A stretch of DNA of 64,000 bases. Source: Knoellia flava TL1 (GTDB lineage: Bacteria > Actinomycetota > Actinomycetes > Actinomycetales > Dermatophilaceae). The stretch spans positions 124,001 to 188,000 of the forward strand of contig NZ_AVPI01000012.1 in the NCBI RefSeq assembly GCF_000768675.1, read 5' to 3'. The position numbers and the translations under genes are program-made. Positions within the stretch are counted from its first letter, which is position 1; each line of letters opens with the position of its first letter. Of this stretch, positions 1 to 64,000 are shown piece after piece. The notes beneath the pieces are model-generated. The model worked only from the letters and a program-made list of their open reading frames with translations. It was not told the origin of the DNA and did not search any database.

Positions 1-2
1 GG

Positions 3-1718
3 ATGACGGTGGCCCCGAAGCGGCCCGCGGCGATGACGCTGGCGGCACACTTCCCGGAGCGCACGCAGGCCGAGTGGCGCGAGCTCGCAGCGGCCGTCGT
101 CAACAAGAGCCGGCCGGAGGGTGAGCAGCTCGACCCCGACGCCGCCGTGGAGTCGATGCGCAGCCACCTCCCCGGTGGGCTCGTCGTCGAGCCCCTCTAC
201 ACCCGGGCCGACGAGCCCGCACTGCTCGGCGTCCCGGGCGCCATGCCGTTCACCCGTGGCCGGGCCCTGCGTGACGCCGACGTGCCCTGGGACGTCCGCC
301 AACTCCACGACGACCCCGACGCCGCGGCGACCCGCAAAGCGGTCCTCGCCGACCTCGAGAACGGCGTCACCTCCGTGTGGCTCCACGTCGGCGCCGACGG
401 CCTCGCCCCCGCCGACGTCGCCGAGGCGCTCGCGGACGTGCGGCTCGACCTCGCACCCGTCGTCGTGTCGTCGTGGGACGACCAGGTGGGCGCCGCCGAG
501 GCCCTGTATGCCGTCCTCTCGGCCTCCGCCGCGGGCTCCGGCAACCTCGGCCACGACCCGGTCGGCGCGGCCGCCCGCACCGGCACCGCCCCTGACCTCG
601 CCCCGCTCGCCGGGGCGGTCGCGAGGCTGGCCGACCACGGCGAGGTGCGTGCGATCACCGTCGACACCCGCGTCCACGCCGACGCCGGGGCCACCGTGCC
701 CGACGAGGTGGGCTTCGCGCTCTCGACCGGTGTGGCCTACCTGCGCCACCTCGAGGCCGAGGGTGTCTCCGTCGAGGAGGCCTTCCGCCACGTCGAGTTC
801 CGCGTGAGCGCCGGCGCCGACCAGTTCCTCGCAGCCGCCGCGCTGCGCGCGCTGCGCCGGACGTGGGCGCGCGTCGGCGAGAGCATCGGCGTGCCCGAGC
901 GGTCGCGCGGTGCCCGCACGCACGCCGTGACCTCCGGGCGCATGTTCACCCGCGACGACGCGTGGACCAACATCCTGCGCAGCACGCTCGCGACCTTCGG
1001 CGCCAGCCTCGGGGGCGCCGACGCCATCACCGTGCTGCCCTTCGACACCGTGTCCGGGCTGCCGACCCCCTTCTCGCGGCGCATCGCCCGCAACACGCAG
1101 ATCCTGCTCGCCGAGGAGTCCAACGTCGCGCGGGTCACCGACCCTGCCGGTGGCGCGTGGGCCGTCGAGGCGCTCACCGACGAGGTGGCGACCGCGGCCT
1201 GGTCGACCTTCCAGGAGGTCGAGCGCGCGGGCGGCATGGTCGACGCCCTCGCGAACGGGCTTGTCGCAGAGCGCATCGCGGATGCCGTCGCCGAGCGCGA
1301 CGCCGAGCTGGCGACACGCGTGCGTCCCATCACCGGGGTGAGCACCTTCCCGCTGGCCGGGGAGAAGCGGCTCGAGCGCCGGGCCCGCCGCGAGCTGACG
1401 GTGTCGCCCGAGGCCCTCGAGCCCCACCGCGACTCGGCCGTCTTCGAGGCGCTCCGGGACCGCTCGACGGCATACGCGGCTCGACACGGACACGCCCCAC
1501 GGGTCGCCGTGCCGCTGCTCGACGTCCCCCGCGCGGGCGACCGGCGCGTCGACGCGGTCAACCTGCTCACCGTCGCCGGCATCGACGCGGTCGACGCGGG
1601 CGAGCCGTCCGAGGCCGTGCTCGTCGCGGCCGGCAAGGGCTACGAGGGCGTGACCCCGGGCATGGACGTCGTCGACTTCCTGTCCTCCCTCCTCGACGTC
1701 ATGGGAGCACCGGCATGA
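3..1718 (+). CDS. mutA: Methylmalonyl-CoA mutase small subunit (MutA)
   Basis: Non-catalytic beta chain of the adenosylcobalamin-dependent methylmalonyl-CoA mutase heterodimer, which interconverts succinyl-CoA and (R)-methylmalonyl-CoA in propionate metabolism. The mutase TIM-barrel fold spans roughly residues 60-420 ([18 protein letters not shown], then [16 protein letters not shown]), followed by a B12-like C-terminal domain that lacks the DxHxxG cobalamin motif, as expected for this chain. The 571-residue reading is slightly short for the family. The ATG at base 3 is at the very edge of the window, so a start upstream cannot be excluded; ATG at 33 (MTLAAHFPE) is another candidate. The stop overlaps the mutB start (ATGA), so the subunits are translationally coupled. 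Confidence 0.93.
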
Positions 1719-3940
1719 GCACCATCCCCGACTTCAGCCAGGTCGAGCTCGGCGAGCCGACGGTGAGCACCAGCGGTGAGGCCGCGACCGTCGACGGTCA
1801 GGTCTGGACCACCCCCGAGCAGATCGAGGTGCCGCCGCTCTACACCGAGGCCGACCTCGAGGGGCTCGACTTCCTCGACACCATCCCGGGCGCCCCGCCG
1901 TTCCTGCGCGGTCCCTACCCGACGATGTACGTCAACCAGCCGTGGACGATCCGTCAGTACGCCGGCTTCTCCACCGCCGAGGAGTCCAACGCCTTCTACC
2001 GCCGCAACCTCGCCGCCGGGCAGAAGGGCCTGAGCGTCGCGTTCGACCTCGCGACCCACCGCGGCTACGACAGCGACCACCCGCGGGTCGAGGGCGACGT
2101 CGGCATGGCCGGTGTCGCGATCGACTCGATCTACGACATGCGCACCCTCTTCGACGGCATCCCTCTCGACCAGATGTCGGTGTCGATGACGATGAACGGG
2201 GCCGTCATCCCGGTGCTCGCGCTCTTCGTCGTCGCGGCCGAGGAGCAGGGCGTTGCACCCGAGCAGCTCTCGGGGACCATCCAGAACGACATCCTCAAGG
2301 AGTTCATGGTCCGCAACACCTACATCTACCCGCCCGAGCCGTCGATGCGGATCATCAGCGACATCTTCGCCTTCACCTCCGAGAAGATGCCGCGCTTCAA
2401 CTCGATCTCGATCTCGGGCTACCACATGCAGGAGGCCGGGGCGACGCAGGACCTCGAGCTCGCCTACACCCTCGCCGACGGCGTCGAGTACCTCCGCGCG
2501 GGCAAGGCCGTCGGGCTCGACGTCGACCGCTTCGCGCCGCGGCTGTCCTTCTTCTGGGCGATCGGCATGAACTTCTTCATGGAGGTCGCCAAGATGCGCG
2601 CGGCCCGCCTCCTCTGGGCGCGGCTCGTCGAGGAGCAGGGCGCGAAGAACCCCAAGTCGCTCAGCCTGCGCACGCACTGCCAGACGAGTGGGTGGTCGCT
2701 CACCGCGCAGGACGTCTTCAACAACGTCGTCCGCACGTGCATCGAGGCGATGGCGGCGACGCAGGGCCACACGCAGAGCCTGCACACCAACGCCCTCGAC
2801 GAGGCGATCGCGCTGCCGACCGACTTCAGCGCGCGCATCGCCCGCAACACCCAGCTCGTCATCCAGCAGGAGTCGGGCACGACCCGCACCATCGACCCGT
2901 GGGCCGGCTCGGCCTACGTCGAGCGGCTCACCCACGACATCGCCGAGCGGGCGTGGGCGCACATCGAGGAGGTCGAGGCCGCGGGCGGCATGGCCAAGGC
3001 CATCGAGGCCGGCATCCCCAAGATGCGCATCGAGGAGGCGGCCGCCCGCACCCAGGCTCGCATCGACTCCGGTCAGCAGCCGGTCATCGGCGTCAACCGC
3101 TACGTCCCCGACCTCGACGAGGAGATCGAGGTCCTGAAGGTGGACAACGCGGCCGTGCGCGCCAGCCAGGTCGCCAAGCTCGAGCGCCTGCGCGCCGAGC
3201 GCGACGAGACCGTATGCCGTGCCGCGCTCGAGCGCCTCACCGCGGCCGCGCGGGCCGGCTCGGACGGCAGCCTCGAGACCAACCTGCTCGCGCTCGCCAT
3301 CGACGCGGCCCGGGCCAAGGCGACCGTCGGCGAGATGTCGCAGGCGATGGAGGAGGCCTTCGGCCGCTACACCGCCCAGATCCGTACGATCGGTGGCGTG
3401 TACTCCGACGAGGCCGGCTCCGACGCCAACGTGCGCCGGGCGCAGGACCTCGTCGAGGAGTTCGAGGAAGCCGAGGGTCGCCGGCCCCGCATCCTCGTCG
3501 CCAAGATGGGCCAGGACGGCCACGACCGTGGTCAGAAGGTCATCGCGACGGCCTTCGCCGACCTCGGCTTCGACGTCGACGTGGGTCCGCTCTTCCAGAC
3601 GCCGACGGAGGTCGCGCGCCAGGCCGTCGAGTCCGACGTGCACGTCGTCGGGGTCTCGTCGCTCGCCGCCGGTCACCTCACGCTCGTGCCTGCGCTGCGC
3701 AAGGAGCTCGACGCGCTCGGTCGCGAGGACCTCATGATCGTCGTCGGTGGCGTCATCCCCACGCAGGACTTCGACGACCTGCGCGCCGCGGGTGCGGACG
3801 CGATCTACCCGCCCGGCACCGTCATCGCGACGGCTGCGATCGACCTCATCGGCGACCTGCGCTCGCGGCTCCACGGCGACGCGCAGCCGACGGACGACCC
3901 GAGCGCGGGCGTCGCCGCCGACGCCACGGGTGGCGCGTGA
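1715..3940 (+). CDS. mutB: Methylmalonyl-CoA mutase large subunit (MutB/ScpA)
   Basis: Catalytic alpha chain of methylmalonyl-CoA mutase, 741 residues, the usual length. The N-terminal two thirds is the substrate-binding TIM barrel ([35 protein letters not shown]). The C-terminal cobalamin domain carries the base-off B12 motif GQDGHDRG, with the cobalt-ligand histidine at about residue 603, followed by GVSSLAAGH and the GGVIP loop. It starts four bases before the end of mutA and its stop overlaps the meaB GTG start (GTGA), so the three genes form one tightly coupled operon for propionyl-CoA/odd-chain and branched-chain degradation. Confidence 0.98.
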
Positions 3941-4917
3941 CCGACGAGCTGTTCGACGGGATCCGCGCGGGGCAGCGCGCTGCCGTCGCCCGTGCCATCA
4001 CCCTCGTCGAGTCGAGCCGGCCCGACCACCGCGAGAGGGCACGGGCGCTCCTGCGGGAGCTCACGGCATACACGGGTTCGGCGGTCCGGGTCGGTGTCTC
4101 GGGGGTGCCGGGCGCCGGCAAGTCGACCTTCGTCAACGCGATGGGGCTGCGGCTCATCGAGGCCGGGCACAAGGTGGCGGTCGTCGCCGTCGACCCGAGC
4201 TCGCGGCGCACCGGTGGTTCGATCCTCGGTGACCGCACGCGGATGGGTGAGCTGGGTGCGAGCGACTCCGCGTTCGTGCGCCCGAGCCCGAGCGGTCGGC
4301 ACCTCGGGGGAGTGGCGCGGGCGACACGCGAGTCGATGCTCGTGCTCGAGGCAGCCGGGTTCGACGTCGTCATCGTCGAGACGGTCGGCGTCGGTCAGAA
4401 CGAGATCGCCGTGTCCGAGATGGTCGACACGTTCCTCCTGCTCACCCTCGCTCGTGCCGGCGACCAGCTGCAGGGGATCAAGCGCGGCATCCTCGAGCTC
4501 GCCGACGTCATCGCGGTCAACAAGGCCGACGGCGACGGCGAGAACCCCGCGAAGGCCGCGGCCAAGGACCTCGCCGCCGCGATGCGGCTCATGCTGCCGG
4601 GCGCCGATGTGCGCCGCCCGCCGGTGCTCACCTGCTCGGCGCAGACGGGCGCCGGCCTCGACGAGGTCTGGGCGGCGGTGCTCGAGCACCGGGAGCACCT
4701 CGAGTCGCAGGGCTCGCTCGAGTCGCGGCGCGCCCAGCAGCAGCAGGACTGGATGTGGGCGCTCGTCGAGTCCCACCTCGAGGAGGCCGTGCGCGTGGCG
4801 CCGGCGGTCCGCTCGCAGCGTGCCGAGATCGAGGCAGCCGTGCGGTCCGGCGAGCTCAGCGCCGTCGACGGCGCCGCCCGCATCCTCGACCTCTTCCTCG
4901 CTGCGCGACCCGACTGA
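3937..4917 (+). CDS. meaB: Methylmalonyl-CoA mutase-associated G3E GTPase MeaB
   Basis: SIMIBI-class G3E GTPase that protects methylmalonyl-CoA mutase and gates loading of its adenosylcobalamin cofactor (ArgK/MeaB family). The 326-residue protein has Walker A GVPGAGKS at residues 56-63, the [19 protein letters not shown] switch region, ETVGVGQNE and the NKADGD guanine-specificity motif. The GTG start overlaps the mutB stop, which decides the start since no in-frame alternative fits as well. Co-operonic position with mutAB is the classical context and fixes the function. The C-terminal helical dimerisation arm is present. Confidence 0.96.
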
Positions 4918-4926
4918 TCGCGTCGG

Positions 4927-6174
4927 TCAGCCCGTGGCCGGGGTGCGCCAGCCGGCCGGGGCGACGCCGCGGCGCCTCGCCAGCCAGAGCAGCACCGCGG
5001 TGACGACCGCTGTCGCGACGACGTTCATCGCCGCCGAGACCGGCGAGCCCTGGGTCTCGCCTGAGATGTAGGACTCCTCGAGGCCGCCGAGCAGGATGCC
5101 GGTGACCATGATGAGGACGTTGTTGACGACGTGGAGGACGATGACCGCCTCCAGTCCGCCCGTCCGCCACGCCAGCCAGCAGCCGGCGACGGCGAGCGAT
5201 CCGAGCTCGACGACGATCCACGGGTCGGCCGAGCCGTGCGCGGCGGCGAAGGTCGCGGTCGACAGCGCGGCGGTCAGCGCGAGGGCCACCAAGGGGGAGC
5301 GGACCCACGCGCCGACTCCCTGCACGAGCCCGCCCCGGAAGGCCACCTCCTCGCCGGCCGCCTGCAGGGGAGTCGTGAGCAGGGTGATGGTGAGCAGCGC
5401 GCCCCAGCTCTCCGGTCGGTCGAGGACCTCCTGGTCGAAGACGAACCACGTCACGAGCAGGTAGGCCCCCCACAACGGGGTGACGACGAGCAGGCACCAG
5501 CCCAGCCAGCCCCACCGGAGCCTTCCGGTGACCGACAGCACCCGCCACGGACTGCGTCGGAACCCCACCCAGAGCCCGACGAGGGTGGCCGGGACGAGCG
5601 CCGCGAGGAGCAGGTTCAGCGACAGGGAGGCCCACGGGTCGAGGGGGTTGAGCATCTCCTCCTCGGACTCGACGAGGAGGAGGGACGGCACCGAGAGCAC
5701 CGCCGCGCTCACGAGCCACACCCCGACGGCCACCGCCAGGGCGAGGAGCGGCCGCCACCAGCGGTAGCGCGGCCCCCGCATCTGGTGCACGTAGGTGCGC
5801 GGCTCCCGCTCGCCCGCCTCGAGCGCGGCGGCCTCGGCAGCCCGCTTCTCGGCGACGAGCCGGTATGCCGCCCGCTGCCGCGCCTGCCCGACGAACCACG
5901 CGGGCGGCTCGGTCGGGGAGACGAGCACCGGGGTGCCCGAGCCGTGCGCGCCCCATGCGGCGCGGCGCAGACCCTCCGCCTCCGGTGCCTCGGGCCAGGA
6001 CAGGAACCACAGCGCGTCGAAGCCGGCGAGGTCGCCGCCCTCGACCCGCCGCGTCGTCAACGGCGACCACTCGAGGTCGGGGGCGACTCCCCGGGAGAGC
6101 GCCCGGGCACGGGCGAGCGACTGCTGGTCCTCGAGGTGGCCGGGGTCCCCCACGGCGGCGATGCGCACGGTCAT
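4927..6174 (-). CDS. CPBP-family intramembrane metalloprotease with extra N-terminal soluble domain
   Basis: Integral membrane protein of the CAAX-protease/bacteriocin-processing (CPBP, Abi) family. About six hydrophobic segments lie after residue 139. The glutamate motif EEVAFR is at residues 275-280, a further histidine at 313 (AAHGS) and the HVVNN motif at 348-352, so the catalytic set is intact. Unusually, residues 1-135 are a soluble alpha/beta-looking segment (MTVRIAAVGDPGH; FDALWFLSW) ending in a charged linker. The start ATG at 6174 is chosen because GAGACT lies seven bases upstream as a possible -10. It converges on meaB with only nine bases between stops. Substrate unknown. Confidence 0.85.
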   Translation of the reverse strand: MTVRIAAVGDPGHLEDQQSLARARALSRGVAPDLEWSPLTTRRVEGGDLAGFDALWFLSWPEAPEAEGLRRAAWGAHGSGTPVLVSPTEPPAWFVGQARQRAAYRLVAEKRAAEAAALEAGEREPRTYVHQMRGPRYRWWRPLLALAVAVGVWLVSAAVLSVPSLLLVESEEEMLNPLDPWASLSLNLLLAALVPATLVGLWVGFRRSPWRVLSVTGRLRWGWLGWCLLVVTPLWGAYLLVTWFVFDQEVLDRPESWGALLTITLLTTPLQAAGEEVAFRGGLVQGVGAWVRSPLVALALTAALSTATFAAAHGSADPWIVVELGSLAVAGCWLAWRTGGLEAVIVLHVVNNVLIMVTGILLGGLEESYISGETQGSPVSAAMNVVATAVVTAVLLWLARRRGVAPAGWRTPATG

Positions 6175-6262
6175 GGGCACAGTCTCACCGAGCGTGCTGG
6201 GAGGATCATCGACCCGGGGTCGCGGACGGCATACGACCTTCGTCTGGCAGGCAGGCGTCGAT

Positions 6263-6291
6263 TTCGTGCTCGGCGCGGGCTCCCGTAGGAT
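6263..6291 (+). promoter_or_regulatory. Candidate infA promoter
   Basis: TAGGAT at 6286-6291 fits an actinobacterial sigma-A -10; TTCGTG at 6263-6268 lies 17 bases upstream as a weak -35. It would give a leader of about 100 bases before infA. Inferred from sequence pattern only. Confidence 0.45.
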
Positions 6292-6397
6292 GGAGCGTCG
6301 GTCTCGTGTGCTCCCGCACGCGCGGCCACATCTCCATGGTTCCACTGGTGGCCTTCGCGCCGCACCCAGGGTGGGGCCAGCAACGGATTGAGAGGGT

Positions 6398-6619
6398 ATG
6401 GCCAAGAAGGACGGCGTCATCGAGATCGAGGGCACCATCGTTGAGGCGCTCCCCAACGCGATGTTCCGCGTGGAGCTCACCAACGGGCACAAGGTGCTCG
6501 CCCACATCTCGGGCAAGATGCGCCAGCACTACATCCGGATCCTCCCCGAGGACCGCGTGGTGGTGGAGCTCAGCCCCTACGACCTGACCCGAGGCCGCAT
6601 CGTCTTCCGCTACCGCTGA
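6398..6619 (+). CDS. infA: Translation initiation factor IF-1
   Basis: 73-residue S1/OB-fold protein that binds the ribosomal A site during initiation. The sequence [19 protein letters not shown] and [19 protein letters not shown] is the canonical IF-1 signature and the length is exact. It opens the rpmJ-rpsM-rpsK-rpsD-rpoA-rplQ cluster as in most actinobacteria. The preceding AGAGGGT (ending about five bases before ATG) is a plausible ribosome binding site. Confidence 0.98.
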
Positions 6620-6714
6620 CCGGGTCCGCCCGAAGCAGCAGCACCCCGCAACACCAGCAAGACCCGGGACAGACGTCCTGGCCCGGGACGGATCGACACG
6701 ACAGCAAAGGCGAC

Positions 6715-6828
6715 ATGAAGGTTCAGCCGAGCGTCAAGAAGATCTGTGACAAGTGCAAGGTGATCCGCCGCAACGGCCGGGTCATGGTCATCTGCGAGAA
6801 CCCGCGCCACAAGCAGCGCCAGGGCTGA
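6715..6828 (+). CDS. rpmJ: Ribosomal protein L36 (bL36)
   Basis: 37-residue large-subunit protein, too short for ordinary ORF lists. It reads [17 protein letters not shown] and ends NPRHKQRQG. The zinc-binding C+ form is retained: C11, C14, C27 and H32 are visible. Position between infA and rpsM is the conserved one. C+ L36 indicates that any zinc-independent paralog, if present, lies elsewhere. Confidence 0.98.
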
Positions 6829-6956
6829 ACGCAGACCCATTCCCGCGAGGGAACCCGCACGAGGCACAGCTTCGAGCACACGCAAGAAATCCATGATGAG
6901 AACGCAGCGCCCGACCCCCTCGAGCGTCACCTGAAGAGGTGAGCGAGGGACGTCAC

Positions 6957-7000
6957 CCCCGGCCCGGAGGCCGGGGACCGGGAACCACGGACAGCCGTGG
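6957..7000 (+). promoter_or_regulatory. Two consecutive GC-rich hairpins in the rpsM leader
   Basis: The 233-base gap between rpmJ and rpsM holds an 8-bp stem with a CGGA loop (6957-6976) followed by a 6-bp stem CCACGG/CCGTGG (6985-7000). There is no U-run after either, so a pure terminator is doubtful; they may form a structured leader of the S13-S11-S4-rpoA-L17 operon, which in other bacteria is autoregulated by S4. Function inferred. Confidence 0.4.
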
Positions 7001-7061
7001 AGCAAGCCCGGACCGGCGTTGCACCAGACCTCCGGAAACACAGAACAGGAACCATCACACG

Positions 7062-7439
7062 ATGGCACGTCTCCAAGGAGTCGATCTGCCGCGCGAGAAG
7101 CGCGTCGAGATCGCACTGACCTACATCTTCGGTGTGGGCCGCTCCAGCTCGCAGAAGGCCCTCGCCGCCACCGGCGTGGACCCCAACACCCGCGTCAAGG
7201 ACCTCACCGACGCCGACCTCGTCGCCCTGCGCGACTGGATCGACGAGAACCTCAAGGTCGAGGGTGACCTCCGCCGTGAGGTCCAGGCCGACATCCGCCG
7301 CAAGGTCGAGATCGGCTCGTACGAGGGTCTGCGCCACCGTCGCGGCCTCCCCGTCCGCGGTCAGCGGACCAAGACCAACGCGCGCACCCGCAAGGGTCCG
7401 AAGCGCACCGTCGCCGGCAAGAAGAAGGTTGGTAAGTAA
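7062..7439 (+). CDS. rpsM: Ribosomal protein S13 (uS13)
   Basis: 125-residue small-subunit head protein contacting the P-site tRNA and the central intersubunit bridges. [21 protein letters not shown] and the C-terminal [20 protein letters not shown] followed by a lysine-rich tail are diagnostic. Its TAA stop shares one base with the rpsK ATG (TAATG), so S13 and S11 are translationally coupled. Confidence 0.98.
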
Positions 7440-7846
7440 TGCCTCCCAAGGGCCGTATGGCTGCGGGCGCCAAGAAGGTGCGCCGCAAGGAGAAGAAGAA
7501 CATCGCCGTGGGCCAGGCCCACATCAAGTCGACGTTCAACAACACGATCATCTCGATCACCGACCCCACCGGTGCCGTCATCAGCTGGGCCTCGGCCGGC
7601 CAGGTCGGCTTCAAGGGCTCGCGCAAGTCCACCCCGTTCGCCGCGCAGACCGCCGCCGAGGCTGCTGCCCGCCGCGCCATGGACCACGGCATGCGCAAGG
7701 TCGACGTCTTCGTCAAGGGTCCCGGCTCCGGCCGCGAGACCGCGATCCGCTCCCTGACCGCTGCCGGTCTCGAGGTCGGCTCGATCCAGGACGTCACGCC
7801 CTCGCCGCACAACGGTGTCCGCCCGCCCAAGCGCCGTCGCGTCTGA
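7439..7846 (+). CDS. rpsK: Ribosomal protein S11 (uS11)
   Basis: 135-residue platform protein of the 30S subunit. The core ([50 protein letters not shown]) is canonical, including the arginine-rich end that binds 16S rRNA. The start overlaps the rpsM stop by one base. The basic N-terminal 25 residues are typical of actinobacterial S11. Confidence 0.98.
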
Positions 7847-7878
7847 GCGCCTGAGAAGACGGAGAGAGAAACCACACC

Positions 7879-8487
7879 ATGGCTCGTTACACCGGCCCCA
7901 TCACGAAGAAGTCGCGTCGCCTCAAGGTCGACCTCGTCGGCGGCGACAAGAACTTCGACCTGCGTCCCTTCCCGCCCGGCCAGCACGGCCGTCGCCGGAT
8001 GCAGGAGAAGGAGTACCTCACCCAGCTGCAGGAGAAGCAGAAGGCCCGCTTCACCTATGGCGTCATGGAGAAGCAGTTCCGCCGCTACTACAAGGAAGCG
8101 GCGAACCGCCCCGGCAAGACCGGTGAGAACATCCTGACGATTCTCGAGTCCCGACTCGACAACGTCATCTACCGCGCGGGCCTCGCCCGCACCCGTCGTG
8201 CCGCCCGTCAGCTCGTGACGCACGGCCACTTCGAGGTCAACGGCAAGCGCGTGGACGTCCCGTCCTACCGCGTCGAGCAGTACGACATCATCACCGTGCG
8301 CAAGCAGTCGGCGGAAAAGCTGCCGATCCAGCTCGCCCGCGAGACCTTCGGCGACCGCCCGACCCCGGCCTGGATCCAGGTCGTCCCGGGTTCGCTGCAG
8401 ATCCTCATCCACTCGCTCCCGGTGCGTGCGCAGATCGACAGCCAGCTCACCGAGCAGCTCATCGTCGAGTTCTACTCCAAGAACTGA
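7879..8487 (+). CDS. rpsD: Ribosomal protein S4 (uS4)
   Basis: 202-residue primary 16S-binding protein and, in many bacteria, translational repressor of its own operon. The S4 N-terminal domain reads MARYTGPITKKSRRL with the cysteine-free (C-) zinc-independent N-terminus, followed by the S4 RNA-binding domain around residues 93-155 (ESRLDNVIYRAGLARTRRAAR; LVTHGHFEVNGKRVDVPSY). GAGAGAGAAACC upstream offers the ribosome binding site. A long hairpin follows within ten bases of the stop. Confidence 0.98.
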   Translation: MARYTGPITKKSRRLKVDLVGGDKNFDLRPFPPGQHGRRRMQEKEYLTQLQEKQKARFTYGVMEKQFRRYYKEAANRPGKTGENILTILESRLDNVIYRAGLARTRRAARQLVTHGHFEVNGKRVDVPSYRVEQYDIITVRKQSAEKLPIQLARETFGDRPTPAWIQVVPGSLQILIHSLPVRAQIDSQLTEQLIVEFYSKN

Positions 8488-8493
8488 TCTCAG

Positions 8494-8571
8494 CCGACTT
8501 CTTGCGACTTTCGGCGCGTTCCACCGTCGGCGTGCCGACCGCGGTCTGCGCCGAAAGTCGCAAGAAGTCGG
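8494..8571. terminator. 24-bp perfect inverted repeat between rpsD and rpoA
   Basis: Arms 8494-8517 and 8548-8571 are perfectly complementary over 24 bases, with a 30-base loop that itself contains a GTCGGC/GCCGAC inner hairpin. The outer end is CCGACTTCTTGC / GCAAGAAGTCGG. It lies inside the ribosomal block, six bases after rpsD, so it would separate or attenuate rpoA-rplQ transcription from the S13-S4 genes. It resembles the hairpin after the VOC gene at 43592-43680. Confidence 0.75.
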
Positions 8572-8713
8572 GGCCGTGGGCACCTCAGTGCATCACGGCA
8601 TACAGCAAGGTCTGCCGAGCTCACAGACAGAGGTGAGCTGGGCTGTTCGAGCCCTTGTGGCTCGGTCTTCACGAGGCGTCATATAGCGGTCGCCCGTGGG
8701 AAGGAAAATCACC

Positions 8714-9754
8714 GTGCTCATCGCACAGCGTCCACTCCTCTCCGAGGACGTCATCTCCGAGAACCGGAGCCGGTTCGTCATCGAGCCGCTGGAGCCGGGC
8801 TTCGGCTACACGCTCGGCAACAGCCTGCGCCGCACCCTGCTCTCGAGCATCCCGGGTGCCGCCGTGACGAGCATCCGCATCGACGGCGTGCTCCACGAGT
8901 TTTCCACGATCCCCGGGGTCAAGGAGGACGTCACCGAGATCATCCTCAACATCAAGGGTCTGGTCGTCTCCTCGGAGCACGACGAGCCGGTCGTCATGTA
9001 CCTGCGCAAGCAGGGTGCGGGCGCCGTCACGGCCGCCGACATCGCGCCGCCGGCCGGTGTCGAGGTCATCAACCCTGACCTGCACATCGCGACGCTCAAC
9101 GACAAGGGCAGCATCGAGATGGAGCTGACCGTCGAGCGCGGTCGCGGCTACGTCTCCGCCGCCCAGAACAAGTCCGGTGACCAGGAGATCGGCCGCATCC
9201 CGGTCGACTCCATCTACAGCCCGGTCCTCAACGTCACCTACAAGGTCGAGCTGACCCGAGTCGAGCAGCGCACCGACTTCAACAGCCTCGTCCTCGACGT
9301 CGAGACCAAGCAGGCCGTCTCCCCGCGTGACGCGCTCGCCTCCGCCGGCAAGACCCTCGTCGAGCTCTTCGGCCTCGCCCGTGAGCTCAACGTCGAGGCC
9401 GAGGGCATCGACATGGGCCCGTCGCCGACGGACGCCGCGCTCGCCGCGGACCTCGCCCTGCCCATCGAGGACCTCGACCTCACGGTCCGTTCCTACAACT
9501 GCCTCAAGCGCGAGGGCATCCACACCGTGGGTGAGCTCGTCGGTCGCAGCGAGGCGGACCTGCTCGACATCCGCAACTTCGGCCAGAAGTCCATCGACGA
9601 GGTCAAGGCCAAGCTCCACGGCATGGGCCTGGCGCTCAAGGACAGCCCCGCCGGCTTCGACCCGAGCCAGATCGCTTCCTACGACGACGAGTTCAGCTTC
9701 TCCGACGCCGACGACGCCGAGGACGCGTCGTTCGCCGAGGACGAGCAGCTCTGA
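8714..9754 (+). CDS. rpoA: RNA polymerase subunit alpha
   Basis: 346-residue alpha subunit: N-terminal dimerisation domain ([32 protein letters not shown]) and C-terminal alpha-CTD (about residues 255-320; [20 protein letters not shown]) that binds UP elements and activators. The GTG at 8714 ([13 protein letters not shown]) is preferred over the in-frame ATG-less extension at 8696 because the family begins MLIAQRP and GGAAGGAAA sits just upstream. The end is acidic ([14 protein letters not shown]), common in actinobacteria. Confidence 0.98.
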
Positions 9755-9782
9755 CTCTGACTTAACCTCTAGGAGTAAAGAC

Positions 9783-10514
9783 ATGCCTACCCCCACCAAG
9801 GGTCCCCGTCTCGGAGGCGGCCCGGCTCACGAGCGGCTCATCCTGGCCAACCTCGTGACCTCGCTGTTCGAGCACGACTCCATCACGACGACCGAGTCGA
9901 AGGCCAAGCGCCTCCGCCCGCTCGCCGAGCGCCTCATCACCTTCGCCAAGCGCGGTGACCTCCACGCCCGTCGCCGGGTCATGACGGTCGTCCGTGACAA
10001 GGGCGTCGTGCACCGCCTCTTCGTCGAGGTCGCCCCCGACATGGCCGAGCGCCAGGGTGGCTACACGCGCATCACGAAGATCGGTCCCCGCAAGGGCGAC
10101 AACGCCCCCATGGCAGTCATCGAGCTCGTCCGCGAGCCCGTCGCCAAGAAGGCCACCGTCAAGGAGGCCGAGGGCGCGACGAAGCGTGCCGCCAAGGAGT
10201 CCAAGGAGTCCAAGGCCGCCGAGGCCGAGGCCCCCGTGACGGCGGCTCCGGCCACCGAGGCCCCCGAGGCGACCGAGGCCGCTGCCGCGGTCGAGCTGCC
10301 CAAGGGCTCCGTCGCCGCGAACGAGGACGGCTCCGCTCCCGAGGGCTACTCGGTCAAGGGCAACGCCGATTCCGGCAAGTACCACGTCGAGGGTTCGCAG
10401 TGGTACGACCAGACCGAGGCCGAGTTCTGGTTCACCTCCGCCGAGGACGCCAAGGCTGCCGGCTTCGAGCCGGCCGGTGGCGAGGCCGCGCAGGCGCAGG
10501 GCGACGACGCCTGA
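9783..10514 (+). CDS. rplQ: Ribosomal protein L17 (bL17) with long C-terminal extension
   Basis: Residues 1-118 are a standard L17 ([40 protein letters not shown]), a 50S protein near the tunnel exit. The protein continues to 243 residues, about twice the usual length: a Lys/Ala/Glu-rich low-complexity linker (about 122-180) and a compact tail from about residue 190 with the pattern [18 protein letters not shown] then [20 protein letters not shown]. Similar VKGN...YH...AEFWF modules occur at the ends of other actinobacterial proteins; the function is not known to me. AGGAG precedes the ATG. Followed by a strong terminator. Confidence 0.95.
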
Positions 10515-10525
10515 CCTGCTGCTCC

Positions 10526-10586
10526 ACGGCATACGTGACAGGGCCGGTCACCTCCTCGTGAGGTGACCGGCCCTTCCGTATGCCGT
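10526..10586 (+). terminator. rplQ terminator bracketed by an inverted GTATGCCGT pair
   Basis: A perfect 14-bp stem (10540-10553 / 10561-10574) with a seven-base loop follows rplQ by about 25 bases. It is flanked on the outside by ACGGCATAC (10526-10534) and GTATGCCGT (10578-10586), which are themselves inverted copies of the window's over-represented word and could extend the hairpin. Confidence 0.8.
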
Positions 10587-10638
10587 TCGCACGCTCCCGC
10601 GCACGGCTCTCGGTTCGTGTCGAGGCAGGAGACCTCCG

Positions 10639-10644
10639 TAGGCT
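10639..10644 (+). promoter_or_regulatory. -10 element for leaderless HAD/GH65 transcript
   Basis: TAGGCT ends seven bases before the ATG at 10652, so transcription would begin at or next to the start codon. No convincing -35 is seen (TTCGTG lies about 19 bases upstream). It supports the 10652 start. Confidence 0.5.
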
Positions 10645-10651
10645 GGTCGCC

Positions 10652-11365
10652 ATGGACTGGAACTCCTACGACGCTGCCCTCTTCGACCTCGACGGCGTGC
10701 TCACCCCGACGGCCGAGGTGCACATGAGGGCGTGGGACGAGATGTTCAACGCCTACCTCGCGTCCAAGGGCATCGAGGAGCCCTACACCGACCAGGACTA
10801 CTTCGACCACGTCGACGGCCGGCCGCGCTACGACGGCGTCCGCGCGTTCCTCGCCTCGCGCGGCATCGAGCTGCCCGAGGGCGACCCCTCGGACAGCCCC
10901 GACGAGGAGACCGTGAGCGGTCTCGGCAACCGCAAGAACGACGCCTTCAACGCGGTCCTCGCGCGCGACGGCGTCGAGGCGTATGCCGGCTCGCTGCGGC
11001 TGCTCGACGCCCTCGCCGAGCGCGGCACGAAGATGGCCGTCGTCTCCTCGTCGAAGAACGCGCCGGCTGTGCTCGAGGCCGCGGGCATCGCGGACCGCTT
11101 CCCGGTCGTCGTCTCCGGTGCGGTCGCGGCCGAGCTGGGGCTCGCGGGCAAGCCGTCGCCCGAGACCTTCCTCCACGCCGCGAGCGAGCTGGGGGTGACC
11201 AAGGAGCGCGCCGTCGTCCTCGAGGACGCGACGTCGGGCGTCAAGGCCGGGCGGGACGGCGACTTCGGCCTCGTCGTCGGCGTCGACCGCGGCGCCGGGG
11301 CCGAGGGCCTCACCGCCGCGGGTGCCGACGTCGTCGTGCGCGACCTCGAGGAGCTGCTGCCGTGA
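10652..11365 (+). CDS. HAD-IA hydrolase, probable beta-phosphoglucomutase
   Basis: 237-residue haloacid-dehalogenase-type enzyme. The nucleophile motif FDLDGVLTPT puts the catalytic aspartates at 12 and 14; motif II is VVSSSKN, the lysine is in GKPSPETF and the metal-binding acids in VVLEDATSGVKAG. Beta-PGM converts beta-glucose 1-phosphate, the product of inverting GH65 phosphorylases, to glucose 6-phosphate. The next gene is such a phosphorylase and starts within this stop codon (GTGA), which makes beta-PGM the best reading; a related trehalose-type phosphatase is less likely. The start at 10652 is supported by a -10 hexamer just upstream. Confidence 0.85.
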   Translation: MDWNSYDAALFDLDGVLTPTAEVHMRAWDEMFNAYLASKGIEEPYTDQDYFDHVDGRPRYDGVRAFLASRGIELPEGDPSDSPDEETVSGLGNRKNDAFNAVLARDGVEAYAGSLRLLDALAERGTKMAVVSSSKNAPAVLEAAGIADRFPVVVSGAVAAELGLAGKPSPETFLHAASELGVTKERAVVLEDATSGVKAGRDGDFGLVVGVDRGAGAEGLTAAGADVVVRDLEELLP

Positions 11366-13902
11366 GGTTCGACTTCGACGGCACCGACCCGCTCGACCGC
11401 GAGCGGTTCCCCATCGACGAGTGGCGGCTCGTCGAGAGGTTCCCGAGCGACAACGACCTCGGACTCACCGAGACCCTCTTCGCCATCGGCAACGGCTACC
11501 TCGGGATGCGCGGCAACCCGCCCGAGGGTCGCCCGTCCGCGGCGCACGGGACCTTCGTCAACGGGTTCCACGAGACGTGGGACATCCACCATGCCGAGCA
11601 GGCGTTCGGCTTCGCGCACACCGGTCAGACGATCGTCAACGTGCCCGACAGCAAGGTCATGAAGCTCTACGTCGACGACGAGCCGCTGCTGGTCTCGACC
11701 GCCGACCTCGTCGAGTACGAGCGCTCGGTCGACTTCCGCGACGGCACGCTCCGCCGCCACCTCGTCTGGCGCACGCCGTCGGGCAAGGTCGTGCAGGTTG
11801 ACACGACGGCGATGATCTCGTTCGTCGAGCGCCACCTCGCGATCCTCTCCATCGAGGTGACGATGCTCGCGGGCAGCGCGCCCGTCGTCATCTCGAGTCA
11901 GATCCTCAACCGGCAGGACGGCGCCGACGAGTACCAGGACCGCGAGGCGATGGCCAAGAAGGACGGCTGGGACCCGCGCCAGGCCGGCGCCTTCACCTCC
12001 CGCGTGCTCGTGCCGCAGGGCGACTGGCACAGCGACCGACGGATGATCCTCGGCTACAAGTGCGCCCGCTCCGGCATGACCCTTGCCGTCGGCGCCGACC
12101 ACACCATCGAGACCGACAACGTCGTCGAGGAGCTCATCGACACCGAGCCCGACCTCGGCAAGAAGGTCTACCGGGTCGACGCCGCCGAGGGGAAGACGAT
12201 CCGGGTCACCAAGGCTGTCGCCTACCACTCCTCCCGTGGCGTGCCGGCGCGCGAGCTCTTCGACCGCTGCCGGCGCACCCTCGACCGGGTCCGGCGCGAC
12301 GGGGTGCAGGTCCAGCTCGACCAGCAGCAGAGCTGGGTGGAGAAGTACTGGGCCAACGCCGACGTCGAGGTCGAGGGCCATCCGGAGGTGCAGCAGGCCG
12401 TGCGCTGGAACCTCTTCCAGATCGCGCAGGCCTCGGCCCGCGCGGACCAGCTCGGGGTCGCCGCCAAGGGCGTCACCGGCAGCGGCTACGAGGGCCACTA
12501 CTTCTGGGACACCGAGATCTACGTCGTCCCGTTCCTCGCCCACACCTTCCCGACGGCCGCGAAGAACCTCCTGCGCTTCCGGGTCAACCTGCTCGAGCAC
12601 GCCCGTGCGCGGGCGCGCGAGCTCGCCCAGCGCGGGGCGCTCTTTCCGTGGCGGACGATCAACGGGCTCGAGGCATCGGCCTACTACGCAGCAGGCACCG
12701 CGCAGTACCACATCGACGCGGACGTCGCGTATGCCGTGGCTCGCTACTGCGACGCGACCGGCGACAAGGACTTCCTTCGCCGCGACGGGGCGGAGATCCT
12801 CGTCGAGACCGCACGCCTGTGGGCCGACCTCGGCTTCTGGCGGGTCGACGGCGGGCGGACGTTCCACATCCACGGCGTCACCGGACCGGACGAGTACACG
12901 ACGGTCGTCAACAACAACCTCTTCACCAACGTCATGGCCCGGTTCAACCTCGAGCGGGCGGCCGCGGTCGTGAGGGGCCTGCGCGAGGACGACCCCACGG
13001 CATACGCGCTCCTGCGGTCCCGGCTCAACCTCCAGGACGAGGAGGTCGACGAGTGGGAGGACTGCGCGGCCCACATGGCAGTGCCCTTCGACGAGGGGCT
13101 GGGCATCCACCCGCAGGACGAGAACTTCCTCGACCGCGAGCTGTGGGACCTCTCGCAGACCCCGCCGGAGAAGCGGCCGCTGCTGCTCAACTACCACCCG
13201 CTCGTCATCTACCGGTTCCAGGTGCTCAAGCAGGCCGACGTCGTCCTCGCGATGCTGCTCCAGGGCGACCGCTTCACCTCGGAGGAGAAGCGGCGCAACT
13301 TCGAGTACTACGACCCGATCACCACGGGCGACTCTTCGCTGAGCGCGGTCGTGCAGTCGATCATCGCCGCCGAGGTGGGGCACCACCAGTGGGCGATGCA
13401 CTACTTCCTCTCGGGCCTCTTCGTCGACCTCGCCGACCTTCACGGCAACACCTCCGACGGCGTGCACATCGCCTCGGCCGGTGGGGTGTGGAACGCCCTC
13501 GTCTACGGGTTCGCCGGGATGCGCGACTACGGGGACGGGCTCACCTTCGACCCCCGACTCCCGAGCGCGTGGCCGAGCCTCAGGTTCCCCCTGCGGGTCC
13601 ACGACACGAGGCTGCGCGTCGAGCTCGAGCAGGAGTCGATCACCTTCACTCTCCTCGAGGGCGACCCGGTCACGGTGTCGGTGCGCGGCGAGAGCCACGA
13701 GGTGGGGGCCGACGGTCCCACGCGCGTTCCGCTCGACGGGCAGGGGCCGCGGCTCACGCACCTCGTGCCGCGCCAGCCGGCGCCGGTGGTGCGTGCCGAC
13801 GGCACGGTCATCACGGCGGGGGTGCCCACCGACCCGGAGACCCTCGCCGAGGAGGCGGCGCTGCAGTCGAGCTCGGGTCAGCCGATCTCGACGGTGCCCT
13901 GA
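11362..13902 (+). CDS. Glycoside hydrolase family 65 protein (maltose/trehalose/kojibiose phosphorylase)
   Basis: 846-residue GH65 enzyme of the inverting alpha-glucoside phosphorylase group. The N-terminal beta-sandwich (LFAIGNGYLGMRGNPPEG) is followed by the (alpha/alpha)6 barrel; the general acid is Glu511 in HGVTGPDEYTTVVNNN, and the phosphate-site region HPLVIYRFQVLKQADVV and GLFVDLADLHGNTSDG are present. With the coupled HAD phosphoglucomutase it would turn a disaccharide plus phosphate into glucose and glucose 6-phosphate in the cytoplasm. Which disaccharide is used cannot be told from sequence by eye. The GTG start overlaps the HAD stop; the 3' end overlaps the convergent DUF2087 gene by 25 bases. 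Confidence 0.93.
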   Translation: MRFDFDGTDPLDRERFPIDEWRLVERFPSDNDLGLTETLFAIGNGYLGMRGNPPEGRPSAAHGTFVNGFHETWDIHHAEQAFGFAHTGQTIVNVPDSKVMKLYVDDEPLLVSTADLVEYERSVDFRDGTLRRHLVWRTPSGKVVQVDTTAMISFVERHLAILSIEVTMLAGSAPVVISSQILNRQDGADEYQDREAMAKKDGWDPRQAGAFTSRVLVPQGDWHSDRRMILGYKCARSGMTLAVGADHTIETDNVVEELIDTEPDLGKKVYRVDAAEGKTIRVTKAVAYHSSRGVPARELFDRCRRTLDRVRRDGVQVQLDQQQSWVEKYWANADVEVEGHPEVQQAVRWNLFQIAQASARADQLGVAAKGVTGSGYEGHYFWDTEIYVVPFLAHTFPTAAKNLLRFRVNLLEHARARARELAQRGALFPWRTINGLEASAYYAAGTAQYHIDADVAYAVARYCDATGDKDFLRRDGAEILVETARLWADLGFWRVDGGRTFHIHGVTGPDEYTTVVNNNLFTNVMARFNLERAAAVVRGLREDDPTAYALLRSRLNLQDEEVDEWEDCAAHMAVPFDEGLGIHPQDENFLDRELWDLSQTPPEKRPLLLNYHPLVIYRFQVLKQADVVLAMLLQGDRFTSEEKRRNFEYYDPITTGDSSLSAVVQSIIAAEVGHHQWAMHYFLSGLFVDLADLHGNTSDGVHIASAGGVWNALVYGFAGMRDYGDGLTFDPRLPSAWPSLRFPLRVHDTRLRVELEQESITFTLLEGDPVTVSVRGESHEVGADGPTRVPLDGQGPRLTHLVPRQPAPVVRADGTVITAGVPTDPETLAEEAALQSSSGQPISTVP

Positions 13903-14180
13903 CAGCGCCAGTAGGTGCCGTCCCGTCGGTCGAGGAAGCCTTCCTCGACGAGGTAGCGGCGCAGGGCTGCGTGGTCAGGGTGGCGTCGCCGGAGGATCTC
14001 GTTGACCTGCGCCTCCGGGTAGATCTCGCCGAGTGCGAAGTCCTGCGCGACGAGGTCGAGGACGACGAGCCGCTTCGAGATCCGCGTCGGGATCGAGGCG
14101 AGCCGCCCGTCCGCGCCGACGAACGCCCGCAGCACCGTGTCGCGGTGGCGGAGGGCGTCGGTGAGGGAGGGGCGGTCCAT
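13878..14180 (-). CDS. DUF2087 domain protein
   Basis: 100-residue protein: a single DUF2087 domain (VGADGRLASIPTRISKRLVV; YPEAQVNEILRRRHPDHAAL; RRYLVEEGFLDRRDGTYWR). The domain has a winged-helix-like character and often occurs fused to transcription-factor or acetyltransferase domains; alone, its role is unknown. ATG at 14180 is preferred because TAGGCT lies at 14188-14193 on this strand, seven bases upstream, giving a leaderless transcript. It overlaps the GH65 3' end by 25 bases tail to tail. Confidence 0.8.
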   Translation of the reverse strand: MDRPSLTDALRHRDTVLRAFVGADGRLASIPTRISKRLVVLDLVAQDFALGEIYPEAQVNEILRRRHPDHAALRRYLVEEGFLDRRDGTYWRCQGTVEIG

Positions 14181-14187
14181 ACGCACC

Positions 14188-14193
14188 AGCCTA
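14188..14193 (-). promoter_or_regulatory. -10 element for DUF2087 gene
   Basis: TAGGCT on the minus strand, ending seven bases before the ATG at 14180; implies a leaderless mRNA. Confidence 0.45.
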
Positions 14194-14232
14194 GGGAAGG
14201 CTCGTGCCCGCAGCGAGCGGCTTTGCGCCGGG

Positions 14233-14272
14233 CTCGGGCCCGACCGTGCAGCCTGCCACGGGCGGGCCCGAG
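14233..14272 (-). terminator. Hairpin after the M23 peptidase gene
   Basis: Arms CTCGGGCCCG (14233-14242) and CGGGCCCGAG (14263-14272) form a perfect 10-bp stem 20 bases beyond the stop at 14293. No U-run, as usual for high-GC terminators. Confidence 0.55.
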
Positions 14273-14292
14273 TCACGGGCACATCGGCGCGG

Positions 14293-15159
14293 TCAGCCGC
14301 AGTGCTCGAACGGGCTGGTCCAGGACGTGCCCGTGATCGAGCCTCCCCACTTCACGCACGTGCCCGGTGCGGCCCGCCGCACGGGTCCCGCGTAGTAGGT
14401 GTAGCTGCCCGAGTCCGTGACGCGCGCCTTGCCCTGCACCTCGAGGAAGGCCGACGTCGAGCTCGCCGTGAAGCCGCTCGTCTTGAGCGTGACGACGCAG
14501 TTGTAGCCGTTGCCCGAGTTGTAGAGAAGGTAGGCCCGGCCCTTGGTGCCGATGGCGGCGGAGTCGATGACCGCGTAGCCCGACCCGCAGACCTCCTTGG
14601 CCGTGTAGGGGTTCGACGCACCGCCGCACCGGTTGCTGCTCGTGTAGCCCTTCGTGCCGTAGTAGAGGACGGTGACGCCGTCGAAGCGGATGGAGACCGC
14701 CGAGCCACCGACAGCGCTGCGCTGCTCGTAGTGGAGGTGGGCGCCGAAGCCGCCCGGCGTCTTCGGGAAGCCGGTGCCGCCGACGTAGCCGAGGACCTGG
14801 CCCTGCGAGACGGACTGCCCCTGGCTCACGGCGAACCCGGAGAGGTGCGCGTAGTAGCTCGCCGTGCCGTCGGAGTGCCGGACGATGACGAGGTTGCCGT
14901 AGGACGTGCCGGCCATCGAGCCCCGGTGCACCACCGTGCCGGCCGCGCTCGCGGCGACCGCGTCACTGGAGTCGTTCGTCCGGTTGAAGTCGATCGAGCG
15001 CAGTGGACTGTGGTTGGTGCGGGTCTGCCCCGTCCACGTCTGGCCGCACGGGAAGGGGACCTCGTGGTTGATGGCCGCGGAGGCCGGCGGTGCCGCGACG
15101 GCGAGGCCGCCGACGAGCAGGAGGAACCCGGCGCACAGCCGGGCGAGTACGTGTCGCAT
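14293..15159 (-). CDS. Secreted M23-family (LytM-like) peptidase
   Basis: 288 residues with a Sec signal peptide (residues 1-28, cleavage after PASA). The mature N-terminal half is a lysostaphin/LytM-type domain: a zinc-ligand region NHSPLRSIDFNRTND (about residues 50-64), YYAHLSGF and the HLH motif in FGAHLHYEQ. The C-terminal half (about 185-288) is a cysteine-containing region of unknown type. M23 enzymes cleave peptidoglycan cross-bridges. The first motif is a spaced HxxxxxxD variant rather than HxGxD, seen in a subset of actinobacterial members, so activity is likely but not certain. Divergent from truA. Confidence 0.83.
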   Translation of the reverse strand: MRHVLARLCAGFLLLVGGLAVAAPPASAAINHEVPFPCGQTWTGQTRTNHSPLRSIDFNRTNDSSDAVAASAAGTVVHRGSMAGTSYGNLVIVRHSDGTASYYAHLSGFAVSQGQSVSQGQVLGYVGGTGFPKTPGGFGAHLHYEQRSAVGGSAVSIRFDGVTVLYYGTKGYTSSNRCGGASNPYTAKEVCGSGYAVIDSAAIGTKGRAYLLYNSGNGYNCVVTLKTSGFTASSTSAFLEVQGKARVTDSGSYTYYAGPVRRAAPGTCVKWGGSITGTSWTSPFEHCG

Positions 15160-15293
15160 GAGAATCCACCCCTGGTCTGAGACGAGGTCCGACGCCACGC
15201 CGGACCGTTGCCACCCTGACGCACCTCCACCCGGGTGGCGATGGGGAGGACTCCCCGCGAGGTCGTGCCGGAGGCCCCCGGAGCGGCGGTGGC

Positions 15294-15299
15294 TAGGCT
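15294..15299 (+). promoter_or_regulatory. -10 element for leaderless truA
   Basis: TAGGCT ends eight bases before the truA ATG at 15308. Same arrangement as at 10639 and 44939. Confidence 0.5.
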
Positions 15300-15307
15300 G
15301 CGGAACC

Positions 15308-16153
15308 ATGACGTTGACGCGAGTGCGGATCGACCTCGCCTACGACGGCACCGACTTCTCCGGGTGGGCCGCCCAGCCGGGTCGGCGCACGGTCGAGGGC
15401 GAGCTCTCCGCCGCGCTGACGACACTCCTTCGCGCGCCGGATCCCGTGCGGCTCACTGTTGCCGGGCGCACCGACGCAGGAGTCCACGCCCGCGGGCAGG
15501 TCGCCCACGCCGACATCGACAGGGCCGCGTATGCCGGCCTGCCGGGTCGTTCGTCGCGCTCACCCGAGGAGGCGGCCAGGACCCGGCTCGCCGGCATCCT
15601 GCCGCCGGACGTCGTCGTGCGGTCGGTCGCTGTCGCGCCGGAAGGCTTCGACGCCCGCTTCTCTGCCCTGCGCCGGCGCTACACCTACCGGATCTGCGAC
15701 CACCCGGGCACCCTCGACCCGTTGCGACGGCGCGACACCGTCGTCGTCAAGGACGAGCTGGACGTGACGGCGATGTCCGACGCTGCGGGCCGGCTCGTCG
15801 GCCTCCACGACTTCGCCGCCTTCTGCAAGCGGCGCGAGGGTGCGACGACCGTCCGGACGCTGCTCGACTACTCCTGGAGCCGTGGCGACGACGGCATCCT
15901 CGAGGGGCGCGTCGTCGCGGATGCGTTCTGCCACAGCATGGTTCGTGCGCTCGTCGGGTCCGTCGTCCCGGTCGGTCAGGGGCGGGCGCCGGTCGGCTTC
16001 CCGCAGGACATCCTCGGCGCACGTCAGCGCGACCCCCGCGTCGCGGTCATGCCGGCCCACGGCCTCTCGCTCGAGGAGGTCTCCTACCCCGCGGACGCCG
16101 ACCTCGCGGCGCGCGCCGAGGAGGCGCGCTCCACCCGTACCCTCATCGACTGA
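15308..16153 (+). CDS. truA: tRNA pseudouridine(38-40) synthase TruA
   Basis: 281-residue enzyme that isomerises uridines 38-40 in the anticodon arm. The catalytic aspartate is Asp56 in AGRTDAGVHARGQVAH; RIDLAYDGTDFSGWAAQPG and SFCHSMVRALVGSVVPVG-like (DAFCHSMVRALVG) blocks are typical. In actinobacteria truA normally follows rplQ directly; here 4.8 kb of carbohydrate and cell-wall genes separate them. ATG at 15308 is chosen because the preceding in-frame sequence lies inside the divergent promoter region and TAGGCT is placed for a leaderless start. Confidence 0.96.
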   Translation: MTLTRVRIDLAYDGTDFSGWAAQPGRRTVEGELSAALTTLLRAPDPVRLTVAGRTDAGVHARGQVAHADIDRAAYAGLPGRSSRSPEEAARTRLAGILPPDVVVRSVAVAPEGFDARFSALRRRYTYRICDHPGTLDPLRRRDTVVVKDELDVTAMSDAAGRLVGLHDFAAFCKRREGATTVRTLLDYSWSRGDDGILEGRVVADAFCHSMVRALVGSVVPVGQGRAPVGFPQDILGARQRDPRVAVMPAHGLSLEEVSYPADADLAARAEEARSTRTLID

Positions 16154-16217
16154 TTGCCCCGTTGCGACACGGTCGTCGGCCGACGGCCTGCGTCAGCGTG
16201 TCCCAACGGGGCAGTCA
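16151..16217. terminator. Long hairpin between truA and DUF2993
   Basis: Arms 16151-16171 and 16197-16217 match at 19 of 21 positions, with a 25-base loop; the outer part reads TGATTGCCCCGTTGCGACA. It overlaps the truA stop codon and lies six bases from the convergent stop at 16223, so it can serve both genes. Confidence 0.7.
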
Positions 16218-16222
16218 GCCGC

Positions 16223-16894
16223 TCAATCGCTGATCGTCACGTCCGCACCGCGCAGGTGGGCGCGGAAGCCGTCGGACTGCACGGACACCGAGGTGAGGGC
16301 CATGCCCTCGGGCACACCCTCGATCGTGTGGCGGATGGTGACGAGTTCGCGCACGATCGACGAGGCCGCGGTGTCGAGCCAGTCGGGTCCGTCGAGGTCG
16401 ATCGTCTGCGGCTCGATGACGAGCCGCCCTCCCTGCGCGCGGACCGACCCCGTCGCCCGGACCTCGACGTCGCGACCGAGGACGCTCACCTTGCGCCGCA
16501 GGCCGGCCAGCCCGTCGTCGGCCGCGAAGAGCGTCACGCCGCCGCCGATCTGCGCTGCTGCCGTCGCGAAGGGCAGCGACGCATCGATGTCGAGGCGCTG
16601 CGCGCGCAGCCCGTCACGGGTCAGGGTGACACCCGACCCGATCGCGGTGACGTCGGTGAGTCCGCCGTCGCCGGTGACGACCTGGCTGCTCGTGAGCCGC
16701 ACCTCGCCCAACCACGTCTCGCCCCGCGCGAGGTCTGCCGGGGCGGAGGGCCGGGGGGAGGCGCTGGCCGTCGGCACGTCGACGTCGGCACCCGACCCCG
16801 GGCTGCCGACGGACCAGACGAGAGCCAGCACGGCCACGACGAGGGCGACGAGCATCGTCGTCGCCCCGAGCACGAACTGCTTCACGGGCGACAT
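16223..16894 (-). CDS. DUF2993 (LmeA-like) membrane-anchored lipid-binding protein
   Basis: 223-residue protein with one N-terminal membrane segment (residues 8-30), a Ser/Pro/Ala linker and a DUF2993 domain (VTLTRDGLRAQRLDIDASLP; VTIRHTIEGVPEGMALTSV). The family includes mycobacterial LmeA, a phospholipid-binding envelope protein required for lipomannan maturation; here the exact role is inferred only as envelope lipid handling. ATG at 16894 is preferred to 16960 because the upstream ATG abuts the amylase operator. Confidence 0.75.
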   Translation of the reverse strand: MSPVKQFVLGATTMLVALVVAVLALVWSVGSPGSGADVDVPTASASPRPSAPADLARGETWLGEVRLTSSQVVTGDGGLTDVTAIGSGVTLTRDGLRAQRLDIDASLPFATAAAQIGGGVTLFAADDGLAGLRRKVSVLGRDVEVRATGSVRAQGGRLVIEPQTIDLDGPDWLDTAASSIVRELVTIRHTIEGVPEGMALTSVSVQSDGFRAHLRGADVTISD

Positions 16895-16955
16895 CCTGCC
16901 GTGCGGGCCTGAGCGGAGGCTGGGTGTGGGTGGCGCGGAAAGTCCCGTCGCGGGC

Positions 16956-16984
16956 TTCATGTAAAACGTTTACGCAGCTAGCCT
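16956..16984 (+). promoter_or_regulatory. Amylase promoter with LacI-type operator
   Basis: GTAAAACGTTTAC (16961-16973), an inverted repeat GTAAA-ACG-TTTAC with the central CG typical of LacI/GalR-family operators, lies in the 17-base spacer between a weak -35 (TTCATG, 16956-16961) and a -10 (TAGCCT, 16979-16984). A repressor there would block the amylase promoter in the absence of maltodextrins. No LacI gene is in the window. Confidence 0.6.
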
Positions 16985-17049
16985 CCTCCGCAGACCTGTG
17001 CGCCGCGCACCAACGAGGGTGACGCGGGACTTCCCCTGGAGGAGCAACG

Positions 17050-20000
17050 ATGCCCATCCCACGCCGCCTGTATGCCGTCGCCGCCGGGGCCGCGGTCGCC
17101 CTGTCCCCGGTCCTCGGGGCCAGCCTCCCCGCCTCGGCCGAGACCGTGTCCGTCGCCCTCGTCGGTTCGCTCCAGGACGAGATCGGCTGCCCGGAGGACT
17201 GGAAGCCCGAGTGCGCCGCCTCGGAGCTGACCCGGGTCGGTGACACCACGGCATACACGAAGACGTTCAGCCTCCCCAAGGGGACGTACGAGTACAAGAT
17301 CGCGCTCAACGACTCGTGGGACGCAAACTACGGCGCTGGGGGAGCCTTCGACGGCCCCAACATCCCGCTCGTGCTCGAAGGTCCCGCGACGCTCGAGTTC
17401 ACCTACGACGACGTGACCCACCTCGTTACGGTGACGCCCAAGAACCTCTCCGGCGGCACGACAGCCGCAGACGCGAAGCTCGCCGGAACGTCGCTGCGCT
17501 CGCCGCTGACGCGTGAGCGCTTCTACTTCCTCATGGCCGACCGCTTCGCCAACGGCCGCAAGGACAACGACCGCGGCGGCCTCACCGGCGGACCGCTGAC
17601 GACCGGCTTCGACCCAACGCACAAGGGCTTCTACCACGGTGGCGACCTCAAGGGCGTGATGAACAAGCTCGACTACATCAAGGGCATGGGCACGACGGCG
17701 ATCTGGCTGACGCCGAGCTTCAAGAACAAGCCGGTGCAGGGCAAGCCGGGCGAAGAGAGCGCCGGCTACCACGGCTACTGGATCACCGACTTCACCCAGA
17801 TCGACCCGCACCTCGGCACCAACGAGGAGATGAAGGCGCTCATCGCGGCGGCGCACAAGAAGGGGATGAAGGTCTTCTTCGACATCATCACCAACCACAC
17901 CGCCGACGTCATCGACTACAAGGAGGGGCAGTACACCTACCGCTCCAAGAAGAACTACCCCTACGAGGACGCCTCCGGGAAGGCCTTCGACGACCGCGAC
18001 TACGTCAACAAGGCGTTCCCGGCAATGGACCCGAAGACGTCGTTCCCCTACACGCCGTTCCTCCACCCCGGTGACGAGGACGCCAAGACGCCGTCGTGGC
18101 TCAACGACCCGCTGATGTACCACAACCGCGGCGACTCGACCTTCGCCGGCGAGTCCTCGACGTACGGCGACTTCATCGGTCTCGACGACCTCTTCACGGA
18201 GCGTCCCGAGGTCGTCGAGGGCATGGGCGAGATCTACAAGCAGTGGGTCGACTTCGGTATCGACGGCTTCCGCATCGACACCGTCAAGCACGTCAACCTC
18301 GAGTTCTGGCAGAAGTTCATGCCGGACCTGCTTGGTCACGCCGCCAAGAAGAACGACGACTTCTTCGCCTTCGGTGAGGTCTACGACGGCAACCCGGCGG
18401 TCATGTCGGAGTACACGACCCGCGGCAAGCTCCAGGCCACCCTCGACTTCGGCTTCCAGCAGCAGGGCGTCGACTTCGCCAAGGGCAAGCCTGCCAACGT
18501 GCTCGCCGACTTCTTCTCCAAGGACGACTGGTACACCGACGCCGACAGCAACGCCTACCAGCTGCCGACGTTCCTCGGGAACCACGACATGGGCCGTGCC
18601 GCGATGTTCCTCAAGGACTCCAGCGCCAACGAGGCCGAGCACCTCGCCCGCGTGAAGTTCGCGCAGTCGCTCATGTTTGCGACCCGCGGCAACCCCGTGA
18701 CCTACTACGGCGACGAGCAGGGCTTCATCGGCACCGGCGGCGACCAGCTCGCCCGCGAGGACATGTTCGCGAGCAAGGTCGACATCTACAACACCGAGGA
18801 CGTTCTCGCCGGGCCCGAGGGCTCGCGCGACCGCTACGCCACCGACCACCCGCTCTACGCACACCTCAAGGCGCTCTCGGCGGTCCGTGCCAAGCACCCC
18901 GCGCTCGCGGACGGCGCGCAGGTGCAGCGCTACGCGGCGGAGGGCGCCGGCGTCTTCGCCGTCTCCCGGATCGACGCAGGGCAGAAGGTCGAGTACCTCG
19001 TCGCCGCCAACAACGCGACGACCCCGTCGAAGGCCAGCTTCCCGACGTGGAGCAAGGGCAAGGGCGTCGTCTTCACCCCGGTGTCCGGCACCGACACCGC
19101 GGTCAAGCCGGCCGGCGACGGCACGGTCTCCGTCACCGTCCCGCCGCTCACCGTGAGCGTGTGGCGGGCCAACAAGCCGATCTCGACCGCGGGCGCCGCG
19201 CCGACGGTGTCACTCTCGACCGGCGCGGCCCACACGGTCGCCGACCGTGCCGAGATCGCGGCGGACGTCTCGGCCAGCACGTTCGCGCAGACGACGTTCC
19301 TCTACCGCCCGGTCGGCACGACGACGTGGCGCCCCATCGGTACCGACGACAACGCACCGTTCCGTGTCTTCCACGACGTCTCCGGTATGCCGTTGGGCTC
19401 GCTCCTCGAGTACCGCGCCGTCGTGCGCGACGCCGCCGGCCGGGTCGCGGCCAGCGCCTCGTGGGCCTCGGTCGTGGCGCCGAAGAAGGGCGGCTCCACC
19501 GAGGGCGAGATCGGCGACCGGCCGGCGACCCAGCCCTCGACCGTGGGTGTCCCCGGCACCCACAACTCGGAGATGGGCTGCCCGAAGGACTGGGACGAGA
19601 CCTGCAACGCCTCGCAGCTCACGTTCGACGCCAACGACGGCATCTGGAAGAAGGCGTTCACCGTCGCTCCGGGTCCCTACTCCTACAAGGCGACGCTGGA
19701 CAAGGTCTGGACCGAGAACTACGGCGAGAAGGGTGTGCGCGACGGCGCCAACATCTCCTACGAGACCGCTGACGGATCGGTGACGTTCTTCTACGACCCG
19801 ACGACCCACTGGGTCACCTCGGACGAGGAGACCGAGATCGTCACCGCCGCAGGCTCCTTCCAGTCCGAGCTGGGCTGCGCCGAGGACTGGAGCCCGGCGT
19901 GCATGCGGCCCTGGCTGCAGGACAAGGACGGTGACGGCGTCTTCACCTGGGCGACGACGAAGATCCCCGCAGGCACGTGGGAGTTCAAGATCGCCCACGA

Positions 20001-20145
20001 CCGGTCGTGGACCGAGAGCTACGGCTCCGGTGGTTCGCCGAGCGGCGGCAACATCACGGTCACGGTGCCGAGCGACGGGGCGAGGACGAACTTCGTCTAC
20101 GACTCGGCAACCCACCTCACGACGGTGACGAGCACGAGCTCCTGA
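17050..20145 (+). CDS. Secreted GH13 alpha-amylase with three X25-type modules
   Basis: 1031 residues. Signal peptide 1-30 (LPASA cleavage). Residues about 31-130: pullulanase-type X25 module (GCPEDWKPEC...YKIALNDSWDANYG). Residues about 155-700: GH13 barrel with DIITNHTAD, nucleophile Asp410 in GFRIDTVKHV, acid/base Glu443 in FGEVYDG and Asp513 in FLGNHDMGR, so catalysis is intact. Residues about 735-820: a beta-sandwich segment. Two further X25 modules fill the C-terminus (GCPKDWDETC; GCAEDWSPAC), each with the paired cysteines. It should degrade starch or glycogen outside the cell and feed malQ and the GH65 unit. GGAGGAG lies seven bases before ATG. Confidence 0.95.
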   Translation: MPIPRRLYAVAAGAAVALSPVLGASLPASAETVSVALVGSLQDEIGCPEDWKPECAASELTRVGDTTAYTKTFSLPKGTYEYKIALNDSWDANYGAGGAFDGPNIPLVLEGPATLEFTYDDVTHLVTVTPKNLSGGTTAADAKLAGTSLRSPLTRERFYFLMADRFANGRKDNDRGGLTGGPLTTGFDPTHKGFYHGGDLKGVMNKLDYIKGMGTTAIWLTPSFKNKPVQGKPGEESAGYHGYWITDFTQIDPHLGTNEEMKALIAAAHKKGMKVFFDIITNHTADVIDYKEGQYTYRSKKNYPYEDASGKAFDDRDYVNKAFPAMDPKTSFPYTPFLHPGDEDAKTPSWLNDPLMYHNRGDSTFAGESSTYGDFIGLDDLFTERPEVVEGMGEIYKQWVDFGIDGFRIDTVKHVNLEFWQKFMPDLLGHAAKKNDDFFAFGEVYDGNPAVMSEYTTRGKLQATLDFGFQQQGVDFAKGKPANVLADFFSKDDWYTDADSNAYQLPTFLGNHDMGRAAMFLKDSSANEAEHLARVKFAQSLMFATRGNPVTYYGDEQGFIGTGGDQLAREDMFASKVDIYNTEDVLAGPEGSRDRYATDHPLYAHLKALSAVRAKHPALADGAQVQRYAAEGAGVFAVSRIDAGQKVEYLVAANNATTPSKASFPTWSKGKGVVFTPVSGTDTAVKPAGDGTVSVTVPPLTVSVWRANKPISTAGAAPTVSLSTGAAHTVADRAEIAADVSASTFAQTTFLYRPVGTTTWRPIGTDDNAPFRVFHDVSGMPLGSLLEYRAVVRDAAGRVAASASWASVVAPKKGGSTEGEIGDRPATQPSTVGVPGTHNSEMGCPKDWDETCNASQLTFDANDGIWKKAFTVAPGPYSYKATLDKVWTENYGEKGVRDGANISYETADGSVTFFYDPTTHWVTSDEETEIVTAAGSFQSELGCAEDWSPACMRPWLQDKDGDGVFTWATTKIPAGTWEFKIAHDRSWTESYGSGGSPSGGNITVTVPSDGARTNFVYDSATHLTTVTSTSS

Positions 20146-20158
20146 CCACCACGGGTAC

Positions 20159-20231
20159 GACTTATTGCCCTTTTGCGCCGTTCCATGATCGGCCCACGTT
20201 CACGAGGACGTGCGCAAAAGGGCAATAAGTC
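20159..20231. terminator. 20-bp perfect hairpin after the amylase gene
   Basis: Arms GACTTATTGCCCTTTTGCGC (20159-20178) and its exact complement (20212-20231) lie 14 bases after the amylase stop, in the convergent gap before the RibD-like gene at 20275. The 33-base loop is long. Both strands could be terminated here. Confidence 0.8.
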
Positions 20232-20274
20232 GGATGGGCCGGGGAGCTGCGGCGGCGGGCGGCGCGGGGCCGCG

Positions 20275-20865
20275 TCAGGCGGGGTGGACGGCATACCGGA
20301 GGCGGACGAGGTCGGAGCCCTCCCAGCGGTGCACGTCGAGGAGCCGGAAGCGAGCCGGTGCCGCGTCCTCGAACGCCGGGATGCCGTCCGTGCCGACGAC
20401 GCCCGGCCCGAAGAGCAGGTGGAGCTCGTCGACGAGGCCATGGGAGAGCAGGTCGTTCCACAGGACGTGGCTGCCGAAGACGACGACGTCGCCGCCCTCC
20501 TCCTCGCGCAGTGACCGGACGACCTCGTGCGCCTGCACCCGGGGGACGACGCGCGTCGTCGCCGACCACGGCTCGGTGTCCTCGGCCGTGAGCGTGTCGG
20601 AGACCACGACCTTGTCCACGGCCCAGTTGAGCCGCGAGATCTCGCGCTCGAGCTCGGGCTGGTCGGGGTCGTCCCGGACGTCGGGCCAGTAGTCGCGGAA
20701 CCCCTCGAAGGTCGTCCGGCCCAGGAGGACCGTGCCGGCACCACGGAGGAGCTCGGCGTTGTTGTCGCTGAACCCGTCGTCGAAGGGCATGACCATGACG
20801 TCGCCCCCGGGGCCGGTGATCCGACCGTCGAGCGAGAGGATCTGGCTCACCACGACCTTGCGCAT
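20275..20865 (-). CDS. RibD C-terminal/dihydrofolate reductase-like protein
   Basis: 196-residue stand-alone RibD_C domain (MRKVVVSQILSLDGRITGPG; LLRGAGTVLLGRTTFEGFRD; EEGGDVVVFGSHVLWNDLLS). The fold binds NADPH and is shared by DHFR and the riboflavin reductase; these single-domain actinobacterial versions lack the deaminase and their substrate is unknown. ATG at 20865 is chosen because homologues begin at MRKV. It converges on the amylase and stands alone. Confidence 0.8.
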   Translation of the reverse strand: MRKVVVSQILSLDGRITGPGGDVMVMPFDDGFSDNNAELLRGAGTVLLGRTTFEGFRDYWPDVRDDPDQPELEREISRLNWAVDKVVVSDTLTAEDTEPWSATTRVVPRVQAHEVVRSLREEEGGDVVVFGSHVLWNDLLSHGLVDELHLLFGPGVVGTDGIPAFEDAAPARFRLLDVHRWEGSDLVRLRYAVHPA

Positions 20866-20920
20866 GACGTGCTCCCTTGCCTCGTCCCGTGTATGCCGTC
20901 CGGTCACCCGTGCGTCGTGC

Positions 20921-22207
20921 TCACCCGTGTGACGGCGTCACCTCTGCATTCTCGACCTCGGCGTCGGCGCGGTCGCGCCGACGGGCGGGCAGGAAGCAGA
21001 CGAACCCGACGGTGCTGATGAGACCGGCGACGACCATCGCCGTCGAGATCGAGGTCCGCGCGGCGAGGAGCCCGAGAAGCGGACCCACGGCGGAGCCGCC
21101 GCCCTGCATGACGAGCGAGCTCATCGACAGGACGGTGGCGCGGTTCCTCGACGACGCCTCGCGGTGCAGGAGGCTGACGTAGGCAGGGCTCGCCGCACCG
21201 TGGAGCGTGTAGGTGAAGAGGTAGGCGACGAGCAGCGCGACCGGCCCGAGCGCCAGGCCCATGACGACGACACCGAGCCCGTTGACGACGCGGCCGACGA
21301 TCGCGGCGCGCACGAGCCCGAGGCGCTCGGCGAGCCAGCCCCCGAGCCAGGACCCGAACGAGAACAGCGCCCAGCCGCCGGCCGCCGCCGGACCCATCCA
21401 CACGCCGGCCTCGGCCTCGGAGCCCAACAGCTCGGCCAGGCGCAGCGGCATGAGGGTCTCGTAGGCCATCATCCCGGTCACCCAGAAGAGCTCGACGAGG
21501 ACGAGGTAGCGCAGGACGCGGTTGGAGCCGAGCATCCGCAGCCCGTCGCGGATGACGGTTGGCGTCTCGCGCACCGACGACGCGAGGCGGCCGCCGAGGC
21601 GCCCCTCGGAGCGCGGCGTCTCCGACAGAAGCACGAGGGTGGCGACGAGGTGGACGACGCACAACGCGACGAAGACCTGGATCGGCAGGAGCAGGGGGCT
21701 CGAGTCCTCGAACGGGTGCCACGCGACGAGCGCGCCGGAGACGAGGGCACCGCCGCCCATGCCGACGCCGACGAGGACGCCCTGGATGGACATGGCCTTG
21801 TGGACGTCGGCCCCGGGCTCCTGCTCGTGGACGGTGTCGACGTACCACGCCTCGAGCGGACCCGAGTCGAGCGCGCGGTAGACGCCCATGAGACCGGCGG
21901 CGAGGGCGAAGGCCCAGAACGACTGGGCGAAGAGGTAGGCCACGCCCGCGACGATGTTGACGACGCCGGCCGCGAGGAGCACCGGCTTGCGGCCGAGCAC
22001 GTCGGCGAAGCCGCTCGTCGGCATCTCGAGCAGGAGGACCATGACGCCCTGCGCGGTCATGTAGAGGGTGATCTCCTCGATGGAGAGCCCGCGCTCGCGG
22101 GCGACGAGGGTGAAGATGCCGACGACGAAGCCGACGGGGAGCCAGCGCGTCGTCGACAGGACGTAGAAGACGCGCTTGGCGGCGTCGGGGGACAGGGTGG
22201 TGGTCAC
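20921..22207 (-). CDS. Major facilitator superfamily transporter
   Basis: 428-residue membrane protein with about 12 hydrophobic segments and the MFS loop motif (GFADVLGRKPVLLAAG at about residues 70-85). A single polar linker midway separates two six-helix halves. The GTG start overlaps the stop of the HTH regulator gene (GTGA), so exporter and regulator are co-translated, the usual layout of a drug- or metabolite-efflux unit controlled by its own repressor. Substrate unknown. Confidence 0.85.
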   Translation of the reverse strand: MTTTLSPDAAKRVFYVLSTTRWLPVGFVVGIFTLVARERGLSIEEITLYMTAQGVMVLLLEMPTSGFADVLGRKPVLLAAGVVNIVAGVAYLFAQSFWAFALAAGLMGVYRALDSGPLEAWYVDTVHEQEPGADVHKAMSIQGVLVGVGMGGGALVSGALVAWHPFEDSSPLLLPIQVFVALCVVHLVATLVLLSETPRSEGRLGGRLASSVRETPTVIRDGLRMLGSNRVLRYLVLVELFWVTGMMAYETLMPLRLAELLGSEAEAGVWMGPAAAGGWALFSFGSWLGGWLAERLGLVRAAIVGRVVNGLGVVVMGLALGPVALLVAYLFTYTLHGAASPAYVSLLHREASSRNRATVLSMSSLVMQGGGSAVGPLLGLLAARTSISTAMVVAGLISTVGFVCFLPARRRDRADAEVENAEVTPSHG

Positions 22208-22815
22208 GAGTCCTCACCTCGCGGGATGCGGTCGAGGTCGAGCGGGTAGGTGACGCTGTAGACCGCGAGGCGGCGAGCCGCCGGGTTGCCCTGGCCCACG
22301 CGGCGGTAGCGCGCGATGACGTCGTCGATCTCGGCCTTCATCTCCTCGAGCTGGGCAGGGGTGGCGATGACGTAGGAGTCGCTCATGCCCGCGGCGTCGC
22401 GCCAGGCGATCGGCCAGGCGGCCTCGACGTCGAGCCACTTCTCGAACTGCTCGGCGAAGTGACGGGTGTAGTCGCGCACGAGCCAGTTGAGCGCGGTCTC
22501 GGAGTCCTCGTCGCCGGCGAAGTCGCTCGGCTCGAACTGGTGGCTCTCGGTGGCCGCGCGCCAGAGCCGCCGCTTGCCCTCCCCCTCGCCGGTGTCGGCG
22601 ACGAGGCCGACCGACTCGAGCTTGCGGAGGTGGTAGCTCGTCGCACCGGAGTTGGTGCCGAGCGCGGTGGCGAGGTCGGTCGCGGTGGCCGGGCCGCCCC
22701 GGCGCAGCGCGCTGAGCAGGCGCGAGCGCAGAGGGTGCGCGAGCACCTTGAGCGACGTCGCGTCGAGCCGTATGCCGGTCAGGCGCCCGTCAGCCTGAGG
22801 GGAGGTGGAGGTCAT
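22204..22815 (-). CDS. ArsR-type winged-helix transcriptional regulator
   Basis: 203 residues: an N-terminal winged helix-turn-helix (about 12-90; SLKVLAHPLRSRLLSALRRG; GTNSGATSYHLRKLESVGLV) and a 110-residue C-terminal helical ligand-type domain with several tryptophans. ArsR-like regulators of this helix_turn_helix_20 class repress adjacent transporters. It is the first gene of the operon with the MFS exporter. ATG at 22815 is chosen since GGTGGAGGT-like sequence is absent upstream but the preceding in-frame codons overlap the putative operator. Likely autoregulated through repeats at 22832-22874. Confidence 0.82.
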   Translation of the reverse strand: MTSTSPQADGRLTGIRLDATSLKVLAHPLRSRLLSALRRGGPATATDLATALGTNSGATSYHLRKLESVGLVADTGEGEGKRRLWRAATESHQFEPSDFAGDEDSETALNWLVRDYTRHFAEQFEKWLDVEAAWPIAWRDAAGMSDSYVIATPAQLEEMKAEIDDVIARYRRVGQGNPAARRLAVYSVTYPLDLDRIPRGEDS

Positions 22816-22831
22816 GCATGCACAATACCTC

Positions 22832-22874
22832 TGCACACTCCGTTTGCACAACTATTATGCACCCTCGGTTTGCA
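22832..22874 (-). promoter_or_regulatory. Two 17-bp direct repeats upstream of the ArsR-type gene
   Basis: TGCACACTCCGTTTGCA (22832-22848) and TGCACCCTCGGTTTGCA (22858-22874) match at 15 of 17 positions with a 26-base period, in an unusually AT-rich stretch 17 bases before the regulator start. Each copy is bounded by TGCA. CATAATAG between them on the minus strand could be a -10. Probable operators of the regulator next door. Confidence 0.6.
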
Positions 22875-23099
22875 GCGGTGTTTTCGCAGGTCAGGTGCCG
22901 TTTCCGGCGGTTGTCGGAGGGATTTGGGTGCGGACGGACTTCTCCGTAAACTTGAGGACTGTTGTGCCGTGCGCCCTTTCCGGGGTGGCCCGAGAGGTGG
23001 AACCCCTGGCGGGAGCACACGGCATACCCCTGGGGTTGTCGACTCGACCCGAGCGCGACCGCAGGCTTCCCGATCCGACACACACGTTAGGCAACAACC

Positions 23100-23543
23100 G
23101 TGCGTACCTTCTCCCCGAAGCCGGGCGACATCACGCGGCAGTGGCACGTCATCGACGCCACTGACGTCGTGCTCGGTCGTCTCGCGAGCCAGGCCGCGAC
23201 GCTCCTGCGCGGCAAGCACAAGGCGACCTTCGCCCCCCACATGGACATGGGCGACTTCGTCATCATCATCAACGCCGACAAGGTCGCCCTCACCGGCGCC
23301 AAGGCGGAGCAGAAGAAGGCCTACCGCCACTCGGGCTTCCCGGGCGGTCTCAAGAGCCGCAGCTACGTCGAGATGCTCGACAAGTTCCCCGAGAAGGCCG
23401 TCGAGAAGGCCATCCGCGGCATGCTTCCCCGCACCTCGCTCGGTCGCCAGCAGCTGACCAAGCTCAAGGTCTACTCCGGCTCCGAGCACCCCCACGCTGC
23501 CCAGCAGCCCAAGCCCTTCGAGATCACCCAGGTGGCCCAGTGA
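23100..23543 (+). CDS. rplM: Ribosomal protein L13 (uL13)
   Basis: 147-residue early-assembly 50S protein. [37 protein letters not shown] and the end block [15 protein letters not shown] are diagnostic. The GTG start gives the expected N-terminus MRTFSPK. Upstream, about 220 bases (22880-23099) form a leader without a recognisable gene; CTTGAGGACTG near 22950 may be part of its promoter. The TGA stop shares one base with the rpsI ATG. Confidence 0.97.
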
Positions 23544-24067
23544 TGACCGAGAACACCAGCATCGACCAGGTCGACGAGTTCGGCACGGACGCCGACGACC
23601 AGGAGATCACCGAGTACACCTCGGAGACCTCGGCCGACGCCACGGTCGGCGGCGAGCCGGCCCGTCGTCCCTCCGCCTCCGCCCCAGGTGCCGCCACGGG
23701 TCGCCGCAAGCAGGCCGTGGCCCGCGTGCGCATCGTCCCCGGCACCGGCGAGTGGAAGATCAACGGCCGCACCCTCGAGGCCTACTTCCCCAACAAGGTG
23801 CACCAGCAGATCGTCAACGAGCCGCTCAAGGTCCTCGAGCTCGACGGCGCCTACGACGTGCTCGTCCGCGTCCACGGTGGTGGCCCCTCGGGTCAGGCCG
23901 GTGCCGTCCGCCTCGGTGTCGCCCGCTCGCTCAACGGGGTCGACGAGGAGCTGAACCGTCCGGCGCTCAAGAAGGCCGGCTTCCTGACCCGTGACGCCCG
24001 CGTGCCCGAGCGCAAGAAGGCCGGTCTCAAGAAGGCCCGCAAGGCCCCGCAGTACTCCAAGCGCTGA
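23543..24067 (+). CDS. rpsI: Ribosomal protein S9 (uS9) with acidic N-terminal extension
   Basis: 174 residues. The S9 core begins near residue 52 ([19 protein letters not shown]) and ends in the conserved APQYSKR tail whose arginine reaches the P-site tRNA. Residues 1-50 are an acidic, Ser/Thr-rich extension ([19 protein letters not shown]) common in actinobacterial S9 and absent from E. coli. ATG at 23543 overlaps the rplM stop (TGATG); GTG at 23540 is in frame but less likely. Confidence 0.97.
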
Positions 24068-24089
24068 TCCCGCGCTGTCGAGAGTAGAC

Positions 24090-24125
24090 AACACGCCGTG
24101 TGCCCACCCGGGCGCACGGCGTGTT
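24090..24125 (+). terminator. rplM-rpsI terminator
   Basis: A 16-bp stem (24090-24105 / 24110-24125, one G-U type mismatch) with an ACCC loop lies about 22 bases after rpsI and is followed by CTCTTCTCTC. Strong intrinsic terminator. Confidence 0.85.
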
Positions 24126-24249
24126 CTCTTCTCTCGACCCTTTTGCTCGGTATGCCGTCTCGCGCGCGCGGGGGTAGGTTGTCTCGTCGGCTCCTTGCGG
24201 GGCCGGAACCACGCACCACCTGTGAACCGACGAAAGGCACGGCATACGC

Positions 24250-25596
24250 ATGGCACGACTGTTCGGGACCGACGGCGTCCGGGGGCTCGCCAACGTCGAC
24301 ATCACCGCCGACCTCGCGCTGCAGCTCGCCGTGTCGGCCGCCCACGTGCTCGGCCGCGAGGCCCGCGAGTCGGGACGCAAGCCCAAGGCCGTCGTGGGCA
24401 GGGACCCGCGCGCCTCGGGTGAGTTCCTCGGCGCGGCGGTCGTCGCCGGGCTCGCGTCCGCCGGAGTCGACGTGCACAACGTCGGCGTGCTGCCCACGCC
24501 GGCCGTCGCGTTCCTCACGGCCGACATGGACGCCCACTTCGGTGTCATGCTCTCCGCGTCGCACAACGCCATGCCCGACAACGGGATCAAGTTCTTCGCC
24601 TCGGGCGGTCACAAGCTGCCCGACGCCGTCGAGGACGAGATCGAGGCCGGTCTCGGCAAGGACTGGGAGCGTCCGACGGGGGCGCAGGTCGGTCGCGTCC
24701 TCCAGAACCGCGCCGGGCAGGCCCGCTACGTCGCCCACCTGCTCGAGGCCCTCCCGAACCGGCTCGACGGCCTCACCGTCGTCATCGACGGCGCCCACGG
24801 CGCCGCCTCGTCCGTCTCGCCCGAGGTCTTCCGCCTCGCCGGGGCCGACGTCATCGAGATCGGCACCGAGCCGGACGGGCTCAACATCAACGACGGCTAC
24901 GGCTCGACCCACCTCGAGCACCTCAAGGCCGCCGTCGTCGCGAAGGGCGCCGACCTCGGCATCGCGCACGACGGCGACGCCGACCGGTGCCTCGCCGTCG
25001 ACGCAGACGGCAACGAGATCGACGGCGACCAGATCATGGGCATCCTTGCCGTGGACATGAAGTCGCGCGGCGCCCTGCACGACGACACCCTCGTCGCGAC
25101 GGTCATGAGCAACCTCGGCCTGCTGCAGGCGATGGAGCGCGAGGGCATCAAGGTCAAGCAGACCGGCGTCGGTGACCGCTACGTCCTCGAGGAGATGCGC
25201 GCCTCGGCCCACACCCTCGGCGGCGAGCAGTCCGGCCACGTCATCCTCCTCGAGCACGGCACGACCGGCGACGGCGTGCTCACCGGACTCATGCTCGCCG
25301 CCCGCATGGTCGCGACCGGCAAGACCATCGCCGAGCTCGGCACGGTCATGACCCGCCTGCCGCAGGTCCTCATCAACGTCAAGGGCGTCGACAAGGCCCG
25401 CGTCGAGACCGACGAGCACGTGCAGGCTGCCGTGGCCGAGGCGGGTCGCGAGCTCGACGGCTCCGGCCGGGTGCTGCTGCGCAAGTCCGGCACCGAGCCG
25501 GTGGTGCGCGTCATGGTCGAGGCCGCGACCGCCGACCACGCCCAGGCCGTCGCCGACCGTCTCGTGACGGTCGTCAAGGAGCGCCTCACCCTCTGA
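24250..25596 (+). CDS. glmM: Phosphoglucosamine mutase GlmM
   Basis: 448 residues, the normal length. Interconverts glucosamine 6-phosphate and 1-phosphate for UDP-GlcNAc and peptidoglycan. The N-terminus [15 protein letters not shown], phosphoserine loop [15 protein letters not shown] (Ser104), metal loop HDGDADRC and sugar-phosphate loop GEQSGHVI are all present, as is the C-terminal [12 protein letters not shown] phosphate site. It follows rplM-rpsI as usual but after a terminator; TAGGTT at 24175-24180 may be its own -10. Confidence 0.98.
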
Positions 25597-25605
25597 CCGC
25601 CGCCT

Positions 25606-25696
25606 CAGCTTTTGCTCCTGGGGAGAAAACCTTGAGGGTCCGGACGGAAATAATCCGTCCGGACCCTCAGGGTTTCCCCATGGGGAGCAAAAACTG
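25606..25696. terminator. Very long hairpin between glmM and the ABC ATPase gene
   Basis: Arms of about 43 bases (25606-25648 / 25654-25696) with an AATAA loop. The inner 16 bp (TGAGGGTCCGGACGGA) and the outer TTTTGCTCC/GGAGCAAAA parts are perfect, with a few mismatches between. It starts ten bases after the glmM stop and ends four bases before the convergent stop at 25700, so it is a bidirectional terminator. Confidence 0.8.
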
Positions 25697-25699
25697 GGG

Positions 25700-26584
25700 T
25701 CAGCCGAAGGCGCCGCCGCCGTAGTGGCCGTGGGTGTCGTGCGGCGCCGTGAAGCCGTTGCCGGTCGTGTCGTGCTCGTGACGCTTGTTGTATGCCGCGT
25801 CCTCGGCTCCCGGGTCGACGTGCGTCGGGTCGAGCACGCGCTGGAGGAAGACGCGGGTGCGCTCCTCCTGCGGGTCGCCGATGACCTGGCTGGGCGCGCC
25901 CTCCTCGACGATGTTGCCGCCGTCCATGAAGATGACGCGGTCGGCGACCTCACGGGCGAAGGCCATCTCGTGGGTGACGACGAACATCGTCATGCCCTCG
26001 CTGGCGAGCCGGCGCATGACCGAGAGGACGTCTCCGACGAGCTCGGGGTCGAGCGCCGACGTCGGCTCGTCGAAGAGCATGAGCTGGGGGTCCATCGACA
26101 GCGCCCGGGCGATGGCCACGCGCTGCTGCTGACCGCCCGAGAGCTGGGCGGGGTAGGCGTCCGCCTTATCCGACAGCCCGACCTTCTCGAGGTTCTCGCG
26201 GGCCTTGGCCTGAGCCTCGGACTTGCTCCGCTTGAGCACGGTCGTCTGGGCGACGGTGCAGTTGTCGAGCACGGAGAGGTGGGGGAAGAGGTTGAACTGT
26301 TGGAAGACCATGCCCATGTTGCGGCGGATGGCGTCGATGTCGCAGTCCGGGTCGGTGACCTCGTCGCCGCCGACCTTGATCGAGCCGCTCGTCGGCTCCT
26401 CGAGGAGGTTGATGCAGCGCAGGAAGGTCGACTTGCCCGACCCCGACGGGCCGATGACGCAGACGACCTCGCCCTGGTGGATCGTCGTGTTGAGGCCCTG
26501 GAGGACGTGGTTGGACCCGAAGGACTTGTGCAGGTCGGTGACCTCGACGACGGGGGCGCCGGACCGGGTGCTGGAGGCGGTCAT
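25700..26584 (-). CDS. Polar amino-acid ABC transporter ATPase with histidine-rich tail
   Basis: 294-residue GlnQ-type ATPase: Walker [11 protein letters not shown]-loop [10 protein letters not shown], signature [10 protein letters not shown], Walker [13 protein letters not shown] and the H-loop VTHEM are intact. The domain normally ends at FLQRVL (about residue 255); here another 38 residues follow with six histidines ([17 protein letters not shown]), which is odd for the family and might bind metal. The start at 26584 is two bases after the permease gene's stop region, within the SBP-permease-ATPase operon. Confidence 0.93.
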
Positions 26585-26586
26585 GC

Positions 26587-27408
26587 TCAGCGCTCCTTCT
26601 TCTGACGGGCTTCCATCCGGCGCACGAGGATGGAGAGGGGCAGGGTGATGAACAGGTAGCAGAGGCCGGCCACCGTCAACGGGGTGAGACCCGCGGTCTG
26701 GTTGCCCAGGTCGCGCCCGTACTTGGTCAGCTCGAACCCGCTCGCGGAGATGCCGAGGATGAAGACGAGGGACGAGTCCTTGATGAGGAGGATCAGCTCG
26801 TTGGTCAGCGGCGGGATGACGATCCTCAACGCCTGGGGCAGCACGATCTTGCGGGTCGCGATGCCGGCCGTCATGCCCAGCGACCGGGCTGCCTCCACCT
26901 GTCCCTTGGAGACCGCCTGGATGCCTGCACGGATCGTCTCGGCCATGTAGGCCGAGGCGACGATGCCAAGGCCGAGCCACACCGTCCCGTAGGGGTCGAA
27001 GGGAATGATGAGGCCGGGGAAGGCGATCGACAGCGACCCGAAGGCCAGCAGGACCAGGAGCGCCGGCAGGCCCCGGAAGAACTCGATCCAGGCGGTGGCG
27101 ATCCATCGGTAGGGCCCGACCGACGACAGCCGCATCAGGGCGAGGACCGTGCCGAGCACGAGCCCGATGACGAAGGCGCCGGCGGTATAGACCAACGTGT
27201 TCTTCACCGCCGTGCCCAGGCCCGACGTGAACGTGAGCTTGATGTCCTCGACGTCGAAGAAGTTCCTCTGGACCTCGCTCCAGTTCACGGTGAGGGCCAG
27301 GACGACGACGACCAGACCGAGGATCGCGTACTGGACCCATCGGATGCGTTGGGCGCGTCTGCGCGGGGAGAGCTTCTTCTTCGGCACTGCTTCAGTGGTC
27401 GTGCTCAC
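26587..27408 (-). CDS. Amino-acid ABC transporter permease
   Basis: 273-residue HisM/GlnP-type inner-membrane subunit with a basic cytosolic N-terminus, about five hydrophobic helices and the coupling-helix EAA loop ([20 protein letters not shown]...[11 protein letters not shown]). GTG start at 27408. It is the second gene of the importer operon; a hairpin separates it from the binding-protein gene. Only one permease gene is present, so it presumably works as a homodimer. Confidence 0.93.
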
Positions 27409-27450
27409 GGGTCCTCCTGGCGACCGACGGGTCTGGGGCCTGCAACGCGA

Positions 27451-27483
27451 GGGCGGCGGCCGGTCGAAACCGTACCGCCGCCC
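27451..27483 (-). terminator. Intercistronic hairpin after the amino-acid binding-protein gene
   Basis: GGGCGGCGG (27451-27459) and CCGCCGCCC (27475-27483) pair perfectly around a 15-base loop in the gap between the binding-protein stop (27501) and the permease start (27408). It may give partial termination or RNA stability so that binding protein exceeds the membrane subunits. Confidence 0.55.
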
Positions 27484-27500
27484 CCGACGTCAGTGAAGGG

Positions 27501-28334
27501 TCACTTGGGGGCGTCGACCCCGAACCACTTCTTGTAGATGGTGTTGTAGGTGCCGTCCGCCTTGGCGGCCTTGATGACCTCGTTGGTGGTCTCGGCGAGC
27601 TTCGTGGCGTTGGCGTCGTCCTTCTTGAAGAGGATGCCGTACTGCTCGCCCGTGTCGAACTCCGTGACGACCTCGGTGGTCGGGTTGTCCTTGGCGTAGT
27701 CGTAGACGACGCCGTTGTCGTTGATCGCCCCGTCGACGCGGCCGGAGAGCACGCCCGCCATCTCGGTCGACAGGTCGTCGAAGACGACGACCTCGTAGCC
27801 GTTGGAGCCCTTGTTCTCCTCGGCGTAGGACTGGCCGGTCGTGTCGGTCTGGACGCCCAGCTTCTTGCCCTTGAGGCCCGCGAGGTCCTTGATGCCCGAG
27901 TCCTTCTTGACGATGAGCGCCTGCGTGGCGTCGAAGTAGGGGTCGGAAAAGAGGACGGCCTTCTTGCGCTCGTCGGTGATCGTCGTGCCGGCGGCAGCGG
28001 CGTCGCACTTCTTCGAGGCGAAGACGGCGCCGGAGGTGATCTGCGCGAACTCGATGTCGACGATCTCCTGCTCGAGGCCGAGCTTCTTGGCGACGAGGTC
28101 CATGAGGTCGACGTCGAAGCCGACGACCTTCGAGCCCTCCTTGAACTGGAACGGCTTGTAGGACAGGTGCGTGCAGACCTTGAGTTTGCCTGACGTCACG
28201 GTGGTGACACCGGACGCGTTGGTGGCGGTGCCGCCACCCTCGCCGTCGTCGGAGCCACAGGCCGCGAGGCCGAGGACGGAGATGAGGGCCGCGGCGGCGA
28301 GGGAACCGACCCGGCGGGTGCGTGAGGTGCTCAC
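27501..28334 (-). CDS. Amino-acid ABC transporter substrate-binding lipoprotein
   Basis: 277 residues. Lipoprotein signal with lipobox LAAC (about residues 23-26), then a family-3 solute-binding domain (KLKVCTHLSYKPFQF; VVGFDVDLMDLVAKKLGL; AAAAGTTITDERKKAVLFSD). It delivers a polar amino acid to the permease encoded downstream. The specific ligand cannot be assigned. GTG start at 28334. Confidence 0.93.
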   Translation of the reverse strand: MSTSRTRRVGSLAAAALISVLGLAACGSDDGEGGGTATNASGVTTVTSGKLKVCTHLSYKPFQFKEGSKVVGFDVDLMDLVAKKLGLEQEIVDIEFAQITSGAVFASKKCDAAAAGTTITDERKKAVLFSDPYFDATQALIVKKDSGIKDLAGLKGKKLGVQTDTTGQSYAEENKGSNGYEVVVFDDLSTEMAGVLSGRVDGAINDNGVVYDYAKDNPTTEVVTEFDTGEQYGILFKKDDANATKLAETTNEVIKAAKADGTYNTIYKKWFGVDAPK

Positions 28335-28472
28335 GGGGTACTCCTTGTGGACTGTTGGCGTGGGGTCCCACGACCGACTGGGGGCGACCCTACCCAGCGG
28401 TGCACGGCATACGACCGTTTTGTCCGTTGAAGGGCCGAAATCGTGACCTGTGTTGCGACCGTGTGACGCGGC

Positions 28473-29831
28473 TCAGCCGTGGTGGGCGGCGATGATCCGG
28501 GCGTACTCGTGGCCAGAGTCCTTGACCGTGCGCTTCTGGGTCTCGTAGTCGACGTGGACGATGCCGAAGCGCTTGCTGTAGCCGAACGCCCACTCGAAGT
28601 TGTCCATGAGCGACCAGGCGAAGTAGCCGCGGATGTCCGCACCGTCGTCGATCGCCTGCTTCACCGCGTCGAGGTGGCCGTGCAGGTATGCCGTCCGGTC
28701 CGGGTCGTGGACCGCGCCGTCCTCGCTCACCTCGTCGGGCCAGGCCGAGCCGTTCTCGGTGATGTAGATCGGCAGGCCACACTCCTGCGCGGAGCGCATG
28801 AGGATGTCGTGGTGGCCCTGGGGCGAGATCTCCCAGCCCATGTCGGTGAGTGGCGGGTGCGGGTCGGTCTCCTCGACACCCTCCCCGCCCGGGAGCGGGT
28901 GCACCGCGCCCTCGGTGTGCTTGACCCGGGTGGGGAAGTAGTTGTTGACGCCGAGGTTGTCGAGCGGGGCGCTGATGACCTCGAGGTCGCCGTCGTGGAT
29001 GTAGGCGTGGTCGGTGATCGCGGCCGTGTTCTCGAGGAGCGACTCGGGGTAGGCGCCGTGGAAGAGCGGCCCGAAGAAGATCCCGTTGAGGGCGTCGTCG
29101 GCCCGGCGGACCGCGTCGAGGTCCGCTTCGGTGGGGTTGTCGGGGCCGTAGACCTGCGTCGGGTTGAGCGTGATCGACACCTCGGCTCCCGGGCAGTTCT
29201 CGCGGATCACCGGGACCGCCGTGCCGTGGGCGAGCATGAGGTGGTGGGCGGCGACGAGCCCTTCGACCCTGTCGGTGTGCCCCGGGGCGTGGTGGCCGAG
29301 CGTGTAGCTGAGCAGCGAGGAGCACCACGGCTCGTTGAGGGTCGTCCAGTTGGTGACGCGGTCACCGAGGTGGCTGACGACGGTCTGGGTGTACTCGGCG
29401 AACCAGTCCTTGATGTCACGGTTGAGCCAGCCGCCGCGGTCGTCGAGGACCTGGGGGAGGTCCCAGTGGTAGAGCGTGACGAAGGGCCGGATCCCGTTCT
29501 CGAGCAGGTCGTCGACGAGGCGTGAGTAGAAGTCGATCCCGGCGGGGTTGACCTCGCCGGTGCCTGTCGGGATGACACGCGGCCACGCGACGGAGAAGCG
29601 GTAGGCGTCGAGCCCGAGCTCCTTCATGAGGACGACGTCCTGCGGCATGCGGCGGTAGTGGTCGCAGGCCGGGTCGCCGGTGTCCTTGTTGACGACGTTG
29701 CCCTCGACGTCGCAGAAGGTGTCCCAGATGGAGGGGCTGCGGCCGTCGGCCGTCGTCGAGCCCTCGATCTGGAAGGACGCGGTCGCCGCTCCCCAGAGGA
29801 AGCCGTCGGGGAACCTCGTGTCGAACGTCAT
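28473..29831 (-). CDS. GH1 beta-glucosidase
   Basis: 452-residue family-1 glycosidase of normal length. N-terminal FPDGFLWGAATASFQIEGS, acid/base Glu in TTLNEPW and nucleophile Glu in IYITENGSAWPDE are all visible, so it is an intact retaining beta-glycosidase; no signal peptide, so it acts in the cytoplasm on imported cellobiose-type or aryl glucosides. TAGGTT (29838-29843, minus strand) ends six bases before the ATG, consistent with a leaderless transcript. Divergent from ohr across 45 bases. Confidence 0.96.
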   Translation of the reverse strand: MTFDTRFPDGFLWGAATASFQIEGSTTADGRSPSIWDTFCDVEGNVVNKDTGDPACDHYRRMPQDVVLMKELGLDAYRFSVAWPRVIPTGTGEVNPAGIDFYSRLVDDLLENGIRPFVTLYHWDLPQVLDDRGGWLNRDIKDWFAEYTQTVVSHLGDRVTNWTTLNEPWCSSLLSYTLGHHAPGHTDRVEGLVAAHHLMLAHGTAVPVIRENCPGAEVSITLNPTQVYGPDNPTEADLDAVRRADDALNGIFFGPLFHGAYPESLLENTAAITDHAYIHDGDLEVISAPLDNLGVNNYFPTRVKHTEGAVHPLPGGEGVEETDPHPPLTDMGWEISPQGHHDILMRSAQECGLPIYITENGSAWPDEVSEDGAVHDPDRTAYLHGHLDAVKQAIDDGADIRGYFAWSLMDNFEWAFGYSKRFGIVHVDYETQKRTVKDSGHEYARIIAAHHG

Positions 29832-29837
29832 GGACCC

Positions 29838-29843
29838 AACCTA
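29838..29843 (-). promoter_or_regulatory. -10 element for the GH1 gene
   Basis: TAGGTT on the minus strand six bases before the start codon at 29831. Confidence 0.45.
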
Positions 29844-29876
29844 GTCCCGTGGCCGTTCGTGGGGCAGGGTGTTCCC

Positions 29877-30305
29877 ATGCCCTACGAAGCCCTCAACCAG
29901 ACCCTCTACACCACCGCCGCCACCAACGAGGGTGGCCGTGACGGCACCGTGCGCAGCGAGGACGGTGTCATCGAGCTCGAGCTCGGCAAGCCCGGCAGCA
30001 GGTCGAACCCCAAGGCCAACCCCGAGACGCTCTTCGCCGCCGGCTATGCCGCCTGCTTCGGTGGCGCCCTCGGCCACGTCGCCGGTGAGGCCGGCGTCGA
30101 CATCACGGGCTTCGCCGTGCGCGCGGCGGTGAGCTTCGGCCTCACCGACACCGGGGTCGGCATCGCCGTGGACATCGACGCGCTCCTGCCCGGTCTCGAC
30201 GAGGCCATGGCCAAGGACCTCGTGCAGCGCGCCCACCTCGGCTGCCCCTACTCCAAGGCCACGCACGGCAACATCGACGTCACCGTGACGAGCAGGGTGG
30301 CCTGA
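29877..30305 (+). CDS. ohr: Organic hydroperoxide resistance protein (Ohr)
   Basis: 142-residue OsmC/Ohr-family thiol peroxidase reducing organic hydroperoxides. Both catalytic cysteines are present: Cys60 in AAGYAACFGGAL and Cys123 in HLGCPYSKATHGN. Length and the N-terminal LYTTAATNEGGRDGTVRS fit Ohr rather than OsmC. CAGGGT six bases before ATG may act as a -10. Followed after two bases by the SDR gene, so probably co-transcribed. No MarR-type OhrR is adjacent. Confidence 0.95.
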   Translation: MPYEALNQTLYTTAATNEGGRDGTVRSEDGVIELELGKPGSRSNPKANPETLFAAGYAACFGGALGHVAGEAGVDITGFAVRAAVSFGLTDTGVGIAVDIDALLPGLDEAMAKDLVQRAHLGCPYSKATHGNIDVTVTSRVA

Positions 30306-30307
30306 CA

Positions 30308-30958
30308 GTGGCCGCCGTGACGATCATCGGTGGGCACGGCAAGGTCGCCCTGCGGGCCTCCCGCCTCCTCGCCGACGCCGGCCACGACGTGACGTCGTGG
30401 GTGCGCAACCCCGACCACGTCCCCGACGTCGAGGCGACCGGCGCCACCGCGGCGGTCCACGACGCCGAGAGCATGTCGACCGAGCAGATGGCGCGGGCGC
30501 TCGCGGGCGCGGACGTGGTCGTCTGGTCGGCCGGCGCCGGTGGCGGCTCACCGGAGCGGACCCGGGCGGTCGACCACGAGGCCGCAGTGCGCTCTATGGA
30601 CGCGGCAGCGACCCTCGCGGACCCGCTCTACGTCATGGTCTCCTACTTCGGGGCCGGGTCGGATCACGGTGTGCCGCAGGACAACCCGTTCTTTGCGTAC
30701 GCCGAGGCCAAGGCGGCGGCCGACGAGCACCTGCGCGGCTCGGACCTGCGGTGGGTCGTCCTCGGGCCGAGCACGCTCACGGACGAGCCGGGAACCGGGC
30801 AGGTCGACGTGGATGCGGAAGAGAGCGGTGAGGTGACCCGCGACGACGTCGCCGCGGTCATCGCACACGTCGTCGAGCACCCCGAGCTGGCAGGCCGCAC
30901 GATCCGCTTCAACAACGGCGACACCCCCATCGCCGAGGCGCTCGACTCCCTGGTCTGA
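30308..30958 (+). CDS. NAD(P)-binding atypical SDR
   Basis: 216-residue Rossmann protein of the atypical SDR (NAD(P)H-binding, SDR_a5-like) group. The dinucleotide motif GGHGKVALRASRLL is at residues 7-20, then ADVVVWSAGAGG and VSYFGAGSDHG in place of the classical YxxxK. Such proteins act as NADPH sensors or oxidoreductases. It starts with GTG two bases after ohr, which suggests a redox-stress role by context only. Confidence 0.82.
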   Translation: MAAVTIIGGHGKVALRASRLLADAGHDVTSWVRNPDHVPDVEATGATAAVHDAESMSTEQMARALAGADVVVWSAGAGGGSPERTRAVDHEAAVRSMDAAATLADPLYVMVSYFGAGSDHGVPQDNPFFAYAEAKAAADEHLRGSDLRWVVLGPSTLTDEPGTGQVDVDAEESGEVTRDDVAAVIAHVVEHPELAGRTIRFNNGDTPIAEALDSLV

Positions 30959-30961
30959 CCA

Positions 30962-31813
30962 TCAGTCGGGGACGACCTCGTCCCCGACGCGGACCACGCC
31001 CGTGCCGTCGGGGATGAGCTGCACGGCGAACCACGTCGCGCCGTCCCAGCGACGGTGCCGGGCGAGGGTGCGGATCGGCTCCTTGCCGGTCTCGAGCGAG
31101 TCGAGGTCGATCGTCGTCATGACGCAGCGGTCGACCGGCTTCGCGACGCGGAACGTCACCTCACCGAGCCGCACTCTTCTCCACGAGTCCTCGACGAACG
31201 GCTCGAGGTCGCCCCCGATGACGACGTTGGGCCGGAACCGCTCCATGGGCAGCGGCTCGGGGAGCTCCTCGCCCCGCTCGACCGCGGTCTCGGCGATCCA
31301 GTCGTTGAGCCGGTCGAGCGAACTGCGGCTCGCGAGCGTCACCGGATATCCGTCCGCGTATGCCGTGTGGTCGCCGTCCCGGCTGTAGGCCGGGTTGAGC
31401 GCCCGGGCCGTGGGGTCGACGCACCGCACGAGGCGCAGGCCCGGCTGCCCGACGGCCTCGCTGAGCCACGCGTCGGCCTCGGGGGAGACGAGGGCGCCGG
31501 TGAGGTCGTGGCGGTGCAGCCGGACCGGCACGACCTCGGACCCGCCCTTGTCGTCGAGGTGCAGGTCGGGTCGGCCGGGCGCGCGCAGGCGCAGGCCGGC
31601 CCCGACGTCGGACGACGTCTCCGGGGTGTCGGCGACGACCGAGAAGAGCCGGTGGACCTCACGCGCCGAGACGAGCCGCGCGTCAACGTCGACGACCATC
31701 CAGCGACGGTCACCCACGAACCCCGCGCGCTCGACGGTGGCGGTCCGGACAGGACGGATCGCCCCGCTCTTGAGCGGATGCACGGTGAGCCCGGTCACGC
31801 GAGGTGACGGCAC
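30962..31813 (-). CDS. MOSC domain protein (YcbX/mARC-like)
   Basis: 283 residues: MOSC N-terminal beta-barrel (VTGLTVHPLKSGAIRPVRTA; GFVGDRRWMVVD) and MOSC domain with the molybdenum-ligand cysteine in KPVDRCVMTTIDLD. It resembles molybdenum-cofactor amidoxime reductase-type proteins that reduce N-hydroxylated compounds, without the ferredoxin domain of YcbX. GTG at 31813 is preferred over ATG at 31840 because AAGGGGG is well placed upstream and the ATG lies within the hairpin of the neighbouring gene. Confidence 0.85.
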   Translation of the reverse strand: MPSPRVTGLTVHPLKSGAIRPVRTATVERAGFVGDRRWMVVDVDARLVSAREVHRLFSVVADTPETSSDVGAGLRLRAPGRPDLHLDDKGGSEVVPVRLHRHDLTGALVSPEADAWLSEAVGQPGLRLVRCVDPTARALNPAYSRDGDHTAYADGYPVTLASRSSLDRLNDWIAETAVERGEELPEPLPMERFRPNVVIGGDLEPFVEDSWRRVRLGEVTFRVAKPVDRCVMTTIDLDSLETGKEPIRTLARHRRWDGATWFAVQLIPDGTGVVRVGDEVVPD

Positions 31814-31840
31814 GGCATACCCCCTTCTTGTCCGACTCAT

Positions 31841-31889
31841 TGCGCGTTCGGCCCGTTCGTCGCTGCGCTCCTCACGGGCCGAACGCGCA
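31841..31889 (-). terminator. 16-bp hairpin ending the glpX-fumarase-carbonic anhydrase operon
   Basis: Arms 31841-31856 and 31874-31889 are perfectly complementary (outer TGCGCGTTCGGCCCG) and lie 12 bases beyond the carbonic anhydrase stop. Confidence 0.75.
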
Positions 31890-31900
31890 TTGGGTCGAGG

Positions 31901-32412
31901 TCAGATGCGCTGCTCGAGCAGGCCGCTGTCGACGTCGTAGAGGAAGCCGCCTACGGCGACGGTGTCGGGGATGAGCGGGTGCGAGCGCACGGCCATGACG
32001 TCGGCCTTGAGCGCGGCCTCCTGGTCGGGGACGACGTGGAAGCCGACCCACGACGCGTCGGTGCCGGCCTTCTCGCCGATGACCTCGCGCAGCTCGACCT
32101 CGGAGTACTTCGTCATCGCGCACCGGGTGTGCGGGACGACGAGGATGCGCTGCACGTTGAGCAGGTGCACGCCGAGGACGAGCGCCTCGAGCGCGGCGGA
32201 GGTGACGCGGCCGCCCGGGTTGCGGAAGATCTTGGCGTCGCCGGGGGAGAGGCCAAGCATGCCGAGGGGGGCGATGCGCGAGTCCATGCACGTGACGATC
32301 GCGATGCCGGCGTGGGCGACACCATCGAAGCCACCGAGGTCGAAGGTCTGCGCGAAGGTGCGGTTCGCCTCGAGGAGGTCGTCGAACTCGCCTGTCGCAG
32401 TGGGGTTCTCGC

Positions 32413-32416
<4 letters not shown>
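31901..32416 (-). CDS. Beta-class carbonic anhydrase
   Basis: 171-residue zinc enzyme interconverting CO2 and bicarbonate. Zinc ligands Cys43, His96 and Cys99 and the Asp45-Arg47 dyad are visible ([20 protein letters not shown]). It is the short prokaryotic plant-type/Rv1284-like form. GTG start overlaps the fumarase stop (GTGA), so it is translationally coupled to fumarase, an arrangement that would match hydration capacity to decarboxylating central metabolism. Confidence 0.94.
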
Positions 32417-34128
<1,712 letters not shown>

Positions 34129-34136
34129 GGTGTCCT

Positions 34137-35072
34137 TCAGATCTCCTCACGGGTGGGGGCGTAGGCGCCGGAGCGGCCGACCGTGACGGCGCTCGTGCCG
34201 AGCGCTCGCTCGACGGCGGGGGTGACGGCGTCGAGGGTCGCCGCGCGCAGTCGGTCGCGGGCGGCGGCGTCGCCGAGCAGCCCGGCGTCGAGGAGCCCGG
34301 AGACGAGTCCGGCCATGAACGAGTCGCCGGCGCCGACGGTGTCGGCGACCCTGTCGACCCGTGCCGGTGCGTCGCCGACCTCGCCGGTCGAGCTCACGCG
34401 GTAGGTGACGCCGTCGCCGCCACGGGTGACGACGACGAGGCCGGGACCCAGCCCGCCCCACGCGGCCATGACCTCGGGAAGGGAGCGGCCGGCATACAGC
34501 CACTCGACGTCGTCGGCGCTCGCCTTGACGACGTCGCTCACGGTGATGAGCTCCTCGATCCGCACGCGGACCTCGTCGACGGTGCCCATGATCGTCGGCC
34601 GGACGTTGGGGTCGTAGGAGATCGTCGCGTGCGCGCGGGCGTCGGTGAGGGTGCGGGTGATGACCTCGGCGCCGGGCAGCAGGGTGGCCGCGATCGACCC
34701 CGTGTGGACGTGGCCGAAGCGCGCGAGGTCGTCGACCGGGCGCAGCTCCCAGTGCAGGTCGAAGTCGTACTCCGCCGCGCCGGAGTCGTCGAGGGTGGCC
34801 TTAGCGGTGGAGGTCCCGTGACCGCCGGCGTCGAGGTTCTCGATGGTGACGCCGTGGTCGGTGATCTGCTCGCGGCAGCGCCGGCCGTGGCCGTCGTCGC
34901 CGAGCGTCGTCGCGAGGACCGTCTCGTGCCCGAGGCGGGCGATGCCCATGGCGACGTTGGCGGGGGAGCCGCCGACGTGCTCGGTCACGGCCCCGTCGGG
35001 GGTGTGGACGATGTCGACGAGGGTCTCGCCGACGACGAGGACCGGGGTGCTGGGCGCGGCGTCGGTGGTCAT
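34137..35072 (-). CDS. PfkB-family carbohydrate kinase (fructokinase-like)
   Basis: 311-residue ribokinase-family enzyme. N-terminal [17 protein letters not shown] and [15 protein letters not shown] and the C-terminal catalytic motif [16 protein letters not shown] with the anion hole are intact. Most similar in style to bacterial fructokinases; ribokinase or other specificity cannot be excluded. It begins one base after the glpX stop, which ties it to gluconeogenic/fructose phosphate metabolism. Confidence 0.85.
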
Positions 35073-35073
35073 G

Positions 35074-36072
35074 TCAGCCCTCGCTCCGGGGGAGGCCCGC
35101 GGTCCGGTCGAGCACGTGGTGGCTCTCGATGACGCGGACGGTGCCGGACTTGCTCCGCATGACGATCGAGTTCGTCGTGGCGCGGCCCCGGGAGTAGCGC
35201 ACGCCCTGCAGCAGCTCGCCGTCGGTGATGCCCGTGCCGACGAAGAAGCAGTTGTCGGAGGTGACGAGGTCGTCGGTGGTGAGGACCTTGTCGAGGTCGT
35301 GGCCGGCATCGATCGCCTTCTGGCGCTCGTCGTCGTCCTGCGGCCAGAGCCGGCCCTGGATGACGCCACCGAGGCACTTGATGGCGCAGGCGGTGATGAT
35401 GCCCTCGGGAGTGCCGCCGATGCCGAGCAGCAGGTCGATGCCGGTGGTCTCGCGCGCAGCCGAGATGGCGCCCGCGACGTCGCCGTCGGAGATGAGCTTG
35501 ATCCGGGCGCCGGTGTCGCGCACCTCGCGGGCGAGGGCCTCGTGGCGGGGGCGGTCGAGCATGACGACGGTGACGTCCTCTGGGCGCTCCTTCTTGACCT
35601 TGGCGATGCGGCGGACGTTCTCGGCCGCAGGCAGGCGGATGTCGACGACGTCCGCGACCTCGGGACCGGCGACGAGCTTGTCCATGTAGAAGACGGCGCT
35701 CGGGTCGTACATCGAGCCCCGGTCGCTCACGGCCATGACGGCGATGGCGTTGGGCATGCCCTTGGCGGTGAGGGTCGTGCCGTCGATCGGGTCGACCGCG
35801 ACGTCGACCTCGGGGCCCGCGCCGTTGCCGACCTGCTCGCCGTTGAAGAGCATGGGCGCGTTGTCCTTCTCGCCCTCGCCGATGACGACGGTCCCGCGCA
35901 TCTCGACGGTGGAGATGAGGGCACGCATCGCCTCGACGGCGGCGCCGTCCGCGCGGTTCTTGTCACCTCGTCCGACCCATCGCCCGCCTGCCATCGCGGC
36001 GGCCTCGGTGACCCGGACGAGCTCGAGCGCGAGGTTGCGGTCGGGGACGTTCGCGGAGGGGGCGTCGGGCAT
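35074..36072 (-). CDS. glpX: Class II fructose-1,6-bisphosphatase GlpX
   Basis: 332-residue metal-dependent FBPase of gluconeogenesis. Signature blocks: [41 protein letters not shown] and [16 protein letters not shown]. Actinobacteria commonly use this as sole FBPase. ATG at 36072 ([20 protein letters not shown]) is chosen by alignment to the family start. First gene of a four-gene operon with kinase, fumarase and carbonic anhydrase; divergent from the DUF4245 gene. Confidence 0.97.
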
Positions 36073-36192
36073 GAGGAACCTGTCCTTCGTGACGTGGCGC
36101 GGCAGCCGGTCAGCGGCGGCCGGGGAGCGGTGGCCCGACTCTATCGCCGACCCGATATGGGGAATCGTGCGGTCATCGGCGACCATGGAGGG

Positions 36193-36744
36193 GTGAGCCA
36201 GACGCCGGCGAAGAGCCACTACTCCTCGGGATCCGTCCCCAACATGGTGCGGTCCCTGCTCGTCATCGGGGCGCTCATGGGCCTCATCTGGTTCATGACC
36301 CCGCGGGTCAACAGCATCGGTGGACCCGTCGTCGACGTGCACGCGACCGCGGTCGACGTGGCGGAGCAGAGCGGCTGGCCTATCTCGGAGGCGGTCGACC
36401 TGCCGAAGGACTGGAAGACGACGAGCGCCCGCTACGTCCGTGGCACCGACGGGCTCATGACGTGGCACGCGGGCTACCAGGCGCCGTCGGGCAACTACGT
36501 CGCCGTCGAGCAGACGCGGGACGCGACCCGGGCGTGGGTCGAGGCCCAGACGAACCGGGCACGACGCGTCGGCGAGCTCGAGGCCGCCGGGACCACGTGG
36601 GTCAAGTACGAGCGGGGCGGCAAGGTGCAGAACAGCCTGGTCGACCGCCGCACCGGCTCGGGCGAGCTCACGACGCTGCTCACCGGGACCGGCACCTTCG
36701 AGGAGCTCGCGTTCGTCGCCGAGCACCTGGGCCCGGTCACGTGA
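36193..36744 (+). CDS. DUF4245 membrane-anchored protein
   Basis: 183 residues: a cytosolic N-terminus of about 18 residues, one membrane helix (about 20-36; [17 protein letters not shown]) and an exported DUF4245 domain ([26 protein letters not shown]). The family is restricted to actinobacteria and is typically beside glpX and xseB as here; function unknown. GTG at 36193 has GGAGG directly upstream and keeps the short cytosolic tail; ATG at 36244 (MVRSLLV) is the alternative. Confidence 0.8.
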
Positions 36745-36753
36745 GCCACGCCG

Positions 36754-37005
36754 TCACTCGCTGAGCTTGGCCTCGGCCTCGTCGAGCCACTGCGCGCAGT
36801 GGGCGGCCAGCACCTCGCCGCGCTGCCACAGGCCCATGCTGTCCTCGAGCCCGACCTGGCCGTTCTCGAGCCGGGCGACGATGTCGACGAGCTCGTCGCG
36901 GGCGGCCTCGTAGCTCATCTCGGCGACGTCGGCGTTGGCCTCGTCGACCTCGGGTGCGGCGACAACGGTCTCGTCCGACTCGGGCTGCGGGGTGTCCTTG
37001 GCCAT
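36754..37005 (-). CDS. xseB: Exodeoxyribonuclease VII small subunit
   Basis: 83-residue helical subunit of ExoVII. The core MSYEAARDELVDIVARLENG (residues 30-49) and GLEDSMGLWQRGEVLAAHC are canonical. The first 28 residues are an acidic extension beyond the E. coli protein. It lies ten bases downstream of xseA on the same strand. TTAGGGT, which includes the xseA stop, lies seven bases before its ATG and could be a separate -10. Convergent with DUF4245. Confidence 0.93.
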   Translation of the reverse strand: MAKDTPQPESDETVVAAPEVDEANADVAEMSYEAARDELVDIVARLENGQVGLEDSMGLWQRGEVLAAHCAQWLDEAEAKLSE

Positions 37006-37015
37006 GACGTGCACC

Positions 37016-38239
37016 CTAACCCTCGGTCCGGACGCCGAAGTCGCCCCGAGCCACGGTGACGTGGAGCAGCTCGTCGACCTCGAGCTCGGCGGGGTCGTGG
37101 ACGACCGCGCCGTCGACCCGTTGGACGATCGCATAGCCCCGGTCGAGGGTCGACTGCGGCGAGAGCGTGCGCACCTGGGCCCGGAGGTGCCCGATGTGGT
37201 CCTGGTGGCGGTGCACCTGTGCCTCCACGCGGTGGTGGGCGCGCGAGCGGAGTGCTGAGACCACGTCCCGCTGCACCCGGACGAACGCACCGGGGTCGGC
37301 GAGCACGGGGCGTGAGCGCAGCTCGACGAGCCGGCGCCGCTCGTGGTGCAGCCGGGACGCGAGCGCGCGACGGGCCCGGGACCGCGCCGCGTCGACGGCG
37401 TGGTGCTCGCGCTCGGCGTCGGGGACGATCGCCTTGGCGGCGTCGGTCGGGGTCGAGGCCCGGTGGTCGGCGACGAGGTCGAGGAGCGGGGTGTCGACGT
37501 CGTGCCCGATGGCGCTGACGACCGGGGTCCGCGCCGCGGCGACGGCGCGCAGCATGGCCTCGTTGCTGAAGGGGAGGAGGTCCTCGACCCCTCCGCCGCC
37601 ACGTGCGATGACGATGACGTCGACGTCCGGTATGCCGTCCAGCTCGCCGAGCGCCTGGGTCACCTCCGTGACCGCGGTGGAGCCCTGCACCGCCACCTGC
37701 CGGATCTCGAAGCGGGCTGTCGGCCAGCGGCGTCGGGTGTTCTCGACGACGTCCTTCTCCGCCGCGCTCGCCCGGCCGCAGATGAGCCCGATGCGTCGCG
37801 GCAGGAAGGGCAGCGGTCGCTTGCGGTCGACGTCGAAGAGGCCCTCGCTCGCGAGGTTGCGCTTGAGGTACTCGATCCGAGCGAGCAGCTCGCCCACGCC
37901 GACCGGGCGGATCTGGCGGCCGTCCATCGTCAGGGTCCCTCGCTGGGTCCAGAACGACGGCTTGGCCTGCACGACGACCCTGAGTCCCTCGCTGACCGGC
38001 GCCGCCATGGCGTCGAGGGCGTTGACGTGGATCGAGACCGACAGCGACATGTCGACGTCCGCGTCGCGCAGGGTGAGGTAGGCGGTGCGGGCTCCCGGGC
38101 GGCGGTTGAGCTGGACCACCTGCCCCTCGACCCAGACCACCGACATCTTCTCGACGTAGTCGGCGATCTTCATCGAGAGCAGGCGCACCGGCCACGGCGA
38201 CTCGGCCGTCGTGTCGGCCGCACGCTCCGGGAGGGACAT
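37016..38239 (-). CDS. xseA: Exodeoxyribonuclease VII large subunit
   Basis: 407 residues, catalytic subunit of ExoVII, which degrades single-stranded DNA bidirectionally. OB-fold N-terminus (VVWVEGQVVQLNRR), then the nuclease domain (LPRRIGLICGRASAAEKDV; VDVIVIARGGGGVEDLLPF; SAIGHDVDTPLLDLVAD) and a helical, arginine-rich C-terminal region. Length is in the usual range. Forms an operon with xseB. Confidence 0.96.
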   Translation of the reverse strand: MSLPERAADTTAESPWPVRLLSMKIADYVEKMSVVWVEGQVVQLNRRPGARTAYLTLRDADVDMSLSVSIHVNALDAMAAPVSEGLRVVVQAKPSFWTQRGTLTMDGRQIRPVGVGELLARIEYLKRNLASEGLFDVDRKRPLPFLPRRIGLICGRASAAEKDVVENTRRRWPTARFEIRQVAVQGSTAVTEVTQALGELDGIPDVDVIVIARGGGGVEDLLPFSNEAMLRAVAAARTPVVSAIGHDVDTPLLDLVADHRASTPTDAAKAIVPDAEREHHAVDAARSRARRALASRLHHERRRLVELRSRPVLADPGAFVRVQRDVVSALRSRAHHRVEAQVHRHQDHIGHLRAQVRTLSPQSTLDRGYAIVQRVDGAVVHDPAELEVDELLHVTVARGDFGVRTEG

Positions 38240-38320
38240 GCCGCTCAGTCAACACTGCCCGACGGACACCGCGAGCCTCGACGCGCCACCGTCACGACGA
38301 CGCGGCGGCCAAGGTCGGCC

Positions 38321-39244
38321 TCACTCGCCGAACAGTGGTGACCGGGCGAACGGGGCGACGGTCGACAGGTAGGTCGGGGAACCGGTGAGCTTCGTCGGGG
38401 CCACACCGAGGTCGACGATCGGGGTGGTCGTCCCGGTCGCGTGCCCCACGGCATACAGACGCACCGTGCCGGTGTCGCGGTCGATCCCGGCGACGAGGGT
38501 GCCCTGCCTGCCGCAACCGTCGGCGACGAGCGACTCGTGGGCGGCCCACCCGCTCGTGCGGACCACCTTCACCACGGGCTTCATCGGCCTCGCGAGGGGG
38601 ATCCGCACCGTGTAGAGCGCGCCACCGTTGGTGGTGACGAGGAACGTGTCGTACGTCGTGGTCTGGCTGTTGTGCGCCATCGCCCTGACCGAGGAGAAGC
38701 CGGGAGCGGACTCCTTCGCCGCGTAGCCACCCGCACGGACCTCCCAACGGTTGAGGGTGCCGTCGGATGCGAGGGCGTAGGTGCGGTGGTGCGAGGTCGC
38801 CTCGGTGGCGTTCAGCGGTGAGTACTGCACGATGGAGAGGGCCTTCATGGCGCCCCAGCCACTGCCGATCCGGGTGAAGGTGAGGCCACTCGGCGGCTTG
38901 GGCTGGTAGCGGTAGGCGTAGGTGTACAGCGAGTCGCCGAGGACGACGCTTCCTCGCGTCTCGGCGTCCGCGGGAACCACTGGTTCGATGATCGCGTCCG
39001 AGGCGAGCCTGGCGACACCCGGCGCGAAGACGGGTCCAGCGTCAAAGCGCGGTGGCGTCGACGTCACCGGCTGCGTCGCGGTGAACGTGGCGCTGCCCTG
39101 CCTCCCGTCCGGCGTGACCACGCCCACGCTGATCGAGCACCGCTTCGCGTCCTGCGCGCTGGCGTGCGCGTGAGGAAGCGCCGCCGCGGCCGACGCGACC
39201 CCGACGACTCCTGCCAGGCGGCCCAGTCGTGTGCGTGTGGACAT
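38321..39244 (-). CDS. Secreted protein of unknown function, tandem paralog 1
   Basis: 307 residues with a Sec signal peptide (1-30, cleavage after HASA). The mature part has no family that I recognise. It shows beta-propeller-like spacing: [66 protein letters not shown] and [11 protein letters not shown]. Two cysteines (Cys36 and one in ADGCGRQG) are conserved with the next gene and could form a disulfide. The protein ends FGE, as does its paralog. Possible roles such as surface lectin are speculation. Confidence 0.7.
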
Positions 39245-39320
39245 GGCCCCAACCCCTTGTGCCTCGGTTCCGGACGCCCATGTCCGAAGGAGGATTTTTT
39301 CACCTTGGCGCGGGCGCCGC

Positions 39321-40301
39321 TCATTCCCCGAACGGAGGAGGCTCGACATCCGACCGCGGCGACGGCACACCCGGGGCACTGACCTTGTCCGGGAACGTGC
39401 CGGGCAGTCGGCCGAGACCCCGGATGACCGTGCTCGTGCCGATCGCGTGCCCGACGGCATACAGGTAGGCCAGTCCGGTGTCGTGGTCGACGCCGACGAG
39501 CACGGTCCCGTTGCCGCCGCAGACGTCGGCGATGAGGGTCTCGAGCCCCTGCCACGTCCCGGTGCGGACGACGGTGACCACGGGGCTCATCGGGGAGGCG
39601 ATGGGGATGCGCACGGTGTAGAGCGCGCCGCCGCGCGTGTTCATGAGGAAGGTGTCGTAGGTCGCGGTCATGCTGATGAGCGTCATCGACTTCACCGACG
39701 CGAACCCCGCGAAGGACTCGTGACCCCGCCACGTCGTGCCCGACCTGACCCACCGGTGGAGCGAGCCGTCGGCCTTGAGCCCGTAGAGGGTCGTCCGCGG
39801 AGTGGTGACGTCACGGTGGGCGTACTCCGCGACCTCCATCTCGCGCATCGTCGACCACCCTCCGCCGATCCGGGTGAGACGCGGGTCGCCGGGCTCGAGG
39901 ACGGCATCATCGGTGTCGGCGTAGACGAAGTGGTGGAGCACGTCGCCGAGGACGACCCAGCCGTAGGTCTCGAAGGACTGCTCGTCGACCTGGTCGACGG
40001 ACGTGCGCGACAGCAGCCGCGCGGCGCCGTCGGGGAAGACGTCGCGCATCGAGGTGCGCGGTGGCCAGGCGGTCGGGACGCGGGTGCCGTCGTAGGAGCG
40101 CCAGAGGTGGTCACCGGTCGGGGTCACACCGACCGTGTCGATGATGCAGCGGTCGGGGCCGGTGCGCTGCGGCGTCGCCGCGCGAAGACCGCCGGCCGCG
40201 GCAGTGCCCGGCACGCAGAGCGTCGCGCACGCAATGGCGCCGGCCAGTCCTCCTGCCACTCCCCGTCGAACCAGCTGATCCCTGCGCGTCCGTGCCGACA
40301 T
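39321..40301 (-). CDS. Secreted protein of unknown function, tandem paralog 2
   Basis: 326 residues, signal peptide 1-36 (PGTAAA). Clear paralog of the gene at 38321-39244: shared blocks are [75 protein letters not shown] and [12 protein letters not shown], with the same two cysteines and the same FGE end. The order of repeats suggests a tachylectin- or propeller-like beta fold, but I cannot name the family. The two genes are 76 bases apart and probably arose by tandem duplication. Confidence 0.7.
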
Positions 40302-40384
40302 CGGCTCCTCCTGTGCCCGTCGTACCCCAGTCCATCGACGGTACTCCCGCCGGACGGCATACAGGGGGGGTTCAGGTGCGCCCG

Positions 40385-40390
40385 TAAGAT
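40385..40390 (+). promoter_or_regulatory. -10 element for leaderless ispH
   Basis: TAAGAT ends seven bases before ATG at 40398. This favours 40398 over the in-frame ATG at 40389, which would overlap the -10. Confidence 0.5.
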
Positions 40391-40397
40391 GGGAAGC

Positions 40398-41423
40398 ATG
40401 ACCGCCACGACTGACCAGGCCACCAAGCGCGTGCTCCTCGCCGCGCCCCGCGGCTACTGCGCCGGGGTCGACCGGGCCGTCGTCACGGTGGAGAAGGCGC
40501 TCGACCTCTACGGCGCACCGGTCTACGTGCGCAAGGAGATCGTCCACAACAAGCACGTCGTGACGACACTGGAGAAGCGCGGCGCGATCTTCGTCGAGGA
40601 GACCGACGAGGTCCCCGAGGGCGCCACGGTGATCTTCTCGGCGCACGGCGTCGCCCCGGTCGTCCACGAGGAGGCCAAGGCGCTCGGGCTCAAGACGATC
40701 GATGCGACCTGCCCGCTCGTCACCAAGGTGCACCGCGAGGCAGTGCGGTTCGCCAGCGACGACTACGACATCCTGCTCATCGGCCACGAGGGTCACGAGG
40801 AGGTCGTCGGCACGGCGGGCGAGGCGCCCGAGCACATCACCCTCGTCGACGGTCCCGACGACGTCGACAACGTCGAGGTCCGCGACCCCGACAAGGTCGT
40901 GTGGCTCTCCCAGACCACGCTCTCGGTCGACGAGACGATGGAGACCGTGCGTCGGCTGCGCGAGAAGTTCCCCGCGCTGCAGGACCCGCCCAGCGACGAC
41001 ATCTGCTACGCCACCCAGAACCGCCAGCTCGCGGTGAAGCACATGGCCCCCGAGTGCGACCTCATGATCGTCGTCGGCTCGCGCAACTCTTCGAACTCGG
41101 TGCGGCTCGTCGAGGTAGCGCTCGAGCACGGCTCGAAGGCCGGCCACCTCGTGGACTACGCCGAGGAGATCGACGACACGTGGCTCGAGGGTGTCCGCAC
41201 GGTCGGGGTGACCTCGGGTGCGTCCGTGCCGGAGATCCTCGTGCGCGGAGTCCTCGACTACCTCGTGGGTCACGGCTTCGAGGACGTCAAGCCCGTCGTG
41301 GCGGCCGAGGAGTCGCTCATGTTCTCGCTCCCCAACGAGATCCGTCGTGACCTCAAGGCCGCGGGCATGTCCGACAAGATGCGCCACGACGGCTCGTTCG
41401 CCGAGGCCGGATCGCTGCACTGA
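40398..41423 (+). CDS. ispH: 4-hydroxy-3-methylbut-2-enyl diphosphate reductase IspH
   Basis: 341-residue [4Fe-4S] enzyme that makes IPP and DMAPP in the last step of the MEP pathway. The three cluster cysteines are in [22 protein letters not shown] and [11 protein letters not shown]; the substrate-binding [10 protein letters not shown] is present. Slightly longer than E. coli IspH at both ends, as in other actinobacteria. Adjacent to exonuclease VII genes as often seen in the phylum. Confidence 0.97.
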
Positions 41424-41435
41424 CGGTCGTCCGTT

Positions 41436-41485
41436 GACGTGCTGAGGGCGCGGCCCCCCTGTGGGTGCTGCGCCCTCAGCACGTC
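41436..41485. terminator. ispH terminator
   Basis: Perfect 16-bp arms GACGTGCTGAGGGCGC (41436-41451) and its complement (41470-41485), starting 12 bases after the ispH stop and lying before the convergent stop at 41509. Confidence 0.8.
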
Positions 41486-41508
41486 TGCGGTGCGCGATCG
41501 GGTGCGCG

Positions 41509-42225
41509 TCAGACCGGGCAGCCGTCCGGTCCGCAGGCCGCGTCGCCCTCCGCGCCAGTGGCGCCGGGGGCGCTCACCATCGTCAGCGGGTGAGCCTCGC
41601 CCCAGGCCTGGTCGAGCACCTGCGTGAAGAGCTCGGTGGGTTGCGCGCCGCTCACGCCGTACTTCTCGTCGACGACGAAGAAGGGGACGCCCGAGATGCC
41701 GTAGCGCTGCGCCTGTGCGATGTCGTCCCGGACGGACTCGGCGAAGGTGCCGTCGGCGAGGGCCGAGCGGACCTCGCCGGCGTCGAGCCCGATGGACGTC
41801 CCGAGGCGGACGAGGGTCTCGACGTCGCCGATGTCCTCGCCGTGCTCGAAGTGCGCGGACAGGAGGGCCTCCTTGGCCTCGTCCTGGCGGCCATGGCTCG
41901 CGGCGAGGTGGATGAGCTCGTGCCCAAGCAGGCTGTTGGCGACGACGAGGGAGTCGAAGTCGTAGGCGAGCCCTTCGCCCGCGGCCACCTCCGCGACGTG
42001 GTCGAACATCTGGCGCACCTGCTCGCGCGGCATGCCCTTGCGCGTCGCGAGGTAGTCCAGCTCGGTGCCGTCGTAGTGCTCCGGCAGCGACGGGTCGAGC
42101 TGGTAGCTGTGCCACGTCACCTCGACCGACTCGCGGTGCGGGAACCGAGCGAGGGCGCTCTCGAAGCGGCGCTTGCCGATGTAGCACCACGGGCAGGCGA
42201 TGTCGGACCAGATGTCAACCTTCAT
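41509..42225 (-). CDS. DsbA-family oxidoreductase (FrnE-like)
   Basis: 238-residue thioredoxin-fold protein of the FrnE/2-hydroxychromene-2-carboxylate isomerase-like DsbA group. The redox motif CPWC is at about residues 11-14 (MKVDIWSDIACPWCYIGKRR), the cis-proline loop is GISGVPFFVV and the insertion is helical. No signal peptide, so cytoplasmic disulfide or isomerase chemistry. A second, C-terminal CxxxxC (ACGPDGCPV) may be functional. ATG at 42225 is chosen as the family starts MKVDIW. Confidence 0.9.
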   Translation of the reverse strand: MKVDIWSDIACPWCYIGKRRFESALARFPHRESVEVTWHSYQLDPSLPEHYDGTELDYLATRKGMPREQVRQMFDHVAEVAAGEGLAYDFDSLVVANSLLGHELIHLAASHGRQDEAKEALLSAHFEHGEDIGDVETLVRLGTSIGLDAGEVRSALADGTFAESVRDDIAQAQRYGISGVPFFVVDEKYGVSGAQPTELFTQVLDQAWGEAHPLTMVSAPGATGAEGDAACGPDGCPV

Positions 42226-42315
42226 GAGAAGTTGAACCGTCAAGGACTGTGGAGTGTTCCCCCCGCCGTATGCCGGCCGCGCACCGTTGCGCGTTCGCCC
42301 TCGCCGCCATCGACC

Positions 42316-43089
42316 TCAGTCACGCTCGATGAGGGCGGCGAGTCCGTCGAGGGTGCGGGCCAGCCCGAAGGTCCATGCGGCGGCCTCGCTCCAGGCGGAG
42401 CCGTGTGCCTCTCCGGCGGCGGCGCCTATGCGGGTCGCGCGCGGGTAGGCCGTCGGGTCGAGCGCCCGCTCGAGGACGGGCTGGTTGGCGGCCCACCACT
42501 GCTCGTCGCTCATCGCGGTGTCGGTCGTGGCCCGTCGGGCGTCGTGGGCCGACCGGGCGTGGGACTGCACGAAACCGAGCAGGTAGGTGAGGGCCGCGTC
42601 GGTGTCGACGTCGGAGAGTCCGCTGCCGTCGAGGGCGGAGAGCTCGTGCTCGTACTTCGCCATTACCCCCGGGCCGAGCGGGGGCCGGCTGAGCGCGGCG
42701 ACCTCGGTGAGCCACGGGTGGGTGGTGAGCAGCTCGAGGTTCGACTCCGCGACGGAGGTGAGCCGGCTGCGCCACCGCGACCGCCCCCACGCAGGACGGG
42801 GCATCTGCGCGTAGAGCGCGTCGACCATGAGGTCGAGCAGCTCAGCCTTGCCCGGGACGTAGGTGTAGACCGACATCGCCGAGACCCCGACGCGCTGGGC
42901 GACGGCTCGCATCGTCACGGCGCCGAGGCCTTCCTCGTCGGCGAGCGAGAGAGCTGCATCGACGACCTGCGCCACGGTCACGGACCGTCCCGGACCCTTG
43001 CGCGGCTGGGCGGAGGGGTCGCCCCAGAGCAGTGCGAGCGTCCGGCTCGGCTCACCGGCGCCGGTGCTGCGGGTCCTCGGAGGCGTCAC
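42316..43089 (-). CDS. TetR-family transcriptional regulator
   Basis: 257 residues. DNA-binding HTH at about residues 36-80 (TVAQVVDAALSLADEEGLGA; MRAVAQRVGVSAMSVYTYV), then a TetR_C_33-like ligand domain (TDAALTYLLGFVQSHARSA). Divergent from the VOC gene; a palindrome in the shared 89-base gap is the likely operator, so it probably represses both itself and the VOC gene. GTG at 43089 places the start just beyond the operator. Confidence 0.88.
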   Translation of the reverse strand: MTPPRTRSTGAGEPSRTLALLWGDPSAQPRKGPGRSVTVAQVVDAALSLADEEGLGAVTMRAVAQRVGVSAMSVYTYVPGKAELLDLMVDALYAQMPRPAWGRSRWRSRLTSVAESNLELLTTHPWLTEVAALSRPPLGPGVMAKYEHELSALDGSGLSDVDTDAALTYLLGFVQSHARSAHDARRATTDTAMSDEQWWAANQPVLERALDPTAYPRATRIGAAAGEAHGSAWSEAAAWTFGLARTLDGLAALIERD

Positions 43090-43114
43090 GGGAACAATCG
43101 TGGCACACAGGCGT

Positions 43115-43141
43115 TGTACGTCGTACACCGTACTGCGTACA
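43115..43141. promoter_or_regulatory. Candidate TetR operator in the divergent gap
   Basis: TGTACGTCGTACA (43115-43127) is a perfect palindrome around a central T; GTACTGCGTAC follows at once (43130-43140) as a second, imperfect site. Position between the TetR and VOC starts and the GTAC-type symmetry fit a TetR operator. Confidence 0.65.
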
Positions 43142-43178
43142 CTGAAGCGAACGCAGTCATCCACGACAGGAGAGCGCC

Positions 43179-43580
43179 TTGCGCATCACCGACTCCGCCA
43201 TTTCCCTCAACGTCCCCGACGTCGAGGCCTCCGCCGCCTGGGTGCGCGAGCACCTGGGCTTCACCGAGGCGATGGCCGCCGACGGGTTCGCCTCGCTGGC
43301 GCACGAGGACGCCGGCATGAACCTCATCTACCTGCGGACCGAACTGCCGACGTTCAAGCCGGCAGCGGCCGCGGGTCGCGCCGACGGCCTGCTCGTGGTC
43401 TTCACGGTCGAGGACATCGACGCCGACTACGCGCGCCTCGTCGACGCCGGCGTCGAGGTCGTCACGCCCATCGAGACCGAGCCGTGGGGTGAGCGCTACT
43501 TCCAGATGACCGACCCCAACGGCGTCGTCTACCAGCTCGTCCAGTGGGTCGAGCCGACCGACCCGCAGTACGCGCAGTGA
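43179..43580 (+). CDS. VOC-family (glyoxalase/bleomycin-resistance-like) protein
   Basis: 133 residues with the two beta-alpha-beta-beta-beta modules of the vicinal oxygen chelate fold (ISLNVPDVEASAAWVREHLG; VVFTVEDIDADYARLVDAGV; YFQMTDPNGVVYQLVQWV). Metal ligands are not fully evident, so enzyme or drug-binding role is open. The start is TTG at 43179, supported by AGGAGA nine bases upstream and by the N-terminus MRITDSAISLNVPD. Likely controlled by the divergent TetR. Confidence 0.87.
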   Translation: MRITDSAISLNVPDVEASAAWVREHLGFTEAMAADGFASLAHEDAGMNLIYLRTELPTFKPAAAAGRADGLLVVFTVEDIDADYARLVDAGVEVVTPIETEPWGERYFQMTDPNGVVYQLVQWVEPTDPQYAQ

Positions 43581-43591
43581 CCGCCTGAACC

Positions 43592-43680
43592 ACTTCTTGC
43601 CCCGCTGCGACACGTCGGTCGAGCGTTGCCGCGACTGTCGCAACGGGGCAAGAAGTCGGTGTCGCAACGGGGCAAGAAGT
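43592..43680. terminator. Hairpin with a duplicated right arm after the VOC gene
   Basis: Left arm 43592-43612 (outer ACTTCTTGCCCCG) pairs with 43636-43656 with one mismatch; the right arm is repeated exactly at 43660-43680 (24-base period), so either copy can pair with the single left arm. It lies between convergent VOC and rmuC genes. Confidence 0.75.
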
Positions 43681-43702
43681 CGCGGTGTGAGCGGGGACGT
43701 CG

Positions 43703-44896
43703 CTATCCCGCGCGGGAGTCCGAGCCGGCGTCGGAGGCCGTCCCTGCCTCGGGCAGGAGCTCGGGTCGTGCGTCCTGCGCTGAGACGGCCTCGAGCAGCT
43801 CGACGGCGGTGAGCACCCGCGGCCCGGTCTGGAGCGGCGGCAGGTCCGGCAGGTCGTCGCTGACGAGCTCGAGGTCCTGCATCCGCCGCGCCGTGACGAG
43901 GACGCGCGACTCGAGCGCCCCGACGAACTGGTTGTAGCTCTCGACCGTCGCGTGGAGCGAGCGCCCCATCTTGGCGGCGTGCGTGCCGAGGGTGGCGAGG
44001 CGGCGGTAGAGCTCCTGCCCCAGTGCGAGCAGCTCGCGTGCGCTCGCCGACAGCGCGTCCTGCTGCCAGCCGAAGGCGACGGTGCGCAGCAGGGCCAGCA
44101 GGGCGCCGGGACCGACGAGAACGACCCGCTCGGTCATCGCCCGCTCGTGCAGCCCGGGGTCGGCCGCGAGGGCGGCGGCGAGCATCGCGTCGCTGGGCAC
44201 GAAGCAGACGACCATCTCGGGCGTCGCGTCGAACGCCGCCCAGTAGTCCTTGGCCGAGAGCGTCTGCACGTGCTGGCGCAGCGCTCGGGCGTGGTCGCGC
44301 AGGAGCTCGGTGCGCTCGTCGTCGCCGAGGTCCTCGGTCTGGGCGTCGAGGAAGGCGGCCATGGGCGCCTTGGCGTCGATGACGAGCGAGCGGTCGCCGG
44401 GCAGCCGCACGACGACGTCGGGACGGACCTCGCGGTCGTGACGACCCCGGGCGCGCACCTGCTCCTCGAAGTCGCAGCGCGCGAGCATGCCCGACGTCTC
44501 CAGGACGCGTCGCAGCTGCACCTCGCCCCACGACCCGCGCACGGACGACGACCGGAGCGAGCCCGCGAGCGACTGCGTCTGGCGGCCGAGCTGCTGGGCC
44601 TCGGACTCGACGCGCCCCATGACCGCACGGATCGCACCGAACTGCTCGACCCTGTCGCGCTCGAGCACGCCGACCTGGCGCTCGACCCGGCCGAGCGCGT
44701 CGCGCAGGGGAGCGAGCAGCGAGGCGGTCTCGAGGTCCTCGGCCAGCGAGGCCTCGAGATCGACGACCCGCTCGCGCAGCAGGTCGCGCTCGGTGGCCAC
44801 GGAAGCCGCGCGGACGGCATACGACTGCCGGAGGAGGAGCCAGGCCGCCAGGGCACCGAGAACGATGCCGCCCACCAACGCGATCCACGGGTTCAT
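43703..44896 (-). CDS. rmuC: DNA recombination protein RmuC
   Basis: 397 residues: N-terminal membrane helix (about 4-22; WIALVGGIVLGALAAWLLL), coiled coil (30-110; LRERVVDLEASLAEDLETAS) and a PD-(D/E)XK nuclease-like RmuC domain (RGSWGEVQLRRVLETSGM; VRPDVVVRLPGDRSLVIDAK; GPGALLALLRTVAFGW). RmuC limits inversions and acts on DNA ends in E. coli. ATG at 44896 places the helix at the N-terminus. Divergent from the Nudix gene. Confidence 0.93.
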   Translation of the reverse strand: MNPWIALVGGIVLGALAAWLLLRQSYAVRAASVATERDLLRERVVDLEASLAEDLETASLLAPLRDALGRVERQVGVLERDRVEQFGAIRAVMGRVESEAQQLGRQTQSLAGSLRSSSVRGSWGEVQLRRVLETSGMLARCDFEEQVRARGRHDREVRPDVVVRLPGDRSLVIDAKAPMAAFLDAQTEDLGDDERTELLRDHARALRQHVQTLSAKDYWAAFDATPEMVVCFVPSDAMLAAALAADPGLHERAMTERVVLVGPGALLALLRTVAFGWQQDALSASARELLALGQELYRRLATLGTHAAKMGRSLHATVESYNQFVGALESRVLVTARRMQDLELVSDDLPDLPPLQTGPRVLTAVELLEAVSAQDARPELLPEAGTASDAGSDSRAG

Positions 44897-44938
44897 GGGG
44901 CACACCGTGCCACGCGGTGCCGACAACGCCTCGCAGGC

Positions 44939-44944
44939 TAGCCT
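44939..44944 (+). promoter_or_regulatory. -10 element for the Nudix gene
   Basis: TAGCCT ends six bases before ATG at 44951; indicates a leaderless transcript. Confidence 0.45.
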
Positions 44945-44950
44945 CGGTGC

Positions 44951-45484
44951 ATGGCCGATGCTGGGGAGACCGACACCGCGACCGAGTCACGCCGCCATGC
45001 CGCCATCAACATCCTCAACTCGCGGCTGCCGCGCAAGCGCAACATCGCCCAGGGGCTGCTGCGCAACGAGGACGGCGAGGTGCTCCTGTGCGAGCTCGCC
45101 TACAAGGGGGAGTGGGACCTGCCGGGAGGCGTCGTCGACCCCAAGGAGTCCCCGGCCGCGTGCGTCGTGCGCGAGATCAGCGAGGAGCTCGGGGTCGCCG
45201 TCGGCGTCGACGGGCTCTCCGCGGTCAACTGGCTGCCGCCGTGGCGGGGCTGGGACGACGCCGTGCTCTTCCTCTTCGACCTCGGGGCGGTCGAGCGCAG
45301 CTTCGTCGACGGGCTCACGCTGCTGCGGCGGGAGATCAGGGCGGTCCACTGGGTCGCGCCCGCCGACCTGGCCGACCACGTCGCGCCGTACACCGCGCGG
45401 ATGCTGGAGCGGGTCCTGGACGGCGGCTCCACGGCATACCCGATCTATCTCGAGAACAGCGAGACGCCCGGCGGCATGGGGTGA
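44951..45484 (+). CDS. Nudix hydrolase
   Basis: 177 residues with a complete Nudix box: GGVVDPKESPAACVVREISE followed by ELG (about residues 57-80), giving the GX5EX7REUXEEXG pattern. Substrate (a nucleoside diphosphate linked to X) is not predictable. The last three residues overlap the start of the small membrane protein gene (GTGA). Confidence 0.92.
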   Translation: MADAGETDTATESRRHAAINILNSRLPRKRNIAQGLLRNEDGEVLLCELAYKGEWDLPGGVVDPKESPAACVVREISEELGVAVGVDGLSAVNWLPPWRGWDDAVLFLFDLGAVERSFVDGLTLLRREIRAVHWVAPADLADHVAPYTARMLERVLDGGSTAYPIYLENSETPGGMG

Positions 45485-45705
45485 GCGGCGGGAGGTTCCT
45501 CGCCCTCCTGGCGGGGCTGCTCGGCGTCGCGTTCGTCCTCGTGTGGGTGCTCGTCAGCGTGGCCGCGCTCGTCTACGCCCTCACCAACGAGGACGGCGGG
45601 TCGGCGGGTACGTATGCCGGGCTGGCGGTCGCCGGCCTCGCCGTGGGGGCGCTCGCGGGGTGGGGCGTCCGTCGCGTGGCGAGGGCACGCCGGCCGCCCC
45701 GGTAG
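45481..45705 (+). CDS. Small two-helix membrane protein
   Basis: 74 residues, GTG start overlapping the Nudix stop. Two hydrophobic segments (FLALLAGLLGVAFVLVWVLV region and AGLAVAGLAVGALAGWGV) joined by an acidic loop TNEDGGSAG, then a basic end VRRVARARRPPR. No recognised family. Translational coupling and GC3 codon use argue that it is real. Confidence 0.65.
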   Translation: MSGGRFLALLAGLLGVAFVLVWVLVSVAALVYALTNEDGGSAGTYAGLAVAGLAVGALAGWGVRRVARARRPPR

Positions 45706-45708
45706 ACT
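45703..45708 (+). promoter_or_regulatory. -10 element for ychF
   Basis: TAGACT, overlapping the stop of the upstream small gene, ends nine bases before the GTG at 45718. Confidence 0.45.
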
Positions 45709-45717
45709 CCTGTCCCC

Positions 45718-46803
45718 GTGGCACTCACCATTGGAATCGTCGGGCTCCCCAACGTCGGCAAGTCGACGATGTTCAACGCCCTGACCAAGAACAACGTCCT
45801 CGCCGCGAACTACCCGTTCGCGACCATCGAGCCCAACGTCGGCGTCGTCCCGCTGCCGGACTCGCGGCTCGAGCGGCTCGCCGAGATCCACGGCTCCGAG
45901 AAGATCCTCCCCGCGACGGTGTCCTTCGTCGACATCGCCGGCATCGTGCGCGGAGCCTCGGAGGGTGAGGGCCTGGGCAACAAGTTCCTCGCCAACATCC
46001 GCGAGGCCGACGCCATCTGCCAGGTCGTGCGCGCCTTCGAGGACGGCGACGTCGTCCACGTCGACGGCAAGATCTCGCCCGAGTCCGACATCGAGACGAT
46101 CCACACCGAGCTCATCCTCGCCGACCTCCAGACCCTCGAGAAGGCCGTCGTGCGCCTCGAGAAGGAGGCGCGCATCAAGAAGGAGAGCAAGCCGCTCCTC
46201 GAGAACGCCCTCGCCGCCCAGAAGGTGCTCGAGGAGGGCAGGACCCTGTATGCCGCCGGGCCGCCTGCCGGTGTCGACCTCGCCGAGGCGAAGGCGCTGG
46301 GTCTGCTCACGACGAAGCCGTTCATCTACGTCTTCAACCTCGACGAGGACCAGCTCACCGACGAAGGTCTGCAGTCGTCGCTCCGGGACCTCGTGGCGCC
46401 GGCCGACGCGGTCTTCCTCAACGCCAAGCTCGAGATGGACCTCATGGACATGTCGCCCGAGGACGCACAGGAGATGCTCGAGGGGTTCGGCGCGACCGAG
46501 TCCGGCCTCGACCAGCTCGCGCGCACCGGGTTCCACACGCTCGGGCTGCAGACCTACCTCACCGCGGGCCCCAAGGAGTCGCGGGCGTGGACGATCGGGC
46601 AGGGGTGGACCGCGCCGCAGGCGGCCGGGGTCATCCACACCGACTTCCAGCGCGGGTTCATCAAGGCCGAGATCGTGTCGTTCTCCGACCTCGACGAGAT
46701 GGGCACGATGGCCGCGGCCAAGGCTGCCGGCAAGGTCCGCATGGAGGGCAAGGACTACGTCATGCAGGACGGCGACGTCGTGGAGTTCCGCTTCAACGTC
46801 TGA
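45718..46803 (+). CDS. ychF: Redox-regulated ATPase YchF (Obg family)
   Basis: 361 residues, normal length. G1 is [15 protein letters not shown]3 [14 protein letters not shown], and the base-specificity motif is the YchF-type NxxE (FNLDEDQL), which explains preference for ATP over GTP. A coiled-coil insertion ([20 protein letters not shown]) and the C-terminal TGS-like domain ([27 protein letters not shown]) follow. Ribosome-associated stress regulator. GTG start. Confidence 0.97.
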
Positions 46804-46821
46804 CCGTCGGGTTCGGTCGAC

Positions 46822-46867
46822 AAGGTCCCACAGAACGCGGCATGGAGGTCGCGATCCGTGGGACCTT
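46822..46867. terminator. ychF terminator
   Basis: AAGGTCCCAC (46822-46831) pairs with GTGGGACCTT (46858-46867), about 18 bases after the stop, followed by CTTGT. Beyond it, 46880-46915 is a short GTCGGC-rich low-complexity run before the convergent stop at 46926. Confidence 0.65.
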
Positions 46868-46925
46868 CTTGTATGCCGGTGGGTCGTCGGCGTCGGCGTC
46901 GGCGTCGTCGGAGTCGCCAGGGTCA

Positions 46926-48095
46926 TCAGTCGAGGAGCCTGGCGGCGGTGACGAGCTGGCGGACGAAGGGGTGCGCGTCGACCTTCGACGGGACGAGGAT
47001 CGCAATCGACAGCTGCTGCTCGGGGTAGACGGCGACCACGCTGCGATAGCCGGGCATGGCGCCGACGTGGCCGATCCCGTCCATGCCGAAGTTCTGCCAG
47101 TAGTCGTCGGCGAAGTTGATGGTCCCCAGTCCGTAGTGCTGGTCCTCGGTGAATTTGGTCATCTCGGCGACCGACTCCGGGTGCAGCTGCAGGCCGCCGT
47201 AGAGCGCGCAGCCCCACCGCGCCAACGACTCCGCATCCCCGGCGCCGGCGCCGGCACCGCCCAGGGCGCCGACGCACGAGCGGAAGGGGATCCACGTGCG
47301 GTCCCGGATGGCCTGCGGCAGCGACTCGTCCGCGCCGGGCGCGGCCAGCGGTGGAGACATCGTCTGAGGGTCCTGGATCACGAGGCGCTCGAGACCGAGC
47401 GGATGCCACAGGTCGCGCTCGAGGAGGGTGGCGAGGTCCGCGCCCCCGACCTTGGCGGCGAGGAGACCGAGGAGCGCGTAGTTCCCGTCGGCGTACCGGT
47501 AGTCCCCGCCCGGAGCCGTGCTCGGTGTCTTCGAGGTGGCGAGGAGCTGCTCGGGGGTCCAGCGGGTGTCAGGCTTGGCTGCGACGGCCTCGAAGTCCCA
47601 GCTCCCGCGGATCCCGGAGCGTTGGCTGAGCAGCTGACGCACGGTCGCACCGTTCGAGAGCAGGGGAGAGCCGAGGTAGGTGGAGGCGGGCCGGTCGAGG
47701 TCGACCTTGCCCCGCTCCGCGAGGAGCATGACCTCGGCGGCGACGAAGGTCATCGTGATCTCGCCCAGCGCCATCCCGGCCCGAGCGTCGAGCGTCGCGC
47801 CGGCCCCGTCGACCCCGCTGGCCGAGCTCCACACCCCCCTGGGCGTGACCACCGCAGCAGTGACGCCCTTGACGAAGCCCTCCTGCACCCAGCGGCTGAG
47901 CTCTCGGCGCAGCGCGAGGACCTCCTCGGACGGCAGCTTCTCATTCTGGATGGCCGGCCACGGGAGCCCGGTGGAGTCGGAGGCGGACGTCGACGGCGAG
48001 CTTGTCGGGCCGACCTTCGGCTCGTCCGTGGAGCAGCCGACGACCATCCCGGTGAGCAGCAGAACCGTCAGGCAGATGCGCGGCAGATGTTTCAT
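46926..48095 (-). CDS. Beta-lactamase/serhydrolase-fold lipoprotein lacking the catalytic SxxK
   Basis: 389 residues. Lipoprotein signal with lipobox-like VVGC (Cys21). The body is a class C beta-lactamase/DD-peptidase-like fold (GVTAAVVTPRGVWSSASGVD; LLAERGKVDLDRPAS; LLSQRSGIRG). Where the family has GS(I/V)TK, this protein has GEITM (residues 111-115), so both the nucleophile serine and the general-base lysine are missing; the YxN motif is YAD (201-203). Only the third motif (HVG in GHVGAMPGY) remains. It is probably a catalytically dead, substrate-binding or structural surface lipoprotein rather than an enzyme. Reading frame is otherwise intact. Confidence 0.85.
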   Translation of the reverse strand: MKHLPRICLTVLLLTGMVVGCSTDEPKVGPTSSPSTSASDSTGLPWPAIQNEKLPSEEVLALRRELSRWVQEGFVKGVTAAVVTPRGVWSSASGVDGAGATLDARAGMALGEITMTFVAAEVMLLAERGKVDLDRPASTYLGSPLLSNGATVRQLLSQRSGIRGSWDFEAVAAKPDTRWTPEQLLATSKTPSTAPGGDYRYADGNYALLGLLAAKVGGADLATLLERDLWHPLGLERLVIQDPQTMSPPLAAPGADESLPQAIRDRTWIPFRSCVGALGGAGAGAGDAESLARWGCALYGGLQLHPESVAEMTKFTEDQHYGLGTINFADDYWQNFGMDGIGHVGAMPGYRSVVAVYPEQQLSIAILVPSKVDAHPFVRQLVTAARLLD

Positions 48096-48237
48096 GGCCG
48101 ACCTCCGTCTCGAGGCTACGCCCGGGCTCGTCGCCTGTCCGGTCCCTGGAGAAGCGTGACGGGTGACGCCTTCGCGAGGACCCCGACGGGTGCGCCGGGC
48201 CCCGGGAGCGGGGCGGAAGGGATACAAGCGTCCTGCG

Positions 48238-48456
48238 TCAGCGGTTGCGCGGGTGCTGCTTCGCGGTGCGCTCGTTGCCGCGCCTGTAGTTGCCGGTGAC
48301 GCGTGCCATGAGCTCCTGGTCGTCGCCTGCCTCGACGTCCTCGACGAAGTCGCGGGCGCGGCGACCCCGCAGCACCGTCGCCATCGACCCGTGGTGGGTG
48401 ATGACCACGCTGCCGTCGCCGCGCTCGTGCCAGTCGAAGCCCTCGGGTGTCCCCAT
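48238..48456 (-). CDS. Conserved 72-residue protein of unknown function
   Basis: Small soluble protein (MGTPEGFDWHERGDGSVVIT; HHGSMATVLRGRRARDFVED; LMARVTGNYRRGNER; end HPRNR). I recognise this as a short conserved hypothetical of actinobacteria, always with the NYRRGNERTA tail, but not its role. ATG at 48456 is the plausible start; the longer open frame upstream is arginine-rich and unlikely. Divergent from the DUF3311 gene. Confidence 0.7.
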   Translation of the reverse strand: MGTPEGFDWHERGDGSVVITHHGSMATVLRGRRARDFVEDVEAGDDQELMARVTGNYRRGNERTAKQHPRNR

Positions 48457-48540
48457 GCGGGCAAGCGTCGCGACCGAGAGCGCACCCTGCAACCGGATTA
48501 CGGTCCGGGACCGAGCGGCAAGGACGGCGGCGCGCCACTG

Positions 48541-48569
48541 TGACCTGCGCCACCTCGAGCCCCTATTGT
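48541..48569 (+). promoter_or_regulatory. Promoter of the DUF3311-symporter operon
   Basis: TGACCT (48541-48546) and TATTGT (48564-48569) are separated by 17 bases, the best -35/-10 pair seen in this part of the window. Predicted start near 48576 with a leader of about 48 bases. Confidence 0.5.
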
Positions 48570-48623
48570 GTCGCGGTGGTGCGCTCAACGGTGCCCGCAT
48601 CCGAGACGAAAGAGGTCGTTCCC

Positions 48624-49046
48624 GTGGACGAACACGAGGTCGTGGACCATGACACGGTCCCACCCGCCAACAAGGGGTTGCTCGCCGCGGCCGGGGTGCT
48701 CCTGCTCATCCCGATCGTCGCGCTCATGTGGGTCAGCTCCTACAGCAAGGTCGAGCCGAAGCTCTGGGGCTTCCCGTTCTTCATCTGGTACCAGTTCCTC
48801 TGGGTGTTCCTCTGCTCGGCGATGACCTGGACCGCCTACCAGCTCGTGCTCCGGGCGCGCCCGCACCGGCCCATGGGTGACGCGCAGCGACGCCCGGGCC
48901 GCCACCACGGCCGCCACGAGCGGGGAGCGACGATCGGCGACGCCGGTGACACCGACCTGCACGACGGCCAGCCCTTAGACGACCGCGCGGCCGACACCGA
49001 CCGCGGCACCGACGGACCCACCGACACCGAGGGAGGCCGGCGATGA
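48624..49046 (+). CDS. DUF3311 small membrane protein
   Basis: 140 residues with two membrane helices (GLLAAAGVLLLIPIVALMWV; FIWYQFLWVFLCSAMTWTAY) and a long acidic/His-rich cytosolic tail. DUF3311 proteins are nearly always encoded just before an SSS-family symporter and are thought to be its small partner subunit. GTG at 48624 has AGAGG upstream; GTG at 48576 is an alternative. The stop overlaps the symporter ATG (ATGA). Confidence 0.82.
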   Translation: MDEHEVVDHDTVPPANKGLLAAAGVLLLIPIVALMWVSSYSKVEPKLWGFPFFIWYQFLWVFLCSAMTWTAYQLVLRARPHRPMGDAQRRPGRHHGRHERGATIGDAGDTDLHDGQPLDDRAADTDRGTDGPTDTEGGRR

Positions 49047-50689
49047 GCGGCGTCAACTGGACCGCACTGGTCGTCCTCACGGCCCTGTTCCTGCTCGTCA
49101 CCGTCATGGGCTTCATGGCCACGCGGTGGCGCCGTCCGACGAGCATGGAGTCCCTCGACGAGTGGGGCCTCGGCGGTCGCTCGTTCGGCACGTGGATCAC
49201 GTGGTTCCTCCTCGGAGGCGACCTCTACACGGCATACACGTTCGTCGCGGTGCCGGCGGCGATGTTCGCGACCGGTGCCGTCGCGGGCTTCTTCGCTGTG
49301 CCCTACACGATCGTGCTCTACCCGATCATCTTCGTCTTCATGGCGCGGCTGTGGTCGGTGAGCCACCGGCACGGCTACGTCACCCCGGCCGACTTCGTCA
49401 AGGGTCGCTACGGCAGCCGTGAGCTCTCGCTCGCCGTCGCCCTCACCGGCTTCCTCGCGACGATGCCTTACATCGCCCTCCAGCTCGTCGGAATCCAGGC
49501 CGTGCTGGAGGTCGTCGGCCTCGGCGGTGGCAGCAACATCATCGCCAAGGACGCACCGCTCTTCATCGCCTTCGCCCTGCTCGCGGCCTACACCTACAGC
49601 AGCGGCCTGCGCGCCCCGGCGGTCATCGCGTTCGTCAAGGACACGCTCATCTACCTCGTCATCATCGTCGCGATCATCTACCTGCCCACCAAGGTCGGTG
49701 GCTGGGACTCCATCTTCGGCGCCGCCGAGCAGAAGATGACGACGGTCAACGAGGCGACGGGCAAGCCGACGGGGGCGTTCATCCCCGGCAGCACGCAGAT
49801 GTGGGCCTACGCGACGCTCGGCCTCGGCTCGGCGCTCGCGCTCTTCATGTACCCCCACTCGATCACGGCGAGCCTGTCGGCGAGCGGCCGCAACGTCATC
49901 CGGCGCAACGCCGCGATCCTGCCGGCCTACTCGTTTGTGCTCGGCCTCCTCGCCCTCCTCGGTTGGGTCGCCATCGCGGCGGGCACGAAGCCGATCGGCC
50001 TCGACGGCAAGCCCAACGCGCAACTCGTCATCCCGCAGCTCTTCGAGGACATGTTCCCGAGCTGGTTCGCGGGCATCGCCTTCGCGGCCATCGCCATCGG
50101 CGCGCTCGTGCCCGCGGCGATCATGTCGATCGCGGCGGCCAACACGTTCACCCGCAACATCTACCGCGAGTGGCTCAAGCCGGATGCGTCGCCGCAGCAG
50201 GAGGCCAAGGTCTCCAAGCTCGTCTCGCTCGTCGTCAAGGCGTTCGCGCTCGTCTTCGTCCTGCTCCTCGACAAGCAGAACGCGATCAACTTCCAGCTCC
50301 TCGGTGGCATCTGGATCCTCCAGACGTTCCCGTCGATCGTCTTCGGCCTCTACACCCGCTTCTTCCACCGGTGGGCGCTGCTCGCCGGCTGGGCGGTCGG
50401 CATGGTCTACGGCACCTGGTCCGCCTACAACGTCGTCAACCCGGTGACGGGCGCGCACTTCGGTGGCTCGCTCGCCAACATCCCGGGCATCGCGCAGATG
50501 GGCTACATCGCGATGACGGCCTTCGTCATCAACCTCGTCATCGCCGGTGTCCTCAGCGCGGTCCTCAACGCCATGAAGGTGTCGAACGGCCACGACGAGA
50601 CCATCAAGGGCGACTACTTCGCCGACGCGGGCGACCCCCGCGTCGAGAAGCTCGACGTCGGTCCGCACGAGACCACGGCCAGCCCGTGA
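49043..50689 (+). CDS. Sodium:solute symporter, monocarboxylate type (MctP-like)
   Basis: 548-residue SSS-family transporter with about 13 hydrophobic helices (WITWFLLGGDLYTAYTFVAV; VTPADFVKGRYGSRELSLAV; GALVPAAIMSIAAANTFTRN). The preceding DUF3311 gene and DEWGLGGRSFGTW region match MctP-type carriers for lactate, pyruvate, propionate or acetate; uptake of propionate would fit the mutAB operon but is inference. Acidic hydrophilic C-terminus. Confidence 0.9.
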   Translation: MSGVNWTALVVLTALFLLVTVMGFMATRWRRPTSMESLDEWGLGGRSFGTWITWFLLGGDLYTAYTFVAVPAAMFATGAVAGFFAVPYTIVLYPIIFVFMARLWSVSHRHGYVTPADFVKGRYGSRELSLAVALTGFLATMPYIALQLVGIQAVLEVVGLGGGSNIIAKDAPLFIAFALLAAYTYSSGLRAPAVIAFVKDTLIYLVIIVAIIYLPTKVGGWDSIFGAAEQKMTTVNEATGKPTGAFIPGSTQMWAYATLGLGSALALFMYPHSITASLSASGRNVIRRNAAILPAYSFVLGLLALLGWVAIAAGTKPIGLDGKPNAQLVIPQLFEDMFPSWFAGIAFAAIAIGALVPAAIMSIAAANTFTRNIYREWLKPDASPQQEAKVSKLVSLVVKAFALVFVLLLDKQNAINFQLLGGIWILQTFPSIVFGLYTRFFHRWALLAGWAVGMVYGTWSAYNVVNPVTGAHFGGSLANIPGIAQMGYIAMTAFVINLVIAGVLSAVLNAMKVSNGHDETIKGDYFADAGDPRVEKLDVGPHETTASP

Positions 50690-50707
50690 CCTGACCGGAC
50701 CCGTCAC

Positions 50708-50741
50708 GAAGGGCGCCACCGCACTCGCGGTGGCGCCCTTC
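50708..50741 (+). terminator. Symporter operon terminator
   Basis: GAAGGGCGCCACCGC (50708-50722) and its perfect complement (50727-50741) flank an ACTC loop, 18 bases after the stop. Confidence 0.85.
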
Positions 50742-50769
50742 ACCGGTCCGCGGACGGCATACGGGCAGG

Positions 50770-52917
50770 ATGGGTGACGTGACCCCCACCGCCCCGTCCG
50801 CCGCCCTCGTCGAGCTCGCGCACGCCCACGGTGTGGCGACCGACTTCCACGACTGGCTGGGCCAGCACACGGTCATCTCGGACCGGACCCTGCGCACCGT
50901 CCTCGGCGCTCTCGGCGTCGACGCCGGCTCCGAGGAGGCCGTCTCGGCCGCGCTTGCGGACGCCGAGAACCGCCCGTGGCGGCGCACCCTCCCACCCACC
51001 GTCGTATGCCGTGCCGGCTGGACTCCCTGGGTCCACGCCCACGTGCCCCACGGGAGCGGCGTGAGACTCACCGTGGAGCTCGAGGACGGGACGACCCGCG
51101 ACGTGCCCCAGGTGGAGCGCTGGGTCCACCCGCGCACCATCGACGGGCGCGAGGTCGGTGAGGCGACGTTCGAGCTGCCCGGCGACCTGCCGACGGGGTG
51201 GCACCGCATCGTTGCCCACCTCGACGCACCGGCGGTGACCGACGGCACCGACACGGCCACCCTCGTCGTCACGCCGCAGCGGCTCGAGCTGCCCGAGGCG
51301 CTGCGCCACGGCGGGGTGACCGGGCTCATGACGCAGATCTACCAGGTGCGGTCCGCCGCATCATGGGGCGTGGGCGACCTGGGTGACCTCGGCGACCTCG
51401 CGTCGTGGGCGGCGACGGAGCTCGGTGCGGAGTTCGTCCTCGTCAACCCGCTGCACGCCGCCGAGCCGGTCGTGCCGATGGAGGCCTCGCCCTACCTGCC
51501 GACGACGCGGCGCTTCGTCAACCCGGTCTACCTCCGGGTCGGCGACATCCCCGAGCTCGTGCGACTCGACGCCGGTGCCCGCGCCCGGGTCGACGAGCTC
51601 GCCGACTCGGTCCGCGCCCTCGACGCCACGGACACGATCGACCGCGACGCCGCATGGACGGCGAAGCGCGAGGCGCTCGGCCTCATTCACGCACTCGGGC
51701 TGGAGGGGCGGCGGGCGCGCGACTTCGAGCGCTTCCGTGAGCGCGAGGGGGAGGGTCTGGCGACCTTCGCGACGTGGTGCGCGCTCGCCGAGCGCCACGG
51801 GCTGCCGTGGACGGACTGGCCGGTCGAGCTCCACGACCCGGCGTCACCGGCGGTGACCGAGTTCGCCGCGGCGCAGGCCGACCTCGTCGACTTCCACATG
51901 TGGCTCCAGTGGCTGCTCGACCGCCAGCTCGGCGAGGTCCAGCGCGAGGCGACGGAGGCCGGCATGTCGCTCGGCATCGTCCACGACCTCGCCGTCGGCG
52001 TGCACCCCTTCGGCGCCGACGCGTGGGGCCTGGCCGACGCGCTCGCGAGGGGCGTGACGGTCGGGGCTCCGCCGGACCAGTTCAACCAGCTCGGCCAGAA
52101 CTGGTCGCAGCCGCCGTGGCATCCCGAGCGGCTCGCGGAGCTCGGCTACGCGCCGTTCCGCGACATGGTCCGCACGGTCCTGCGCGACTCCGGGGGCATC
52201 CGCGTCGACCACGTCATCGGCCTCTTCCGCCTCTGGTGGATCCCGCAGGGCGAAGGGCTCACCCCTGCCGACGGCACCTACGTCACCTACGACCACGAGG
52301 CCCTCATCGGCATCCTCTGCCTCGAGGCCGAGCGTGCCGGCGCCGTCGTCATCGGCGAGGACCTCGGCGTCGTCCCCGCCATCGCCCGCGACTACCTCAG
52401 CGAGCGTGGGGTGCTCGGGACGAGCATCATGTGGTTCGAGAACACCGACGGGGCGCCGACGCCTCCCGAGAGCTACCGCGAGCTCTGCCTGTCGTCGGTG
52501 ACGACGCACGACCTGCCGCCGACAGCCGGCTTCCTCGCGCTCGAGCACGTCGCCATCCGCGAGCGGCTGGGCCTGCTCACCCGGCCGGTCGAGGAGGAGC
52601 GGGCCGCCGAGGAGCACTCGATCGCCACGGTCCGCGACGCGCTCGTGGCGCGCGGCTGGCTCGAGCCCGGAGCCGGGCCGGCGTCGATGGTCGAGGCAAT
52701 GCACCGTTGGATCGGCCATACCCCCAGCGTGCTGCGCGCGGTCTCGCTCGCGGACGTCGTCGGCGACCGCCGCGCCATCAACCAGCCGGGCACCGAGGAC
52801 GAGTACCCCAACTGGCGACTCCCGCTCACCGGCCCGGACGGACGACCGGTCTCGCTCGAGGACGTCATGGGGTCCACGCTCGCGGAGCCTCTCTTCCGCG
52901 CCACCCGGGGCGACTGA
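50770..52917 (+). CDS. malQ: 4-alpha-glucanotransferase (GH77)
   Basis: 715-residue amylomaltase of the long actinobacterial type: an N-terminal extension of about 165 residues with a beta-sandwich (VRLTVELEDGTTRDVPQVER) before the GH77 barrel (LMTQIYQVRSAASWGVGDLG; NPLHAAEPVVPMEASPYLPT). Catalytic acids lie in GIRVDHVIGLFRLWWIP (nucleophile Asp), VVIGEDLGVVP (Glu) and SVTTHDLPPTAGF (Asp). It disproportionates maltodextrins in the cytoplasm, linking the secreted amylase to the GH65 phosphorylase. Start may be ATG 50770 or GTG 50779, the latter with CAGGAT as a -10. Confidence 0.95.
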   Translation: MGDVTPTAPSAALVELAHAHGVATDFHDWLGQHTVISDRTLRTVLGALGVDAGSEEAVSAALADAENRPWRRTLPPTVVCRAGWTPWVHAHVPHGSGVRLTVELEDGTTRDVPQVERWVHPRTIDGREVGEATFELPGDLPTGWHRIVAHLDAPAVTDGTDTATLVVTPQRLELPEALRHGGVTGLMTQIYQVRSAASWGVGDLGDLGDLASWAATELGAEFVLVNPLHAAEPVVPMEASPYLPTTRRFVNPVYLRVGDIPELVRLDAGARARVDELADSVRALDATDTIDRDAAWTAKREALGLIHALGLEGRRARDFERFREREGEGLATFATWCALAERHGLPWTDWPVELHDPASPAVTEFAAAQADLVDFHMWLQWLLDRQLGEVQREATEAGMSLGIVHDLAVGVHPFGADAWGLADALARGVTVGAPPDQFNQLGQNWSQPPWHPERLAELGYAPFRDMVRTVLRDSGGIRVDHVIGLFRLWWIPQGEGLTPADGTYVTYDHEALIGILCLEAERAGAVVIGEDLGVVPAIARDYLSERGVLGTSIMWFENTDGAPTPPESYRELCLSSVTTHDLPPTAGFLALEHVAIRERLGLLTRPVEEERAAEEHSIATVRDALVARGWLEPGAGPASMVEAMHRWIGHTPSVLRAVSLADVVGDRRAINQPGTEDEYPNWRLPLTGPDGRPVSLEDVMGSTLAEPLFRATRGD

Positions 52918-52930
52918 GCGGTCCGGCCCC

Positions 52931-53650
52931 TCAGGCGTCGACCGGCACTGAAGCGAGCTGACGCGCGAAGGCGTCGGCGACGGAATACCCCGTCGTCCGC
53001 AGCGCCTCGCGACGCGACTCCATCGCCTCGAGCCAGGTCGTGGGGGAGTCGGGGGCCTCGTGCGGCTCGGGCCGGAAGCCCGTCATCCAGCCCCTGAAGA
53101 TCTCGGGGGTCGTCTCGGGGTGGAACTGCACACCCCAGGCCCGCGTCCCGAAACGGGCAGCCTGGACCGACCCGTCGGGCCCCGTCGCGAGCGACCGCGC
53201 CCCCAGCGGGAGGCGGCTGACGACGTCGCCGTTGTAGTGGACGACGTCGCGACCGCCGAGCCCGGCCAGGAGGTCATCGGACGCGCCAGCAGCACTGAGG
53301 GACAACGAAACCAGCCCGCTCGTGCGCCCTCTCGGGTTGAGCGCGACCTCGCCGCCGAGGGCGACGCCGAGGAGCTGGTGGCCCAGGCAGACGCCGAGTG
53401 TCGGTATGCCGTCCGCTACCGCGGTGCGCAGCAGCGCCTTCGTCGGTGCGAGCCATGGGAACGCGTCGTCCTCGTAGGCGTTCATCGCCCCGCCGAGGAC
53501 GACGAGGGCGTCGTGCTGGAGCCGATCCGGAACGGTGTCGCCGAGGTCGCCACGCACCGTCTCGATGGTGATGCCGTGCTCCACCCAGCGTTCGGCGAGC
53601 CATCCGCCGGGTGCCTCGGGCTCGTGCTGGACGACGAGGATGCGCGTCAT
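52931..53650 (-). CDS. Class I glutamine amidotransferase
   Basis: 239 residues, stand-alone GATase domain: nucleophile Cys88 in LGVCLGHQLLG, oxyanion region VVLGGAMNAYEDD and His/Glu in WGVQFHPETTPE, so the triad is complete. Resembles GMP synthase-like YfeJ/GuaA-type amidotransferases without a synthetase partner; substrate unknown. Start ATG overlaps the stop of the VIT1-like gene (ATGA). Confidence 0.88.
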   Translation of the reverse strand: MTRILVVQHEPEAPGGWLAERWVEHGITIETVRGDLGDTVPDRLQHDALVVLGGAMNAYEDDAFPWLAPTKALLRTAVADGIPTLGVCLGHQLLGVALGGEVALNPRGRTSGLVSLSLSAAGASDDLLAGLGGRDVVHYNGDVVSRLPLGARSLATGPDGSVQAARFGTRAWGVQFHPETTPEIFRGWMTGFRPEPHEAPDSPTTWLEAMESRREALRTTGYSVADAFARQLASVPVDA

Positions 53651-54372
53651 CCCACCTGGGTCCCGACGAGGAGGCCGATGAGGTAGGTGACGCCCATGGC
53701 GAGCAGGCCACCGGCGATGTTGCGCCAGACCGCGCGGTCGACGCGGGCAGAGCTGAGCCGGGCACTCACCCAGCCGGTGAGGAGCAGGGCGAGGACGACC
53801 GCGACGACGGTCACGGGGACGCGAGCGCTGGGCGCGACCGCGAGGATCGCGACGAGCGGGATGAGCGCCCCGACCGTGAAGGCGACGAGCGACGCCCAGG
53901 CCGCGTGCCACGGCTTGGTCAGTGCTTCGGGGTCGATGCCGAGCTCGGTCTCGGCGTGCGCCGCGAGGGCGTCGTGCGCGGTGAGCTGGACGGCGACGTC
54001 GTGCGCGAGCTCTGGACTGAGACCCTTGGCCTCGTAGAGCTCGGCGAGCTCCTGGAGCTCGGCCTCCGGCTCCTCCTGCAGCTCACGGCGCTCCTTGGCG
54101 AGCAGGGCCATCTCGGCGTCGCGCTGCGTGCTCACCGAGACGTACTCGCCGACCGCCATGCTCATCGCGCCCGCAGCAAGGCCCGCAAGGCCCGCGGTCC
54201 AGATCGTCCCGCGGTCGGTCGTCGCGGCGGCGACGCCGATGACGAGGCCGGCCGTCGACACGATGCCGTCGCCCGCGCCGAGGACGCCTGCGCGCAGCCA
54301 GTTGAGGCGCTCGCCGAACGACTGGTCGTGCGGCTCGTCGTGCTCGGCGACGAGGTCGGTCGGCTCAGCCAT
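53647..54372 (-). CDS. VIT1/CCC1-family iron/manganese transporter
   Basis: 241 residues with five hydrophobic helices. The first pair (RLNWLRAGVLGAGDGIVSTA; AGAMSMAVGEYVSVSTQRDA) carries the G/D and SM..GEY residues of the VIT1 pore, and the cytosolic insertion LLAKERRELQEEPEAELQEL matches the family's metal-binding helical domain. Likely exports Fe2+ or Mn2+ by H+ antiport. It overlaps pterin dehydratase by eight bases at its start and the amidotransferase by four at its end. Confidence 0.92.
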   Translation of the reverse strand: MAEPTDLVAEHDEPHDQSFGERLNWLRAGVLGAGDGIVSTAGLVIGVAAATTDRGTIWTAGLAGLAAGAMSMAVGEYVSVSTQRDAEMALLAKERRELQEEPEAELQELAELYEAKGLSPELAHDVAVQLTAHDALAAHAETELGIDPEALTKPWHAAWASLVAFTVGALIPLVAILAVAPSARVPVTVVAVVLALLLTGWVSARLSSARVDRAVWRNIAGGLLAMGVTYLIGLLVGTQVG

Positions 54373-54673
54373 CGACGGTGACGCCGTGCCGGCGGGCGAT
54401 CTCGGTGATCCGGTGGGCCTGCTCGATGTCGAGCTGGGTGAGGCCGTCGGCGTCGTGGGTCGTGAGCAGCCACGACGTCGTGCGCCAGCGGATGTCGATG
54501 TCGGGGTGGTGGTTCATCTCTTCGGCGACCTCGGCCGCCTCGGACACGATCGCGATGGCGGTGGGGAAGTCCGGCGCCTCGATGGTCGCGACGATGGCGT
54601 CGCCCTCACGGGTCCACTGGGGGAGGTCGGCGAGCTGGCGCTCGACCTCCTCGTCGGTCAGCTTGCGGCTCAT
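54365..54673 (-). CDS. Pterin-4a-carbinolamine dehydratase
   Basis: 102-residue small enzyme dehydrating 4a-hydroxytetrahydrobiopterin. Active-site histidines are in EEMNHHPDIDIRW, followed by the typical LTTHDADGLTQLDIEQAHRI. Length is exact. No pterin-dependent hydroxylase is in the window, and in such bacteria the protein may have another role. CAGGCT lies seven bases before ATG as a possible -10. First gene of a three-gene overlapping operon. Confidence 0.93.
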   Translation of the reverse strand: MSRKLTDEEVERQLADLPQWTREGDAIVATIEAPDFPTAIAIVSEAAEVAEEMNHHPDIDIRWRTTSWLLTTHDADGLTQLDIEQAHRITEIARRHGVTVDG

Positions 54674-54772
54674 GGCTCCAGCCTGTCCCGGCTGGGCGGG
54701 TCCGTCCAGCAAGGCGCGCCTATCCGACGTCCGGTCGCGGACGGCATACGGGAGCGATGCCTGCAACGCGCG

Positions 54773-54805
54773 AAGGCCGGTCCCGCGAGGTGCGGGACCG
54801 GCCTT
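54773..54805 (-). terminator. Terminator of the trypsin-like protease gene
   Basis: AAGGCCGGTCCCGC (54773-54786) pairs perfectly with 54792-54805 around a five-base loop, 18 bases beyond the protease stop on the minus strand. Confidence 0.8.
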
Positions 54806-54822
54806 GGCGTGCGAATCCGGGG

Positions 54823-55680
54823 TCAGGACGCGGCGGAGACGCCGAACCCGGCGAGCCAGTCCTGGACGACGGGGATGTCGATGCGCTGCAGGCCACCGAG
54901 GTAGCGGCAGTTCGACGTGTAGCCGTAGCTCGTCACGGTGACCTGGTAGCCGCCCTTGAAGGTCGGGCCACCCGAGTCGCCGAAGCACGTGCCGCCGCCA
55001 CCGAACGGGTCGTTCTCGTTCCCGTTGACCTGGAGGATCTGCGGCGTGAGCTTCTGGCCCTTCTCCTCGGTGACGCGGCGCAGCAGCGGGTACGACTGCG
55101 GGGTGGGCTTGCGCGGGCCGGTCTCTGCCTGGCGGACCTCGGTGCCGTAGCCGACCGACGTGAAGAGCGTCTGGTTGAGGATCCTGGGGGTGAAGCGGTT
55201 GAGGTAACCCGACGGTGCGACCTTGACGGGCGCGATGCCGGTCACCGCCTCGTCGAGGACGATCACGCCGACGTCGTTCCAGTTCTTCATGTCCGTGAAG
55301 TCGGAGTAGGCGGGGTGCGTGTGCGCGGTCCCGGAGAGGTAGCCGGCCGCCTTGAGCTCGGCCGAGGTGTAGCCGGCCGTGGTGTCCTTGGCGACGGGCA
55401 GCGGCGACGGTGGAGCGTCGGCGATCTTGGTCTCGAAGGTCACGGCCGTCTTGCCGACGGTGCCGTCGGTGCAGTGGGCCGCCGTGACGAGCACGGTCGG
55501 AGTGACGAGGCTCGCGGTGCAGCGGTAGCGCCCGGTGGCGTCGTAGAACGCGATGAGGCCCACGTTCGGGTGGCCTTCACCGTCGGGCTGTCCGCCCGTG
55601 ATGGCCGAGGCCGCGAGTGCGGTGCCTGCGACGAGGCCTGCGGCGAGGACACCCGCGGCGGCGATGCGTCGGACGGTCAA
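54823..55680 (-). CDS. Secreted trypsin-like serine protease (S1)
   Basis: 285 residues. Signal peptide 1-26 (ALAASA). The chymotrypsin fold follows directly: His69 in VLVTAAHCTDG, Asp in NWNDVGVIVLDEAV, and Ser in CFGDSGGPTFKGG; cysteines Cys54/Cys70 form the usual bridge. The mature protein starts ITGGQPDGEG like an activated trypsin N-terminus. The start is TTG at 55680, decided by GGAGG five bases upstream and by the signal peptide. Extracellular proteolysis could feed the adjacent peptide importer. Confidence 0.9.
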   Translation of the reverse strand: MTVRRIAAAGVLAAGLVAGTALAASAITGGQPDGEGHPNVGLIAFYDATGRYRCTASLVTPTVLVTAAHCTDGTVGKTAVTFETKIADAPPSPLPVAKDTTAGYTSAELKAAGYLSGTAHTHPAYSDFTDMKNWNDVGVIVLDEAVTGIAPVKVAPSGYLNRFTPRILNQTLFTSVGYGTEVRQAETGPRKPTPQSYPLLRRVTEEKGQKLTPQILQVNGNENDPFGGGGTCFGDSGGPTFKGGYQVTVTSYGYTSNCRYLGGLQRIDIPVVQDWLAGFGVSAAS

Positions 55681-55725
55681 TGGAACCTCCAGGAAGGATG
55701 GCAGGGACGGCCGCCGAGAAAAGGC

Positions 55726-55761
55726 GACGACGCCGCGGACGTTACCGTCCACGGCGCCGTC
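55726..55761 (-). terminator. Terminator of the dpp operon
   Basis: Arms 55726-55740 and 55747-55761 pair at 13 of 15 positions (the other two are G-U type) around GTTACC, 20 bases after the dppF stop. Confidence 0.65.
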
Positions 55762-55781
55762 AGGGGCCGGATTCGACCGGA

Positions 55782-56953
<1,172 letters not shown>

Positions 56954-56957
<4 letters not shown>

Positions 56958-58021
56958 CGGGTGGCCTCCACGGGGTTGAAGCAGCGCAGGGCTCGCTGGT
57001 GGTGCTCCTCGAGCTCGGGCATCTTCTGCGTGCAGACCTCGATCGGCTGCGAGCAGCGCGGGGCGAACGCGCAGGCGCTCGTCCACGGCAGGTTGTCCGA
57101 GACCGACCCGGGGATCGGGGTGAGGCGCTGGCCGCGAGGTGCGTCGAGCCGGGGGATCGAGGCGAGCAGGCCGTGCGTGTAGGGGTGACGCGGCTGGGCG
57201 AAGAGGTCGTGCCGGTCGCCACGCTCGACGATGCGGCCGCCATAGAGGACGTTGACCTCGTCGCAGAGCCCGGCGACGACGCCGAGGTCGTGCGTGATCA
57301 TGACGAGGGCCGTGCCGGACTCCTCGACGAGCTCCTTGAGCAGGGCGAGGATCTGGGCCTGGATCGTCACGTCGAGCGCGGTCGTCGGCTCGTCGGCGAT
57401 GAGCAGCCGCGGCTGGCAGGCCAGTGCGATGGCGATGAGCGCACGCTGCCGCATGCCGCCCGAGAGCTGGTGGGGGTAGTCCTTGAGCCGGCGGTCGGGG
57501 TCGGGGATGCCGACACGGTCGAGGAGCTCGCGGGCAACCGGTGTGGCCGCCTTGCGGGACATGCCGCGGTGGCGTTCGAGGACCTCGGTGACCTGCAGGC
57601 CGATCGGGACGACCGGGTTGAGCGAGGACAGCGGGTCCTGGAAGACCATCGCGATGTCCTTGCCCCGCTTGTCCCGCATCTGCTGGTCGGACAGGTCGAG
57701 GAGGTTGGTGCCCTCGTAGTCGACCGTGCCGGTGACCTTGTTGCCGCGCTGGGGCAGCAGGCCCATGATCGCGAGCGACGTGACGGACTTGCCGCACCCG
57801 GACTCGCCGACGAGGCCGACCGTCTGCCCGGGGTGGACGTCGAAGGACACGCCTTGGACGGCCTCGAAGGGCTCCTGGCCCTGGCGCTGGAACGTCACGC
57901 GCAGGTCGCGCACGCGCAGGAGTGGCTCACTGCCGCCCTCGCGCCAACGTCGGGCCTTGTCGCGGTCGGCGACGTTGGTCTGGTCGGTGGGGGTCGGGTC
58001 CGCGGTGGTGGTGGGGCTCAT
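56954..58021 (-). CDS. dppD: Dipeptide/oligopeptide ABC transporter ATPase DppD
   Basis: 355 residues. Walker [10 protein letters not shown], signature [15 protein letters not shown], Walker [15 protein letters not shown], and the OppD-type end [14 protein letters not shown] with paired cysteines. The N-terminal 35 residues are a Thr/Asp-rich extension. Pairs with DppF as the heterodimeric motor of the importer. Lies seven bases after dppC. Confidence 0.95.
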
Positions 58022-58028
58022 GCGCGGG

Positions 58029-59048
58029 TCACCTCCGGCTCTTGGGGTCGAGCGCCTCGCGCAGCGACTCACCCATGAGGGTGAAGCCGAGCGCGACGAC
58101 GATGATGCAGGCGGCGGGATAGAACGCCAGATGGGGGTAGTCGCGGATCCACTGCTGCGAGGCGCCGAGCATCTGCCCCCACTCCGGCTGGCGGTCGTCG
58201 GGGTTGCCGAGCCCGAGGAACGACAGAGCGGCGGCGTCGATGATCGACGTCGCGAGCACGAGCGTCGACTGGACGATGACCGGCCCGAGCGAGTTCGGGA
58301 GCATGTGGCGGAAGACGATGGAACTCTGCTTGACGCCGAGAGCTCGCGCGGCGAGCACGTGGTCACTGGCCCGCTGGGCGAGCATCGACCCGCGCAGGAG
58401 ACGCGCGAAGATCGGCACCTGCACCACGGCGATGGCGATGATGACCGTCCACTGGGACGGCCGGGGGGCCAACGCGGCGATCGAGACCGCGAGGAGCAGA
58501 GACGGCACCGAGAGCATGACGTCGACGATGCGCATGACGAGGGAGTCGACCCAGCCGCCGAAGGCGCCGGCGAGAGTGCCAAGGATGATGCCGCCGGCGA
58601 GCCCGAAGAGAGTGGCGAAGACACCGACAATGAGCGTCTGTCGGGCTCCGACGATGAGCCGCGAGAGCAGGTCGCGACCGAAGTCGTCCGAGCCGAGGGG
58701 AAAGCCGGCCTCCGGCCCGGGGACCGGGTTGGTGGATCGACTCAGATCCTCGAGGAGCTCGGGCATCCGCTTGGTCGGGTCGTTGGGAGCCAGGAGGGGG
58801 GCGAAGAGCGCGAGCAGGACGAAGACGACGGTGATGGCCAGCCCGAGGAGGAAGACCGGGTTGCGGCGCAGCCGGGCCCACGCGCTCGCGATGAGCGAGA
58901 CGCCGCCGGTGTCCTTGACCTTGCCCGCGGCGCCGACGTGGACGTCCTTGACGGCGGTGGCGGTGCCACCACGACCGGAGGTCTCGGCCAGGGAGTCGAT
59001 ACGGTCCTTCTTGGCGCTGGGGCGGGGGTCCATGGGGGAGGGGTTCAT
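58029..59048 (-). CDS. dppC: Dipeptide/oligopeptide ABC transporter permease DppC
   Basis: 339 residues. A cytosolic N-terminal tail of about 60 residues is followed by OppC-type helices (NPVFLLGLAITVVFVLLAL) and the periplasmic segment PLGSDDFGRDLLSRLIVGAR, then the coupling loop ARALGVKQSSIVFRHMLPN. ATG at 59048; a GTG nine bases upstream is also possible. Five bases after dppB. Confidence 0.94.
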   Translation of the reverse strand: MNPSPMDPRPSAKKDRIDSLAETSGRGGTATAVKDVHVGAAGKVKDTGGVSLIASAWARLRRNPVFLLGLAITVVFVLLALFAPLLAPNDPTKRMPELLEDLSRSTNPVPGPEAGFPLGSDDFGRDLLSRLIVGARQTLIVGVFATLFGLAGGIILGTLAGAFGGWVDSLVMRIVDVMLSVPSLLLAVSIAALAPRPSQWTVIIAIAVVQVPIFARLLRGSMLAQRASDHVLAARALGVKQSSIVFRHMLPNSLGPVIVQSTLVLATSIIDAAALSFLGLGNPDDRQPEWGQMLGASQQWIRDYPHLAFYPAACIIVVALGFTLMGESLREALDPKSRR

Positions 59049-59053
59049 GGCGG

Positions 59054-60064
59054 TCACCTCGTCCGGACTCGGGGGTCGATCACGGCATACATGATGTCGA
59101 CCAGCAGGTTGACGATGACGTAGATGCCTGCGGCAGCAAGGATCAGGACTTGGAGGACCGCGTAGTCGCGCAGGCGGAAAGCCGTGGCGAGGGCGTCTCC
59201 GACGCCCGCGAAGCCGAACACCGTCTCCGTGAGGACCGCGCCGGCGAGCAGTGCACCGACCTGGAGCCCGATCGTCGTCGTCACGGGCAGCATGGCGTTG
59301 CGCAGGATGTGACGCCCCCGGATGATCCGGGCGGTGAGGCCCTTGGACTCGGCGGTGCGGATGTAGTCCTCGTCGAGGACCTCGAGCACCGAGGCGCGGG
59401 TGATCCGGAAGACCACGGCGAACGGGATGGTCGCCAGGGTGACCGCCGGGAGGATGAGGTGCTTGAACGAGTCCCACGCGGCATCCCACTCACGGGTGAG
59501 GATGCCGTCGAGGACGAAGAAGCCGGTGATCCGGGTCGCGTCCAGTCCCGTGCTCTGGCGCCCTGACACGGGGAGCCACCCCAGCTCGATGGCGAACACG
59601 CGCTGGAGCAGGAAGCCGAGGAAGAAGACGGGGACCGCGACGCCGATGAGCGAGCCGACCACCGACGCGTTGTCGAGGAACGTCTCCTTGCGACGTGCTG
59701 CGAAGTAGCCCAGGGGGATGCCGAGGGCGACGGCGATGGCGAGAGCGAAGAGGCTCAGCTCGATCGTCGCGGGAAGCCTCTGCAGGAAGATGTCCAAGGC
59801 GTCGCGGCCGGGGAGCACCGCGGTCGACGGGCCGAAGTTGCCCTGCAGGACGCGGCCGACGAACTTGGCGTACTGCACCCAGACGGGCTGGTCGAGGCCG
59901 AACTGGGCCTCCATGGCGGCCCGTGAGGCTGGGGTGGCGCGCTCACCGAGGATCGCCGAGACGGTCCCTCCGGGAAGGGAGCGCAGCCACAGGAACAACA
60001 ACAACGACAACACGATGAGCACGCCGACCATCTGCACGAGCCGGCGGACGATGAACCTCAGCAC
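59054..60064 (-). CDS. dppB: Dipeptide/oligopeptide ABC transporter permease DppB
   Basis: 336 residues, GTG start. Canonical OppB N-terminus MLRFIVRRLVQMVGVLIVLS, six hydrophobic helices and the EAA loop (YIRTAESKGLTARIIRGRHI). Forms the translocation pore with DppC. A hairpin separates it from dppA. Confidence 0.94.
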   Translation of the reverse strand: MLRFIVRRLVQMVGVLIVLSLLLFLWLRSLPGGTVSAILGERATPASRAAMEAQFGLDQPVWVQYAKFVGRVLQGNFGPSTAVLPGRDALDIFLQRLPATIELSLFALAIAVALGIPLGYFAARRKETFLDNASVVGSLIGVAVPVFFLGFLLQRVFAIELGWLPVSGRQSTGLDATRITGFFVLDGILTREWDAAWDSFKHLILPAVTLATIPFAVVFRITRASVLEVLDEDYIRTAESKGLTARIIRGRHILRNAMLPVTTTIGLQVGALLAGAVLTETVFGFAGVGDALATAFRLRDYAVLQVLILAAAGIYVIVNLLVDIMYAVIDPRVRTR

Positions 60065-60086
60065 GAGTTCCTCCTTGCATCATGGC

Positions 60087-60124
60087 GGTGGCCGCCCCGG
60101 CGATCCTTCGCCGGGACGGCCACC
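60087..60124 (-). terminator. Intercistronic hairpin between dppA and dppB
   Basis: Arms 60087-60103 and 60108-60124 pair at about 16 of 17 positions around a TCCT loop in the 87-base gap. Such hairpins after binding-protein genes usually give partial termination or 3'-end protection and raise the ratio of DppA to the pore. Confidence 0.65.
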
Positions 60125-60151
60125 TCCGTCAACGGGTGCGAGCGGTCAGGC

Positions 60152-61825
60152 TCACTTGCCGCCGACGGTCACGCCACTGAACTCCTCCGCGGTGAGCGGC
60201 GAGGCGACGACGCCCTCGACGCCCTCACCGACGACGAGCGCCGGCGGGGAGTGGCTGATCGCGAGCGCCGGGAGGTACTCCTCCTGGATCTGCTGGTTGA
60301 TCTTCTCGTACATCGCGGTGCGCTCGGCCTCGTCGACCGTCGAGTCGGCCTTGGCGAGGTCCGCGGCGAGGGTCTTGCCGAACGCCTGCTTCGTGAGGCC
60401 GAAGTTGTTGGCGTCGAGGCTGCCGAAGAACGTGCCGATGAAGTTGTGCGCCGAGTCGTAGTCACCCGTCCAGCCGAGGAGGAAGGCGTCGAACGCGTTG
60501 GCGTCGACACCATCGAGGTAGCCACCGTTCCACGGCTTGGTGACCGTGTTGACCTTGATGCCCGCGGCCTCGAGGTCACCCGCCATCGCCTGGTAGAGCT
60601 TCTGCGGGTTCGGCATGTAGGGACGTGTGACCTCGGACGGGTACGCGAACGTCAGGGTGAGCCCACCGGCCGCCTGGATCGCAGCCTTCGCCGCGGCGGG
60701 GTCGTACGCCACCGGCTGGAGGGACTTGTTGTAGCCGCTCACGGTGTCGGGCATCATCTGCGTCGCGACCTTGGCGCCCTCGGGGAGCTGCGTCTTGACG
60801 AGCTCCTCGCGGTTGATGGCCTGGTAGATCGCCTTGCGGACCTTGAGGTCGGTGAGCTTCGGGTTCTTCGTCGGGTTGAGGCCGAGGTAGAACACGTTGA
60901 AGGCGGGACGGATCTCGACCTTGTTGCCCGCGGACTCGAGGCCCTTCCAGTCGGCCGGGTTCGGGAGGTCGTAGCCGTTGATGCTCTTGGCCTCGAGCTC
61001 CTGGCGACGGGTGCTCTCGTCGGGGATGATCTTGAAGACGACCTTGGCGTTCTTGGCCTTCTCGCCCCAGTAGTCGTCGTTGCGGACGAGCGTGACGGTC
61101 TTGTTGGCCTCGTCGTACTTCTCGAGCTTGTAGGGGCCCGTGCCCACGCCGGCCTTGGAGTAGGCGGGGTAGACGAAGCCCTCGCCCTGGGCGACGACGT
61201 CGTTGGCCTTGCCCGCGTCCATGGCCTTCGGCGACTGCATCGAGAGCGAGTCGAGCGAGAGGAAGGTCGGGAAGCCGGAGGTCGGGCGGGTGACGGAGAG
61301 GACCACGGTCTTCTCGTCCTTGGCCTCGCAGCCCTTGTAGAGCGACTCGGCGGCCTTGGCCTTGAACGCGCCGAAGGTGCCGGCCCAGTACTCGGCGGCG
61401 ACCTGGCCGGCCGGGTTCTGGTCGAACATGCGCTCGAAGTTCTTGCACACCGCGTCGGCGTTGAAGGGCTCGCCGTCGTGGAACTTCACGCCCTCGCGCA
61501 GGGTGAAGGTCCAGTTGGTGCCGGATGCGTCCGGCTCCCACTTCTCGGCGAGCTCGGGCTCGATCTCGGCGCTGCCGGCCTTGATGCCGACGAGACCCTC
61601 GAACATCTGGCGGGTCACGCGGAAGGTCTCGCCGTCGGTGGCGTAGAAGGGGTCCATCACCTTGGGGGCGCCGGCGGCGCCGAAGGTGAACGTGGACGAG
61701 CCGCCTCCGGAAGTGGAGCCGGAGTCCGACCCGGAGTCGTCACGGTCGGACTGGGCGCAGGCCGTGAGGGCCAGGGCCGCGGCCGTCAGCACGGCGAAGG
61801 GAGTCGCCTTGCGCTTGAACGTCAT
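60152..61825 (-). CDS. dppA: Peptide ABC transporter substrate-binding lipoprotein DppA
   Basis: 557 residues. Lipobox LTAC (about residues 20-23) followed by a Gly/Ser/Asp linker (DDSGSDSGSTSGGGSS), then a family-5 extracellular binding domain (PELAEKWEPDASGTNWTFTL; REGVKFHDGEPFNADAVCKN; VRKAIYQAINREELV). Binds peptides or similar solutes for DppBCDF. It is the first gene of the operon. ATG at 61825 is placed by the signal peptide MTFKRKATPFAVLTAA; the open frame upstream is not coding. Confidence 0.95.
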   Translation of the reverse strand: MTFKRKATPFAVLTAAALALTACAQSDRDDSGSDSGSTSGGGSSTFTFGAAGAPKVMDPFYATDGETFRVTRQMFEGLVGIKAGSAEIEPELAEKWEPDASGTNWTFTLREGVKFHDGEPFNADAVCKNFERMFDQNPAGQVAAEYWAGTFGAFKAKAAESLYKGCEAKDEKTVVLSVTRPTSGFPTFLSLDSLSMQSPKAMDAGKANDVVAQGEGFVYPAYSKAGVGTGPYKLEKYDEANKTVTLVRNDDYWGEKAKNAKVVFKIIPDESTRRQELEAKSINGYDLPNPADWKGLESAGNKVEIRPAFNVFYLGLNPTKNPKLTDLKVRKAIYQAINREELVKTQLPEGAKVATQMMPDTVSGYNKSLQPVAYDPAAAKAAIQAAGGLTLTFAYPSEVTRPYMPNPQKLYQAMAGDLEAAGIKVNTVTKPWNGGYLDGVDANAFDAFLLGWTGDYDSAHNFIGTFFGSLDANNFGLTKQAFGKTLAADLAKADSTVDEAERTAMYEKINQQIQEEYLPALAISHSPPALVVGEGVEGVVASPLTAEEFSGVTVGGK

Positions 61826-61935
61826 CGATACCTCGCTTGGATGTGCGAACCTCTGGGGCCACGGTTGGCCACAAAGGGGTGGAGCGACCATGCAGTCGGG
61901 CACGTGCGTCGTGCGTCTCTGCAGCGGACGGGTTG

Positions 61936-61963
61936 ACCCTAGCGACATCCGGCCCCGCGACAA
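61936..61963 (-). promoter_or_regulatory. dppA promoter
   Basis: On the minus strand, TTGTCG (61963-61958) and TAGGGT (61941-61936) are 16 bases apart and give a leader of about 100 bases before dppA. Confidence 0.5.
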
Positions 61964-62019
61964 CCGCACCATGCATTTGTTTATCGGAGTGAGACCCGGA
62001 TCCGGGAAGGAGTGGCGAC

Positions 62020-62475
62020 GTGTCCACCGAGCAGCCGAACGACCTCGTCGAGGTGGTCGCCGCAGCACTCGTCGACGACCTCGCGCGGCCGACGCAGATC
62101 CTCGCCGCGCGCCGCACCGAGCCGGCCGAGCTCGCCGGGGGCTGGGAGCTGCCCGGCGGCAAGGTCGACCCCGGCGAGACCAGCCTCGAGGCGCTCCACC
62201 GCGAGCTGCTCGAGGAGCTCGGCGTCGAGGTCTCCGTGGGCGACCGGGTCGACGGCCCGCTCGAGCGCGGTCGCTGGCCGCTGGGAACGGCATACGCGAT
62301 GACGGTCCACCTCGCCGAGGTGACGGAGGGCGTGCCCGAGCCGATCGAGGACCACGACGAGCTCCGCTGGCTCGGGGCGGACGACCTGTATGCCGTGCCG
62401 TGGCTTCCCGGGGACCTCCCGATCGTCGACGCACTGAGTGAGGTCCTGGCGGAGTCCCGCCGTTTTCGTCCCTGA
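62020..62475 (+). CDS. MutT-like Nudix hydrolase
   Basis: 151 residues. N-terminal [20 protein letters not shown] and the Nudix box [20 protein letters not shown] followed by ELGV match the 8-oxo-dGTP diphosphatase (MutT) group that sanitises the nucleotide pool. GTG start at 62020 with GGAAGGAG about seven bases upstream. Divergent from dppA and 25 bases ahead of typA. Confidence 0.92.
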
Positions 62476-62500
62476 GCGAAACCCTGAGAGACTGGGCATC

Positions 62501-64000
62501 ATGCCCATCACTACACGCGACGACATCCGTAACGTCGCCATCGTCGCGCACGTCGACCACGGAAAGACCACACTGGTCGACAAGATGCTCTGGGAGGCAG
62601 GCGCCTTCGCCGAGCGAGCCACCGTCGAGACCACCGGCGAGCGCGTCATGGACTCCGGTGACCTCGAGCGCGAGAAGGGCATCACCATCCTCGCGAAGAA
62701 CACCGCCGTCCACTACGCCGGCAAGGCGGCCACTGACGCGGGTCTCGCCGACGGCCTGACGATCAACATCATCGACACCCCGGGCCACGCGGACTTCGGT
62801 GGCGAGGTCGAGCGCGGCCTGTCCATGGTCGACGGCGTCGTCCTGCTCGTCGACGCCTCCGAGGGCCCGCTGCCCCAGACGCGCTTCGTCCTGCGCAAGG
62901 CGCTCGCGGCCAAGATGCCGGTGATCCTCTGCATCAACAAGGTCGACCGCCCCGACTCCCGCATCCAAGAGGTCGTCGACGAGGTCTACGAGCTCTTCAT
63001 CGACCTCGACGCCTCCGAGGACCAGATCGAGTTCCCCATCGTCTACGCGTCGGCCAAGAACGGCCGCGCCTCGCTCGAGCGTCCCGAGAACGGCGGCCTG
63101 CCCGGCGGCGACGACCTCACCGCGCTCTTCGAGACGATCATCTCGACGATCCCGGCGCCGACCTACGACACCGAGGCGCCCCTCCAGGCGCACGTCACCA
63201 ACCTCGACGCCTCAAACTTCCTCGGCCGCCTCGCCCTCCTGCGCGTCTTCAACGGCGAGATCAAGAAGGGCCAGCAGGTCGCGTGGTGCAAGCACGACGG
63301 CTCCATCGAGCGCGTCAAGATCACCGAGCTCCTCATGACGGAGGCGCTCGAGCGCAAGCCGCTCGAGGAGGGCAAGTCGGCTCGTCCCGGTGACATCATC
63401 GCGATCGCCGGCATCCCCGAGATCATGATCGGCGACACGATCGCCGACGCCGAGAACCCCGTCCCGCTGCCCGTCATCACGGTCGACGAGCCCGCCATCT
63501 CGATGACGATCGGCACCAACACGAGCCCGATGGTCGGCCGCGTCCGCGGCTCCAAGGTCACGGCCCGCATGGTCAAGGACCGCCTCGACAAGGAGCTCAT
63601 CGGCAACGTGTCGCTGCGCATCCTCCCGACCGAGCGTCCCGACGCCTGGGAGGTCCAGGGCCGTGGCGAGCTGGCGCTCGCGATCCTCGTCGAGCAGATG
63701 CGTCGCGAGGGCTACGAGCTCACCGTCGGCAAGCCGCAGGTCGTCACCCGCCAGGTCGACGGCAAGCTCCACGAGCCGGTCGAGCGCCTCACCATCGACA
63801 CCCCCGACGAGTACCTCGGCGCCATCACCCAGCTCCTCGCCGCCCGCAAGGGCCGGATGGAGCAGATGACCAACCACGGCACCGGCTGGGTCCGCATGGA
63901 GTTCCTCGTCCCGTCGCGCGGCCTCATCGGCTTCCGCACCGAGTTCCTCACCGAGACCCGTGGCGCGGGCATCGCGCACCACGTCTTCGAGGACTACGAG
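62501..64000 (+). CDS. typA: Ribosome-associated GTPase TypA/BipA (5' part)
   Basis: The first 500 codons are in the window and the frame is still open at the last base. G1 [10 protein letters not shown] (residues 16-25), G2/switch region EREKGITI, G3 [16 protein letters not shown]4 NKVDR and G5 SAKNG are intact; domain II ([20 protein letters not shown]), domain III ([20 protein letters not shown]) and the start of the BipA C-terminal domain ([12 protein letters not shown]) follow. Translational GTPase for 50S assembly and stress. About 120 residues should lie beyond the window. GAGACT 62487-62492 may be a -10. Confidence 0.97.

Follow-up and report, generated by a model that had tools for sequence, protein, structure and literature searches.

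Our analysis of the genome of Knoellia flava TL1 points to GTATGCCG(T) as a putative DNA-uptake sequence of an actinobacterium, a word that works like the USS of the Pasteurellaceae and the DUS of the Neisseriaceae and that was probably accumulated by biased transformation (we place the probability of this reading at about 0.7). Together with its dialects in related bacteria, it suggests that the marking of own DNA for self-preferring uptake extends to some high-GC Gram-positive bacteria. Uptake sequences have been described for the Pasteurellaceae and Neisseriaceae, both Gram-negative, in the accessible parts of the literature, and our search of open-licence literature found no actinobacterial uptake sequence, which is not proof that none has been published. 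An uptake-type word was among the possibilities raised by the first-pass annotation, next to a methylation site and a nucleoid-protein site, and the uptake reading is favoured by the genome-wide count, the dialects in sister genera, the absence of the word from one island, the tail of near-misses, and a strand-wise spacing resembling that in Pasteurellaceae. The word is short and non-palindromic, present in large genome-wide excess in both orientations, kept across the species of the genus, and replaced by dialects across genera; its arrangement and near-miss spectrum are USS-like, although exclusion extends over a different distance and inverted pairs seldom lie close together.

The window, i.e., the whole stretch of 64 kb that was analyzed, contains 49 copies of GTATGCC when both strands are counted, with 26 on the plus strand and 23 on the minus strand. 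The first-pass annotation had reported about 48 copies, and the positions it listed are correct to within 2 bases, but the true total is 49, with the copy at 8597 having been omitted. Every one of these copies (49/49) is followed by a G, so that the word is GTATGCCG, and 38 of the 49 show the longer form GTATGCCGT. Of the 50 occurrences of TATGCC in the window, 49 lie within GTATGCCG. The window's own tri/tetranucleotide model predicts only 1.94 copies of GTATGCCG against the 49 observed, in agreement with the earlier statement that base composition accounts for only a handful.

Table 1. Location and strand of each copy of the word in the 64-kb window of Knoellia flava TL1.
Word	Position	Strand	Remark
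GTATGCCG	506..513	+	
GTATGCCG	1468..1475	-	
GTATGCCG	3212..3219	+	
GTATGCCG	4064..4071	-	
GTATGCCG	5863..5870	+	
GTATGCCG	6227..6234	-	
GTATGCCG	8596..8603	-	absent from the first-pass list
GTATGCCG	10527..10534	-	
GTATGCCG	10578..10585	+	
GTATGCCG	10981..10988	+	
GTATGCCG	12729..12736	+	
GTATGCCG	12998..13005	-	
GTATGCCG	15529..15536	+	
GTATGCCG	17070..17077	+	
GTATGCCG	17249..17256	-	
GTATGCCG	19385..19392	+	
GTATGCCG	20289..20296	-	
GTATGCCG	20891..20898	+	
GTATGCCG	22770..22777	+	
GTATGCCG	23020..23027	-	
GTATGCCG	24150..24157	+	
GTATGCCG	24240..24247	-	
GTATGCCG	25790..25797	+	
GTATGCCG	28405..28412	-	
GTATGCCG	28686..28693	+	
GTATGCCG	31358..31365	+	
GTATGCCG	31813..31820	-	
GTATGCCG	33586..33593	+	
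GTATGCCG	34072..34079	+	
GTATGCCG	34490..34497	-	
GTATGCCG	37630..37637	+	
GTATGCCG	38449..38456	-	
GTATGCCG	39455..39462	-	
GTATGCCG	40355..40362	-	
GTATGCCG	42268..42275	+	
GTATGCCG	44815..44822	-	
GTATGCCG	45432..45439	-	
GTATGCCG	45612..45619	+	
GTATGCCG	46248..46255	+	
GTATGCCG	46871..46878	+	
GTATGCCG	49230..49237	-	
GTATGCCG	50755..50762	-	
GTATGCCG	51004..51011	+	
GTATGCCG	53404..53411	+	
GTATGCCG	54742..54749	-	
GTATGCCG	56901..56908	+	
GTATGCCG	59083..59090	-	
GTATGCCG	62288..62295	-	
GTATGCCG	62388..62395	+	

Genome-wide, 2541 copies are present in 3.56 Mb (1268 forward and 1273 reverse), with the reversed-word control giving 44 + 50 = 94. The two orientations are balanced at 132/131 across the 360 kb sampled from contig C1, where each strand carries about one copy per 2.7 kb, and this agrees with the earlier argument against a replication-polar signal. 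A recognition site for methylation, restriction or a BREX-type system could also be short and non-palindromic, as GTATGCCG is, but we know of no reason for such a site to be enriched about 39-fold or to avoid itself in the same orientation (see below), and we consider this reading highly unlikely. A 19-kb gap without the word in contig C1 is of low GC (0.65) and holds an rve-type transposase.

The excess might also follow from a bias in codon usage, dipeptides or mutation, and the commonest coding readings of the word, Tyr-Ala (TAT GCC; 110) and Ala-Tyr (GCA TAC; 94), do make up much of the 251 coding copies found in 451 kb with 432 gene calls. Shuffling synonymous codons within these genes left only 19.7 ± 4.0 copies (maximum 35 in 200 shuffles), which confirms the excess in a codon-aware manner and refutes such a bias, whose probability we regard as negligible. 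In addition, the word is denser outside genes (1.62 per kb) than inside them (0.62 per kb) in the same 451 kb. As the first-pass annotation had proposed, the word forces TAT or GCA codons, and 110 of the 233 TAT and 94 of the 1062 GCA codons are located within it. The core of GTATGCCG is strict, as judged by a near-miss excess of 0.16 per perfect copy under a word-masked model, with the top near-misses being GGATGCCG (82 observed vs 45 expected), GTAGGCCG (47 vs 25) and CTATGCCG (11 vs 3).

All nine genomes of the genus contain the word at 1971–3277 copies (reversed controls, 54–276). In five sister species it is kept at 62–82% of aligned sites, compared with 36–52% for octamers of the same composition, i.e., 1.6–2 times the conservation of matched octamers, and the copies therefore show the conservation between related species on which the earlier proposal had been made to depend. 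Of the family's 28 sampled genera, 12 have high counts of GTATGCCG, and sister genera contain the dialects CGTATGCCGCTG, CGGATGCCG and GTACGCCG. For example, GTACGCCG occurs 61 times in 100 kb of G030 (9.1 expected), GTATGCCGCT is the dialect of G023 (59 vs 0.18 expected in 240 kb), and GGATGCCG occurs 140 times in 160 kb of G033 (17.8 expected), with genome-wide counts of 3816 in G024 and 3949 in G033; the near-miss excess in G033 is 0.65, above that of GTATGCCG. In a second family (f19), CGGATGCC is at least 7-fold over its control in 15 of 17 genomes. No clear word was seen in the 40–80 kb surveyed from each of G009, G010, G016, G017, G018, G021, G022, G026 and G035. The word GGAGNCGG is over-represented in G014 (pairs: 189 same-orientation, 240 opposite, 225 expected) and was not counted as a dialect, since strand exclusion is not clear there.

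Examination of the spacing of GTATGCCG demonstrated that neighbours in the same orientation keep apart over about 1 kb, whereas neighbours in opposite orientations show no avoidance, so that the word is evenly spaced as a separate ladder for each orientation, a feature that the first-pass annotation had not noted. Only 35 same-orientation pairs lie closer than 1 kb, compared with 85 ± 6.5 when orientations are permuted (minimum 61 of 5000), and the number of opposite-orientation pairs closer than 100 bp is inconspicuous (17 vs 11.5 expected). No such avoidance is seen for seven control octamers, which gave 28 same-orientation and 20 opposite-orientation pairs with 24.4 expected (few pairs each), and this also speaks against the codon-bias reading. 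Near-misses show at most a hint of exclusion against the main word (for GGATGCCG, 41 same, 55 opposite, 59 expected). Among the relatives, exclusion weakens with the longer word in G033 (CGGATGCCG, 11/20 same/opposite with 20.6 expected; GGATGCCGG, 7/8 with 12.8 expected), and it is absent or unclear in the small samples from G019 (10/7), G029 (7/5), G030 (15/16), G024 (6/8) and G027 (1/1).

A site for a chromosome-organizing or nucleoid protein, repeated along the chromosome, would fit both the even spacing and the presence of GTATGCCG throughout the 360 kb sampled from contig C1, the island excepted. Such a duplex-binding organizer should, however, be indifferent to orientation, and the exclusion is confined to the same orientation; the dialect switches between genera and the several relatives without a clear word also argue against it, and we consider this reading quite unlikely. 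The main rival, the other strand-reading version besides single-strand uptake, is a Chi-like recombination signal that AdnAB, the actinobacterial resection helicase-nuclease, would read on one strand while moving from a double-strand break. Each strand would then need its own ladder, with copies in the opposite orientation being invisible, and the strand-autonomous even spacing of GTATGCCG is what this reading predicts. Adjacent PDDEXK_1 genes of AdnAB size (~1050 and 1120–1140 aa) are found in genomes of the genus, e.g., G003, G006 and G007, and the accessible text of a 2026 paper (PMC13309787) calls it unclear how AdnAB manages a step resembling Chi recognition. Against this, PDDEXK_1 matches (counted as such, and not as AdnAB pairs) occur in 36 of 36 family genomes with or without the word, strand-wise exclusion is common to known USS, and E. 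coli Chi, in the 300 kb examined, shows no same-strand exclusion (19 pairs vs 11.7), no even per-strand spacing, and an orientation skew of 51/31 that GTATGCCG does not share. We consider an AdnAB signal unlikely, and GTATGCCG is not a RecBCD Chi because RecC is absent from 9/9 genomes of the genus.

Returning to the uptake reading, the genome analyzed here (G000) was confirmed to encode ComEA (SLBB + HHH), ComEC and Tad-type T2SSE/T2SSF, a set of competence genes that is not discriminating, as word-free relatives share it. With such relatives included, ComEC is present in 57 of 58 genomes, T2SSF pilus genes are present in 57 of 58 (the exception, G014, has no T2SSF match), and ComEA is present in 30 of 30, adjoining ComEC in all 30 loci examined; we therefore tie no gene to the word. 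Of the protein families searched (ComEC, PilM, T2SSF, RecC and PDDEXK_1), none tracks its presence. As candidate readers we rejected PilM/T4aP, since type-IVa PilM is absent from 9/9 genus genomes, and RecBCD as the reader of a Chi-type word, on the absence of RecC; T2SSF, PDDEXK_1/AdnAB, ComEC and ComEA all occur both with and without the word, and no candidate reader emerged from them.

We infer that transformation involves binding of the word and that biased uptake has driven its spread. As a non-palindromic tag preferred by the competence machinery, GTATGCCG(T) would cause tagged fragments to enter and recombine more often, so that copies would build up and persist chromosome-wide in both orientations, and the outcome would be an evenly spaced ladder on each strand separately. 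Sister genera with an altered reader would have had their genomes rewritten to a dialect, and word-free genera may have lost selectivity. The reader perhaps acts on one strand, with same-strand copies being mutually redundant and opposite-strand copies not, as would be expected if the word has to be on the very strand that ComEC imports or that a strand-tracking enzyme follows. The fuller claim, that this is a Gram-positive (monoderm) uptake sequence read on a single strand with dialects in two actinobacterial families, is one we make tentatively, at somewhat below even odds. If two actinobacterial families do have an uptake word with dialects, self-preferring transformation arose in Gram-positives too; the word would then allow one to foresee which actinobacteria can be transformed, and with which DNA, and genetic work would gain a practical tag. 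Any model of how uptake words act and spread has to account for the strand-wise spacing, a countable feature that is open to checking in all published genomes with an uptake sequence.

Compared with known systems, GTATGCCG is like E. coli Chi (GCTGGTGG) in being a short asymmetric word with putative one-strand reading, but it differs in occurring in a genus without RecC, with no orientation skew in 360 kb and with even per-strand spacing. Knoellia resembles Micrococcus luteus in having actinobacterial ComEA/ComEC plus Tad pili; transformation of M. luteus is Tad/Flp-dependent according to the accessible text of PMC8467076 and PMC6370729, which mentions no uptake sequence. As with the DUS of the Neisseriaceae, for which the available portion of PMC3630211 describes dialects among related genera, variant words with a common core are found in related genera and some family members are word-free; unlike in that family, no ComP-like reader was found, and the word sequence is unrelated. 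Both recently acquired DNA and coding sequence are depleted of uptake sequences (accessible text of PMC7811141), and the same holds for GTATGCCG, in one island only for acquired DNA and at the lower density inside genes given above for coding sequence. For H. influenzae, the available text of PMC1939737 cites significant even spacing and describes uptake as orientation-independent, whereas the exclusion of GTATGCCG is strand-specific to about 1 kb. The Pasteurellaceae USS (AAGTGCGGT), measured likewise, shows same-orientation exclusion below about 400 bp and frequent opposite-orientation pairs within 30 bp (29 vs 5.1). GTATGCCG differs from it in its exclusion range (about 1 kb vs 0.4 kb), in its few close inverted pairs, in being a different word in a high-GC actinobacterial host whose genus has no PilM-type T4aP, and in its uptake role, which is putative. 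It is like AAGTGCGGT in its length, its non-palindromic form, its frequency of about one copy per 1.2–1.4 kb in both orientations, its short-range same-orientation exclusion, and its near-miss excess per perfect copy, 0.16 compared with 0.21 for AAGTGCGGT in 65 Pasteurellaceae stretches.

The first-pass annotation had listed 48 dispersed copies of GTATGCC or its complement, all of which were borne out; the full total for the window (positions 124001-188000 of contig C12 in a 3.56-Mb genome of 94 contigs) is 49, one more than listed, with 26 on the plus strand and 23 on the minus strand. A tri/tetranucleotide model of the window predicts 1.94 copies, which upholds the excess claimed over base composition. 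An actinobacterial origin fits the G+C content of 70% and the plasmid records that match window positions 24001-32000, of which the 12 best listed of 2964 are all from actinobacteria, at about 66-73% identity. The next base is G in all 49 copies, and 38 of the 49 have the extended form GTATGCCGT. Genome-wide, we count 1268 forward and 1273 reverse copies, with 94 copies of the reversed word as a control, and the balance of orientations recurs in 360 kb of contig C1 (132 forward, 131 reverse). Of 327 occurrences of the core GTATGCCG, 61% have T at position 9, and 94% have C or G at position 13. Same-strand exclusion acts between copies that have the ninth T and copies that lack it (13 pairs vs 55 expected), and the two forms thus behave as one kind.

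Using 451 kb of this genome (the window, the 360 kb of C1, and the contigs that carry comEC and tad), we find that 251 of the 327 copies lie within genes, where synonymous shuffling leaves only 19.7 ± 4.0 (maximum 35 in 200 shuffles), so that the excess holds under the codon-aware check proposed earlier. Genic copies are divided between sense (133) and antisense (118) directions. The annotation's further points, that the word forces TAT and GCA codons and is frequent in non-coding DNA, also agree with our counts: 110 of 233 TAT and 94 of 1062 GCA codons fall inside it, and its density is 1.62 per kb outside genes vs 0.62 per kb within them.

We searched for the word in 58 genomes, in which the family is represented by 28 genera with one genome each beyond the genus of K. 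flava. The nine genus members contain 1971-3277 copies each (reversed controls, 54-276); 12 of the 28 family genera exceed 900 copies at 5-fold or more over the control (see table), and the 22 genomes from other families contain at most 167 copies, at most 3.6-fold over control. The suggested comparison with related species showed window copies to be better kept at aligned sites than same-composition octamers in all five sister species: G008, 36/44 (octamers, 52%); G003, 23/37 (36%); G004, 25/34 (38%); G006, 24/32 (38%); and G005, 24/37 (40%).

A screen of 20-40 kb samples from 22 relatives, enlarged for some, identified variant words, or dialects (see table). Genome-wide counts of GGATGCCG are 3816 in G024 (reversed control, 392) and 3949 in G033 (289). 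The three variants in G034 (stretches L070-L071) look like one word whose sixth base can vary almost freely. In 15 of the 17 genomes from a second family within the order, CGGATGCC exceeds its control at least 7-fold, with 713-2118 copies per strand (the others are G103, 2.6-fold, and G235, 3.7-fold). It is that family's own related word; in 20 kb of one member, G055, it continues as TC in 7 of 17 copies. Beyond this family, no genome exceeded about 4-fold for CGGATGCC among 248 searched, a sample without G024 and G033. No clear word was found in samples of G009, G010, G016, G017, G018, G021, G022, G026, and G035, nor in 20-kb samples of G036, G039, G043, and G046. In four of these relatives (G021, G035, G018, and G010), TCGCCGA and CGGTGA are about two-fold in excess, a moderate excess that is likely codon-related. 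A degenerate word, GGAGNCGG, is in excess in G014 (L065, L157-L162), where we looked for strand exclusion and found none that was clear.

Table. Variant words, genera rich in the word, and the word-free island (G numbers, genomes searched; G000, K. flava TL1).
Feature	Genome or location	Word	Observation
Dialect	G023	CGTATGCCGCTG	GTATGCCGCT 59 vs 0.18 expected
Dialect	G033	GGATGCCG	140 vs 17.8 expected
Dialect	G024	GGATGCCG	18 vs 1.7 expected
Dialect	G030	GTACGCCG	61 vs 9.1 expected
Dialect	G031	CGTACGCC	45 vs 8.3 expected
Dialect	G034	GTATGACG, GTATGGCG and GTATGCCG	Together, all in excess
Dialect	G027	GTATGCGGT	Thin data: 6 copies in 20 kb
Family genera with high count	Own genus, G011, G012, G013, G015, G019, G020, G025, G028, G029, G032, G034
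Word-free island	G000:C1:30272-49622 = L099:10272 to L100:9622		No copy over 19 kb, low GC

Copies in K. flava are evenly spaced on each strand: the coefficient of variation (CV) of per-strand spacing is 0.54 and 0.43 in the window and 0.49 and 0.56 in C1 60-306 kb (random, 0.94-0.99). Across 424 kb of this genome, same-orientation pairs closer than 1 kb number 35 vs 85 ± 6.5 with orientations permuted (minimum 61 of 5000), and opposite pairs number 137 vs 115 expected, both arrangements alike; seven control octamers gave 28 same and 20 opposite (expected 24.4). Evenness is weaker in G023 (CV 0.62 and 0.67; random, 0.92) and G033 (0.75 and 0.78; random, 0.97). Same-orientation pairs of GTATGCCGC in G023 number 0 vs 8 expected below 1 kb and 5 vs 16 at 1-3 kb, and GGATGCCG in G033 gave 29 same and 59 opposite pairs (expected 61), with less contrast for the longer forms CGGATGCCG (11/20) and GGATGCCGG (7/8). 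Small samples show a similar contrast (same/opposite below 1 kb) in G006 (9/28), G003 (8/15), G012 (8/14), G031 (7/18), and G034 (GTATGACG, 1/5), and an absent or unclear one in G019 (10/7), G029 (7/5), G030 (15/16), G024 (6/8), G027 (1/1), and G032 (0/0).

The C1 sample has one gap longer than 10 kb, at 30.3-49.6 kb (GC 0.65), which encodes an rve-type (IS3-like) transposase as well as a protein with an OmpA domain; it is a single case rather than the result of a survey. One-mismatch variants in K. flava are in slight excess (264 vs 211 expected from a word-masked model), or 0.16 per perfect copy; the same measure is 0.17 for GTATGCCGCT in G023, 0.65 for GGATGCCG in G033, and 0.21 for AAGTGCGGT in 65 Pasteurellaceae stretches.

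We infer that biased transformation would account for the excess, the orientation balance, the dialects, the lack of the word in foreign DNA, and the near-miss tail. Because exclusion is strand-wise, a nearby second copy would be redundant on the same strand and not on the opposite one; the word may thus be read on an imported single strand, or by a strand-tracking enzyme. In Gram-positive transformation one strand passes through ComEC, and strand-wise exclusion therefore fits reading of the imported strand. A strand-tracking reader could possibly make the word a Chi-like signal for AdnAB, whose Chi-like step is described as unclear in the part of the source consulted (PMC13309787). Chi itself shows no exclusion in one 300-kb stretch of E. 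coli K-12, where 51 copies are forward and 31 reverse: 19 same-strand pairs lie below 1 kb vs 11.7 for uniform placement.

Competence machinery is represented in K. flava by ComEA (SLBB plus helix-hairpin-helix), ComEC with a beta-lactamase-like domain, and Tad-type proteins (one T2SSE and two T2SSF, with an adjoining ParA/MinD-like ATPase). ComEC, T2SSF, and PDDEXK_1 proteins, the last including AdnAB-sized neighbours, are each present in 57 of 58 genomes, ComEA in all 30 comEC loci, and PilM and RecC in 13 and 18 of 58 genomes, respectively, neither occurring in the genus. Since the presence of none of these families tracks the word in this set, we assign no reader. The sole family genome without a T2SSF match is G014. 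In G022, a T2SSF match with an in-frame TGA (C1:713912-714262) is possibly a broken Tad platform gene, and the Tad locus of G018 (L149:11029-13323) adjoins a DEAD-box helicase with HRQ1/MrfA-type domains. No actinobacterial uptake sequence was found in the open-licence literature searched, and competence in the phylum is little known according to the part consulted of a 2021 Micrococcus luteus study (PMC8467076).

As a yardstick we used the Pasteurellaceae uptake signal sequence (USS), with 423 USS in 65 stretches of 8 kb, each picked for one USS with a set tail; these remain from 80 listed of 120 (among L177-L256) after removal of 10 non-Pasteurellaceae and 5 overlapping stretches. Same-orientation pairs occur at 0.0 of expected at 0-30 bp, 0.34 at 30-100, 0.24 at 100-200, and 0.40 at 200-400, nearing 1 beyond 600 bp; the values for opposite pairs are 5.7, 1.96, 0.54, and 0.71. 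Up to about 400 bp, known USS hence shun neighbours in the same orientation more than those in the opposite one, and a known uptake sequence therefore has similar strand-wise exclusion, of which we found no mention in the portions of the literature searched. The portions consulted report that uptake in H. influenzae is orientation-independent, citing earlier work on even spacing (PMC1939737), and that 23% of USS have another USS within 100 bp (PMC7811141). By analogy, the word would work like the USS and its Neisseriaceae counterpart, the DUS: it shares with the USS exclusion between same-strand copies, although in the USS the range is shorter and there are extra close inverted pairs.
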